Shown: one piece after another, positions 1 through 64,000 of the stretch
Layout of the letters: the number at the start of each line of letters is the position of its first letter
Position numbering within the stretch: the first letter of the stretch is position 1
Assembly (NCBI GenBank): GCA_946699065.1
Contig: CAMPDV010000017.1
Span: 372,001 to 436,000 of the forward strand
Direction: 5' to 3'
Source of the DNA: Loxodes magnus
Lineage: Eukaryota; Ciliophora; Karyorelictea; Loxodida; Loxodidae
Length of the DNA stretch: 64,000 nucleotides
Notes under the pieces: generated by a model
The model's database searches: none
Seen by the model: the letters and a program-made list of their open reading frames with translations, nothing else
Told to the model about the DNA's origin: nothing
Translations under genes and position numbers: made by a program

Positions 1-618
1 GCAATTATTAAGCTAAAAAGTGGAAAGGAAGTATCACTAGTACTTATTACTAAAACACTATCTTTCTTTCTATTTTTTACTACAAGGTTATAAAGAGTTC
101 TTATAGTATGATTATAGCAACTATGTAAATATCTGGCACTTCAATGCCTTTTTTAATATCTATTTAGGTGAGAATAGCTTTTGGATATACTAGCCTCATA
201 CCAATACTGTATGAGTAAGATGGATATATATAAATAGCTAGATTTAAGTTAAATAAGGAAGATTATTATCAAAGGAGCTAGTTATCTATCTTATCAATTT
301 GCACTCCTTTTAGTATGGAATATATATTTACACTAGCCATCTTACCAACTGCAAGGATTATACGTTATAAATAGAAGAAAGTCCAGAACCATAGATATAA
401 ATTCATAGTATCGTAGTATACAAATATTTCCATTCGGGTATCAGAAATAAAATTTAAACCTACAAATCACATGTAAGAAGGTAATAAACAAGGCTATTTG
501 AAAATAATAGCATAATAAGGGAAAATTGCTCTAAATAGTATTTTAATTAATAACAAAAGTATTGATTATTACCGAAGCTTTTAAAGTAAAAGTTAGTTCA
601 ATTTAGTTTATAATAAAA
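1..618. other. AT-rich left flank, no gene assigned
   Basis: I see no recognisable domain, repeat or RNA here. With no dedicated sense-free stop codon, long reading frames are open by chance, so openness is not evidence of coding. The frame of the downstream RBR gene is open through this stretch, but its composition looks non-coding and the RING1 domain begins at the first good ATG, 619. Confidence 0.5.
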
Positions 619-1887
619 ATGTGTAGCATATGTTACTAGGACAAGGATATAGTGAATCTAGCTTGCTAATGTAAGGCTTGTGAAACTTGCTTTGAAAACT
701 GGATTGATCAATAGCTGAATACTTCTTATAGACTTAAATTCAGATTGTTGTGTCCTAGTTCGAACCATATTCTAGTCAATAACGATTTTCCTCACTAAAT
801 TAAAGAAAGAATTGACTAAATTAACATCAAAATTTATCTTTAGAAAAGTTAAGATACAAGGATGTGTCCAGGTACTAATTGTGATTATGGTGGATGAATA
901 AGCTAGTAGTAATTAAAGTGTATTGATCCTTTTGTCTGTGAAAAGTGTGGAAAGAATTGGCAAGAAAAAACTTCCCAACCTTGATTATCCTCCTTATGAA
1001 AATTCTTTAACGATGATGAATTTTTATTTGAGGCTTACCAACAATTTTGCACTATGGCTTGCATAAATTGCAAAGTTCCTATTGAACGAGATTGGGGCTG
1101 TATTCACATAACATGCACCCAATGTCGCTACCAGTTCTGCTGACAGTGTAAGCAGAAGTGAGATGCCAATCATTTTTTCTAATGTTGGTAAGTATAGAAG
1201 GCAAGATTACAACAAGTTATTCTAATTTTATTGGCTTTCTTCCTACTCTTCTTTTAGTGCTAAGAGTTCATGCTTTTATGTATACAGAAGCTAGTTTTGC
1301 CATTTATTAGCTTTCTAATATTCTTTATGGTCTATGGAGTGATAAACATTATCAAAATGAGTTTGCTTCCTGATTCTAAAATATTTCAATCCCTTATAAT
1401 TCTCATTTTCCTACTAGTACTCTTTTTGACCCGATATTTCTGACTTTAAATCTACTACGAATTTAAGTGGATAATAGATCAAGAGCTACTATACATGGTC
1501 TCACTCCTTGGTACCTTTTTTATGTTGAAATACAATTGTCATTACTATAGAGAGTTGATTATTAAATAGGTATCAGTTGAGGATCAGAAGAGGAAAAAGG
1601 AATGAAGTAGATTTTGGCTTAAATAATCATTCTTTTTATTATCTTTATCATTAAATTATCTTCATTTTTCCCTTCGCTAAGGAGTTTATGCAAAGTATAG
1701 TAGAGCCAAGGGTGTAAAAGTGATAGCTTGGCTTATGGAGACTGACATTAAATACTTAATATTGGTGTTAAGTAGACTAGCTTGAAATGCACATTATGCA
1801 GCTTGAAGCACGTTTAAATGCAATAATATGAGCACTTGTTAATATAGCTATATATATCTCTGTGATTCTACAGAAATGTGGGAGTGA
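619..1887 (+). CDS. RBR-type E3 ubiquitin ligase with C-terminal membrane segments
   Basis: This encodes a RING1-IBR-RING2 (RBR) E3 ligase of about 422 residues; such enzymes accept ubiquitin on a RING2 cysteine before passing it to substrate. RING1 starts at once (MCSICYQD, then ACQCKACETCF and LLCP). The IBR follows (RMCPGTNCDYGG, FVCEKCGKNW). RING2 carries the catalytic Cys in WGCIHITC followed by QCRYQFCWQC. The Trp of FCWQC is a UGA codon at a position conserved in parkin-like RING2 domains, and several Gln are UAA or UAG. After about residue 200 come several hydrophobic helices, so the protein is probably an integral membrane ligase. The stop is taken as UGA at 1885, with a second in-frame UGA 12 nt later. 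The start is the ATG just before RING1; an upstream extension cannot be excluded. Domain assignment is firm; substrate and membrane are unknown. Confidence 0.85.
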
Positions 1888-1970
1888 GAGGCATATTGAT
1901 CATATTTAGTAAGCATTTTTGGTTAATTTATTTAAAATAAAGAATAGTAAAAGTTACCTGGTTAATTAAA

Positions 1971-3564
1971 ATGTCTTAAAAATAGGATTCAAGTGAAATT
2001 TAGTTGAACACTATTATCTAGGCATCTTAGAGCTAATAAAATGCTATTTTACAATCTTACTAACTTTCGACAGAAACCACTACATGGAATGTATCACCTC
2101 TGAGCACTATGACGCCATAGGATGTTAATAAACTTATTCTACAGTCTTTGAGAAATGGTGGTAACATGAGTAGTCAATAGAACGAGTAGAATCATACATA
2201 AGATTATGTTCTTTTTGATAGCACCACTAAGAAGGAAATATCAGATCTTAGCTCTTTATATTAATTTAGTAATATAAAAGTCATTTTCTAGCAATAATAG
2301 CCTAAACAGATAGAACAATAAATCATTAGTAATTTCGTCCCTTATAATGATTTAAAACCTAAAGCTCCAACTGTTCCCTTAGAAGCAACAAAGGATAATT
2401 AAATATTAAGCTGAACAATTCCAAGAGGTCCTCTTTCTTTTTACTACTAAAACAATAAAAGTCCAGAGTCACCACCTCCATGCTATCTACCTCTTTCATA
2501 TTTGATGTAACAGAAGAATGTAAATAAGTAAGATATTCTCCAAGGATTGGAACGATTAAAAGATGGAGGTTTAAAATGTGTGGACAAGTTAGCACTTAAA
2601 AAGTAATCTGGAGTTGCTCTCTCTGTTATGAAAACTGTGATGGCATTTATTATGAAAGGGAAACCTGTTGTAGGAGTCTCACTTCCAATTAGAATTTTTG
2701 AACCTCGAAGTACTATCGAGAGATTAGCTGATAGATGAAGTTATGCTCCTATCTATTTAAGTCAAGCTGCAAAGTGCTAGGATCCATTTGAAAGAATTAA
2801 ACTCGTGACTGCATTCGCAGTTTCTGGGCTTTATATGGGTATTAGATAATGGAAACCCTTCAATCCACTATTAGGAGAAACATTTGAAGGATTTTTCCCT
2901 GATGGTACCAAAGTATATGCTGAACATGTATCACATCATCCTCCTATTTCATGTTTCGAAGTGGAAGCAGATAATTATAAGTTCTACGGTCACTATGAGT
3001 ATACTGGAAAGTTTAGTGGTAATTCTTTATTAGTGGGGATGGATGGACCATTATGAATTTAATTCAAGGATGGAAGTAAAATTCTTCAAACTCTGCCAAC
3101 AGTCAAGCTTGGTGGTGTTATTCTTGGAACAAGAGATTTGAACTACGTAGGTAAATTCCTATATAGGTGATATGTAAATAAATGACTAAACAAATGGATT
3201 GTAGTGTAAATTAGTACTAGGAAAAAACAAAAACATGTCAAAAGCTTTAAACAAACAAAACTGATATGAAGACGACATCACTGGCTTTATAGTGAATACA
3301 AGAACCAATCAGCAATTAGCTTTAATTCAAGGAAACTGACTTCAAAATATTATCATTAATAACCAAGAATATTGAAACATAGATGCATAAAAACCGCTCC
3401 GACACTATCCAGTCAATAATCCTCTTCCTAGTGATTGCAGATATCGCGAAGACCTGATTTGACTAGCTTATGGTAATGAAAATCGAGCAGAAGCATGGAA
3501 ATAGAAAGTTGAGGAGCAACAGAGAAAAGATAGAAAGCTAAGAGATATCCCAAAAAAGCACTAA
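1971..3564 (+). CDS. oxysterol-binding protein-related protein (ORP), lipid transfer
   Basis: This is a lipid-transfer protein of the OSBP/ORP family, about 525 residues, with a Q-rich and P-rich N-terminal part and no PH domain that I can see. The ORD family signatures are present: KPFNPLLGETFEG, then AEHVSHHPPISC (the EQVSHHPP fingerprint), and near the C-terminus LPSDCRYREDLIWLAYG followed by a QRKDRKLR tail. A 16-nt intron (3151-3166, gtaa...atag) restores the frame between NYVG and DMQIND. Trp in DRWSYAP is a UGA codon. ORPs exchange sterols or phosphoinositides at membrane contacts. The end is odd: no in-frame UGA lies near the conserved C-terminus, and the next is roughly 300 nt on at 3862, after non-coding-looking sequence. 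UAA at 3562 is taken as the end, making this the one gene here that may stop at UAA. Confidence 0.87.
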
Positions 3565-4638
3565 ATCATTACTTAAAATATTTTTTGTAAAAATTATAAT
3601 TATAAAAGCATCTAAAATAGCATAGTCTATCACATTTTGCTACTTAATAACTAAAATAATTATTTAAATAATATTTTATAGAAGTAACTTATACGAAAGT
3701 AGACTAAAAGGTTTATCAAAACTTAATTGATAATAATATTTTTGGTTAATATATGGTAGATAGGTTCTATCGAACTACCTTAGTATTTATCATTACTTTA
3801 TATTTTAAATATTGATCTTAAGATTGTATTCCTGTTTATTATTCAGCCAAGTTACTTTAACTGATTACTAACTCATACTAAGTTATAACATGGTCTTTAA
3901 AGAAATGGTACAGAATACTTCTTATACCATATACTAAGAAAAAAAACGTGGTTACCAGATAGTTTTTAGGTTATTATCATCATGCTTGATTAATAAAGGC
4001 TTGCTTAAAATATACTAAATTTATAGTTTGCTAGTCTGCTTTTATTTGCTTTTTGACTAGTCATTTTAGATATTTTGTCTTTGTTTAGATTATTTATACT
4101 TAAATTAGTTAAAACTTACCTAACTTTAGATTCTGAAGGTACTTATTTACTCTCCTTAGATTATTCTAATAAAATAGATTGGAGGAAGAGTAGTAGAATA
4201 GTAGTCATAGGATAATACTAAGTTAAGCTAGATTTATTATCACAAATCTAACTTAGGACATCTAAATAAGCATAAGGATAAGAAAAAAGACATCATATTT
4301 TTAAGCTTAAATACCTTATAAAGCAACCTAGTAAATTAAAGGCTATTTAATTAAGTAAATGTAATTGCTTAGTATATAAGAAAGATTAAAGGAAATAGAT
4401 GTGAAAGAATGCTACTTTGTCAAACTTACATAGCAGGATTATTTTAATATGGTTCGTTTTTATTAAAATGGGGAGCTAAAATAGTCAGTCAATTGTAAGA
4501 AGACAGTCATTAAACAGAATTGAACTTAGTATAAGAATCTAAAACCACATTAATTGTTGGTTATAAAATTGTATATCTTTTATCCTATTTCGCATATAAG
4601 CTTCAAGAGTGGAATTATAGTTATATATTTATTGTTAA
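3565..4638. other. intergenic, one ambiguous open stretch
   Basis: AT-rich spacer without a recognised domain. Around 4090-4440 more than one frame stays open with protein-like composition (for example LDSEGTYLLSLDYSNK), but no start, domain or convincing end was found. I therefore do not call a gene. Confidence 0.4.
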
Positions 4639-6471
4639 ATGGAAAACTATCTAACTTAAGATAACGGAGCTTAGGTAATATAATGCTCAAGTTAAGCGAA
4701 AAACTGCTCCATAGAAAACATTTTAAATGATAATCCTAAGGTATTTTTAACTGTTGTAGAAACTATGACTGAGTGCTGCTGGAATTCCTTAGTCATTTGT
4801 AATCGATATCTCAAATTTAAAAACAAGGCCTAAAACTTTTAAGTGTTTTGGACTCAATTGCTGACATTAATATACTTCAAATCCAAGTAAGATAGAAGTG
4901 TAAGTATCTGAGGATAACGATCATTTTATAAATTGAGCTAACATTTATTGTGAGCAGAAGCAAGGCATTTAGTATTTCCCAATCGATCCTATTACACCTA
5001 AGTATGGGTATATCAAAATAATAATTAAGGAGACCTTTGGAGGAGTTAAGACTTATATTAACTAACTTTTCCTAACTGAAGAAATTCCTGGCTCCTATCT
5101 TAAAAAGAGCAGCACAATTTATACTCCTTAGAAGCCGTAAGATGAAACTTAGAAGTCAATTAAAAATACTCCAAGTTAGTTATCTAGCAGGTACAAGTTT
5201 CAGTAAAGCTTCGAAAGGTACAGTAAAATCAGCTCTAAAACTCCACATCATCATTATCTCAGTCAAGATAACGAAATCATCTAGGATTTCTTAGGTACTG
5301 GATATAGCAACTACAATTCTCCGTTTTCCAATCCCAATAATAGATTAGTTACTTAGGCTTCAGAGTCTAAAAACTGATTGCCACAATAGTGTGATACAAA
5401 TGAAGAGTAGAAATCAATAGGTATGGAAAAAAGCATTGGCAACCTTAACTTGAAATTAAAGAAGCAGCTAGTGGATATGCAGAATAACATTAGGGTATGA
5501 TTTTATTCAGAATTTGGATCAAAAAGAGAAAAACGTGGAATATACGAAAGCATCCCTTATGCCAAATGAAACTTCGCAATAATTTAGCTCAAGAACACTC
5601 TAATCCATCGGCACAGGAAGAGATCCTTCTATCACACCAGAGAATTTTTAACTTTATAAAGAAAATTTATAGAGATATCAATCTCCTAAAGGAAATGAAC
5701 TCTAGATAATTAAGGAGTAAATTCAGAGCTAAAACCAAAACTTTGCTCATTTATATGAAAGCATGGATAGTCTAGGAAAGTAAGTGCAAGAGTTAAAGGA
5801 AAATTATATAAGTCCAAGAACATCAAATTTTGAAACACTGTAGAGAAATTAGTAGTCTGTAGATAGTACAGGCAATTAAGAGCTGTAATGAAATCAGAAT
5901 TTCTAGCATCAACCTTTAAATGTTATAAATTCTATCCAAAAGAACCAGGTCGAAGAATAAGAGATCTAAAATATGAATGAAGACAAATATATCGATCTAG
6001 CCAGTGATGTAGCACAGTAAATTTTTGAGCGTAACATTCAATCTTGATAAAAAGTGTTTCTCGAAAATATAGTCGAGCCTTAGTTAAAAATACATTCATA
6101 AATACTCAAACAACATATTAATTAGTAGCTAGAGACTTAACGTAGTGAGAGTTGTAAACAGGTAGTAGATTTGCTTGAAAGCAACTTCAATAAGTTAGAA
6201 TAAAAACTGATGAGTAGTATAAAATAATTCAAAGTAGTAGATGAGAATGAAATAAGATAAATATCTGAGAAAATCCCATCAAAAAGAAAGGAAAAAATAG
6301 CAGGAAATAAGGAAAATGTGTAGGATATACTTGTTTAACTAAAGAACAAGCTAGCAGAAAAAGTAAGATTTGATACAGCAATCAAAACTAGAACAATTGC
6401 AAAGCACAAAGAAGCATACTCCTTTTAAAGTTTCTAAAAGTAGCTTAAAGGAAAGTTCTTTACTAGACTGA
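4639..6471 (+). CDS. galactose-binding-like N-terminal domain plus long coiled coil
   Basis: The spliced product is 593 residues. Three introns are needed: 4741-4759 (19 nt), 5495-5510 (16 nt) and 6363-6378 (16 nt). Removing them leaves an exact multiple of three ending at UGA 6469. Residues about 1-150 look like a discoidin/SUN-type galactose-binding fold: ENILNDNPKKLWLSAAGIP, a beta-rich middle, then YIKIIIKETFGGVKTYINQL. A low-complexity S/T/N/Q linker follows, then an extended Q/E/K-rich coiled coil to the C-terminus, which ends KESSLLD. No membrane helix remains once the third intron is removed. Proteins of this shape in ciliates are often cytoskeletal or basal-body associated, but that is inference; I do not recognise the gene. 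The domain fold is suggested by sequence pattern only. Confidence 0.75.
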
Positions 6472-6970
6472 TTTTATTATTATTCCTATCTCCATCTAGA
6501 TACCTAATCTACAAATTTCTCTTAATATTCCAAATCTAATCAAAACTAAGCTAAAAATAAAAAGTACCATTCAAACCTATAACTTGCTTTCTAAATAATA
6601 TTTATAAAAAATAGCTAATTTCACTTCTTAATAAAGATGATTTTAAGCTAATTTATCAAGTAAGAGAGCAAATTAAAACTAAAAATAAGGTAAAATACAT
6701 TTACATTATCTCTATTAACTAAATACCTACACTAACCATATATCACTATACCTTATATACTTACCTAACAGAAATTTAAATTAGCTGACTATATCAGATA
6801 ATTTCAGTCTCTATCATAACTTTTCTCATTGCTGGATTTATTTTAGAATATTCAGCATAGTCGTTTTAGTAGTTAAGTAGTTGAGAAAGTGAGTTTAAAG
6901 TTGAGGATTTAAATAGATTAATAAGTATGAAGCTAATATTTAAGCTGTATTGTTACGTGATTATTATAAT
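6472..6970. other. intergenic, nothing recognised
   Basis: AT-rich spacer. It holds no domain, repeat or RNA signature that I can see. Confidence 0.5.
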
Positions 6971-9866
6971 ATGGTAGCTCGCTTACTAATTTTGCTGTCA
7001 ATGCTTTATTTTTCCTTAGCCCAAATTTAGACCGGAATGAAAGGCAATTGGGTTGATTGCACAGCAAAATATACTGAGTTAATTATCGGTGCCAAGAACC
7101 CGAAAGTGTAAACTGAAACTTAGAGATGGTGCTTTATTCCTGAAAAGCGTGCTGATTCTCAGTAGAATTAAACTGTTCTAAATGTGACGTAAAATATGAC
7201 CAGCATGATTAGATAGTTAGTAGATGATACAACTAATGAGCTTTAATTCGCGTTTAGTAACAGCGGAGATTTTCCAAGCTCAGAATAGTAAAACTTAGAC
7301 CTCCAGTTAGAATAAGTAAAGAATAGTGTAGTTTAATAGTATAAAGACTTGTAGCTACAATCTTCTAACTTGCTGGAATCATAGTAAAGGGAGTATATTT
7401 AAGATCTAGAAAAACTAGACTAAAATAATCAAGAAGAGAGCTAAGACCCTAATGCTTAACTAGAAGTATAGGAGACTCAGATAAATGATGAAGACTTCCA
7501 GCTAGTCACTGGTTTAAATTAGTTCGGCTATTCGAATTTATTCAGTTACTGCATGAGGTATTATAATGTTACTGTTTAGAATTATAATAAAGCTAAATAG
7601 GAAAGAAATGAAGCAGAAAGAATAAGAAGAAAAGCGGAAGAGTAAGAAAAATAAGCAAAGGCTCTTCTAAAATATGCTAATTAGACTGTAAAATTGTCTG
7701 AAAAAGTAGCTTATGATACTATAAATAACGCGCTTAATCAATATGAAAGCATAACAAAAAATGCTACAGCTAAGGCTAATTAAATTTTATAAAAGGCTAG
7801 AAAACAAGCAGATTAAATAATCTAGAAAGCACTTAACTAAGCAAGAAAGATTAATGAAACATTTTATAACTGTGTATTAGAAAAAAATAATACTTGGTAG
7901 TAGATTAATCAAACTGATTAACCTAGTGAGGGAAACATCTCCAATTAGACTCAGTAATAAAATACAACTTCAACAACGAACTAAACAATTACAAATTAGA
8001 CTCAAAGCTAAAATACTACATAAACTAATCAAACGACTTTACAATAAAATCAAACTTAATCTACTTAAACAAACTAAACAGAGCCAGGATAAACTAACTA
8101 AACATAACCAGGATAAACTAACTAAACAGAACCAGGATAAACTAACTAAACATAACCAGGATAAACTAACTAAACAGAACCAGGATAAACTAACTAAACA
8201 GAACCAGGATAAACTAACTAAACAGAACCAGGATAAACTAACTAAACATAACCAGGATAAACTAACTAAACAGAACCAGGATAAACTAACTAAACAGAAC
8301 CAGGATAAACTAACTAAACAGAACCAGGATAAACTAACTAAACAGAACCAGGATAAACTAACTAAACAGAACCAGGATAAACTAACTAAACAGAACCAGT
8401 ATAAACTAACTAAACAGAACCAGGATAAACAAGTTTAGATTTAACTCCTGATGAAACTCATTTTCATTATCACTACTAAATAAAAAAACATGAGCATAGA
8501 TTTTAATAGAACAATTTAAAGATTTAAGATCTTCTTCATTTACGATAAGCACGAAATATATTAGTAGGTATTCTTAAGGATTTTAATAAGGTAAATAAAC
8601 CTGAATCAAATTTCAAATTCGATCATTGTAAACCTGTTTGTAGTAGTTATAAAGAAGTGTATCACTATCATTATCACTGGCATCATGTTAATCATCATTA
8701 CGCGTTTTAAGTCATGAACAAAACTATTGTAATGCAACCTATTCAGCTAAGCACGTAAATGATTAAGCAACTAGATAAGTTTGATATGTAACAATTCTCT
8801 CAAAAGTAAAGAGAAGCGTAGTAAGCTCAGTAGAATTTTAAAACTTAAGAAGAAATTAAGACTTTTCTTTTTTCATGGAAACCAGCACTGAAGGAATAGA
8901 ACGGATCTGCAACTAACATTACAATACCCGTATAGCAACTAGATGGTTCTTTCTAGAAGATTGACGTGCCACTAATATTTTCTCAGGCTGAATTTCCAGG
9001 AAAAAACATAAATCATTATGTGAAAATTTACGCTGAATTTAATCATACATTTTTTATAAGAGCTAACTAAATAACAAATCACCAAAATACTCAAGAACGA
9101 GCATTTAAGATATAATATAAAAACTTTACTAAAGATAGTTAAAATGTAGTAGTTCATTATCATGTACATGATCATTTATACTATAACTTCCATAAAATTA
9201 TAGCTGCAAGAGATTAAGTAATAACAGAGAATATTTTCATTAACAAATCAACTTCCGAAGTTCGATAGTAAAGTAGTTACCCAATTGTTATGCCAGGTCT
9301 TTAGTAAGAGTAGGTTTTTTTAAATACATATTATGTTCCTGGGGATATTAATACCTCAAAGCATGTTGAGAACTAAAACAAGCATTTTCATTATAGCTAT
9401 AGTACTAAAGTCAACTTAATATTGGCAGATGCTTATGGCTGGTCTACGGGCCAGACTCAAAACAGCACTGTTTCTGCTTCTTTGGAAAATCAAAAAAATA
9501 CTGAAGAATTCTTCGATGTAATTAATTATTCTGCAAATATGACTGAAAATTAAACTCATTACCATTATGATTATACAGTTTGCTTGTGTAATATCACTGT
9601 TAACTTGAAGAATTTGAATTAAAAACCTCAAGTAGCAGCTTTCTAAACTGGTAAGTATTAATTTAGATTTTGAAGACGATGATCTAGTTTATTATGACTA
9701 TACAACTCAAGTTGAGTAAACTACTGGATTCTCATATTACTTATCTATAGCAGTCATTCTAATAATATTCGCCGTTATTACTCTCAAGTTGTTATAATAA
9801 AATAAAAGCAAACTTGAGAATAAAAGCGTTTATTACCACCTGCTTTAGATGAACTCAAAGGAGTGA
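6971..9866 (+). CDS. type I membrane protein: signal peptide, N-glycosylation repeats, histidine clusters
   Basis: The product is about 959 residues after removal of one 16-nt intron (9651-9666). It starts with a signal peptide (MVARLLILLSMLYFSLAQ). A Cys-containing N-terminal region and a Q/E/K-rich, probably coiled, segment (RNEAERIRRKAEEQEKQAKA) follow. Next come T/N/Q-rich sequence and about 14.7 copies of an octapeptide, TNQTEPGQ or TNQTQPGQ, each holding an N-Q-T sequon. The ectodomain continues for about 400 residues with repeated histidine strands: HFHYHYQ, VYHYHYHWHHVNHHY, VVHYHVHDHLYY, HFHYSY and THYHYDY. One membrane helix (YYLSIAVILIIFAVITLKLL) and a short basic tail end the protein at UGA 9864. 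It is probably a surface or secretory-pathway protein. The histidines suggest metal binding, which is inference. I do not recognise a family. Confidence 0.82.
8078..8430 (+). repeat. 24-bp tandem repeat, about 14.7 units, inside the 6971-9866 gene
   Basis: The unit is close to taaactaactaaacagaacc plus agga. It varies mainly at one codon, gaa versus taa, giving Glu or Gln in the gene frame, and the last full unit has a ggat-to-gtat change. Because 24 is a multiple of three, the array changes length without breaking the frame, as in mucin-like or surface-antigen repeats. There are no spacers, so it is not CRISPR. Confidence 0.95.
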
Positions 9867-10134
9867 TCTAACATTTACATTACAAACTAACATAATAGAT
9901 CTCAATTAAATAAAATAATCTATCAGAAATGGTTATAACATGCTATATCTAAATAACTGTATATTATCTATAACTATATACTCTTCTTATATAAGATGAT
10001 ATGACTTCAATATCATATCTTATTAATAAACTAAGAGTCTTAAATTAGTATTTTATCAGCTCTCTTTTCTATATTTGTCTCCTTTCAGAAACTTTTTTTA
10101 TTCCATATTTTAATGTTGTTTAAACTTTCAAACC

Positions 10135-10665
10135 ATGCTATCCATATTTTACAGTTTTACAAGCTGGTGGAATGAATCTCTAATGCTTATATTATTGAGT
10201 AATAAAGTTGGGCTTTTTGAAATAGCACATAACAAATACCGATAGTGAAGTATAGTTAGACAGTTAGAATATTATTATGCTACCTAGTTATTGCCTCTTA
10301 CTCATTTATTCTAAGCTACATTTATTTATCGGCAAATGAAATTTACATTAAAGAGCCCTACCATTAAGATTATAAATATAGGAGTTATCGCTTTATTAAT
10401 CTATCTTTTAAGCATTTCGCTTAAGTAGTTGTATGTAACACGTTGCTCTATTATTACTGAGATACTTTCAATTATCTCTCTACATTTCTCATGAATATCA
10501 ATTTATATCTTCAAAAAACTTAGTCTCTTTGATATAAAGCATTCAAAATAGTCAAACCTTTAAAACATGAAGAGGATCAAATATAGCAAAAAGCTTCTAA
10601 GTATAAATGAACATTCTAGTCTCATTACTACATAGCAGGAAGCTGAATTGTAACATGTATAGTGA
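10135..10665 (+). CDS. small multi-pass membrane protein, unknown
   Basis: This frame gives about 176 residues with at least two or three hydrophobic helices, including IINIGVIALLIYLLSI and EILSIISLHFSWISIYIF. A charged tail ends at adjacent UAG-UGA-UAA codons near 10660. A conserved-looking TSWWNESLMLILLSNKVGLFE segment opens it. The start is uncertain because the frame stays open upstream with further hydrophobic codons, so this may be the C-terminal part of a longer protein. No family is recognised. A competing frame over the same DNA is less protein-like. Confidence 0.5.
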
Positions 10666-10770
10666 TAAATAAAAGTGAAAATATAATAAACCAAATAAGT
10701 TTAAACAAGCTTAAATAGAGAGAATACTAATATACTTTGCCTTTAAATAAAGTAAATCATATTTATAAAT

Positions 10771-11841
<1,071 letters not shown>

Positions 11842-13832
11842 GAGGTGTGTGAAAATATTATTTTTAATTGCTTTTTCATTTATAGTTTTGTAAATAAGAT
11901 TTAAGCAAACATCCAACATCAGTATCCGATCTAATTTTTGAAGATAAAATTGTATAAAAATACATATTTGATTGATTTATATACTTCACATATTCCTAAA
12001 TCTAAAAAGATATTCAGAGTCTATAGAGATAAAGTTGATATAATCTAAGCAATCGTTAAGTATTTAAATTATTTCTAAATATATTTAGCTCTCTTAGTTC
12101 AATTTAGTATCTAAAGGGATAATAAATAATATAGCTCTGCATAAGATGCTTGAGGTTAAGAAATGATGCTGACTTTCACTAAAACTAAAGTGAAAAATTG
12201 ATTTAAAAAAGTGAAGAGTAATACGATCACAGTTGCTGGATTAGTATTATTTAAAGGGTGCAAAATGACATTGTATCTATGCTGAATTCTTAATAAATTG
12301 CAAGCTTGATATATAATATTTAAGATGTCAATCTTTTAGCATTTATGCAAGTCACATAATTAAGAATAAATATGACTTCATACAAGAAACTTTATTTTAG
12401 GACTACTTAATTTTATAAATCTCCATTTCTAGTATTCTTAGATACCATTAACCTCTATTCTTTTCTAAGATTCTAAAACCATGAATAGTAAGTAGGAAAT
12501 AAGACTAGCTTCTCATTAAGGTATTTAACTATAAATACAGTAATATAAAAGCTCAAAAGACCAGGAACACTGGTTATTCGAACTTAGCATTTTTTCTCAA
12601 ATTTCCTTCTAGATACTTTCAGTTTAATTACCATATTATTTATCCTAAATCTAACTCCATATGCTTAGTCAACTAATATTGGTATAAAATATTATGTAGC
12701 ATTTTAATAAAGTTTCAATATATAAAAGTACTGAAAATGCTCATAGTGCAAGAAAAAGATTCTACATTAATGCATATATTTTGCCATTTTACAGAAACTA
12801 CAACTAAGATACTCTCTATTTTCCTTTTTTTACATAAATTGGATTAAATTACCAGACAGTGCATGAATGATAGCTATTTAAAAATGGGTTAAATGTAAAA
12901 ACACTAAAGGAGTAAAATTAAATTATGGACATCATTTTGAATTATATGCTAAAATAAGATTAGAAATGCTGTTCAGTTGAATTAAGATTAGGAAGGTTTG
13001 AGAGAAACGACTTATTGGCATTTAACAAAAATAGTAGAAGTTTAGATTATTAGCCAAACATAATATACCTTACATTTTTTAGACAAGAGTAAAAAATTAG
13101 AGACACTAAAGAGAAAAAGAACTTGTCTAAAGTAAAAAATTTAAGTATTGCTATAAATCCATTTGGTTGCCAAATACCATTTCTTCATGTTAAATTAGAA
13201 AAAGGCATAAATATCAAAATTTAAATTTAATTATAAAAGGAAAAATTAGAAAAGGTGATAAATGAAATGTTGTGAAGATCTAATTCTTATCAATGTCTAA
13301 AACTAATTAAACTAACAAAGAGTTAAGGTATAATAAACTCCATAAATATTCTATTAATCTAATATCTTTTAAGCTGCTTTTTTTACTTAAATAGCAAGTG
13401 AAACTGATTATATGTAAAGTTATATAATAAGCAAGCCTTTTTTGCATCCTAGATCTATAAGGAAATATCTCTAATTATTTTAGTCTTATTAAGCTTTATT
13501 GGAATGAAAAAGTTACAAAGCAAATTATCTAATTTATCAGTATTTTTGAAAGGTAGTTAACTTCAAGCCATTTATACTTAATAAATACCTAAAAATTAAT
13601 AAAACTTTACTGACTTTTTCTTAAAATCTTTCAATACAAGGAAGATTATCATCTATTAAGACGATTTAATTACCTTAAAAGTGATTCTAGTTAATAAAGT
13701 ATTAGTTACTATCCTTAGATAAATAAACTTCTTTGCATAGTTGCAATTAAGATTTGGAAATATATAGAAGAATAAAACTTATAAATAATGACTAACATAT
13801 GTGAGTAGCTAGTTGTTTGTATACGTATGTGA
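11842..13832. other. long AT-rich intergenic region
   Basis: No domain or RNA was recognised. From about 12925 to 13400 one plus-strand frame beginning MDIILNYMLKQDQK stays open with few UGA codons, but it has no recognised motif and no clean end, so it is left uncalled. Confidence 0.45.
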
Positions 13833-14420
13833 TCATATTTGTACATCTTCCTTTAGCTTCTTTCGAAATAATATTTCCTGTCTGTATGTTATACTTCCAC
13901 TGGACGCTAAGGTCTTGTAGGCACTCCATACTACATAAGTTCAGTATCCATCTCATAAAAACCTAATTATTATCACAAAAAAGAAGAAAGCAAGGCTACT
14001 ATATAGAAAAACTCCCATTATTGTGCACCATACTAAAAGCACAAATAGCTCTACATGCTTAAAGTGACTGTAGAGCTATAGAAGAAATTTTTTTTCTTAA
14101 ACTGCTCCTTGAAATCCTTTAATCGCAAAAGGCAATGACATCATACTAAAAAATTTGTCGAGTGCTTGGACTGCGAAAACTAAGATTATATCCTGCGTCT
14201 TGCTAAGTTCAGAAGGGTAAACTTTCTCTAGTTCTTTTTCATCCTCCGAGTTAAAAACATCCAAAAGCAAAAGGAATCCAATAACAGCAGCACATGATAC
14301 AAACACGTCTATAACACTTATGAAGAAAATTCCAAATTATAGACTAACTTTTTAGCATACTAAAGCTTTACATGGTGCAAACAAGCAGCCAAGAAATTTG
14401 TATTATCTTTACTCGCGCAT
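13833..14420 (-). CDS. four-helix membrane protein, unknown
   Basis: The minus-strand frame encodes 195 residues without introns, ATG at 14420 and UGA at 13835-13833. Hydrophobic helices appear at GIFFISVIDVFVSCAAVIGF, DIILVFAVQALDKFFSMMSL, HVELFVLLVWCTIMGVFLYS and FFFFVIIIRFLWDGYW. An acidic loop (NSEDEKELEKVY) separates helices 1 and 2, and the basic C-terminus (FRKKLKEDVQI) is probably cytosolic. Two Trp are UGA codons. The tetraspan layout resembles several eukaryotic vesicle or surface protein families, but no diagnostic motif is present and I do not name one. Confidence 0.68.
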
Positions 14421-15266
14421 TTTAAGTTTAAAAGAAAAGGAAAATTTTTGCTTATTTATATTATCAAATCCCCTTTAACTTATATCCTATTTAAAATTCC
14501 TTTTCTAACCTTTACAGTTTTCCTTATCCCTTGTAAGTTGATTCTATATCACCAATCTATTCTCTATTAACTTCTTATCCCATCAAGTTTCATTCAATTT
14601 AAACTATATATACTTTTAAATCTTTATCAAGCCCTTTTTTATCTATTAAAATAAACCTGCTAGAGACTTTTTTATAAGTATCTAAAAATAACTCTACTTT
14701 GCTTATAAAATAAGTAATTATATAGCCAAAATTTTTATAAATAAAGTTCATTTTTATATACACATTTTAGTAAAAAACGAATAGAGTTACTTTCTTTAGC
14801 ATCTCTTTCCTTATTTAACTACTTATGTTATATAAAAGAAGTAGCTACCTTCTATTTTCTTCTACCAGTAAGGCAGAATATTATGATCTACTCGAAAACA
14901 AACTAGTTATCTTCTATTAAGTCTCCAGTTTTGAATGTGGGATCATTTTTCTCAACTTAGTAGCTTTATTTTAGAAGACTATACTTCGAATTATTTTTAT
15001 TCTCTTAGAAATGTAAAGTTCATACTTCAAAAACTGTCTACTAATCAAAATAGCAAAAAGGTGATACAAACTAGCATCTTTACTATATGTAAAATTACAT
15101 CTACCAAATGAAATACCACATATACAATAGTAATACATTTCCACCAACTATCACCATCAAAGTTGCTAACTTCAGTTTATGCAGTTAACAGAAAAATTTT
15201 GTTTCGAGCGTTTTATAGAAAAGCTATATTTACAATTTGAAAGATTTGATAAGTCTTATATTTAAA
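14421..15266. other. AT-rich divergent intergenic region
   Basis: This lies between the minus-strand tetraspan gene and the plus-strand deubiquitinase, so it probably holds the promoters of both. I see no recognisable element. Confidence 0.45.
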
Positions 15267-18200
15267 ATGGGCTGCGTAGGTTCTTAAAAGAATCATAAGA
15301 GAATATAGCAAAACATAACCCCTGAATCTAACTTTTTACTAGATAAATGAACTAATAATCATGTCTAGATACTACATTAGAAGTTCAAGCAGTACTCTAA
15401 TAATAAGAATTAAGATCCTGAGATTAATTTCTAGGCATTCAGAAATATTTTCTCTGAGCTCTAAGGATTACCCAATGGTGTTGCTGAATCTGCTTTTCGT
15501 CTTTTTGATGTAAATAGAAATGGAAAAATAAACTTCAGGTAGTTTTGTGTAGCTCTTTCGATATGTTGCATGTCTTCTACTGAAGAAAGAATGAAATTTG
15601 TATTTGATATGTTTGATGCTAATTAGGATGGATTTTTATGCTAAAATGAGTTTCTACTTCTACTCGAGTCTACAATTAGCTCAATGAGGAAGTTTTCTCA
15701 AGGCCCTGGCTCCTAAAAAGATGAGAATTGAATATAGACCTAGCTAAACAATGTGCAATAAGGGAAGAAATAAATATCATATGAATAGTTCTTTAACTGA
15801 GCTGAGAAGAATCTTAATATACAATGCTTGCTGAATATGTTCGAGATACTACCAACTCCAGCTAAAGAGAGATAGATAATTAAACCTCTCATATAGTAGT
15901 CAGCTGAAAAGGCTTACTAGGTAGGAGAAACTTATTACATTCTACATCAAAAATGGTGAGAAGGCTGAAAAATGTACGTTAACTATGATGAAAATCAAAT
16001 AGAAATTGAATAGTCAGGAATTATGCTTGAAGAGAGAAAAACTGAAGGGACTAAAAGAAAAAACAGTCTTAAAATAAGTGGGAGATTGGGAGAACGTCCA
16101 ATATCAATAGATAACAAGGAACTAGAAGGAAGTATTAAAGGTGGTTTAAAGACCAATCTCATTCAGAATAATGATTATATTTTGATACCATAAAAAGCTT
16201 GGAAGCATTTATTCGAATGATATGGAGGAGGACCTGTTTTCAATCGCAAAGTAATTGAGCTTGGAACTGAAAAAAAGATGGCAATAGTCGAAATTCATCC
16301 CAAAATAATAAGAACACAACTTTGTGATTCTTAAGGAGAGCTTAAATAAGAAACTTAAAAAGTGATATTCATAAGCAAAGCCTATAAAATGCAATAAGTT
16401 AAAGATGATATTTTGAATAAATATAAAATAAAAGGAAGTGCAAATAACGTAAGAATTTGGCGAAAAAAACCAGGATATGAATGAAATCTAATTGATAACT
16501 TTCAGCAAACTGTTGAAGATTTAGGAGTAGAAACAAATGATTTGTTCATAATTGAAAAGCTTGAAGGAAAATAAGGACAAGATGGTTAATGGCCTAGAGA
16601 CAAAATAAAAGAAAAAACTAAAAAATGAAATGATTTTGTGGTCTTTGATTAAGTTGATGTCTGGGATCAAAATAAAGGTGAATGACGGCTGGCTACAATT
16701 ACAAATGTAAAGTAAGATTCAATAGATATTCAATTTGGAATAAATCAAAATTCATTATGCCTATTTAAGAATAGTGACTAAATCTAACCTCCTTTCAGTA
16801 AATCTGCTCCTATATAGCCTATTAGATAGAGAATAGAGTTCTCAAATGCTCACGGATTAATTAACCTTTCTAATACTTGCTATATGAATACAATTATTCA
16901 ATGTCTAGCTTGATCTCCTTTATTCAGATAATACTTCCTTTCAAAAAGGTACTAAATTGACCTAAATAAATAAAATAAGAACGGAACAAGAGGTAAATTA
17001 TGCGAAGAATTTGCCTCCCTTTTGTTTTAGCTAAGCAAGGAAGCTAAGAATGTTAATTAGCAGGAGCCAGTAAAGCCTGATCATCTTTACAAAGCAATAC
17101 AAACTTTCCTTCCTTAATTTGCAGATGAAGGTGAATAACACGATTGCTAAGAATTCTTCAATTTTTTTCTTGTTTTAATAGCAGAAGACTTAGCTAGAGT
17201 TTAGAATAAAAAGAACCCAAAGATATAGTTTGGTTAAGAAGCATCTCTTGAAAACTAAGATCAAGATAATTCATAAGGTTTTTAACAACCTCATGCAACT
17301 GAAGAATGGCTCAAGCTTTAATAAGAACATAGCTCTGTAATTAATGATTTGTTTGGAGGTGTCACAAAATCCACACTAACATGCTTAAATTGTAAGCATC
17401 AGATATAAAAGTTCGAAAAGTTCTACAGTATTTCGCTCCCACTTCCTGCTTCAACAGTTCTCTGTTTAAATATAACAGTAGTTAAAAGATTTGAAGGCTT
17501 ACCTGAAATATATGGGATAGAAATGTCGAAATATGGAAAATTATCAGAGCTTTACTTCAAAGTTTCAAATGTGACAGGACTATAAATAAGCAATTTGATC
17601 TTAGTTGAAGTCTATTTAAACAAGATTAACAGAATAATCCTCTATAATACTACTTAACATTTGCAAAACCTATATCTGCATCAAAATACAGAACTTTATG
17701 TATATGAAGTTATCTAAACGATAGAACAAGGAGTTAGTGACGGGAACAAAAATATTGAAGTTAATTATAAAAGTCTAAAAACTGATAAGAACTTCAGAGA
17801 TTTTGAAATAGGTGATAAAGTTGATGCTATGGATTATGAGGGATTATGATATCCAGGTACTATAGTTTAGATAGATCAGATGTAATAGTTTAATAATAAT
17901 TAATAATAGCCTACAAATTAACCATCTAGTATCCCTTAGTAAACTGGCATTTAAAAAATTAGCTTTTATCAGTAAAAGTTTAGAGTTAGAGTTCATTTTG
18001 ATGATTTCGATGGTAAGTGGTCAGAATGGTATGAGTCAGATAGCTAAAAACTCGAGCAGTTTGGAAAGATGACTTATTCCTCGTTTGATACAGTTCATCA
18101 TTTTAGACTAATTCAGAGGAATTTCAAGAATGAACTTAAAAATCCGACAGTAGTAGGAATTCCTCTTATTATAAGTATCGGAAGTTGGTATTCCTACAAA

Positions 18201-19094
18201 GATTTGTATAAAATAGTATTTAAGGCAATGCAGCGATTCCTCATAAATCCTTAATAGTTCTATAGTTAAGCTAATTAAGAATCATCAGAGCAATAAATCG
18301 TAAACTATCCTTTTGTTCTAAAATTACTCGATCTATCTGCAAGAAATTGCGGAGTATGTAACGGAAATGATAATTGCTTAGGATGTGAAATTCCAGATAT
18401 AGACACAAAAATGAAATTTTGTCTTGATACTTTAAGTAGAATGACTCTTGCAGTAGATTGAGATCCATCTATAGAAAGTTATGATGAATAGCTAATGAAG
18501 CCAAATATGCATGAGAGTGCTAAGGAACTTATAATAAAGAAAAGAGAACTTGAAGCTGGGCTTGATATTAATAAATGTTTTGATGTGTTTATGCAGAAAG
18601 AAAAAGTTGAATTAAAGTGTGAAAAATGCTAAAATAAAGATTGAGAAAAGTAGGATGAATTATGAAGACTTCCTGATATCCTGGTTATACATATAAAAAG
18701 ATTCCATTTCGAAAACGAATATCTTGACAAATTAGATCATTTAGTTCAGTTTCCTCTTACTGATTTAAATGTTTAACATTGAATTCACAGATAAAATGGT
18801 CAAAGACTTTCATAAATGGGATCTGAGGCGCTTAGTCATGTTTACGATTTATATGCCGTAGCGCATCATGTTGGTGTACTAGGAAGAGGACATTATTATG
18901 CTACTTGTAAAGTATGGCCTGAAAGTCTAGAAGAATCAAGCTATTAACTAGAAGAAAAATGAGCCAAATTTGATGATATGTCAGTTTCAGCGTGCTCAGA
19001 ATAAGATGTAGTAAGCAGAAATAGCTATTTACTTTTTTATAAGCGTAGAATCTTTGCCTCAAGCAATATTATCAATCTCATTCCTAACTTTTGA
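15267..19094 (+). CDS. USP32: ubiquitin carboxyl-terminal hydrolase, USP32-like (EF hands, DUSP, USP)
   Basis: An intron-free frame of 1275 residues ends at UGA 19092. It starts MGCVGS, a likely N-myristoylation and palmitoylation signal. EF-hand-like calcium loops follow (DVNRNGKINFRQF, DANQDGFLCQNEF). A DUSP domain comes next (QKWWEGWKMYVNY, AWKHLFEWYGGGPV), in which several conserved Trp are UGA. The USP catalytic domain has the Cys box NLSNTCYMNTIIQCL, the QHDCQEFF motif with both Gln as UAA, zinc-type CxxC pairs (LTCLNCKHQ, LKCEKCQNK), and the His box VLGRGHYYATCK followed by AKFDDMSV. Two Tudor-like barrels appear: VVFDQVDVWDQNKGEWRLAT before, and DKVDAMDYEGLWYPGTIV inside, the catalytic domain. 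EF-hand, DUSP and USP in this order is the USP32 layout; a membrane-bound, calcium-responsive deubiquitinase is inferred. Confidence 0.95.
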
Positions 19095-19747
19095 TTTCTA
19101 AATAACTCTTTTTTTATTTTGCTTTTTTTATTTACCATTTTGCTATTTTTATTGAACTAACTTAATAGTTTTAGTCTGATATGAATATCATATCTTAATA
19201 TCCATTTATTTTCCTTGTTATTTTCATATCTTAGATATAAAAATCTTCCTCTTCATATTTATTAGACAGTTTAAGTTAATCAGACTTTATAGATTGTAAT
19301 GAATTTCCTTAATAGATATCAGGATATTTTAAGCAGTTTTGATTCATTTTTTATTCTTTAAGAAACTATAGTTCAATAGGCATATTTCCATGTATAGAAG
19401 TAGATAGAATTACATATTCAAAATAGCTAAAAGTACTTTTAAAATAAAGACACAAAGGTTTATTCTGCATTATTTATCATAACATTAAAGCTTTTCAAAA
19501 GATATGAAAGATACATATATTATCATATAGATCTAAGCATTAAATGGAGTGTTAGTATGAAGATGGAAATTACTTGTAGTTACTATAAAAAGAGAAGATA
19601 TATATCTAAGCTAAATTTCTAATTATAATAAGTCATATATTAGTATTTTTCATGACTGCCAGATAAGAGTAGAAGCAAGTATCTGATTAAATATCTTATG
19701 ACTATCTTATTTCAGCTTAAATTAAACATCCTATTAAATTATAAAAA
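19095..19747. other. intergenic, nothing recognised
   Basis: AT-rich spacer of about 650 bp. I see no domain, RNA or repeat in it. Confidence 0.5.
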
Positions 19748-20518
19748 ATGGTAGAGCATACAATAAAGGATGGTCTTCTAAGAATCATTCTGAATAATTC
19801 TACAACTCTAAATGCTTTCACAACTGAAGTTTATGATTCTTTTTCCCAAATTTTATAGAAAGCAAACAAAGATGGAAGTGTTAAATGTATTCTAATCACC
19901 AGTAATAGTAATAACAAATCTAATTATTTTTCAAGTGGAAATGATTTTACTGATGCTTTTACCTAAGATAATAGAACGCATGAAGAGAGAGTGAAAAAGA
20001 ATCTAAGTTCTTTCAAGTAGTTTGTTGATGAGATGATAAAAAATGATATTTATACTGTTGTAGCTGTTAATGGAAATGCTGTTGGTATAGCAGTAACTTT
20101 TCTTGCTCTTTGTGATTATATCGTTATGGGAAAAAATTGCACATTCTGGTCACCTTTCTCACTTTTAGGTCTCAACGCAGAAGGTTGTAGCTCATATACT
20201 TTTCCTAGGATTTTTGGTAAGAAAGCGGCAAAGTTACTTATCCTAAACTAAATAATGACTGCTCAAGAAGCATTTGAATGCAATTATGTCAACGAGCTAG
20301 TTGATTAAAGTCAAGTAATAGAATAAGCAGAAAAAGTCTGTCGTACTGTGATGTCATTATCAGAAAGTTCCATTAGAACTTCAAAAAGACTTATGCAGGA
20401 GAGAACTAAGTTACTCGAAGTAAATGCAAATGAAATGGAATGTCTATACCAACTTTTCAATGATCCTGACACTATAATGCGTATTAAGAAGTTTTTCTTA
20501 AAAAGAGCACGTCTTTGA
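19748..20518 (+). CDS. ECI2: enoyl-CoA delta isomerase / hydratase, ECI2-like, probably peroxisomal
   Basis: An intron-free frame of 256 residues ends at UGA 20516. It is a crotonase-fold protein: FSSGNDFTDAF forms the first oxyanion-hole segment, AVNGNAVGIAVTFLALCDY the second, and LNAEGCSSYTFPRIFG carries the Glu expected for delta-3,delta-2-enoyl-CoA isomerases of the ECI2/PECI type. MTAQEAFECNYVNELVD is the usual following helix. Such enzymes shift double bonds so that unsaturated fatty acids can enter beta-oxidation. The C-terminus KRARL ends in A-R-L, which fits the PTS1 peroxisomal consensus [SAC][KRH][LM]. There is no N-terminal ACBP domain, unlike animal ECI2. Confidence 0.93.
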
Positions 20519-21545
20519 ACCTAAAAATTATAAAGTTAACTAATCTCTCATTTTAATTTTACCATTTTCACTATAAATTTAATTAAAAACAGCTACTAAA
20601 CTATCAAGCCTCTATTAAATAACCTACTCTTCAAAATATTAAAATATGAGTAAGCTATTAAAACCTACATAAGTAATTGTAACTGAAACAATTCTAAACG
20701 TTTGTATTTCAGATTATTATTTAGTCTTAATTAGTTTTCAAAAAAAATTGGCATGAAGCTATTTTCAGTACACTTATATGTAACAGATATATATCACAAC
20801 ATATCAATTCCAACTTTTCCCTTGTAGCTAATTTGATAACTCTCCTTTCAAATAAATCAGTGACATCTATAATATTTATAATAATAACCACTAACTCTTA
20901 GCTTTATCATTATCTCATGGAATATCTCTAGCTTTGAAGTATTTCAATTTAAGAACATTATATATAGCTTCGATTAACAAATTGAAGTATATATAATATA
21001 TTTCTATAACTGTATAGTATGAATCAGCAGCTTTTAGCTAGAATAACCTATAATTAGATAATCATAATTGTATATAATACTTTAATAGATCTGAATGTAA
21101 CCATGCTTCCCTTATTTGGATATTAAATTGTTTCTAGTCATCTAATTTTTGAGGATTAAATCATGGTTAATCATACACTAAGTGTACTATAAAGTCAGGA
21201 TATTAAAAAAGTTTCTATTAGATTAGCCTAAAAATACGTTTTTATGAAACGCATGTCATAAGAGGGATTTTTATAAGGAAGCAATGATGCATATTAAAAG
21301 ACTGCAATATACAAGCAGGATGTTTATCTTTTCTAATCTAGTTAAAAGAAACTTTCTTAAGCATTATCTCTGTATATTCTTATAAAAGCAAAAAAGTAGA
21401 AGAGTTAGTCAGTTTGAAATTAATCAACCGTTTTAGATTAGAAAATTACGAAACTGTAAGTAATAAATCAACATATTTAAAAAGACTAATTGATTTTCAT
21501 TCTAAAAGCGTTATAAATTTGATTCAAATCTGAAACGATAATTAA
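20519..21545. other. intergenic, nothing recognised
   Basis: AT-rich spacer of about 1 kb with no recognisable element. Confidence 0.5.
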
Positions 21546-24500
21546 ATGTCTAAAGAATCATTCTTTTCTCGTTCAATTAAAACGTAATTCCTTAATATAG
21601 ATATGACAAGTGTATCAATCATGTGTTTAAGGCTTTAGGAAAACTTGTGCATAAGTTCTACTTTTTGTTACCTGTTCTGGTGTTTTCTAGCACTATAATT
21701 CTTGCAACTGGGCTACTTCGTATAGACACATATGATAAAGATTAGCAATTTGTTGACTCGAATAACTTTATAGAGGAAGGGAGAGATAAATATGATGATT
21801 ATTTCGATTAGCCATGAAGGAGTAATTTAATTTTCTTCCTGGACAAAAATAATACAAATGTAATAAGGAAAAAGCATCTGTAAGAAATACTCTGATTTAT
21901 GCAAAATATTACTGGCACTATTTATGAAAAGCCACTATTTAGTTTGAATCTTAATGGGAAAACTTTCTCCTATTAAGAATTATGCTATTTTCCTTATAAC
22001 GCGTATTCATGTGTATAACCTACAAATGTACTAACGATGTTTTTGACTTAGTAAGGAAATGACTTAGATACTATGGAGACAACCTAGCAAATAGTTGATA
22101 GAATAAATTAAGGAGTTCCACCTATTTATAGAAAGAAGCTTAATCAAACTGGTGTACCTGGATATATCTTTCCTCATGTAATTTTTGGTAGTAAAAATAC
22201 AAATCCTGGAAGAGTTTTCTTGGATTACTAAACTGGATAAAACAATATAAAGGAAGCATAAGGAACAGTTTGGGAAATACTTTTAAGAAATGATGACTAA
22301 TACGAAGATATTCTCCAAGATTACGAGGAAAAACTGGAAGATTTTACGGAATATTTCAATGATAAATCATAATATATAAATGCTTACGCGTTTACATGGG
22401 ATGGTCCTTCCAGAACTCTGGAAGATTATGCAGAAGATGATTATTATTTATTCGTAGCTGGTGTTATTATAACCGTTGTTGGAGGAGCAGTTTTTGGAAC
22501 TTTATTTTTCTATCCACTTTTTGGAAGAACAATATCAGTCTTTTGTGGTGCTCTGTCATGCGTTTGTGCTGTATTAGAAGGACTTGGCCTATTATGCTAT
22601 TCTGAGCTAAATTGAATGGCATACGTCCCTACACTATTTTTCACAGAGATATTACTTGGTTAGCATGATACTTACTAGTTAATGGCTGGCTTCTCTTATT
22701 ATGAAAAATATTTAAAAAGATAAAAAACTTATACCTCATTGAAGCATATCTAAAAGCTATTCAAGCATCAAGGTGTAGCTCTATTCTACTCAAACTGTGT
22801 CATTTTCCTCTGTTTTATGATATCAAGTGCGTATGTTGATGTGGGAGGATTGCGATCATTTATTATAAACATAGCAGTTATTTCAATCTTCAAAGCTATT
22901 AACCTGTTATTGTTGCTAGGCTCTTATTTTAGTGCTGAAGCTAGAAGAAACGAAAAAACTAATTTAAGTGGATGTTTAGGTATGTGCATTAAGAAGCCTT
23001 GCTGTGATAACATTTATAAGGAGAATGAAAGTTCAGGAAATGTTAGTATATTCTCCACTTCTTTTCGAGCATTTGGAGTTATAGCTGCTTCTTGGCCTTT
23101 TAAAATTTTGTGACTTTGTCTTCTCGCAGCTCTCTTTGCCGTTTCATTAGAATTACCATTCGGAGAGGATACTAAAATAGAGCTTAAAGGCTCATGAAGT
23201 TTTCCAGATGATGAGTATTATAGTGACGTAATAAGTATTTAAGAGGACAAAATAAACAATGGCTTTGCAGTAGGTTTCTGGTTCTCTGAAGTGAACTTTA
23301 AAAGTGCTAGCTTTTAGTAAAAAATTATTTAGTTTTAAGATTAAGTCTTCAAATGCCCGAAATGTGGAGTCTTTTATGATATGAAGTACCTGAGCTTTTA
23401 TTTATCTCTATGGTAATATGTATAAAAGGGTAACTGCAAAGTAGGTGCCTAAGTGGTGTAAATGGATTAAAGCGAAGGAACTCCTACAATTCCAGAAGAA
23501 TATTACGATCTTTGTGCTAATTAGTGGTGACTGGGATATCCATTAGCTTAATAAACAGCAATGGCTATAAAGTGATAGTGGGATGATTCTAAAGGATTTC
23601 CTATTATATACGATGCAGGCATATTAGTGAGATTTAAAATGAATCCAGTATCTGTTGATGATACGAAGGCAGTTAAAAAAGTAAAAGATATAGCAGATGA
23701 AATATTTGGAAGTGATTATTATGTTTTTTCGGTAATTTTTAATGCAGAAACCTTTAGGCCTAATTTCTCATTTATATTCATATGATGTAAACGATTCAGC
23801 CTATAATATACTTTCAGCCTGTGTTACAATAGCATGTATAACAACCTTATTTTTAATATCAAACCCACTAATAGGAATAGTGACAGCGGCAACATACGTT
23901 TTAAGCTTTATAGCTGCTTTTGCAAGTGTAACTTATACCTTCGAAGCCCACAAAAGCTTGAATTACTACTTTTTCTGTTAAGTGATAATAGCAATTCCAT
24001 GGTCTATTTCTTACAGTTTTTACGTAAGTATTTATTGCAGGCTGCTTATAATTTAAAGAAATCAGGTGAAAACAACACTGAACGAGTTATTAATGTATAC
24101 CAACGTTATGCATCTGCTACTTTCTTCCACTTGCTAGTCTCTGGAGCAGCTTTGATTCCCATCTTCTGCTGCTAAACATACGTTTTTCGCATATTTGCAG
24201 GTATCCATATATTCGTCTATCTGTATTCCTTCCTCTATGCCTATTTCTTTCTATGCTCTGTACTAACTTTATGCGAAAAAGCACATCCTTAAGATTATAA
24301 AAAGACGTTAAGTATTAATCAGAAAGTTTCTCCAGCTAATAAAGTTGACTATGAGAAAGTTCCACAAGAACAGAATTTTGATAAGTAAACAGCCAGAGAA
24401 GAAGTAAACATTGACTTCACTTAGAACTATCTAAAATCTACAAATATGACCAAAGTAGAAAAAGATAGTAAGATTGATACTGAACCTAACTAAGAATAGC

Positions 24501-25178
24501 ATGAAAACACTAAAAAGAAGGAAGAAGGAGTTATTGAATAAGAGCAAACTAAAGAAGCATAAAATCTATAAGCAATAGCAGGAGACACAAATTAAACAAA
24601 AAATGGATAGATTAAATAAGAAAAATAGAGAGCTTCTTAAGACTTTAAGAAAAAAGATAAAGAATATTAAAATGAAATTTTACCAGAGTAAAGCAACGAT
24701 AACAAGACTAAAAACGGTTCACCTTAAAAAATAGAAGAATTTAATACAAAAGAAATCCAAGGAAATTAGGAGAACTAGGGGACTTCAGAAACTTAAGGCT
24801 AAAAATTGCCTGAAATTAAATAAGGATCAGGTGAAGTATAGGATTTTAAAAAGGATATTGTTAATTTAGAAAGTAACCAGAAGCTAAAAGAAGAAAAACT
24901 ATTTGAAAAGAAAAATGGCATGTAATAACTGGAAGAATTGAATTAAAATTAAGAAAATTCTTAAGAGTAAGTTGCTGAAGAAAAAGCTCAAAGCGACTAG
25001 AAAGAAGATAAAGATGAACATAAGAAAGAAGAATAAAGCAAGAAAGATCTTAAAAGATTTTGATACTTATGAAGTAGCTGAAAACATTATAAGCAGGGGA
25101 TAAACAAATGAGCAAATATAAGAAAATTTATTCGAAAAAAAGAACTCTCCTATAGAAGAAGAACAAGGTGGTGGTTGA
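21546..25178 (+). CDS. Patched/NPC1-like RND-family membrane protein with sterol-sensing domain
   Basis: About 1,155-1,190 residues. Three introns are well supported: 21584-21600, 23732-23747 and 24024-24040 (17, 16, 17 nt). An N-terminal helix (FLLPVLVFSSTIILATGLL) leads to RIDTYDKDQQFVDSNN, as in ciliate and animal Patched-related proteins. A large luminal loop follows, then a sterol-sensing-like five-helix block (LFVAGVIITVVGGAVFGTLF, MAYVPTLFFTEILLGQHDTY, YSNCVIFLCFMISSAY), a second loop with Cys, and a second helix bundle from about 23780. The family moves sterols or other lipids. A K/E/Q-rich cytosolic tail of about 230 residues ends the protein. In the main frame the first UGA is at 25061. 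A clearly coding final segment (DFDTYEVAENII to EEEQGGG, UGA 25176) lies one nucleotide out of frame, so an unseen intron or a 1-nt error lies near 24970-25060. Confidence 0.85.
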
Positions 25179-26119
25179 TTGAACTTTACATTTATATTAT
25201 ATTTTAGTCAATTTGCTAATTTATGATGTGTTCTTTTTTGTTTTAACCGATTTATTAATCTTTTTATAATCCTTATGATTAAGAAATCCTTACCCTGCAT
25301 TATCATAATCTCTCATTAAAATAAGTTTCAATTTAGCGGGTTTTCTACTAACTTTCATTTGCTTTAAAAAATGAAAAAGTATCAGAAAATATCCTAAATT
25401 AAGCATTTCTTCAATTATAAATTATCAATAGTTCTCTCATTTATTCTAATTTTACTTTCAAATCGTATATTTTTCACAGTTACTGTAAATAAAATTAATG
25501 ACTGGAATAATTTTTGATTTCAATTATTATATAATATTAGTTACTAACCTTCTAAGCTAGTGAAGTTAATATAATAATTAGATTTCTTAACTCAAATAAT
25601 AAATGAAGTCAGTTTGTTCAGTTACTAGTATTATAACTATTGATGAATATTCAGCTTTAACATCTTAGTTATGATAGATATATTAAATGACTCTCACCAC
25701 ATTTTCATACTTTCTATCAGTTATAATTATGCTAATCTATTCATTGATGTTAAATAATAAAAAAATAAATTGTTTTAGGGTGATTTCAAGTTAAGTCAGA
25801 ATCTCTTTGATAAGTCTTTCTAAAATATGTATTTTTGATTACAAGTTAGACTTTAACTTTTTCTAAACTTTATAAAGAAAAGCTAGTAAGATACAATTCA
25901 TAATAAGAGACAATAGATTTATCTTAATATTTACTTATTTCCTTCAACTAAATAATTTCTATTTTCACTGCTTTCTTGCAGCTTTTTTTTCTAATATAAA
26001 GCAACAAAAACTCAAAGATTAATAACAAGCATGATTTTCTACTTTACTGCCTGAGAGACTATGAAGGTATGCTTAAATATAAAGAGCTGTCTATAAATTT
26101 AAAATTAAAAGTTCTGTTA
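25179..26119. other. convergent intergenic region, nothing recognised
   Basis: AT-rich DNA between two gene 3' ends. No element was recognised. Confidence 0.5.
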
Positions 26120-27547
26120 TCAAAGAGTAAACAACCCCATGCTTTCGTATTTTTCTTTGCTTGCAGCTTCGAAATACTGATAGATAATAGTAACCGCTAA
26201 TAAAATTCCTGTTCCACTTCCAATCGCACCCATAAAGTCTGCTATTATTGTAAGCATTCCAATACACATTCCACCAAAAGCCGCTGCATTTGGAATATAT
26301 CTGTTCAACTCTTTTACCATTGAATGTTGTCTGTGTCCGTGAAGGAACATTTACTGGTCTCTTAGTTGTTTTGCAACATCCTTTGCGGAAGAGCCAGAAA
26401 CTTCAATCCAAGTTTTTGAAAATAGAGCACATGATAAAAGGACGAAAGAGATGTAGAATATAGCATGGAAAGGATCAGCAATGACTTCAGCCAGCTCTCT
26501 TGGTGGACTAATGTAATATGCTAAGCCTCCTACTGGAACACTTTAACCTGACATATCAATATCTTGCCATTGTCCTAACAGATTAATTAAGAAGTTTGTC
26601 TTATAGCGTTTGTATAAAATTTGGCTGAAAAAGTATAGATTTGATACGAGTGCTGTTTGAAGGATAATGGGAATGTTGGATGTATAGAAAAGTCTTATCG
26701 GGTAAGTTCCTTACTATCCTCTAACTTTCTGAGATCTTACAGGAAGATCCACTTTGAATCCTTAAAAGTATATAACGATTAAGAACACAAGTACAGTAGC
26801 CAAAAGATTTGTCACATTAGGAGCATGTGATCTATAAAACGCTTCTTAAATCGCAGTAGCTTTGTTAGGTCTTACGACTAATAGATGGAAAAGAGCAAGT
26901 ACAGCACCTTCAAATTCAGTTCCTCTTCCTGTACTGATTGTAGTTGGACTAAAAGCTCTCCAAACAATATTTTCGCATATATTAGTAGCAATAAAGAGTG
27001 AAATGCCACTGCCAAGTCCATAACCTTTTTGTAGGAATTCATCTAAAATAATTACAATAATTCCAGCAACAAACAACTAGGAGATTATCAGTAAAGCAGT
27101 TCCTGCTCCAATAACATTGACATCACCGTACATGCCACTCATTACATAGGCAACTGCTTCTCCAAGAGTAATAAGCATACCAAACAACTTTTAGGCCCCA
27201 TTAAAAAGCGCTCTATCCTCTTTTAGCGTTTGGTCCACGTCTATGATTTTACTACCTGCCAATAATTACATAACCATACCCGAAGTAACAATTGGACTGA
27301 TTCCAAGTTCCATAAGAGTACCACGATTACTTGCAAGGATAACTCTCATCCAGTAAAAAGGGTCTCCAGTAGATTGAGTATGAATACCATAAAGTGGTAT
27401 CTAACAGCAGACTAGGAAGATGAAGAGAGTAATTGCAGTCCACAGAATTTTGTTTCTAAATGAAATCTTTCTATCAGGAGTATCGACCTCAGGCAGAATG
27501 CATAAAGCAGGCCTAATTAAGGTTATGAACCTAACTTTCTCAGACAT
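26120..27547 (-). CDS. SEC61A: Sec61 alpha, ER protein translocation channel
   Basis: A 475-residue, intron-free protein, the length typical of Sec61 alpha. It is the ten-helix pore of the ER translocon and works with Sec61 beta and gamma and the ribosome. Family-defining stretches include [32 protein letters not shown]-like [68 protein letters not shown] and [20 protein letters not shown]. Several conserved Gln are UAA or UAG, for example both in RGQQGTYP. Trp codons here are largely UGG. It ends at UGA, directly followed by UAA. Confidence 0.97.
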
Positions 27548-29352
27548 ATTTAAAAAAAACAAAAATACGCAATAAATTTCAGTATTTTAAACTAACTTAA
27601 ATTTCGTTTACTTCCTATTTTCATTCCCTTAATGATAGTTTAATTTAAACACATATTAAAAAGCTTTAGAAAGATTATCTGAAAAAGCGTAAAGAATCAT
27701 ATTCATCAATAAAGAGAGAGATAATAAATCTCATGCTCGGATAGCTATAATTGAGAAAGAACTAAAAGAGCTAAATGTTTAGGTAACAACTTAATAAAAC
27801 TCTATTATAGTGAAAATTTAAAGCCCTAGCATTCTATGATTGCATAGCAAATTAATTATTTAGTTTAAAATAAAAATAATAAAGAGCATTTTTTATTTAA
27901 AGCTAAACTTGATTATTAGCCTTATTATATACGAAATAAATGTAAAAGTTTAGGTAAAATAGATAGATTAGACTTATGCTTGGGATTAAAATATGATCTT
28001 AATTTTTTTTCCTCTAACTAAACCTTAATTAATTTCATAACTATTTTCAATGATATAAATGATTAAATATATTAGATAACCATAAGATTTAACCATATAA
28101 ATCATAATCAAATCCTATTTTATCTCATTTATTTAGAAATTTTAATTTTAATCTTAGTATTTTTAGATTGCTTCTTACATAAGCTATCTCTTAAATTTCA
28201 TCAGAGATTCTAATCTTTGAATTTTATTCCAGTTCTGTATTATGATTATTTAAAATGCATATCTATAGTGCTAAAAACTAGCCTCTTTAAATATTTGTAT
28301 ACTCTTAATGTTTAAGTTTTTGAAGCCAACTAAAGCAATTTTTTGATATTGCCTAAATTTCTTTTATTTTAACTCTTAAATCAACATTTATTAAGCGCAA
28401 AACTTTTCAGAGTCACTAAATAAAGTTTCATTATCTTATATATCTAAATCTTTGATAGTCAGATAATTCAAATTCATATTTCTACTTAGAGTAAGATATT
28501 CTGAGCAAATTTACTAATGATCAATAACTTATTTTCATTTGATTAGTTTTCTAATTTACTAATATTCTTTCTATTATTGAAAATATTAACTTTTTAAATT
28601 AATCAATCGTTTGAGGTTATACTAGTACCCAGTTTTACACTTCATTAGAAACCTCAAATTTTATAATTATATTTATATCATACGCCTACATCATATAAAC
28701 ATCAAACTCCATATTTACACATTAAAATATAATATTACTATAATTTTATTTACTTATCTACTAGTATAATAAAAGCATTCTTTTTAAACCACATAATAAC
28801 TTTAATTCATCAAATCGTTTTTATCCTCATATTCATACTTTTAAATATATAAGCTAATCATATAAGCATTACCAGTATTTTATATATTATGTACATTGAT
28901 CTATATTGAAATATAAATACTGAGGTATATAAATTAAAATAAAAGAACAATAATGATAAATAGTTAATAAGTGAATCTAGAAGCTAAAGAGAGGGTATTG
29001 AGTAAAATTTCTACCAAGTATTGTATATTATATGTTGTATAACTAAATATAGATTGAAATTTATAATATTTAGTGCTTTTTTATCAAGATCACAAAGATA
29101 TGCTCAAAATATTTGATAAAGTAATCTATGTAGAAATGAAAACGAATAGTGTAAAATGATTTTGATGATATTATCATAGTGGATAGTAGCAAAATAGAAA
29201 CATACGCAGTAATATTTGATTCTTAATATAGGAATACTTAAATTCCATGATTTACTTAAAATAGATTTAATATTAGTAATTTGTAAGTTTCAGTCAGTAA
29301 GTTAGTATTAACTTAGAATACCATACAAATTATTTTGAAAGAGAACACATTA
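27548..29352. other. intergenic, with a possible very small gene
   Basis: The first 300 bp upstream of SEC61A hold a protein-like plus-strand frame (about 27640-27840): ALERLSEKAQRIIFINKE, then ARIAIIEKELKELNVQVTTQ, ending at UGA 27837. I could not find a convincing start codon, so it is only noted. The remainder is very AT-rich with nothing recognisable. Confidence 0.4.
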
Positions 29353-30075
29353 ATGAATAAATTATAGTATATAAAAAAAATTGAAATCTTCTTGCAAAAT
29401 GTCTCTTCTTAAAAGTCTGCATCTCAATCAAGTTATGATAAGTAAAAAATATTTTAAGAAATCCAAGCTATGTAATTAGAAAATTTTAAACCCCTAAGAA
29501 CAGTATAAGAACTCGAAAGGAAAATCGAATACCTGATGATTATATAATAAGAATAAAAAATTGAAAATAAATAGGCAGGAAATATCAGAAAGGAAGAGCT
29601 ATAAGCAAAATTCAACCAATTAGCAGAGTTAACTGAAAGCATATTCCTCTAAAAAATTTCGATGAATGATCCAATAGATGAAGAACCGCAAACTTCAACA
29701 ATTTATATTCCCTTCGGAAAATTATTTTATACTGATATTGCAAGAGACCTGGACATAAAATACAGAATTGCTTCCAATTTAGACTTAAAGAAAAAAGAAT
29801 AATAGAAAAATAATGAGAAAATATTTTTAGAATCTATTGTACTAAAGAAGGAAAAATTTATAGGAAAAAATAATTCAACTAAACAAAGAAGCTCCACATA
29901 TTTAGCGAGTAGTTAATGAGCTCAATAAGAAATTAATGGAAATTGACCTATAAGAAACCATTAGTAAAAATAAATTAAAAATCTTGAAGATTTATGATAG
30001 ACTTAATCCAAACAAATTGAAGTTACTATTACTTAACAATAAACTATTAATCCGTGGAAAACTAAATAAAGGTGA
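29353..30075 (+). CDS. coiled-coil protein, possibly prefoldin-like
   Basis: The predicted product is 223 residues with two candidate introns, 29839-29863 (25 nt) and 29964-29989 (26 nt). Both are longer than the others here, but together they restore one frame from ATG to UGA 30073. An N-terminal helix (LRTVQELERKIEYLMIIQQ through KEELQAKFNQLAELTESI) is followed by a beta-like segment (EPQTSTIYIPFGKLFYTDIA) and a second coiled coil (EKIIQLNKEAPHIQRVV, NELNKKLMEIDLQ). Coil-strand-coil is the prefoldin-type layout, but no signature residues confirm it. The exact splice sites are uncertain, and other exon choices at the second intron are possible. Confidence 0.55.
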
Positions 30076-31451
30076 CTCCACGTTAATCAATTATAATAAT
30101 TATTATTATTATAGTCACTGCTTAAGATATTTTAACAGTTCTTTATCTAATAAGATGAAGAAGTCCAGGAATATAAATTTGCTTCTTAGTTTCCTAAAAA
30201 TACATCTTCAAATACAATGAAGAAACAAGAATTTTACTATCTAATATACTTAGCAGTATAAAGAGATATCATTATACAAATTTCATTTCTCAGTACTTTA
30301 AATTTTAAACCTTCAAATATATTAGTTCTTATATAGATTCTTATTTTGCAAATTCTATTTAACTACTGATGTATTTTCATATGAGTAGTAATGCTATAAT
30401 ATTTCTTATTTATTTCAAATAATAAAATGATCGCATGTATTTAAATGCTTTTATTCTTCTATGATCTACTACGTAATATCTTGAATTGTCTTTCTTCTAT
30501 TTAATAAATTTCTTATCAAGCTAAATCTTGGAAAATAGGGATACAGCCATTTGACTGAAAATGTTAAAAAATTTTATAGTTTTATTATTAGATATAAAAG
30601 GTAGCTTAGATTAGATGTTTTTCTACTAAGAAAATTAAATGAAGCAAAATTTTAAATAAATAATATTACATGCTTATATATAGAAATATGCTCACCTTTT
30701 ATACAATCATGGTTATTAATATACCTTCCATATATAATATATTCCTAAATTTCAAAGGAGAGTAAAAATTTAAAAATGTGTATTACTTAAAATATAAAAG
30801 AACTATAAGCTTTGAATTCTTTATGCATTAAGAAATTTTAATTTATCAAAGATATGTTAGCCTGCTTCTACTAATTATAGAGAATTTCCTTATGGAACCT
30901 TTCCAAATTTCTATTACTACTTTAGATATTATAAAAAGTTGCATTATGACTCTTTTAGTGCTACCTGAAATAAAAATCCTAGAAGAAAATGCTAAAATAA
31001 AGGTATTTTATCATTGGCTTTCTATTTTATCTTTTAGAATTAAAGTAAAACATTAAGGCTATAATGCATATACATTTATGCTTATCTTCTAAAGCATAAA
31101 AACTAAGTTTATTCAATAAAGTTAGCTGGATTTTAAAGGATAAGATCTATCCTTTTTCTAGAGGAGTTGTCTTTTGAAGAAATATTACGAATCTAGTTTT
31201 TAAGATTTAACTGAAAATAAGCAGTCAATAAGAAAAAATTGGTCTGAACAAAGGCAAGGAAAGTTTTACATTTATTTCAAAGCTTCTAATAACAAACCAT
31301 TCTTGCTGCTAAGTATATGTTCAAAGCTTGTCAATAAATCAATTAGAGTGGCAAATTATTTCTAAAATTTCAGGTTAGATGATTTGAGTAAATTTATGAA
31401 ATTTTCGTTAAGTGTATTTTGAATTTTACTCTCCATATTTATAATTTATAA
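30076..31451. other. intergenic, nothing recognised
   Basis: About 1.4 kb of AT-rich DNA. No gene, RNA or repeat was recognised. Confidence 0.5.
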
Positions 31452-32402
31452 ATGTAAGACGCAACTAAGTTTAAGTTAGCTGGATGGATATTGAATAGTT
31501 ATCCAGTAATCGTGATAGGTTTCTGCTTATTTACTTTACCATTTTTCTCCTTTATGTACGTTGGATTGTCCACTTAGCTTTTGGTCTTAACAACTTTTCA
31601 CTTTCTGCTGCTTTTTTCCTTCTCTCCTTATTTAGTTCTTTGGAGAACTTTAGCTTGGCCCTTAAGAGAGTTTCAGACTACTTTAATGCTATGATTTTTT
31701 ATACTGATTATAAAGATGTGAAAAGTACCTAACACATACGCTGATATTTAAAGCGTAGAATCAATACAACAATTCTACCAGAACAAAAGTAGAGGGATTA
31801 GAAAAAGAATGCTTACAGAAATACCAGAGCAAGTGGCAAAGAATAATATTAAAATAAGGACGCGCTCGGCAAACTGAATAGGATGGACTCATATGAATAT
31901 TCAATGAAATCATAGTAAAAGAGTTGCTTAAAACAAATTAGAAGTATATCACTAACTTACTGGTGCCTTTTGTTTGGTAGGTACTTTAACAGAATACTGA
32001 AAGGATGATAAATTAGTAGCCTTTAATATTTCAAATATTAAGGGTGATGGTTTCAACATTATTATGTATGCTGCTATGGAAGAAGTTAGCAAGATTGGCT
32101 TGTGGTTTTATAATGTTAAACTTAATATAGAAAGAGCTATTAAATGCAAGGTAAAATATGTAAACGGAACTTTTTCAAACCATAAACCTGAGGCAAAAAA
32201 GAATGCAGGACTTTCTATTTGCGTAGATTTAGATATAAACGAGTAAACCTATGGTGGAAATTTATGGAAATTTACTAAAAATGTTCCGAGCAACTGTCTA
32301 GATGTTGACTCTTGCATTCCAAAAATAAGAGAAGAAAAAGTGAAAAAAGAATGAAAGAAAAACGAACTAAAAATATTATTTAGAATAGTTATTATAAAAT
32401 GA
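31452..32402 (+). CDS. membrane-anchored protein of unknown function
   Basis: An intron-free frame of about 316 residues. Residues 1-90 hold three hydrophobic helices (YPVIVIGFCLFTLPFFSFMYV, LVLTTFHFLLLFSFSPYLVL, TTLMLWFFILIIKM). The rest is soluble, probably an alpha/beta domain, with RSANWIGWTHMNIQWNH, LTEYWKDDKLVAFNISNI, GFNIIMYAAMEEVSKIGLWF and a Cys pair (CLDVDSC) near the end. UGA occurs in frame at 32352 and at 32400; the first could be Trp or the stop. No family is recognised. A decayed second copy lies at 45835-47110, showing that the locus has been duplicated, which supports its reality as a gene. Confidence 0.7.
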
Positions 32403-34399
32403 TTTTAGAGCTAAGCAGTTTATTTATTTAAATATATGAAGCTCAGTTATTACTACATTATTCATATATGTAGTTAATGCTATACAGTAGAATAAATTGT
32501 TTCATTCAAAGATTAATAGAATATCAGCTTACGATTCTTTCTAAATATTGAGTAATCTAAGGTTTCTCATAGCTTTTGTTTCTCTATTAAATAATTCAAA
32601 CTTTTTGAAATTTATTCCTAGCTTATACAATATTTTTCCATTCCTTTTAAAATATCTCAGTTCTATGTCTTAATACTTATCTTATACTCCATCCTTGAAT
32701 CGAAAAATTTTCAAAAAATTTGTAATTTTTCTAATTTTTTAAACGATTCTTTAATATATGCAACATTAACGATATATTGAGAAGGTATGACAATATAAAC
32801 GTTATAGGTTAGATTTTTAAAGTTTAGATTTACTAAATTTGAATATAAGAGAAATAATTTCGATCATAAGCATGTTTAACATTAGTGACAATATATAAGT
32901 ATTATTTTAGGTTAAGTTTATATGTGAAAATCTTATAGAAAGTAAGAAAAGTACATTATGGAACTAAGCTTTCAAATCTTTAAAAGAAGTAGATTATTTT
33001 AAATTTATGAACATGCTTCTTCTTAGAGTCTATATTCTTTTAGTAAATATGCTTGATTTTAATTTTTAACTTTCTAATATTCAAGGAAAAATATGGATTT
33101 TTAGCACTATGATACTTGTAGTTAATTTAGTTAAATAGCGATTATTAACTATATTTAAAATAAAGGAAGGATATATTATATTCTTATATTAAGATGATTA
33201 AAGAATATGGCAGTTACTATATAACTTAAATGATAATAAAGGTCGTATACACAATGAATCTAGAAGAATATATACTTCAATATTATTTCTCTTTATTTTC
33301 AAATCATAGTTTAAAATTATGCATTACGCATGAAAATAAGCTTTTATATAATTAAAAAGAAATAAGTAAGTTATATCATCATATCTTAAATAGGAAATAC
33401 ACTATTTACTTTAATCATTCACTCAATTTATGTAGAAATTGTTTATTATGGATATATACTTTAAGTAAGTCTATTATCATTTGAAGGATATAAATGTAAG
33501 TAAAATAAATATATCTATTTTAATACCCAGTAAAATTGAGATTAAGTTTTAATTCTATCCATTGTGATTTTAGGGTATAAAGATTTAAATAATAAAGGTA
33601 AATATTAAAGTTAAAAGTGGAGTTAGACTTAATTTATTTAGTCTAATCATCTCAAAAATATGACGTATTTATTTAGTTATTAGATATAAAAGGTAAACTA
33701 TAAAGATAATTCTATAAACTATTAAAATATTAGAAGAAGATAGGTCTATCAAACGAATAGAAGCACAAGTAAATACTCCAAATGCGTTACAAAACTCTTG
33801 CATATAAACTATTTTATATAATAGTCATAATTAAATGTAAATGCAGCATGATATAATATTTTAAAAGTTGGTATTAGGAATAATATTTGGATTAAATAAA
33901 ATAAAACGTTAAAGTGTTTTATGTATTTGAATTAATTTCTAGTAGAATTTCGTAAAATTAAATCCAAAGAAAACTAAATTTTTCATTAATAAAACTGAAA
34001 ATCATATGCTGCAATGATGTTTTCTTTTCTGACTTCGCTTCTCCATTTAAATTTTCTACTAACAATTCATAATCAAGAAAATAGATATTCAATATTTAAC
34101 TAAATAATTTTTAAACGACTATATAATTAGTTAATAAGTTTGAATAACCCGTCTAGAACTTCGTATATTTAAACGTCGAAATGGACCTTTCACAGCCCCT
34201 TTTAACACTAAAACTATTTATCTACTTTCAACTTCCAATTTTAAATTTTTCATTATTTTTGAATTTCTACACTCCTTGAATTTTTATTTCATTTATTCTT
34301 TTTATGTTTCCATCCATATAATTATCTAAAATCTCATTATTTTAGAGTGTCAATCTGGAAACTATTTAAAATAAATTGCTTTATCTGCAACACTTTTCA
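32403..34399. other. long AT-rich intergenic region
   Basis: Nothing recognisable was found across 2 kb. Short frames are open by chance. Confidence 0.5.
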
Positions 34400-35237
34400 T
34401 CATTCTTGACTTTCTAATTAATTTATCTTCACTAAGATCTTCCCAGTTTCTTTGATTTATTATTCTTATTATTTCAACAGATACTTCACATCATTTTCTT
34501 CTGTAAATATCTCCATGTTAGTTGCAATAGAGCCTCTAGATTTTTCTTATTTGCTATATCAAATTTTTTATTGAAATTCTAAAATTTTTAGCAATTCTTG
34601 TGCAAATGTCACTTACTCTAACAATAGTAGACCTCTTCCTATCTTATCTGATTAGATTATCGATTTATAACCTCTTTTTATTCTATCCTCATTTAATTTG
34701 CCAGATTAATTATGTTTATACTAATATTCTTTTGCTTAATAAATTCAACTCTTGCTTTATAAGATATCTCAAAGCCTTGCTGTTTCTTACCTATTTTAAG
34801 TTTAAATGTTCCAATATGTTTGGAGATCCCTTTTCTAATTAATGATTCTAATCTTTAAGTTATCTTGGTCAAGTTGCAATAAGTTTATTAATTCTTAACT
34901 TTCCTACTTAAGCACTTTAATCTCGTCTTGGAGATTGGATATTTCAAATAATAACTGTTAAATATTGATTTCCTTTTTAATTATATTTGATGGGGATACT
35001 TTTCCTGTTATTATACTTTACTCCTTTCTTTTTATTATTTTAGGAGGTGTTTATTAAAATTATTTGGTTCTTTATTAGTTTTATAAGTGGGGAGAAGAAA
35101 GCTCTTATTATTTTTTCTAAGTCTGCTTTTCTCTAAAGCTTTTTTCTCTTCTTTTCTCAAGAAAAACCCGACAACAATATTTTAGACTCCATTTTAACTT
35201 TTTTACCTCTACCTTTGTTTAGTATAAGTGCTTTCAT
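34400..35237 (-). CDS. coiled-coil protein, unknown
   Basis: Minus-strand gene of about 266 residues after removal of two introns, 35187-35206 (20 nt) and 35005-35021 (17 nt). The spliced length is an exact multiple of three and ends at a tandem UGA-UGA (34402-34397). The product starts MKALILNKGR and is basic at first (EKKALEKSRLRKNNKS). It then forms a coiled coil (LQDEIKVLKQESQELINLL, QEYQYKH region, LLLLEQVTFAQELLKILEF). A third, 15-nt intron-like sequence would be in frame whether or not it is spliced. No family is recognised. The frame choice rests on composition and on the fit of intron phases. Confidence 0.55.
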
Positions 35238-36201
35238 TTTTATATTATGCTTATCACTTTTTTACTTAATTCTTCTTTCTCTATACTTTTTCTTAAAAAT
35301 TAGATATGTTAGTTCTTGTCTATCTATTTTACACTTTTGCAGATCTTTTATTATTCCTTTAATATATTTTACCTATTCTCATTTTTTTAATTGATAATTT
35401 AAATTTAAAGAATTAAAATAGTTGTTCAATAATCGAATAGAAAAATGAAACCATATTTTAATAATGTGATTAAATGAAATAAAATCTAAGTAAATGAAAA
35501 GAGAAAACTTGCAATCTTTCAGAGAGAATAAGAGAACTCATGACGTATATTGAATAAATGAATTTAGCTTATTCTAAAAATCATTTTAGCAATTTTATTA
35601 AATTTAAGATCTCTTTCCTAACTTCTATGTTTTCTTCAAAGTTATAATTGAATATCACGAGATTTTTATACTCTTTTTCAATTATCTATACTTTTTTACT
35701 TGAAATCACAATAAAAAGCGTTAGATACTCTACTTAAATTATTTCTTCATTAATCTAAAATTGTTATACTTTTAATTATATGGAAATATTCTAAAATATT
35801 ATATTATTTTTTCATTTCTTTTATCTTATTATTTTTCTTGTTTTTCTTTAAAAAAATAGTTTACTTTTTTGATTATTTTTATTTATTAGATGCACTTATG
35901 CAGTACATATTTTTGACACAAAAGCATAAATTAAATTAACGAAAAGGGGATAAATCCTCATTTATATATCTTAATTAATGAGAAAATATTTTTCAGTGCC
36001 AATTCGGTTATTAAACGTGATTATAATCCTAGAGGATGAAATAAATAAATTAAAAATAAATAAGATAAATATATATAATTCTTCATTAAATACTAATTAT
36101 ACTAATAAAGCTTTACTATTTATTAGCATTATTCAAATTAAAAATTAAAAACATTTAATATTAATAATAATATTAATTTCTAGTTTTCCGTTTTAGGGAT
36201 T
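35238..36201. other. AT-rich intergenic region
   Basis: No gene or repeat was recognised. It forms the left edge of the repeat-rich half of the window. Confidence 0.5.
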
Positions 36202-37122
36202 TCAAGCCCCGTCAGGAGGACAGCAGTTCATGCTCCCTGCTGTTAAATATAAATGTTTGGGACGTCCGATTATAGCGGGATTGGGAACTCGGGTTTCTCC
36301 GGGTTTTCCTTCCTTTTACTTGATGTGGTTCCATCTTGATCTTGTATATTGAACCATCCGGGTTGCAATACATTCTTTTCATTCTTGCTTCTTCTTTTTT
36401 TTCTTTTGTTGTTCTTTTATCCAAAAGTTTCTTTATTTCTATTAGAATTTCTAACACTTCTGATAAAAATGTCATACACTTCCACAGCAGAAACATTTCT
36501 TTTTTATTTTGAATTATTTTCCTTGATTTGTTTGCTCTTTCTAGGCTTCGATTTCCATTTGTATGGCTCCATTTTCGCTTTACTCTTTCTTAAAAGTTTT
36601 CAATTTCTCTTATACTTTTCCGAGTCTGTTATCCAGTTCAGTCTGTTTCTAAAGCTAATTTTAGGATTCGTTAGTCTGCCTTTGTGAGATATGCCAAAAG
36701 GCGTTAAGATCTCTTTTCTAGGACATAAGTCTTGACTCAATTCCTTCTGCTAGGTCTAGCTTTGCCATCAGCATATCATTGTCCTTCTTCAATCTCTTGA
36801 CCTCTTCCTGGAGGTTCAGTACCACTTTGATGAGCTACTCCATGCTCATCTGGCCAGAAGAGTTGAACTCTGATATCTCCTGGTGGAGAACAGACTTCAT
36901 CTGTTTCCTCGGTTTCTCGCTTGAGGTTGGAGTTTCTGTGTGTATATTCTTCAAGGTTGGCTTTCGTTCGTTTTGTTAGATTCCAAGTTGTTAGTTCAGT
37001 GTTGGTTAAGGTTGTGATAGAGAAGATTGTTAAGATTATTAAGACTTGGTTTCTTGCTTCCTCTCTTCCTTTTTGGCTTAGGAAGAGGTTGTATAAAAGC
37101 CTGACTTGAAACCTTCAACCAT
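36202..37122 (-). CDS. retroelement gag-like ORF1 with zinc knuckle
   Basis: An intact minus-strand frame of 306 residues from ATG 37122 to UGA 36204. The N-terminus MVEGFKSGFYTTSS matches the ORF1 start of the LINE in this window (MVSFKKGFYTTSS). A K/E/Q/S-rich linker follows, then a coiled coil (MEQLIKVVLNLQEEVKRLKK, LMAKLDLAEGIESRL, LDNRLGKVQEKLKTFKKEQ). A CCHC knuckle (CFCCGSVWHFYQKC, C-x2-C-x4-H-x4-C, its Trp a UGA) and a basic tail complete it. Coiled coil plus knuckle is the usual layout of an RNA-binding ORF1 of a non-LTR element. No reverse transcriptase follows, so this is an orphan ORF1 or a 3'-shortened copy. GC content is higher than in its surroundings. The 5' end lies 8 bp from the left boundary of the duplicated block. 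Confidence 0.8.
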
Positions 37123-37371
37123 TTTTTTCAATTTAAGAATCAAAATAATTAAATTAAATTAACTTTATACCTTAAAATAAATAATAGATTGAATAGTATA
37201 GTAATAATTAAATTTTTTCTTAGCTATGCAGCTTATTAATATCTTAGGACATTAAATTAATTAAATGAATTAAATGAATTAAAGTAAATTAAACTATTAA
37301 TGCTTTATCAAAATTAGAGAAATAAGTATAAAAGGCTTAATTTAATTTATTATTTTCTTATTTTTTATAAT

Positions 37372-38889
37372 ATGGAGATAGCGTAGGAAGGCAATCTTTT
37401 ATGTGATCTCTGTAAAAAGGATTTCAATATTAGTAGTAACTTACCTAAATTACTAGATTGTGGAAATAATCTTTGTCTTCAATGTTGCTATTTATATCAA
37501 TATACAAACTAAGTTATGTGTCCTATTGATTTCTATATGTTCTATGGATAAGTTGAATAGCTAAAAACAAATCCCATTATTTTGCATAAAATAACAACTA
37601 GAATAAAAAATAAAGAAAATTAAGCTTAATTATAGACATAATTTACTTAGCTCTTATAAAGAATAAAATAAAACTAAAATATTAAAACTATAACAGTCTA
37701 AGAAGAAATTAGTGCTAATAACCAGTTATAAGCAAGTAAAGAAGTATTAAATAAAACAATCCATAACAAAAAATTAACATTTATAAGTTACTTTGCATAG
37801 AAAATCTAAGAATATTCTAATAGCAAAATTACTTTATCTATAAACTTATAAAATCAATTTAAAGATAAAGAAAACTTTAGCAGATATAATATTTCATAAT
37901 TATGGAATTTTTATAAGTAAGTACAAAGCTAGATGTCTAAGATGTAAGTAAATAGTAAGTTTTAATGAGAAAGAGTAATAAGATAGTAATTATGAGATTT
38001 TAAAAAAGTAGAAATGCTGATGATTATACGTGTAAATACCTAAGGATAAAGGAAAGAAATAAGATATTAAAATATTAAATAAATTTAGCAAGAAAGTAGA
38101 ATAAAGTAGGAGCCAATAATGGAATAGAAGTAGATTTAAAAAATAAAAACAGTAGAAGAACATTATTTAGAAACAGTAAATACGTAAAATAAAGATTGAG
38201 AACTATATGATTTGTTTATTTTAAGATAAGATTTAGAAGAAAATATAAACTAAGGAGATTATTTAACTGATCAGTTATTTATGTTAATTTATTTTTATTT
38301 CACTAGTGATTGAGAGTCAAAAGAAGCTATTGAAAATAAAGCATAGATAGATTAAATGTAGAGAGATTAGGTATAATTTCCATCTCATATAGTGGAATTA
38401 GAGTTAAGCAAAGATACTTCTGAAAATGAAACATGATAGCCAAAAGGATAAAAATGTTTTTTAACTTTTAAAGTAAATAAAGAATGTCATCTTTATGGCT
38501 TAGGTTTTCGTCCTACTAATTAATAAGGCAAAGAAGCTTTTTTAACTTAAATTTAATTATATAAAGAAAAATCGGCAAAAAATTTGAATTCCAGTAATTT
38601 AATTTTAAATCTTAACGAAACAAAAAGAATTACTTATAAAAATAAAATGAACTGAAGTGTCCATATATTTGAAAAAGATATTGCAAACATAATTCCTTAA
38701 TAGTAATACACTTTAGCCATCACAATTTAAGGAGATAATTTATGATGTGGTAACAAAGAAACTTTCTATTCAACTGCTAGTGAAAAAGGCTTAACTATAT
38801 GAACTTTTCCAACTGAGGATTGCATAGATAATAACTAATCATTTTATAAGTAAGGTCCACTTGTTGATATAATTTTTAGATTAATATGA
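37372..38889 (+). CDS. RING-like plus PHR-domain protein, copy A
   Basis: An intron-free frame of 505 residues ends at UGA 38887. The N-terminus is a RING-like zinc finger: LLCDLCKKDF, LLDCGNNLCLQCC, then MCPIDF. The usual zinc-binding His of the CGHxxC motif is Asn here and the last Cys is Asp, so one site may be weak. The middle is K/Q/N-rich with coiled-coil character. The C-terminal 150 residues form a PHR domain as in MYCBP2/PHR1 and BTBD proteins: FLTFKVNKECHLYGLGFRPT, NLWCGNKETFYSTASEKGLT, IWTFPTEDC, and a closing GPLVDIIFRLI. A RING-PHR protein is expected to act as an E3 ligase or its adaptor; that is inference. It sits upstream of the LINE and is carried with it in both copies. Confidence 0.82.
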
Positions 38890-39944
38890 AGATTGGGAAA
38901 GATAATTAACATTTAATTTTATCTTAAAACTAAAATATAAACAATATAATTTATTCATTCTTTTATTTATTAAATTACATAAAGAGTAAAGTATTTAAGC
39001 AAACTTTTTTAAATAGACACAGGAATAAAATTAAATATATCAATGAAAATTAAGGATATACACATCAAGTTCTTTCATATATCATAATTATTAAAATTAA
39101 TTTTAATAATATTAGTCAATAATATTGCTTAATTAATTTAAAAAAGATGGAAAGAAGGTTATTTAAAATATTTTAAAATTAATTATTTTATAATTATAAG
39201 CAAAATAAAAAGAAACACTTCTTCTAATTTAAATTAATTTTTCAGATATATTTATATTAATTTAATTAATAGTAATATAAAATTAAATTAACTGAGATAT
39301 CTGAATTAAATATTGATTATAATATGCATTTAACTTTTAAGAAGCAGAAATAATATAACCATCTTATTCATAAAAAATGTTTATTTCATTTAAAATTTTA
39401 TAAATTTAGATAATTTATTTTTTATTATTATATTTTTCTTTGAAACAAACAAAAACCCACAGTAATTCTTTTTCACTTCCATATCAATATATATAAAATA
39501 TCTAAAATTACACAATAAAAATGCCTATTTATTATAATTTTGTTAAATACTCCTAAGCTATATTTCTTGATAAACTAAAAAGTAAAATTATAAAATGCTA
39601 TAAAATAAAAATAAATAATAGTTTTGATTTCTTGTTTTAAGATTTTAATTTTTATCTATAAATGATTTCTTATAAAATCTAGATAATTATATATAAAATA
39701 TTTTAAAATTTATATTTTATTTTTAATTTTATATGTTTAGTTTGTAATTTATCAAAATATGAATAAAGTTTTTAATTAAAAAATAATTTAATGAATATTG
39801 TTTATTTTTTATTGTTAATATTGGTATAAAATATACTTAAACTTATTTATTTATTTATATAATCTATTTTCACATGATTTAGGTCTTTCTTAAACGTTTA
39901 TTTTGAAACTGAGAGTGTGAATTTATTATTATATATATTAAAAA
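38890..39944. other. very AT-rich spacer between RING-PHR gene and LINE
   Basis: About 1 kb of A/T-dominated sequence, repeated in copy B. It may hold the LINE 5' untranslated region and promoter. No motif was recognised. Confidence 0.45.
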
Positions 39945-41090
39945 ATGGTTAGCTTCAAGAAGGGTTTTTATACCACCTCCTCAGAGTAGGAGAGAAAACC
40001 TGAAGCACTTTCTTTTACCACGTCTTTGCTTTAATTATTCCAACCTTCTTTATTATGCATGGAAACCAGACTAATAATGCAAGACCTCAGACTACGCAGG
40101 ACCAAACTAACTGACCGAACGAACACGAAATAATAGAACGAATAATAGAAAAAAAATAGCAATATACCCATGATTGGTCGAACTGTACTAAAAGGAGGAG
40201 CACAAGATAAGAAAGGAATGTGGCAAAAAAAGAAAACAACCTAAGTAATAATTTAACAAAATAATGAACAACTCATTTCAGCCAACGTCCCTGAAGAATA
40301 AATGTAAAAGGTCTACTAAAATGCCTATGATGATTTATCAGAAATGGTGGCCGCAATTTACTTTAACCATTACTTGGAAAACACTGATTTAGTAGAGAAA
40401 AAGGCCAAAGACTAAGAAGTTATACAAGTGTTTAGAAATAAAATATGGAAGGATTACGGACAAGCAGTGGCGAAGTTCATAGTGAAATAAAACGGAATTG
40501 TATACGTGGTATTTAACAATGAAGAAAGATACTAACATTTCACTTAATTCAGGGAATGAACGTTCAAAGGAGTTAGAATTCCTATCTAAGCTAGAAACTA
40601 ATTGGAATATTTTGACATTCATAACTAGCCAATTTACTTCACAATCAACGAATACTCAAATATGAAGGAAGAAATGGAAATAATAAGATAATATGGAAAA
40701 TCAAGAGGAGAGATATAGCATACATATCCAAACACAACAATGCTAACAGGGAGCAGTGTAGTCTACCTAGATTTAAAGGATGTAGACGAAGCAAAAAGGA
40801 TACCAGAAGTAATAGATTTGAATGGAAACAAAATGAGAATATAACACCCAATAAATTTTATCTGCTGCTTATGTAAAGTGAAAGGGCACACAGACCAGCA
40901 ATGCAGAAGGGTAGAAGCAGCAAAAAGGAAAAAGCTACATACAAGAGAATTAGAGATGCTTGAAGGAGAAGTTATTTTAACAATAAACAAACCAGATTTT
41001 GAAGCAAATCAAGCAAATAAGAGGATAATTGGAGAAGAAGAATAAATGATTATAGAGGAATCAAGGGAAGAAGAGAAGGAAATAAAATGA
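39945..41090 (+). CDS. LINE ORF1 protein (gag-like, CCHC), copy A
   Basis: An intact frame of 381 residues ends at UGA 41088. It starts MVSFKKGFYTTSS, shared with the orphan ORF1 at 36202-37122. The middle is RRM-like or ORF1-specific (VAKFIVKQNGIVYVVFNNEE, WTFKGVRIPIQARNQ). A CCHC knuckle (CCLCKVKGHTDQQC) and an acidic tail (EEESREEEKEIK-type) follow. Such proteins coat the element RNA. An internal ATG at 40170 would give a 306-residue form. Gln is mostly UAA/UAG. Confidence 0.85.
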
Positions 41091-41487
41091 GGAGAATAGA
41101 AAAATAATTAAAACAATTAAACAATTAAATAATAAAAATTTTTTATGCTTAAAGAGTAAATAAAAATTATTTTCCATCAAAATGGAATTGGACATATGTA
41201 AGACAGAGGGATAGAGAAATGTTCAAATAATTAAATAAAATAGAAAGCAATCAACTAAATAATAAGATATACCATAAAGCAAATTAGAGAAAAGGATAGG
41301 ATAGGTGATGGTAAAAACGCTAAACCCTAACAAAAGAAATAAGAAATAAACAAAATAGTATAATGGAGTATGTCAGGAAAAACGTAAATAAAGAAAAAAG
41401 CAAAAAGAAATAGAACAAACTCAAGAAGAAAAAGAATAAGATGCAAGATAAAAGTGAGAAGAAAGAAGTAAATTGAAGCAAACTTCA

Positions 41488-44400
41488 ATGAGAATGTACT
41501 ATGCTAAGAAACCGATAAACAAAAATGAACAATTATCCGACTTCAACTAATAGGAAAAGGAAAAAGAAGAAGATTAGAATAGATAAGAAGAAGGAAAAGG
41601 TAGATAATAAGATGAAAAAGACAAAAAAGGGGAAAGAACTAATAAAGAAAATAATATGGAAGCATAGAATGATATATAAGAAGAAGAAAAGGTGGAGAAG
41701 GAAGATGAATAAAAAGAAGAATAAGGTGAAGAGGAAGTAGAGGGAATGAGTGTAAAAAAAGATTAAGAATAAGTCATAAAAATAGGGACAGCAAATGTTA
41801 GGGGAGTAAGAAGTGCAAAAGAGGCACTAGCCAAATTCATGACTCAAAAAAGTATCCAAATAATGGCAATATAAGAAATTTAGATTGAAGACTAAAAAGA
41901 TATGTGTAATATAGCAGGATATAAAAACTTAAAAAATGTGAGATCAAAAAAAGGAAAAGGAGTAGCATTCTATATTAGAAACGACATATGTAAGGAGATC
42001 AGAGAGATATAGAATGAAGTAAACCAAATGACGCTCTTTGGAGGAGCGAGAGTAATGGCAATAGAAATAATGAAATAATTAGGAGTAATAAATGTCTACG
42101 CTCCTGTTGCAAATAACAACGAACAGTATGAGCCTTTCTATAATTTAGTGAATGAATTTAAACTATAAGCAATAGAAAAAGGACTTAATATAATGATAAT
42201 AGGAGACTGAAATGCGCACATAGAAAAATGACTGCCAAAGAAAACAAACTCAGCAGGAAAGAGAATGACACAGTTTATGGAACAGAATAATTTAATATGC
42301 CTAGACCCAACTGAAATAGGTACCTTTATTCACTAAAACAATGAGTATAAAATAGATTACTTTTTAATCGAAGAGAGAATGAGAAAAGGCGTTAAAGAGT
42401 GATTTTTATTACTCATACGTAATAGGTGACCATAGGCCTGGTATTATATAGGTAAAGATGGGTAAAGAAGTAAGAAAGCCATAAAAGATAGCAAAAATAA
42501 ACTACTTACTATAATAATAATATCATTTAATATGTCTTTACTATATTTTCATATAGATAATAAAACTGTTTATTTTACATCTGATTCATCATTCCTATTT
42601 TATTCATTGCTCATGTTCTTTTTCTTTTTCTTCTTGTTCTTGTTCTTCTCCTTCTACTGCTACAATTTTATCCAAATCGTTCTGCCACTGTAGTATTTCC
42701 TCATTCCACTATAGGATTTCAATTCTTCTCTTCAATAATTGTTAATGGAAGCTTTTAATTCTAAAATCTATTTCTCTTAGCTGTTTTTAAGTAGGGAAAT
42801 TAAACTACCTACTATTAAAGAAAAAATAAATATAAGAAAAATTTGAAAGATTTATACAATAAAATCTCTAAGAAGAAGAAATTGATAACCTAAACGGCAC
42901 ATAGACTTATAAATGATGAAAGAAAAATATATAAGAAGGAGTTTAAATAGTATGTGGAAAATTCAAAACATAAAACTCTAAGATATATAAATATTCAGAA
43001 ACAACAAAACAGTGTAATAAAATCTTTAGAAAATGCAGCAAACAATTAAAATAAAGGGTAAAGAACAGAGAACAAATAAATGAAAATCAATAAATTGAGA
43101 ATCAAAGAGAATACCAAAGAGTAAGATAAGAATACATTTAATCAAGAAAAAAAGATAAAAGAAACTAACTAAACCTATTTATGGACAATGTAAATAAAGG
43201 AAGTCTAACAGATATGTGGAAGAAACTAAAAAGCTTACTTAATAGAAAAAATAATTAATGAGTACCCTTATTAAAAGAAGATGTTAATACTTTCAGGGAT
43301 GAATGGTAGAAATTGTATGAAGATGGCGATAATACGCTACCAACTAAATTCTTAAACAAGAGATAAATAGTGGTAAACGAATATGAAATTTGAGAAATCA
43401 TCAACTAATTGACGAAATGAAAAGCAGCAGGACTTGATGAAATACAAGTAGGCACAATATTAGCAGGTGGGAAAAAACTAACAGAAGTAACATGTAAAAT
43501 GATAGTTAAGATGATTTAAGAGGGAGTAATACCTTAAGAGATGAAATAATAATACATAATATTAATATACAAAAAAGGAGGACAGATAAACCCGATGAAT
43601 TATAGACCAATCTCTTTACTGAATCATGCTTTAAAAATAGTAGATGCATGAATTTTCTAGCAACTATAAGGATATCTGCATAATGATGAAAGCGAATATT
43701 AATATGGCTTTAAAAAAGGAAAATCATGCTCACTATAAATTTTCAACCTAAGAACAGTATAGGAATGATCAATACGGAACAAAAAAGATGTTTTCCTAAT
43801 ATTTGTTGATATTTAGAAAGCGTACGACTCGGTGCAAAGAAAAGATATATGATAAATCCTAAACGATCTAAAAGTACCGGAATAGATAATTAAACTCCTA
43901 GCAAACTTCTACTGTGAAGAAGAAATTAAACTTAAAATCAATGAATAAATAGCAAAATCATTCGCGATAAATAAAGGACTAAAACAGGGAAGCATAACGT
44001 CGCCAAGACTATTTAACTTAATAATAGCAAGACTTCTCCATAGCTTGGAAGATTAAAAGCTAGGAATTACGATAGACTTTAAAAACTAAGAGGGATGAAC
44101 ACAAGAAATATATGCAGGATGTTTTGCATATGCAGATGACCTAGCCTTAATAAGTGAATGAGAATAATTAGAGGAAGTAATCAAAAATTTAACCTCATGG
44201 GCAGAAAAATACAAACTGGAAATTGCAGATAAAGCAAAATGAATGATATGAAAAGCAGCAGAAAATAGAAACTGAGAAAATATAGGCAATACTATTGAGG
44301 TGGGAAACCTAAGAATCGAAAGAGTAACGTCCTTTTAGTACTTAGGGCATATAATAGAAGAAACCATCAGATTTGAAAAACACATGGAGAACAGACTAGA

Positions 44401-45677
44401 AGCAGCATAAAAGATGTAAACATGAATACTGGGTAAAATAACAATGAATAAGGGATTAACACCAAATAACGCAGGAATAATGATAAAAACGTTCGTAAGC
44501 TCAGTATTCAGCTATGGGACAGAAGTTATCCCATATTGTGAATAATTTGTAGGAAAATAAGTGATGGAACAATTAGAAATAATATAGAGAAGATCTTTAC
44601 GAGCAATCATAGATGCCCCTTTCTAAGTGTAAAATGAGATGCTAGAATACGAGTTACAGTTTATGAAATTTAAACATTACCTATGGCAGAAAACGCTGAG
44701 ATTAAGAGGTAGACTAATAGGTAACTAAGGAAAAACAGTAGATGGATTAATGTTCGACCTAAGTAAAGAAGAGAACTTTATTTTGAACAATACTGCACGA
44801 CAATAAAATTAGAATTAAAAATTGAAGACAAAAATATATTTATAGATGATGGTAATAATAATCAAAAAGGGAAGAAAAACATTAATCGTGCAATTTGAGA
44901 ACATAGAGTATACATAGAAGATAGAGAAAGAATGGAGTAAATGATAACAACTCTACAGTATAGAAAAACATGATTTGATGAATATGTAGTAGGACCACCC
45001 AACTACCTGAGATACAATAAAAATAGAAAAGAAGAAATATGCTACATATTTAGAATAAGAACGAGATGTAGTGGGAGCCAGGATTTTTTAAAAGAAAGAC
45101 ACCTAGTTGCGACAAGCAAATGCCCTTTCTGTAATGATGCAAGAGAAAACGAAAGGCATATCATAGAAAAATGCTCAGAATACAAAGAAAGTAGATAAAT
45201 ATGTATTAGAAAGTTAAGAACAATAGGAGTAGAAAGACAAGGAATGGAACTATTTGATATAATATGAGGTACGGCAAAATTCGAAAAATTCATTAGAACC
45301 TAAGAAGAGTAAAAAAGAGCTAAAACTGACTTGATAATAAAAGATTATATCAAAAACATATTAGAAAAAGAAAAAAAGGATACTTAGAAAAGAAAATTGA
45401 ATGAAAAAAAAAAATAGGAAAATATTATAGAGCAGGAAAAGGATAGTTTTTATGAGTTTATAAAAGCTTGATTAAGAAGAAAAGAATTAGAAACGAAAAT
45501 TAGCAAAGTATGTAAAAAAAAATAATGAACGCTTGTAACAAAGAATCAATAAAACGTAGATAGATAGAAGACAGAAGAACAAGAGATATTGAAGAAGAAA
45601 ATGATGAAGATATGGAACTAATAAGAGAAGAATTTTTATTACCTGAAGGCTTACTTGAAGAAATAGACATGTATTGA
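41488..45677 (+). pseudogene. LINE ORF2 (endonuclease, reverse transcriptase), frameshifted, copy A
   Basis: After a charged N-terminal extension come endonuclease motifs: KIGTANVRG, INVYAPV, IIGDWNAHI and KIDYFLI. A frameshift in a T5 run near 42403 precedes the last motif, VIGDHRPGII. The reverse transcriptase core shows KAAGLDEIQ, NYRPISLLNHALKIVD, FVDIQKAYDSV, KQGSITSPRLFNL, FAYADDLALIS with the catalytic Asp pair, and YLGHIIEE. A second frame change lies near 44785. A Cys-His motif follows (CPFCNDARENERHIIEKC), common at LINE C-termini. A third change at an A9 run near 45520 precedes the last segment, ending at UGA 45675. All three frame breaks are shared with copy B. The nested insertion at 42499-42815 also interrupts the frame. 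Confidence 0.85.
42499..42815 (-). mobile_element. nested insertion in LINE ORF2 with 14-bp target duplication, copy A
   Basis: The sequence aaactacttactat (42499-42512) and aaactacctactat (42802-42815) flank 289 bp that break the ORF2 frame; removing the insert rejoins NYLL to the following KKK-rich region in one frame. On the minus strand the insert encodes the end of a coiled-coil protein (KQLREIDFRIKSFHQQLL, WNEEILQWQNDLDKIVAVEG, then an E/Q/K run) and a UGA stop (42606-42604). A short A/T tail with TAT repeats follows. A truncated reverse-transcribed copy of a cellular or element mRNA explains tail, stop and target duplication. Confidence 0.75.
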
Positions 45678-46140
45678 AGCATTTATTAAAGAGCTGCGCG
45701 CTCTATAATCAAATTTATTTATTTATTTATAAAATAGAAATCATATTTATAATAATTAATATTTATTCTTCTAAGTTTTTCATCTTTTTCATTTATAATA
45801 AGTCTGTTAATGCAAATATCCTAAAATTGTATCATTGGACTTAGTTATGGACTTAATTATACATGCAAAACTAAAATTTTCTATGTGAATATTAAATATG
45901 AAATTATCCTTTAAACTTGTGATTGGAATAACTTTTCATTCCTTGCTTTTTCTCTTTATTTAGACTTTAAAAAGCTTTTATTTAACCTTTAAAAGAGTTC
46001 CAATATACTTTTATTATATGATTTTTATACTGATTATAAAGATATAAAGATTTCCTAGTTAATAACTCTAGTATTAAAAATATAGAATTTTTTTAATAAT
46101 TTTGCCAAAGCAAAATTTGAGGGAAAAGAAAGAGAGTCTT

Positions 46141-46700
46141 TTCAGAATTAATTAAGAAAATGAAAGAAGCATTATTATATAAATTTTATTAAATTGCTTT
46201 GCTCATTGTTCGAAGGTGAGCAAAAAGGTCATCTTCATCAGAGGTTGGGGAAGTTAAGTACCCATAATCGACTTTATGTCTTCCTCTGCTTTGACTTGGC
46301 CTCGAGACATCTGCTAGTTTGACCTTCGGCACTGACTTATTATAATTTTTAATTCTGGAACGAAAAAGAAATAATATTGCGAGCTTCATCAGAGGTGGGG
46401 AATTTAAGTACCCATAATTGACACATGTCGTTCTCTGCTTTGGTGATGCAATGAGACACAATCCTGCCATGTCCTTGAACCTCCAACAAGTATTAAAGAT
46501 ACGAGTATTCTGAAATTATATCAGTATTGAACATTTTTATCAGTACTGAATAATTTTACCAGTATTGAACAAGGTTTATCAGTATCTGATAATTTTATCA
46601 GTAACAAACATTCTTGTCAGTATGAAACATTTTTTTAAAGCTGCGCACCAACGAGAGTGCTAAGCGCTCTATAATCAAATTTATTTATTTATAAAAAGAA
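46141..46700 (+). mobile_element. short non-autonomous element sharing the LINE 3' end
   Basis: A GC-richer island interrupts the pseudogene. It holds a direct repeat of about 75 bp (46233-46310 and 46384-46458, core gtacccataatcgac / gtacccataattgac), a run of about 20-bp repeats (46510-46640), and a 3' end, gctgcgcaccaacgagagtg ... gcgctctataatcaaattta, that ends in TTTA repeats. This ending matches the LINE 3' end at 45692-45735 apart from extra bases inside. Sharing a LINE tail is how SINE-like or 5'-truncated copies use LINE machinery. Exact boundaries and target duplication were not resolved. Confidence 0.65.
46510..46640 (+). repeat. about six imperfect 20-bp tandem repeats
   Basis: Repeated core tatcagtattgaacattttt in diverged copies (cagtattgaac, cagtactgaat, cagtattgaac, cagtatctgat, cagtaacaaac, cagtatgaaac). 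The repeats abut without spacers and belong to the short element that contains them. Confidence 0.8.
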
Positions 46701-47110
46701 GCTTTTAACTGATCAATTAAGTTGTAGCAATATGAATATTTGTTGTATTCAACCAAAATTTCTCTGGAAACATTTTTTGATATATTCTTTTCTGACTGAT
46801 GCCTTGATTGTTGGTTTTAATTGAATACTGAGAGAATGATAATATCTTAATCTTTAGTTTTTAATTAATAAAGGGTTAAAGTTTTTAAGTTGAGTATGGA
46901 AAAAAAGTAAGATTGGCATGTGGTTTTACAAATGGTAAGCAAAATAAGTGAATGAAATTTTTGCTAGCAATAAGCTGAAGCTAAATAGAGAACTTATACT
47001 TTCTAATTTTCTTGCCTTATGTATAAATACGTAAACTTTAGATGGGAAATAAGAAAGACTAGAAAAAATGATTCGAATAACTTTCTTAATTATATTCTAA
47101 GTAAATGATT

Positions 47111-48649
47111 AAATTATAATATAATAAATTTAAAAGTTATTAAAGCAAGACTGATATAAGTTGAAAACAATTTTCTATGATATTAGTTATTTATTCAAAG
47201 ATAAGCAAAATCTTTTTTTACAGTTTTAATTCATTATCTGGTAAATTATGCTGTTTTTAGATATTTTTAAAAATTTGTACTATTTTTTAATTATTTTCAC
47301 TAGCAAATGCAATATTTACTAGTTTCTTTTATTAAAGTTTTCTTAAATCTCAAATTATAATATTTATCTTATAATCCATTGTAAGTTTTGAGTTATTAAG
47401 TCTCGAATAAAAATATTTAATTAAATTTGGACTTTTGCTTTATTGCTTGAACAATCCTATAATATATTTATTTTTATAAGTTTTACCTAAATTAATTAAT
47501 TTAATACCTAAATACAAAAAATCTTAAATAATCATTAGCAATACATTCAGTTTAATAATAGTAAAGAATAAGAAGAATTTACTTATAATTAAGCAAAGAA
47601 GTATTAATATAAATAAACAAATATAAGATTTTAAAGTTTGATTCTACTTTACTTTATGTTTTAAGTGAAATAGTTTTCTTCATTAGCTAGTGTAATATAA
47701 ATATGATATATACGGAAAATTTTGCGAAATATAATTAATTTAAGGAAAATATATTCGGAATCTAAATGTTTAGGTTTCTAAAACTTAAAACTAGTGTTTG
47801 ATTTCTTGAATTTTTGAAGCTTGCTTTTTATTTTATGACACTATATCTTTATTTGCCTGCATATTAGTAAGGATTTATTTTTTTATTATTAAGGAGAAAT
47901 TCTTATATCGAGATGATTTGATTTAATATGAAAGATTATTATAATACTATGTAACTATAAATTAAGCTTAAAGCATTTGATTATTGATTTAAAACTATAA
48001 TATAAATGCGATTATTAATAAATTAGATGATGAATTCCATTTTTTATTTGTCAGCATAATAAAATCCTAAATTAATTGCAAAATGGATTTGAATAAATTT
48101 TATCTTATATATCATAAATAATAAATTTATCGTTTATCATAGTCATTTAACTCATGTACTCATATCTTTATCCTATATGTATTAAATGAATCGAGATTAT
48201 CATCTTAAATTTTAAGTAAATAGATTTTATCCTGCAATTTTAATTAATATAGAATGAACATATCACTTACTTTTATTTAATAGTCAATTTATAGCATAAA
48301 TCCAATAACTTTATCAAGGGATTTTAGAATATAAAACTATAGATGTTACTATAAATCTTATAGCTACTTTTTATGTAAGCTTTATTTTTTGGTATTAAAT
48401 ATCTAGGAAATAATAGGAGTATTCATTTAATTTATAAGAATATAAGCTTTTTTAATTATAATAGATACTATAGAAAATAGTTGAATAGCTAAACTATTAA
48501 TTTCCAGCATAAATGAGGCTATCAATAAGATTTAAAATGGGATAAGTTGGACAAATAGATTAATAGATAAATCAATTTTTGTAGAATGTTTTAATTTTAA
48601 TTTTTGCAATTAAAGTATTAAATAAAGAACTGTAGGAAAATAGAAAAAA
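47111..48649. other. AT-rich spacer, nothing recognised
   Basis: About 1.5 kb of A/T-dominated DNA. No gene or clear repeat was recognised. Confidence 0.5.
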
Positions 48650-49435
48650 ATGGAGAAGAATATTCGTCTTTCTAAGAAATAACAAAGAAAAACAAGAAAA
48701 CAAGTGACGAACGAGGAGCTAAAAAAGCAAAGACAGGATAGAGAATCTAGCTCGTCTTCAGAGGGAAAAGTAATGGTTGGTCCGAATGAACAATAAAACC
48801 CTGAAATCAAAAATAACAATTTACTCCAAAGCGAAATCGAAAAAAAGAAAGAAAAAATTGCAAAATATAAAGATATATTTTTTAATCAAGGAGAAAAAAA
48901 TCCGGGAGCTAATGAATTGCATAGAAGATTAAAATAACGAACTGCTAATTCTCAAAAGTTAACTGATTAAAAACTCAGTAGTAACAGAAAATTAACTTTA
49001 TGAAATTTCTTAAACTAACTTCACTTAATCACAAAGAATGATCATAGAAGAAGATTAGCACAAAATACAACTTTAAGAAAAGTAAAATTAAGAAAAAAAT
49101 GTTCCAAACATAAGCAAAAGAATTGAGATACTGGAGAAAAAAGTTTTTTTAAAATAGAAATTAGAAAAATGATATAAAAATTGTTGGTACTGCTAATCTT
49201 GGTATCACTTACTAAGACATTGTAAGAAATTAAGATAACTCAAGTACAATGAAGAATAAAGGACCTGAAGAAACTTAAACAAACATTGGATAACTGAGTA
49301 AGGCATATATAAATAGAAACTATGAACAAGAAACTAAGAAAATCCTTCGTGGTAGCCGTCCACTTTTAAAAAAGGTCGTTGAGAACAACCACGGAAAAAA
49401 ACTTGTCAGCATAAATCTGGTTAAACACCCAGGAT
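48650..49435 (+). pseudogene. retroelement gag-like ORF1 remnant with zinc knuckle
   Basis: ATG 48650 opens a basic, S/E/Q-rich frame (MEKNIRLSKKQQRKTRKQ). Coding quality moves to another frame around an A7 run near 48895. That frame gives a coiled coil (KRIEILEKKVFLKQKLEKW) and a CCHC knuckle, CWYCQSWYHLLRHC, whose second Trp is UGG and whose spacing is C-x2-C-x4-H-x4-C. A basic Q/K/R-rich tail follows to about 49435. Order and composition match the other ORF1 proteins in this window, but no reverse transcriptase follows. It is probably a decayed ORF1 of a related element. Confidence 0.6.
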
Positions 49436-50717
49436 ATGTAAACTTTAATTTTCATTTAGTTAAAATAATAATAATAAGAACTGTAAGAAAAGGATACATT
49501 GAAATAGGAAATTTTTTAAAAGTCTAGTTTAATGAGGATGAGCACCTTTGAACTCAGAGCAAAAAGGATTAAAAAAAATATAAAAAGTAAATAAATTGCA
49601 TTATATTTTAAAAGCAGCACCATTATAAAAGATGTTAAATGAATGTAGAAATTGATAAAAAATAATTAGGCTATTTTGAATGAATTATTTAAAATATGAC
49701 CAACAAAAACGGGACTAATCTGCAGGAAGAAGTTTTACAATTCAAGATTTAACTAACCAAAGAATAGTTAATTCAAGTACTTTAATTAAATTAAATTAAT
49801 TATTATTTAAAAAAAAGGAAGACGGACTAACGAAATTCTAAGTGATCCTCATATTTAGGAGAATAAAAATACAAGATTTGTGGTTTCAAGGTTCCCTTAA
49901 AAAATTAAAAACTTAATTTTACCTTTTTCCTTGTTTTAGTTTTTAATATTTATTTTTTCTAAATTTTTATTTAAATTTATGTTTTTAATTTTTAATAAAA
50001 AAATCAAAATCAAAACAAAAATATAAATATAAATTAAAAAAAAATTTTCTCTTTTTCTAATTTTATTTATATTTTTACATTTTAATAATACTAAAAATAT
50101 TAAGTATAAAATATTAATTACACATATTAATTAAAAAATCAATATTAGCAAGATTTTAGATTATCTGATCATATCTCAAACATTAGAAATCTTCTTGTCC
50201 GTGAAAATATTCAAGAAAGGCATCTAAAAATCATTCAAATTTTGTAGATTTTTAAATATTTGATTATGAAGTATGTATTCATTACTCATGGTAAACCTTG
50301 CTTATAAAAACTATCAAAAGAATATCCTCGTTATGTCCATTAAGAGGTTGTTTAGAGTAAGCAGTGCAATGAGAACTTAGCTTCTTCAAATTTTCGATCT
50401 TATTTTTTCATTATCTCAAAATTAGAAAAAATGAGTAATTTCTGATATAATTTTAATATTTTAAGCAAAGTAATTTTAGAAGATATATTTTTAAAATAAT
50501 AAAGTAGTAATATATATTTAAAATAAAATTTTTAAAGTTAACTGGTAATCTATATTTATTTAAAAATATATTATAAGTAAATTATATTCTGAGAATCATC
50601 TCAATTATTGGAAAATTATTAAAAAAATTATTTTAAGATTAAGATTAAAAAATTAAGTTTATTTAAGAATTTAGTATTTTGATTTTATTAAATCAGTAAA
50701 TAAAAATCACAATATCC
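49436..50717. other. very AT-rich spacer
   Basis: Long A/T tracts and no recognised gene. Part may be 3' sequence of the preceding ORF1 remnant. Confidence 0.4.
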
Positions 50718-50954
50718 TCACGAGAAGCTATGCTTGAAAATTAATTTTCTCCTTATAAGCTGTAGACAATGAAAAGCAGCCATCGGTTTTGCAACCTAAC
50801 GCATACATTGTGGAAAGTTAGATTCCAGTCATTCTTATCGATGCCTCGTCTTCCCGGAATAATTAGCCAGGCCGGCCACCTCACAAGCATTCCAAAGGAT
50901 GTAATTAGCCAAAATAATAGTTGAATTTAGTGTCTTTGTACCATTTGCTTCCAT
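50718..50954 (-). CDS. small ORF in a GC-richer island, unknown
   Basis: A minus-strand frame from ATG 50954 to UGA 50718-50720 encodes 78 residues (MEANGTKTLNSTIILANYIL, then EVAGLANYSGKTRHRQEWLE and PMAAFHCLQLIRRKL). The island stands out by its C/G content (ccaggccggccacc) from flanks that are almost pure A/T. The plus strand also has a protein-like frame ending in NNQPGRPPHKHSKG. It could be a transposon gene fragment or a structured RNA. No family is recognised. Confidence 0.35.
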
Positions 50955-51789
50955 GTATGTATAATAATTATAAAAGAAATAATAATAAAAATATATTTAT
51001 ATATTATAGATAGGAATATTTTATGAATCTATATTCATACTTAATAAGATAGTTACCAAAAAATAGTATAAATTTAATTTATCATTTAGATTTTATTATT
51101 CTGTCAAACCAATTCTTAATTACTAATTTTTACTCTTTTTTAAAATCCTTTTTGCCTTTACTTTATACTACGTAATTAGGCAAATCTAGATACTTATTTG
51201 AAAATTTAAATAAGTGAAGTATTTATATTAACTTAGTAAATTTGGATTTAGAATTTAGCATTAAATTTAAATAATTTCTAAATTTAAATTTATAAAAAAG
51301 CATAAAATAATTATCATAATATAATTATTTTTTAATTATTGGATTTATTAATTTAATAATTAAAATTTATAATAGAACACTGTTCTATGGAAAATAAAAT
51401 AGAGCTTTTTTATAATATATTATATTTTTACTTTTTTTAATTCTAAATTAAAGTTGGATTTTAAAATAAAAAATGGTAAAAAGCAAGGGAATGGAAATGT
51501 AAATTCTAGCCTAATAGATCAATCTTAAATCATAGTTTATCTAGCAAGAGTCAAGAATTAAAAAAATATAAATATACTCCTGTTAAGGATTAGGAAATAT
51601 TTAATTTCCTAGCAAAATGAAAAAGCTTGAGAAATTCCATGAGTAAGACGTTATTTAGCTTTATTACTTAATTCAGTAATGAGTACAGAAATATATACCT
51701 TCAAGGCTGAAAAACTAGAATATCCAGCTTCTTTGGGCTTTTTTGTTTGATAAAAAAGTAAGATCTATGTTTGGTAATTTAGTTTAATT
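50955..51789. other. AT-rich spacer
   Basis: No gene was recognised. A frame from ATG 51473 (MVKSKGMEMQ) is open but not convincingly coding. Confidence 0.4.
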
Positions 51790-52410
51790 TAATTGAAGCC
51801 TTAACTTCCAAATTTGTAATAATTAGAAAAACCTAGCAGCAAATCATAGAAAATTAAAGAAGAAATTAAATAAGCAATTAAAAATTAAAAATCTAAGCTT
51901 AAACAGATAAGATTGAAATTCAACAAAAAAGTCCAATAAAATATAAATTTTACTTTAAGTCCTTAATTTAACGTTGCTATCGTTGTCAAAAGATTTGACA
52001 TCTATAGAGGTAATTTTTTAAGCGAATTGGAGTGCTCGAGCAGAACAGATAAGAATTCGAAACAATGAGAAGACTGTATTTTAGCTGCTTTGGAGGAATT
52101 TACAGAAAGAAGCTGTTATTAGTTCATTCAAGTGTGACACTACTATATTGATAAATAATAGCAGCAAAATAAATAGCTTTAAAAGGACCACGATGACCTA
52201 TAATTTATTGATAGAAGCTGTAGAAAATCACAATAAGAAGGAAGAACAATTCTATGAACTTTTTGAAGAGAAATAAGAATTATCTCAGTTTTTAATCGAT
52301 TCAGGTGAAAAGATTTAAAGTTTGGCAAATAGAAGTAAAGACTTTTATTGTTTTCAACTTGAGGAAAAATTTGGTCTAACTAAATAAGACCCTAATCCTT
52401 TTAGTTAAAA
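51790..52410 (+). other. protein-like open region, possibly a decayed gene
   Basis: Two plus-strand frames look coding in turn. One gives QFNVAIVVKRFDIYRGNFLS and CILAALEEFTERSCYQFIQV. The other, further on, gives NLLIEAVENHNKKEEQFYEL and DFYCFQLEEKFGLTKQDPNP. The switch falls near 52190 without a clear GT...AG intron. A frameshifted gene or an unrecognised exon boundary would explain this. No family is recognised. Confidence 0.3.
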
Positions 52411-53330
52411 TTAATTAATTAAAATGCCATATTAATATTTAATATTTTATTATTATTTATAATTTAATAATGTTAATTATTATTAGATTTGATTGCTTGA
52501 AAATAGATAAACTCTTACCATATTCTAGACAAACTCTTAATTCTTATAAAGATACTTTCTGCAATTAGTTTCTAAAAAGACTACAATGAGTAATTAATAC
52601 ATACTCCATAATCATAAACTTCAACCATCAAGGCCGAGTAATTTCCAGATTTATTTTTTGAGATTCTTGGATAAAAAAATAAAATTTCTAAGGTTTTAGG
52701 TATTCTAAGATAATTTAGTATTTAGCTACTGCTCTTTTTTAATTATTACTTAGTAAATTTCTAATTATTACATTACTTTACAAACAACATGACTGATGAC
52801 TTCAGAATGGGTTTTTTTTTCCGCTCCTAAAAATAGAAGAGAAAGTCAGAAACGTCAAATATCTAGTTCACTTCTACATTAAATTATCTTTATTAGTTTC
52901 TAGAGGTTCTGATAAAAGCATAGATGAAGTAAAACAATAAAAATATTTTAAATTATGCAATAATAAGGATAAATGAAGAATAGTAAATGAGAACTAATAA
53001 ATAACATATAAGAATGCTGATAAACGAAGAAAAACCAAGTAGAAAACAGGAAATTGTCATGTTACATAAAGTACAGGCCTTCATTTTTAAAATGATGAAA
53101 CTAATAATGTTCAGTTTTCTTTAATTAATGTCAACATCTAGGAAGATATAAACAAACTCGATAATTTCAACAAATTTTGATGAATAGAACATAAACTACT
53201 GTCTTCCTGACAGAATAAAAATACCTTAAAAAGGAAAATTTAAAAATCTATTTTTCTCACAATATCTAAATCTGAAAATATATAACTGATAACAAATGAT
53301 AATTTAAGCAAGTAATGAAACAAATTAAAA
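52411..53330. other. AT-rich spacer
   Basis: Nothing recognisable was found. Confidence 0.45.
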
Positions 53331-54240
53331 ATGAAATGGAAGGCTAAAGGAAGGTATTCACCAACTTGACAAAGGTAGAGATGAAAATTGAAGGAACCGA
53401 GCAAGCTACGACCTAACATTAGTAGCAAACAACCTTCAAGCCTTCCTTTAAGTTCCCTATTATTTAACTAGATATCCCTCCGACCGCTGAAAAACATTAA
53501 AAAAAATATACCAGAGGTCAGAGAATACTAAACGGCTAAGTTGGAGTAACAAGAACAATCGGAATTAGTAGCAATGATAATTACCGAACTTAACTAGAAG
53601 GTGGTCAGGCTCGAAGCCCAAACTGAATATGCTATGAAACTACATAGCAACGGACTGGTTCTAAACTAGAAATTCTAGGCCCGTTTTGAGGAGGAAGTTC
53701 AGGGACTTAGAGATGAAGTGAAAGACCTTAGATAATAGCTAACGGAGTATCTCGAGAAGTCGAAAAAACCCAAGAACAGTTATAACAGCAAATAATAGCT
53801 CCTGAAATAATGAAACTAGAAGAGAATGGGCATTCCTAACCTAACTCTCCTTCTCCCACAAAACAATAGTAAACCATGTCTCAGAAATAATGCTACTATG
53901 TGATATTACTTGGCACCTCTATAGACAATGAAAAACTTTTGTTGAAAAATAGAGAAACTACTGGAGAATTTAAACCTTTCAGGAGCAATTAAGAAATAAA
54001 GAAAAACGATACAAAATTTAAGAATAATGCAAAGGCGACTCTACTATGATCCTAGCGGGAGAACGTAAATGAGGAAAACTTCACCCTTAGACAGATTGAC
54101 CTCGTACCAGAAGACTACGTCTCCATGCGAAGCATACTGTTAGACGACCCAAGTCACTTTGACTATTATAACTCACCGTAAGGAAAACCGATAACCCGCC
54201 AAAAAGTAGTAACACAAGTAAAAAGGTTTTTTTAACAAAT
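53331..54240 (+). pseudogene. retroelement ORF1-like coiled-coil remnant
   Basis: From ATG 53331 (MKWKAKGRYSPT) a P/S/K-rich part leads into a coiled coil: AKLEQQEQSELVAMIITELN, KFQARFEEEVQGLRDEVKDL, RQQLTEYLEKSK. Near the A6 run at about 53766 the coding frame shifts by one nucleotide and continues as TQEQLQQQIIAPEIMKLEEN, then a C-terminal region with RQIDLVPEDYVSMRSILLDD. GC content is well above the flanks. The layout resembles ORF1 proteins in this window, but no CCHC knuckle is visible. The frame break suggests a dead copy, unless the sequence has an error there. Confidence 0.5.
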
Positions 54241-54586
54241 ATTCTTGACTATTTCATTAATTAAGTTTAATTTAATTTAAAGTAAATAAAATAATTAAAT
54301 TATCGTGGTACCGCCATTATTTGCTTCAACACGAAAAAATAAAGAAATCAAATTTAATTATTAATAATAGGCTAGAAATGTTTCTAGCTTCATATGGCCT
54401 CTTTAATTATTTTCTTCTTCTCTCCATTTTTATAATTAAATTGATTGTCTTCCTTCTTTAAATTCTTGTAATTCTTCCAAAGGCTGTAGTTAGAGAACAT
54501 TCCAATATTTGTGTCAAATAACCCAATTAGGTTAAATTATTATAAATAATAGTTATTTGTGATCTCAATCAAGTCTTTGCTGCTTT
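54241..54586. other. spacer, nothing recognised
   Basis: AT-rich, and open in the frame of the preceding remnant, but without a recognised domain. Confidence 0.4.
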
Positions 54587-54835
54587 TTATTTCCTGATCA
54601 GAATATCTACATGTAAAATCAAGATAACTCTGAGATCTGGATTTCGGTTCCCTCTAGTCGACTTCTCGTACCGATAGAGAGAATCCTTAAACAAGTAAGG
54701 CTTATCACACAATGGACCCGTCCTTACTTGCTTGTGGTTGCATCTACTGCAAGAGTACTTGCAGTGTAGACACAACTGCACCGGATTGCCTATTTGGTCG
54801 ATTAGAAACCAGAATGTATTTTAAAATAAATATAT
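54587..54835 (-). other. GC-richer island with competing protein-like frames
   Basis: One minus-strand frame has a Cys cluster (CLHCKYSCSRCNHK) followed by KSTRGNRNPDLRV. Another reads STLQVLLQQMQPQASKDGSI and REVDQREPKSRSQSYLDFTC. Both cannot be right. The island resembles those at 46.2 and 50.8 kb in standing out from A/T flanks, and may be a retroelement fragment or an RNA gene. Confidence 0.3.
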
Positions 54836-55516
54836 AATAAATAATTATTTATAAAATTAAAATTAAATCTTTCAATTTTAAAAAGTAGTTATAAGACATT
54901 CATTATCAAGTTGAAAAACCACAATACAAGTGCTACGGATTATGATACATTCAAAAGTATAATGGAAATACTTAATTTAATGATTTGAGGAAACTATCCA
55001 AATGAAAGGTTGAAAGCCTAGATATAAGGAGGTTGATACCTAACGATTAAATGTTCATTAATTAATTTTCAATAAAATAGGTATCTTTCTTAGCCACTTT
55101 AATCAAGATTTTTAGTTAATTACTACTCTCTTTGGAGATAATCTTCTATATAGATAAAATTGTAAAGAGCACATTTATCAAAAAAGCAAAGAAAGAGAAA
55201 AGAAGACTATTATTATTTTTGTAAAAAGAGGAAAATTCCTTTAATTAAAAAAGGATTTTTGAAAATAAAAGAAGTAGTTTTAATTTTAGTTTTAAGTTAT
55301 AATTTAAATACTAATATTTAAATAAATAATTAAATAAAGAAAATAAATCCTTATCTAGATAAATTAATTTGATTATAAATTATTAGCATCTTTATTATTG
55401 ATAAAACTAAAATAAAATAAATTATAAATATAAAAGATATACTTGGATAAACATATATTATCTATATTATAAATAAATTGTATTAATTATAATGTTTCTA
55501 TTTATTTTTGTAATTT
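54836..55516. other. AT-rich spacer left of copy B
   Basis: Nothing recognisable. The orphan ORF1 that lies beside the left boundary of copy A is absent here, so the two block boundaries have different neighbours. Confidence 0.5.
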
Positions 55517-55758
55517 AATTTAAGAATCAAAATAATTAAATTAAATTAACTTTATACCTTAAAATAAATAATAGATTGAATAGTATAGTAATAATTAAAT
55601 TTTTTCTTAGCTATGCAGCTTATTAATATCTTAGGACATTAAATTAATTAAATGAATTAAATGAATTAAAGTAAATTAAACTATTAATGCTTTATCAAAA
55701 TTAGAGAAATAAGTATAAAAGGCTTAATTTAATTTATTATTTTCTTATTTTTTATAAT

Positions 55759-57276
55759 ATGGAGATAGCGTAGGAAGGCAATCTTTTATGTGATCTCTGT
55801 AAAAAGGATTTCAATATTAGTAGTAACTTACCTAAATTACTAGATTGTGGAAATAATCTTTGTCTTCAATGTTGCTATTTATATCAATATACAAACTAAG
55901 TTATGTGTCCTATTGATTTCTATATGTTCTATGGATAAGTTGAATAGCTAAAAACAAATCCCATTATTTTGCATAAAATAACAACTAGAATAAAAAATAA
56001 AGAAAATTAAGCTTAATTATAGACATAATTTACTTAGCTCTTATAAAGAATAAAATAAAACTAAAATATTAAAACTATAACAGTCTAAGAAGAAATTAGT
56101 GCTAATAACCAGTTATAAGCAAGTAAAGAAGTATTAAATAAAACAATCCATAACAAAAAATTAACATTTATAAGTTACTTTGCATAGAAAATCTAAGAAT
56201 ATTCTAATAGCAAAATTACTTTATCTATAAACTTATAAAATCAATTTAAAGATAAAGAAAACTTTAGCAGATATAATATTTCATAATTATGGAATTTTTA
56301 TAAGTAAGTACAAAGCTAGATGTCTAAGATGTAAGTAAATAGTAAGTTTTAATGAGAAAGAGTAATAAGATAGTAATTATGAGATTTTAAAAAAGTAGAA
56401 ATGCTGATGATTATACGTGTAAATACCTAAGGATAAAGGAAAGAAATAAGATATTAAAATATTAAATAAATTTAGCAAGAAAGTAGAGCAAAATAAGAGC
56501 CAATAATGGAATAGAAGTAGATATAAAAAATAAAAACAGTAGAAGAACATTATTTAGAAACAGTAAATACGTAAAATAAAGATTGAGAACTATATGATTT
56601 GTTTATTTTAAGATAAGATTTAGAAGAAAATATAAACTAAGGAGATTATTTAACTGATCAGTTATTTATGTTAATTTATTTTTATTTCACTAGTGATTGA
56701 GAATCAAAAGAAGCTATTGAAAATAAAGCATAGATAGATTAAATGTAGAGAGATTAGGTATAATTTCCATCTCATATAGTGGAATTAGAGTTAAGCAAAG
56801 ATACTTCTGAAAATGAAACATGATAGCCAAAAGGATAAAAATGTTTTTTAACTTTTAAAGTAAATAAAGAATGTCATCTTTATGGCTTAGGTTTTCGTCC
56901 TACTAATTAATAAGGCAAAGAAGCTTTTTTAACTTAAATTTAATTATATAAAGAAAAATCGGCAAAAAATTTGAATTCCAGTAATTTAATTTTAAATCTT
57001 AACGAAACAAAAAGAATTACTTATAAAAATAAAATGAACTGAAGTGTCCATATATTTGAAAAAGATATTGCAAACATAATTCCTTAATAGTAATACACTT
57101 TAGCCATCACAATTTAAGGAGATAATTTATGATGTGGTAACAAAGAAACTTTCTATTCAACTGCTAGTGAAAAAGGCTTAACTATATGAACTTTTCCAAC
57201 TGAGGATTGCATAGATAATAACTAATCATTTTATAAGTAAGGTCCACTTGTTGATATAATTTTTAGATTAATATGA
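55759..57276 (+). CDS. RING-like plus PHR-domain protein, copy B
   Basis: Same 505-residue product as the copy at 37372-38889, with a few substitutions in the K/Q-rich middle (near 56486, agcaaaataag where copy A has ataaagtagg, and another near 56524). The RING-like N-terminus and the PHR domain are unchanged. An intact second copy suggests that either both are used or the duplication is very young. Confidence 0.82.
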
Positions 57277-58331
57277 AGATTGGGAAAGATAATTAACATT
57301 TAATTTTATCTTAAAACTAAAATATAAACAATATAATTTATTCATTCTTTTATTTATTAAATTACATAAAGAGTAAAGTATTTAAGCAAACTTTTTTAAA
57401 TAGACACAGGAATAAAATTAAATATATCAATGAAAATTAAGGATATACACATCAAGTTCTTTCATATATCATAATTATTAAAATTAATTTTAATAATATT
57501 AGTCAATAATATTGCTTAATTAATTTAAAAAAGATGGAAAGAAGGTTATTTAAAATATTTTAAAATTAATTATTTTATAATTATAAGCAAAATAAAAAGA
57601 AACACTTCTTCTAATTTAAATTAATTTTTCAGATATATTTATATTAATTAAATTAATAGTAATATAAAATTAAATTAACTGAGATATCTGAATTAAATAT
57701 TGATTATAATATGCATTTAACTTTTAAGAAGCAGAAATAATATAACCATCTTATTCATAAAAAATGTTTATTTCATTTAAAATTTTATAAATTTAGATAA
57801 TTTATTTTTTATTATTATATTTTTCTTTGAAACAAACAAAAACCCACAGTAATTCTTTTTCACTTCCATATCAATATATATAAAATATCTAAAATTACAC
57901 AATAAAAATGCCTATTTATTATAATTTTGTTAAATACTCCTAAGCTATATTTCTTGATAAACTAAAAAGTAAAATTATAAAATGCTATAAAATAAAAATA
58001 AATAATAGTTTTGATTTCTTGTTTTAAGATTTTAATTTTTATCTATAAATGATTTCTTATAAAATCTAGATAATTATATATAAAATATTTTAAAATTTAT
58101 ATTTTATTTTTAATTTTATATGTTTAGTTTGTAATTTATCAAAATATGAATAAAGTTTTTAATTAAAAAATAATTTAATGAATATTGTTTATTTTTTATT
58201 GTTAATATTGGTATAAAATATACTTAAACTTATTTATTTATTTATATAATCTATTTTCACATGATTTAGGTCTTTCTTAAACGTTTATTTTGAAACTGAG
58301 AGTGTGAATTTATTATTATATATATTAAAAA
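57277..58331. other. very AT-rich spacer, copy B
   Basis: Counterpart of 38890-39944, with at least one substitution near 57650. No element was recognised. Confidence 0.45.
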
Positions 58332-59477
58332 ATGGTTAGCTTCAAGAAGGGTTTTTATACCACCTCCTCAGAGTAGGAGAGAAAACCTGAAGCACTTTCT
58401 TTTACCACGTCTTTGCTTTAATTATTCCAACCTTCTTTATTATGCATGGAAACCAGACTAATAATGCAAGACCTCAGACTACGCAGGACCAAACTAACTG
58501 ACCGAACGAACACGAAATAATAGAACGAATAATAGAAAAAAAATAGCAATATACCCATGATTGGTCGAACTGTACTAAAAGGAGGAGCACAAGATAAGAA
58601 AGGAATGTGGCAAAAAAAGAAAACAACCTAAGTAATAATTTAACAAAATAATGAACAACTCATTTCAGCCAACGTCCCTGAAGAATAAATGTAAAAGGTC
58701 TACTAAAATGCCTATGATGATTTATCAGAAATGGTGGCCGCAATTTACTTTAACCATTACTTGGAAAACACTGATTTAGTAGAGAAAAAGGCCAAAGACT
58801 AAGAAGTTATACAAGTGTTTAGAAATAAAATATGGAAGGATTACGGACAAGCAGTGGCGAAGTTCATAGTGAAATAAAACGGAATTGTATACGTGGTATT
58901 TAACAATGAAGAAAGATACTAACATTTCACTTAATTCAGGGAATGAACGTTCAAAGGAGTTAGAATTCCTATCTAAGCTAGAAACTAATTGGAATATTTT
59001 GACATTCATAACTAGCCAATTTACTTCACAATCAACGAATACTCAAATATGAAGGAAGAAATGGAAATAATAAGATAATATGGAAAATCAAGAGGAGAGA
59101 TATAGCATACATATCCAAACACAACAATGCTAACAGGGAGCAGTGTAGTCTACCTAGATTTAAAGGATGTAGACGAAGCAAAAAGGATACCAGAAGTAAT
59201 AGATTTGAATGGAAACAAAATGAGAATATAACACCCAATAAATTTTATCTGCTGCTTATGTAAAGTGAAAGGGCACACAGACCAGCAATGCAGAAGGGTA
59301 GAAGCAGCAAAAAGGAAAAAGCTACATACAAGAGAATTAGAGATGCTTGAAGGAGAAGTTATTTTAACAATAAACAAACCAGATTTTGAAGCAAATCAAG
59401 CAAATAAGAGGATAATTGGAGAAGAAGAATAAATGATTATAGAGGAATCAAGGGAAGAAGAGAAGGAAATAAAATGA
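58332..59477 (+). CDS. LINE ORF1 protein (gag-like, CCHC), copy B
   Basis: Same 381-residue frame as at 39945-41090, ending at UGA 59475, with the CCHC knuckle CCLCKVKGHTDQQC. No difference from copy A was noticed. Confidence 0.85.
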
Positions 59478-59874
59478 GGAGAATAGAAAAATAATTAAAA
59501 CAATTAAACAATTAAATAATAAAAATTTTTTATGCTTAAAGAGTAAATAAAAATTATTTTCCATCAAAATGGAATTGGACATATGTAAGACAGAGGGATA
59601 GAGAAATGTTCAAATAATTAAATAAAATAGAAAGCAATCAACTAAATAATAAGATATACCATAAAGCAAATTAGAGAAAAGGATAGGATAGGTGATGGTA
59701 AAAACGCTAAACCCTAACAAAAGAAATAAGAAATAAACAAAATAGTATAATGGAGTATGTCAGGAAAAACGTAAATAAAGAAAAAAGCAAAAAGAAATAG
59801 AACAAACTCAAGAAGAAAAAGAATAAGATGCAAGATAAAAGTGAGAAGAAAGAAGTAAATTGAAGCAAACTTCA

Positions 59875-62800
59875 ATGAGAATGTACTATGCTAAGAAACC
59901 GATAAACAAAAATGAACAATTATCCGACTTCAACTAATAGGAAAAGGAAAAAGAAGAAGATTAGAATAGATAAGAAGAAGGAAAAGGTAGATAATAAGAT
60001 GAAAAAGACAAAAAAGGGGAAAGAACTAATAAAGAAAATAATATGGAAGCATAGAATGATATATAAGAAGAAGAAAAGGTGGAGAAGGAAGATGAATAAA
60101 AAGAAGAATAAGGTGAAGAGGAAGTAGAGGGAATGAGTGTAAAAAAAGATTAAGAATAAGTCATAAAAATAGGGACAGCAAATGTTAGGGGAGTAAGAAG
60201 TGCAAAAGAGGCACTAGCCAAATTCATGACTCAAAAAAGTATCCAAATAATGGCAATATAAGAAATTTAGATTGAAGACTAAAAAGATATGTGTAATATA
60301 GCAGGATATAAAAACTTAAAAAATGTGAGATCAAAAAAAGGAAAAGGAGTAGCATTCTATATTAGAAACGACATATGTAAGGAGATCAGAGAGATATAGA
60401 ATGAAGTAAACCAAATGACGCTCTTTGGAGGAGCGAGAGTAATGGCAATAGAAATAATGAAATAATTAGGAGTAATAAATGTCTACGCTCCTGTTGCAAA
60501 TAACAACGAACAGTATGAGCCTTTCTATAATTTAGTGAATGAATTTAAACTATAAGCAATAGAAAAAGGACTTAATATAATGATAATAGGAGACTGAAAT
60601 GCGCACATAGAAAAATGACTGCCAAAGAAAACAAACTCAGCAGGAAAGAGAATGACACAGTTTATGGAACAGAATAATTTAATATGCCTAGACCCAACTG
60701 AAATAGGTACCTTTATTCACTAAAACAATGAGTATAAAATAGATTACTTTTTAATCGAAGAGAGAATGAGAAAAGGCGTTAAAGAGTGATTTTTATTACT
60801 CATACGTAATAGGTGACCATAGGCCTGGTATTATATAGGTAAAGATGGGTAAAGAAGTAAGAAAGCCATAAAAGATAGCAAAAATAAACTACTTACTATA
60901 ATAATAATATCATTTAATATGTCTTTACTATATTTTCATATAGATAATAAAACTGTTTATTTTACATCTGATTCATCATTCCTATTTTATTCATTGCTCA
61001 TGTTCTTTTTCTTTTTCTTCTTGTTCTTGTTCTTCTCCTTCTACTGCTACAATTTTATCCAAATCGTTCTGCCACTGTAGTATTTCCTCATTCCACTATA
61101 GGATTTCAATTCTTCTCTTCAATAATTGTTAATGGAAGCTTTTAATTCTAAAATCTATTTCTCTTAGCTGTTTTTAAGTAGGGAAATTAAACTACCTACT
61201 ATTAAAGAAAAAATAAATATAAGAAAAATTTGAAAGATTTATACAATAAAATCTCTAAGAAGAAGAAATTGATAACCTAAACGGCACATAGACTTATAAA
61301 TGATGAAAGAAAAATATATAAGAAGGAGTTTAAATAGTATGTGGAAAATTCAAAACATAAAACTCTAAGATATATAAATATTCAGAAACAACAAAACAGT
61401 GTAATAAAATCTTTAGAAAATGCAGCAAACAATTAAAATAAAGGGTAAAGAACAGAGAACAAATAAATGAAAATCAATAAATTGAGAATCAAAGAGAATA
61501 CCAAAGAGTAAGATAAGAATACATTTAATCAAGAAAAAAAGATAAAAGAAACTAACTAAACCTATTTATGGACAATGTAAATAAAGGAAGTCTAACAGAT
61601 ATGTGGAAGAAACTAAAAAGCTTACTTAATAGAAAAAATAATTAATGAGTACCCTTATTAAAAGAAGATGTTAATACTTTCAGGGATGAATGGTAGAAAT
61701 TGTATGAAGATGGCGATAATACGCTACCAACTAAATTCTTAAACAAGAGATAAATAGTGGTAAACGAATATGAAATTTGAGAAATCATCAACTAATTGAC
61801 GAAATGAAAAGCAGCAGGACTTGATGAAATACAAGTAGGCACAATATTAGCAGGTGGGAAAAAACTAACAGAAGTAACATGTAAAATGATAGTTAAGATG
61901 ATTTAAGAGGGAGTAATACCTTAAGAGATGAAATAATAATACATAATATTAATATACAAAAAAGGAGGACAGATAAACCCGATGAATTATAGACCAATCT
62001 CTTTACTGAATCATGCTTTAAAAATAGTAGATGCATGAATTTTCTAGCAACTATAAGGATATCTGCATAATGATGAAAGCGAATATTAATATGGCTTTAA
62101 AAAAGGAAAATCATGCTCACTATAAATTTTCAACCTAAGAACAGTATAGGAATGATCAATACGGAACAAAAAAGATGTTTTCCTAATATTTGTTGATATT
62201 TAGAAAGCGTACGACTCGGTGCAAAGAAAAGATATATGATAAATCCTAAACGATCTAAAAGTACCGGAATAGATAATTAAACTCCTAGCAAACTTCTACT
62301 GTGAAGAAGAAATTAAACTTAAAATCAATGAATAAATAGCAAAATCATTCGCGATAAATAAAGGACTAAAACAGGGAAGCATAACGTCGCCAAGACTATT
62401 TAACTTAATAATAGCAAGACTTCTCCATAGCTTGGAAGATTAAAAGCTAGGAATTACGATAGACTTTAAAAACTAAGAGGGATGAACACAAGAAATATAT
62501 GCAGGATGTTTTGCATATGCAGATGACCTAGCCTTAATAAGTGAATGAGAATAATTAGAGGAAGTAATCAAAAATTTAACCTCATGGGCAGAAAAAATAC
62601 AAACTGGAAATTGCAGATAAAGCAAAATGAATGATATGAAAAGCAGCAGAAAATAGAAACTGAGAAAATATAGGCAATACTATTGAGGTGGGAAACCTAA
62701 GAATCGAAAGAGTAACGTCCTTTTAGTACTTAGGGCATATAATAGAAGAAACCATCAGATTTGAAAAACACATGGAGAACAGACTAGAAGCAGCATAAAA

Positions 62801-64000
62801 GATGTAAACATGAATACTGGGTAAAATAACAATGAATAAGGGATTAACACCAAATAACGCAGGAATAATGATAAAAACGTTCGTAAGCTCAGTATTCAGC
62901 TATGGGACAGAAGTTATCCCATATTGTGAATAATTTGTAGGAAAATAAGTGATGGAACAATTAGAAATAATATAGAGAAGATCTTTACGAGCAATCATAG
63001 ATGCCCCTTTCTAAGTGTAAAATGAGATGCTAGAATACGAGTTACAGTTTATGAAATTTAAACATTACCTATGGCAGAAAACGCTGAGATTAAGAGGTAG
63101 ACTAATAGGTAACTAAGGAAAAACAGTAGATGGATTAATGTTCGACCTAAGTAAAGAAGAGAACTTTATTTTGAACAATACTGCACGACAATAAAATTAG
63201 AATTAAAAATTGAAGACAAAAATATATTTATAGATGATGGTAATAATAATCAAAAAGGGAAGAAAAACATTAATCGTGCAATTTGAGAACATAGAGTATA
63301 CATAGAAGATAGAGAAAGAATGGAGTAAATGATAACAACTCTACAGTATAGAAAAACATGATTTGATGAATATGTAGTAGGACCACCCAACTACCTGAGA
63401 TACAATAAAAATAGAAAAGAAGAAATATGCTACATATTTAGAATAAGAACGAGATGTAGTGGGAGCCAGGATTTTTTAAAAGAAAGACACCTAGTTGCGA
63501 CAAGCAAATGCCCTTTCTGTAATGATGCAAGAGAAAACGAAAGGCATATCATAGAAAAATGCTCAGAATACAAAGAAAGTAGATAAATATGTATTAGAAA
63601 GTTAAGAACAATAGGAGTAGAAAGACAAGGAATGGAACTATTTGATATAATATGAGGTACGGCAAAATTCGAAAAATTCATTAGAACCTAAGAAGAGTAA
63701 AAAAGAGCTAAAACTGACTTGATAATAAAAGATTATATCAAAAACATATTAGAAAAAGAAAAAAAGGATACTTAGAAAAGAAAATTGAATGAAAAAAAAA
63801 AATAGGAAAATATTATAGAGCAGGAAAAGGATAGTTTTTATGAGTTTATAAAAGCTTGATTAAGAAGAAAAGAATTAGAAACGAAAATTAGCAAAGTATG
63901 TAAAAAAAAATAATGAACGCTTGTAACAAAGAATCAATAAAACGTAGATAGATAGAAGACAGAAGAACAAGAGATATTGAAGAAGAAAATGATGAAGATA
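59875..64000 (+). pseudogene. LINE ORF2, frameshifted, copy B (partial)
   Basis: Same endonuclease and reverse transcriptase motifs as copy A (GDWNAHI, VDIQKAYDSV, FAYADDLALIS). In addition, an A6 run near 62592, A5 in copy A, shifts the frame about 20 codons after the YADD motif. This break is private to copy B and therefore arose after the duplication, or is a sequencing error. The C-terminus lies past the window end. Confidence 0.85.
60886..61202 (-). mobile_element. nested insertion in LINE ORF2, copy B
   Basis: Counterpart of 42499-42815 with the same flanking 14-bp repeats and the same minus-strand coding remnant. It was therefore inserted before the block was duplicated. Confidence 0.75.

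Follow-up and report, generated by a model that had tools for sequence, protein, structure and literature searches.

The window, that is, the whole 64,000-nucleotide stretch of Loxodes magnus DNA analysed here, contains protein-coding genes on both strands, together with conserved motifs in which UAA, UAG and UGA stand at Gln and Trp positions (Table 1). Pfam coverage takes in all of the window but 39.5-64 kb and, on the minus strand, 1-13 and 15.7-22 kb. Neither a tRNA called by ARAGORN nor an Rfam match at the gathering threshold was found in the window.

Table 1. Genes, gene ends and motifs located in the window
Feature	Position	Strand	Evidence or codons
RBR (RING-IBR-RING) gene	619-1605	plus	IBR_1 at 1051-1167, E 6.6e-09; UGA end at 1603-1605
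FCWQC motif (RBR)	1135-1149	plus	TGA = Trp
Oxysterol-binding protein domain	2658-3158	plus	PF01237, E 3.5e-38; absent from the initial annotation
Inferred 16-nt intron GTAAGTATTAATTTAG, repeat/surface protein gene	9651-9666	plus	from sequence only
UGA stop of repeat/surface protein gene after splicing	9864-9866	plus	inferred intron
C2H2 zinc-finger (YY1-like) gene, 3' part	11372-11841	plus	UGA at 11839-11841; intervening intron possible
RFTQSSNL motif (zinc finger)	11396-11419	plus	TAG
Ubiquitin protease (EF-hand, DUSP and USP)	15480-19094	plus	PF06337, E 3.7e-17; PF00443, E 3.1e-51; USP15 alignment
WWEGW motif (DUSP)	15954-15968	plus	TGA twice
FEWYGGG motif (DUSP)	16212-16232	plus	TGA
QHDCQEF motif (USP)	17136-17156	plus	TAA..TAA
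ECI2-like enoyl-CoA isomerase	19748-20518	plus	C-terminus ARL, then UGA at 20516-20518
UGA closing multi-span membrane protein frame	23783-23785	plus	no homologue
UGA closing acidic coiled-coil frame	25061-25063	plus	no homologue
Sec61 alpha	26120-27547	minus	UGA stop at 26120-26122, within 2 residues of human C-terminus
RGQQGTYP motif (Sec61)	26699-26722	minus	TAG TAA = Gln Gln
GDWN motif, LINE endonuclease-like, first copy	42202-42213	plus	TGA = Trp; family name from the initial annotation
GDWN motif, LINE endonuclease-like, second copy	60589-60600		TGA = Trp; family name from the initial annotation

Gene ends and codon meaning in the window

UGA had been proposed to close the genes of the window. 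This holds for the RBR, zinc-finger, USP, ECI2-like, Sec61 and surface-protein genes and for the membrane and coiled-coil frames, the pairing of the last two with the names given earlier being a guess. Pfam is blank (E 0.01) at 30.0-39.5 kb on the plus strand and 28.6-38.6 kb on the minus strand, so a RING or PHR domain in that region is unsupported. Among the window genes, homologues fix the C-terminus of Sec61 and ECI2 only. The ARL end of the ECI2-like protein is presumably a peroxisomal, PTS1-like one, and the Pfam ECH_1 match extends 2 codons beyond its UGA. The USP stop (UGA, 19092-19094) lies 15 codons past the last residue aligned with USP15, and the end of the membrane frame lacks an independent fix because it has no homologue. 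The surface-protein end depends on an inferred intron: if it is missed, the frame ends at the UGA at 9671, which is out of frame after its removal, and a transmembrane C-terminus appears once it is removed. At 16 nt, this intron is barely within the published L. magnus range, in which the mode is 17 nt, lengths below 16 nt are negligible and most introns measure up to 25 nt (PMC11441545).

Seven motifs had been quoted as carrying reassigned codons, and each was located with the codons claimed (7 of 7). In alignments with the solved homologues USP15, ECI2 and Sec61, UAR stood opposite Gln at 12 of 35 positions (background 3.3%, p 7e-10) and UGA opposite Trp at 2 of 5 (background 1.0%, p 9e-4); for the comparison codons of the same alignments, CAR was opposite Gln at 6 of 24 and UGG opposite Trp at 4 of 6. 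Within the USP gene, positions 15480-19046 have 1189 codons, including 49 TAA, 23 TAG and 15 TGA. The karyorelict Loxodes code (UAR as Gln, UGA as Trp and stop) had thus been named rightly, and it holds in other gene families genome-wide. As a test set for the UGA stop signal, for which it had been recommended, the window alone is too small, and a larger sample yielded no local rule.

Gene ends and sense codons across the genome

That sample comprised 98 loci, 58 Ras and 40 tubulin, which were top-ranking rather than random and were taken mostly from the tops of lists (best 150 of 721 Ras candidates and best 150 of 216 tubulin candidates). A C-terminus could be assigned in 84 of the 98 (UGA 80, UAA 4, UAG 0), a count that is not blind because motifs were picked with the translations already read and those with TGA behind them took precedence over those with TAA or TAG. 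The UGA ends represent 74 distinct 3' contexts, and the 33 tubulin UGA ends make up 27 of these. Left out were 6 of the 40 tubulin loci (L092, L103, L107, L108, L111 and L113; L103 is without UGA at the expected end) and 8 of the 58 Ras loci (L125, L128, L135, L149, L157, L161, L162 and L167), the first four of which end in Tyr-UGA or Arg-UGA with the prenylation motif absent. In a blind Cys-(x)-Cys scan of the 58 Ras loci, TGA came directly after the motif or at most two codons later in 45 cases, where chance would give 2.4. In addition, an Hsp90-like tail, judged by eye, reads MEEVD and then UGA.

The same codons occur at conserved sense positions. Among 37 matches to the WDTAGQE-type motif in 40 full Ras loci, Trp was UGG in 25 and UGA in 12, while Gln was UAA in 26, UAG in 8, CAA in 2 and CAG in 1 (UAR in 34 of 37). 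Similarly, of 27 matches to the pattern of the tubulin LHWYTGEGMDE region from 40 loci, 17 had UGA for Trp and 10 had UGG. Some Ras genes have UAA both as Gln and as the assigned stop. In the last 20 codons of 19 Ras genes, which are paralogues, UGA was seen at 0 of 380 codons versus 15 of 3413 upstream, a difference that is not significant (p 0.39). For Gln codons in this segment, UAA made up 6 of 39 versus 96 of 219 upstream (p 6e-4), and UAG 19 of 39 versus 54 of 219.

tRNAs, eRF1 and selenocysteine

The tRNA-Trp(CCA) has an anticodon stem of 4 bp, with 27A and 43C unpaired. Genome-wide there were 128 matches, or about a hundred or more copies, and 99 among the 100 matches listed were identical across 30 matched bases. 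A check of tRNAs with UCA, UUA and CUA anticodons had been suggested. A Gln-like tRNA with a UUA anticodon was found on a contig of only ~2.8 kb, so its membership of this nucleus is uncertain. The genome search for a tRNA-Trp with a UCA anticodon gave 0 matches to a strict pattern, and the anticodon-pattern matches examined held no CUA tRNA-Gln. The CUA-anticodon matches L064 and L065 are tRNA-Lys-like sequence in which ARAGORN calls no tRNA.

The eRF1 sequence, another suggested check, has Ala in both copies at the position of human Ser70, the site changed in Blastocrithidia, and sense UGA is absent from both genes. A third eRF1-family match (C2, L033, 47.8 bits) is partial and below the cut-off. 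A short-stem tRNA-Trp(CCA), with no UCA form under the strict pattern, and a changed eRF1 Ser70 are both present here; they are the two components of UGA suppression in Blastocrithidia, yet UGA remains the main stop in this genome. Ala at this position may weaken UGA recognition by Loxodes eRF1; single eRF1 changes have been argued not to track ciliate codes (PMC4967479).

UGA in this genome very probably also encodes selenocysteine as a third meaning, as judged from sequence. Both tRNA-Sec and SepSecS were found in the genome, and the three thioredoxin reductase (TrxR) ends that were read have Cys-UGA-Gly-UGA, with the first UGA as candidate Sec, the stop UGA two codons later and more in-frame UGAs upstream. 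UGA as Sec is already in print for Parduczia and Condylostoma.

Interpretation and comparison with known codes

We consider it highly probable that the window is L. magnus macronuclear DNA under the karyorelict code (NCBI table 27), with UGA as Trp inside genes and as the main stop at their ends. UAA and UAG would be read as Gln and UGA as Trp within genes, and near the 3' end termination would beat UGA decoding, since the 3' UTRs are very short and the release factors are aided by poly(A)-bound proteins. The last ~20 codons would be kept free of UGA and UAA. UTR length, depletion before stops and the poly(A)-proximity model are taken from the literature, the model from PMC4967479 and PMC11441545. 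In selenoprotein genes, tRNA-Sec would give UGA its third reading, and we infer that the changed eRF1 and tRNA-Trp compete for UGA. Codon meanings, stop positions, tRNA and eRF1 sequences, tRNA-Sec and the TrxR ends were established here by homology.

As a supplement to this explanation, the evidence leans slightly towards UAA retaining a minor stop role while serving as Gln elsewhere in the same gene. UAA stands at 4 of the 84 gene ends, and therefore UGA may not be the sole stop. A small minority of UAA stops is reportedly allowed in the abstract of Seah 2022. Ras L143 ends in SCNC-UAA where its relative L129 has NCNC-UGA, and the pair shows pN 0.205 versus pS 0.768, with only 3 of 40 residues alike past the stop. 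Two further Ras genes end in CLIF-UAA (L139) and KCCN-UAA (L156), and in the tubulins EELL is followed by UAA in L096 but by UGA in L114. Within L143 and L139 themselves, the Gln of AGQE is UAA. Further, UAA and not UAG is scarce before stops in the present data, and the legend of the published Fig. 3C reports the same. However, all four cases were chosen by eye and L096 is possibly decayed, while the blind Cys-motif scan gave TAA 12 times against 8.5 expected, which is no evident enrichment, and PMC11441545 names UGA as the only stop codon. MEEVD ends were rejected as a test of UAA (41 places, 26 with UGA and 15 with UAA, and 13 in a backward control), and their UAA set was dropped because the three UAA places read proved to be lookalikes in genes other than heat-shock genes.

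It is improbable that local sequence marks UGA stops, whether by a given next base or by a close second in-frame UGA. Tubulin stops favour G as the next base (15 of 27 distinct contexts), but this hint of a +4 G rule is not upheld by the bases after Ras stops (A 18, T 15, G 11, C 3; n=47) and after sense UGAs (A 34, G 24, T 16, C 5; n=79), the latter counts resting on a coding model's segmentation of the window. A second UGA does lie three codons on in both eRF1 genes and in all three TrxR ends read, whereas within 5 codons it was seen in only 1 of 47 Ras stops (3 and 6 in shifted frames) and 1 of 27 tubulin contexts (0 and 2 in shifted frames). Tandem UGA back-up stops, for which an excess is reported in other ciliates (PMC6879139), are thus rejected as a general rule, with no excess over shifted frames. 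A code like that of Condylostoma (table 28), in which UAA, UAG and UGA would all be ordinary stops, is very improbable, since the handful of possible UAA ends would suit it but UGA 80, UAA 4 and UAG 0 (n=84) refute it as the main code. A pseudogene reading of the in-frame stops, under either a standard code or one that stops at UGA only, has next to no probability: retroelement copies are present in the window and the published genome is repeat-rich (PMC11441545), but conserved Gln positions of tubulin, Ras, eRF1, Sec61 and USP genes are occupied by UAA and UAG, those of conserved Trp in the tubulin, Ras and USP genes by UGA, and the frames run through.

Within the karyorelict code, we tentatively suggest, just short of favouring it, that one nuclear genome gives UGA three meanings and UAA two, even in single genes, and that the Ser70 change weakens but does not abolish UGA termination, which message position would rescue. 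Where a code reserves no codon for stopping, stop versus sense would be a competition that context decides.

The code of L. magnus is already published, and the macronuclear genome paper states it (PMC11441545). What is added here are gene ends fixed by homology, strong indications that Loxodes uses selenocysteine, and the finding that a species still stopping at UGA combines a short-stem tRNA-Trp with a changed eRF1 Ser70. The karyorelict code as known from Parduczia sp. and Loxodes shares UAR as Gln, UGA as Trp and stop, UAA depletion before stops and tiny introns. The main code is the same, whereas the 4 of 84 UAA ends fall outside the 'only stop' UGA of PMC11441545. Condylostoma magnum (table 28), according to PMC4967479, shares 64 sense codons, context-dependent stops and UGA triality with Sec, and its nucleus is likewise without a tRNA-Trp(UCA) found. 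Three stop codons are in use there, whereas here it is nearly always UGA, with UAA at 4 and UAG at 0 of 84 ends. Amoebophrya sp. ex Karlodinium veneficum, unlike Loxodes a syndinian dinoflagellate, has the short stem in 1 of 7 predicted tRNA-Trp and an eRF1 with RIKS (PMC12005148 and PMC6394959). Blastocrithidia (PMC12153298) shares the tRNA-Trp(CCA) with a 4-bp stem, a changed eRF1 Ser70, UGA as Trp and a tRNA-Sec that is kept. Blastocrithidia differs in reading UAR as Glu, stopping at UAA and having Gly at Ser70, whereas here UAR lies opposite Gln, UGA is the main stop (80 of 84 ends) and Ser70 is Ala. Loxodes and Blastocrithidia thus make a useful pair for asking about the role of eRF1 Ser70.

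Codon meaning and gene ends in the window

The initial annotation had read UAA and UAG at conserved Gln positions and UGA at conserved Trp positions, and all seven motifs that it quoted (QHDCQEF, RFTQSSNL, RGQQGTYP, WWEGW, FEWYGGG, FCWQC and GDWN) were found with these codons. With all three codons taken as sense, window genes matched Pfam domains of several families (table below). Printed alignments with USP15, with ECI2 and with mammalian Sec61 put Gln opposite UAR in 12 of 35 columns and Trp opposite UGA in 2 of 5, both far above background. The code finding is real and was correctly interpreted. Pfam returned no match on the plus strand at 30.0-39.5 kb or on the minus strand at 28.6-38.6 kb.

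Features located in the window (window positions) and on other contigs of the assembly
Feature	Location	Remark
IBR and C2H2 zinc finger	window	Pfam match
Oxysterol-binding protein domain	2658-3158	Pfam match; absent from the initial gene list
Putative 16-nt intron, surface protein gene	9651-9666	
EF-hand, DUSP, UCH	window	Pfam match
Ubiquitin protease gene	15480-19094	EF-hands, DUSP domain, USP domain
ECH_1	window	Pfam match
ECI2 UGA stop	20516-20518	end set by homologues
SecY and plug domain	window	Pfam match
Sec61 UGA stop	26120-26122	end set by homologues
LINE-like copies	~37.5-45.6 kb; 55.9-64 kb	
tRNA-Trp(CCA) tandem arrays	C67, 482-491 kb (L034-L063); C148, 155-169 kb	
eRF1 genes	C196	two (L031, L032)

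The accompanying claim that the genes close at UGA stood for eight window frames with an in-frame UGA end, and among these homologues fix the end for Sec61 and ECI2. The Sec61 stop lies 21 residues past the last aligned residue, compared with 23 in a solved chain, and the ECI2 C-terminus is ARL, which is compatible with a PTS1 signal. In the surface protein gene, removal of the putative intron adds a transmembrane tail and places the UGA at 9671 out of frame, an example of the hazard of intron-blind frame reading. The length of this putative intron is consistent with the intron lengths of Loxodes magnus (mode 17) in the excerpted text of PMC11441545.

The USP domain of the ubiquitin protease is interrupted by approximately 370 residues between two aligned halves. 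Elsewhere, the GDWN and YADD motifs, like the open-frame lists, recur at a constant spacing of 18,387 bases, which points to a LINE-like element present in two very similar copies.

Stop codon use in the Ras and tubulin families

The Ras family search of the assembly gave at least 150 scored matches; the whole locus was read for the best 40 and a short tail for 18 of those next. The Tubulin_C search scored 150 of 216 candidates, and the ends of 40 were read. A C-terminus was assigned in 84 of the 98 loci read, with UGA as the stop in 80, UAA in 4 and UAG in none. This homology-fixed estimate of stop use is a new addition. The stop position is clear in 47 Ras genes because a prenylation motif precedes the UGA. 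In WDTAGQE-type motifs, Trp was encoded by UGG (25) or UGA (12), and Gln by UAA (26), UAG (8), CAA (2) or CAG (1). When the three frames were scanned blind for Cys-(x)-Cys motifs, TGA turned up 45 times (2.4 expected), TAA 12 times (8.5 expected) and TAG 4 times (2.8 expected). The tubulins form a very large family (L076-L115 among them), in which the conserved Trp is UGA in divergent beta-type copies and UGG in the canonical copies read.

The stop is not marked by the base that follows it (A 18, T 15, G 11, C 3 in Ras genes; A 34, G 24, T 16, C 5 after sense UGA in predicted coding segments of the window), with the G preference of tubulins (15 of 27) as the exception. No excess of a second in-frame UGA was found behind the stop in Ras and tubulin genes. 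In 19 Ras genes, the UAA share of Gln codons fell from 96/219 upstream to 6/39 among the final 20 codons (p 6e-4), and the UAG share rose from 54/219 to 19/39, a pattern that matches the published Fig. 3C legend. The loss of UGA near the same ends (15/3413 to 0/380 codons) was not significant. Because these genes are paralogues, all of these p values err on the optimistic side. Nearness to poly(A) has been proposed as a stop mechanism (PMC4967479 and PMC11441545, in excerpt).

UAA is possibly a minor stop. The Ras gene L143 ends in SCNC-UAA and its relative L129 in NCNC-UGA; the pair is strongly constrained (pN 0.205, pS 0.768) but shows no resemblance beyond the stop (3 of 40 residues alike). 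UAA also stands at the ends of L139 (CLIF), L156 (KCCN) and the tubulin L096 (EELL), and it encodes the Gln of AGQE in both L143 and L139. These cases were, however, selected by eye, and the TAA result of the blind scan is flat. The abstract of Seah 2022 reportedly notes that a small minority of stops are UAA. The candidate UAA stops found here are an addition to the known code. Separately, ATGGAAGAAGTTGATTAA occurs at at least 13 places (C544, C811, C939 and others); the one read, on C544, is not an Hsp end, and the sequence is perhaps part of a repeat.

Decoding components and comparison with known systems

The tRNA-Trp(CCA) pattern gave 128 matches, and 99 of the 100 listed were identical across 30 matched bases. 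An A/C mismatch at position 27-43 shortens the anticodon stem to 4 bp. The arrays are long, with periods of approximately 187 and 241 bases. A strict version of the pattern for the UCA form had no matches, and a Gln-like tRNA with a UUA anticodon lies on a contig of approximately 2.8 kb (L066). Both eRF1 genes carry RAQNIKS in place of TASNIKS and Phe in place of the Tyr of YxCxxxF. Opposite human Ser70 they have Ala (alignment of L031; L032 has the same residues there).

Sequence signs of selenocysteine use point to a third meaning of UGA in Loxodes, again an addition. Three tRNA-Sec genes with UCA anticodons (73.9, 70.5 and 63.5 bits; cut-off 47) lie on contigs 1.4 and 2.0 Mb long, and SepSecS is present in one copy. 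Thioredoxin reductase (TrxR) gave 10 matches, 5 of full length; all three ends read among these are Cys-UGA-Gly-UGA, with UGA again three codons on. Each of the three contains 3 to 5 in-frame UGAs, one being the predicted Sec codon. A second in-frame UGA three codons past the stop was seen in the eRF1 genes as well as in these TrxR genes (L181-L183), and the codons between the two UGAs differ among the TrxR copies.

The code itself is already known, and the genome is almost certainly a published one, the Loxodes magnus macronuclear assembly, in which UGA is stop or Trp (PMC11441545, excerpt). The short-stem tRNA in Loxodes was likewise reported previously (PMC13092985 and PMC12005148, excerpts). 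For Parduczia and Condylostoma, UGA "codon triality" has already been described and illustrated by thioredoxin reductase (PMC4967479, excerpt). No mention of Ser70 in Loxodes was found in the literature searched, outside which the two most relevant papers lay, and the changed eRF1 Ser70 beside a short-stem tRNA-Trp would be a new addition. In Blastocrithidia, Ser70Gly together with a short-stem tRNA leads to more UGA readthrough (PMC12153298, excerpt).
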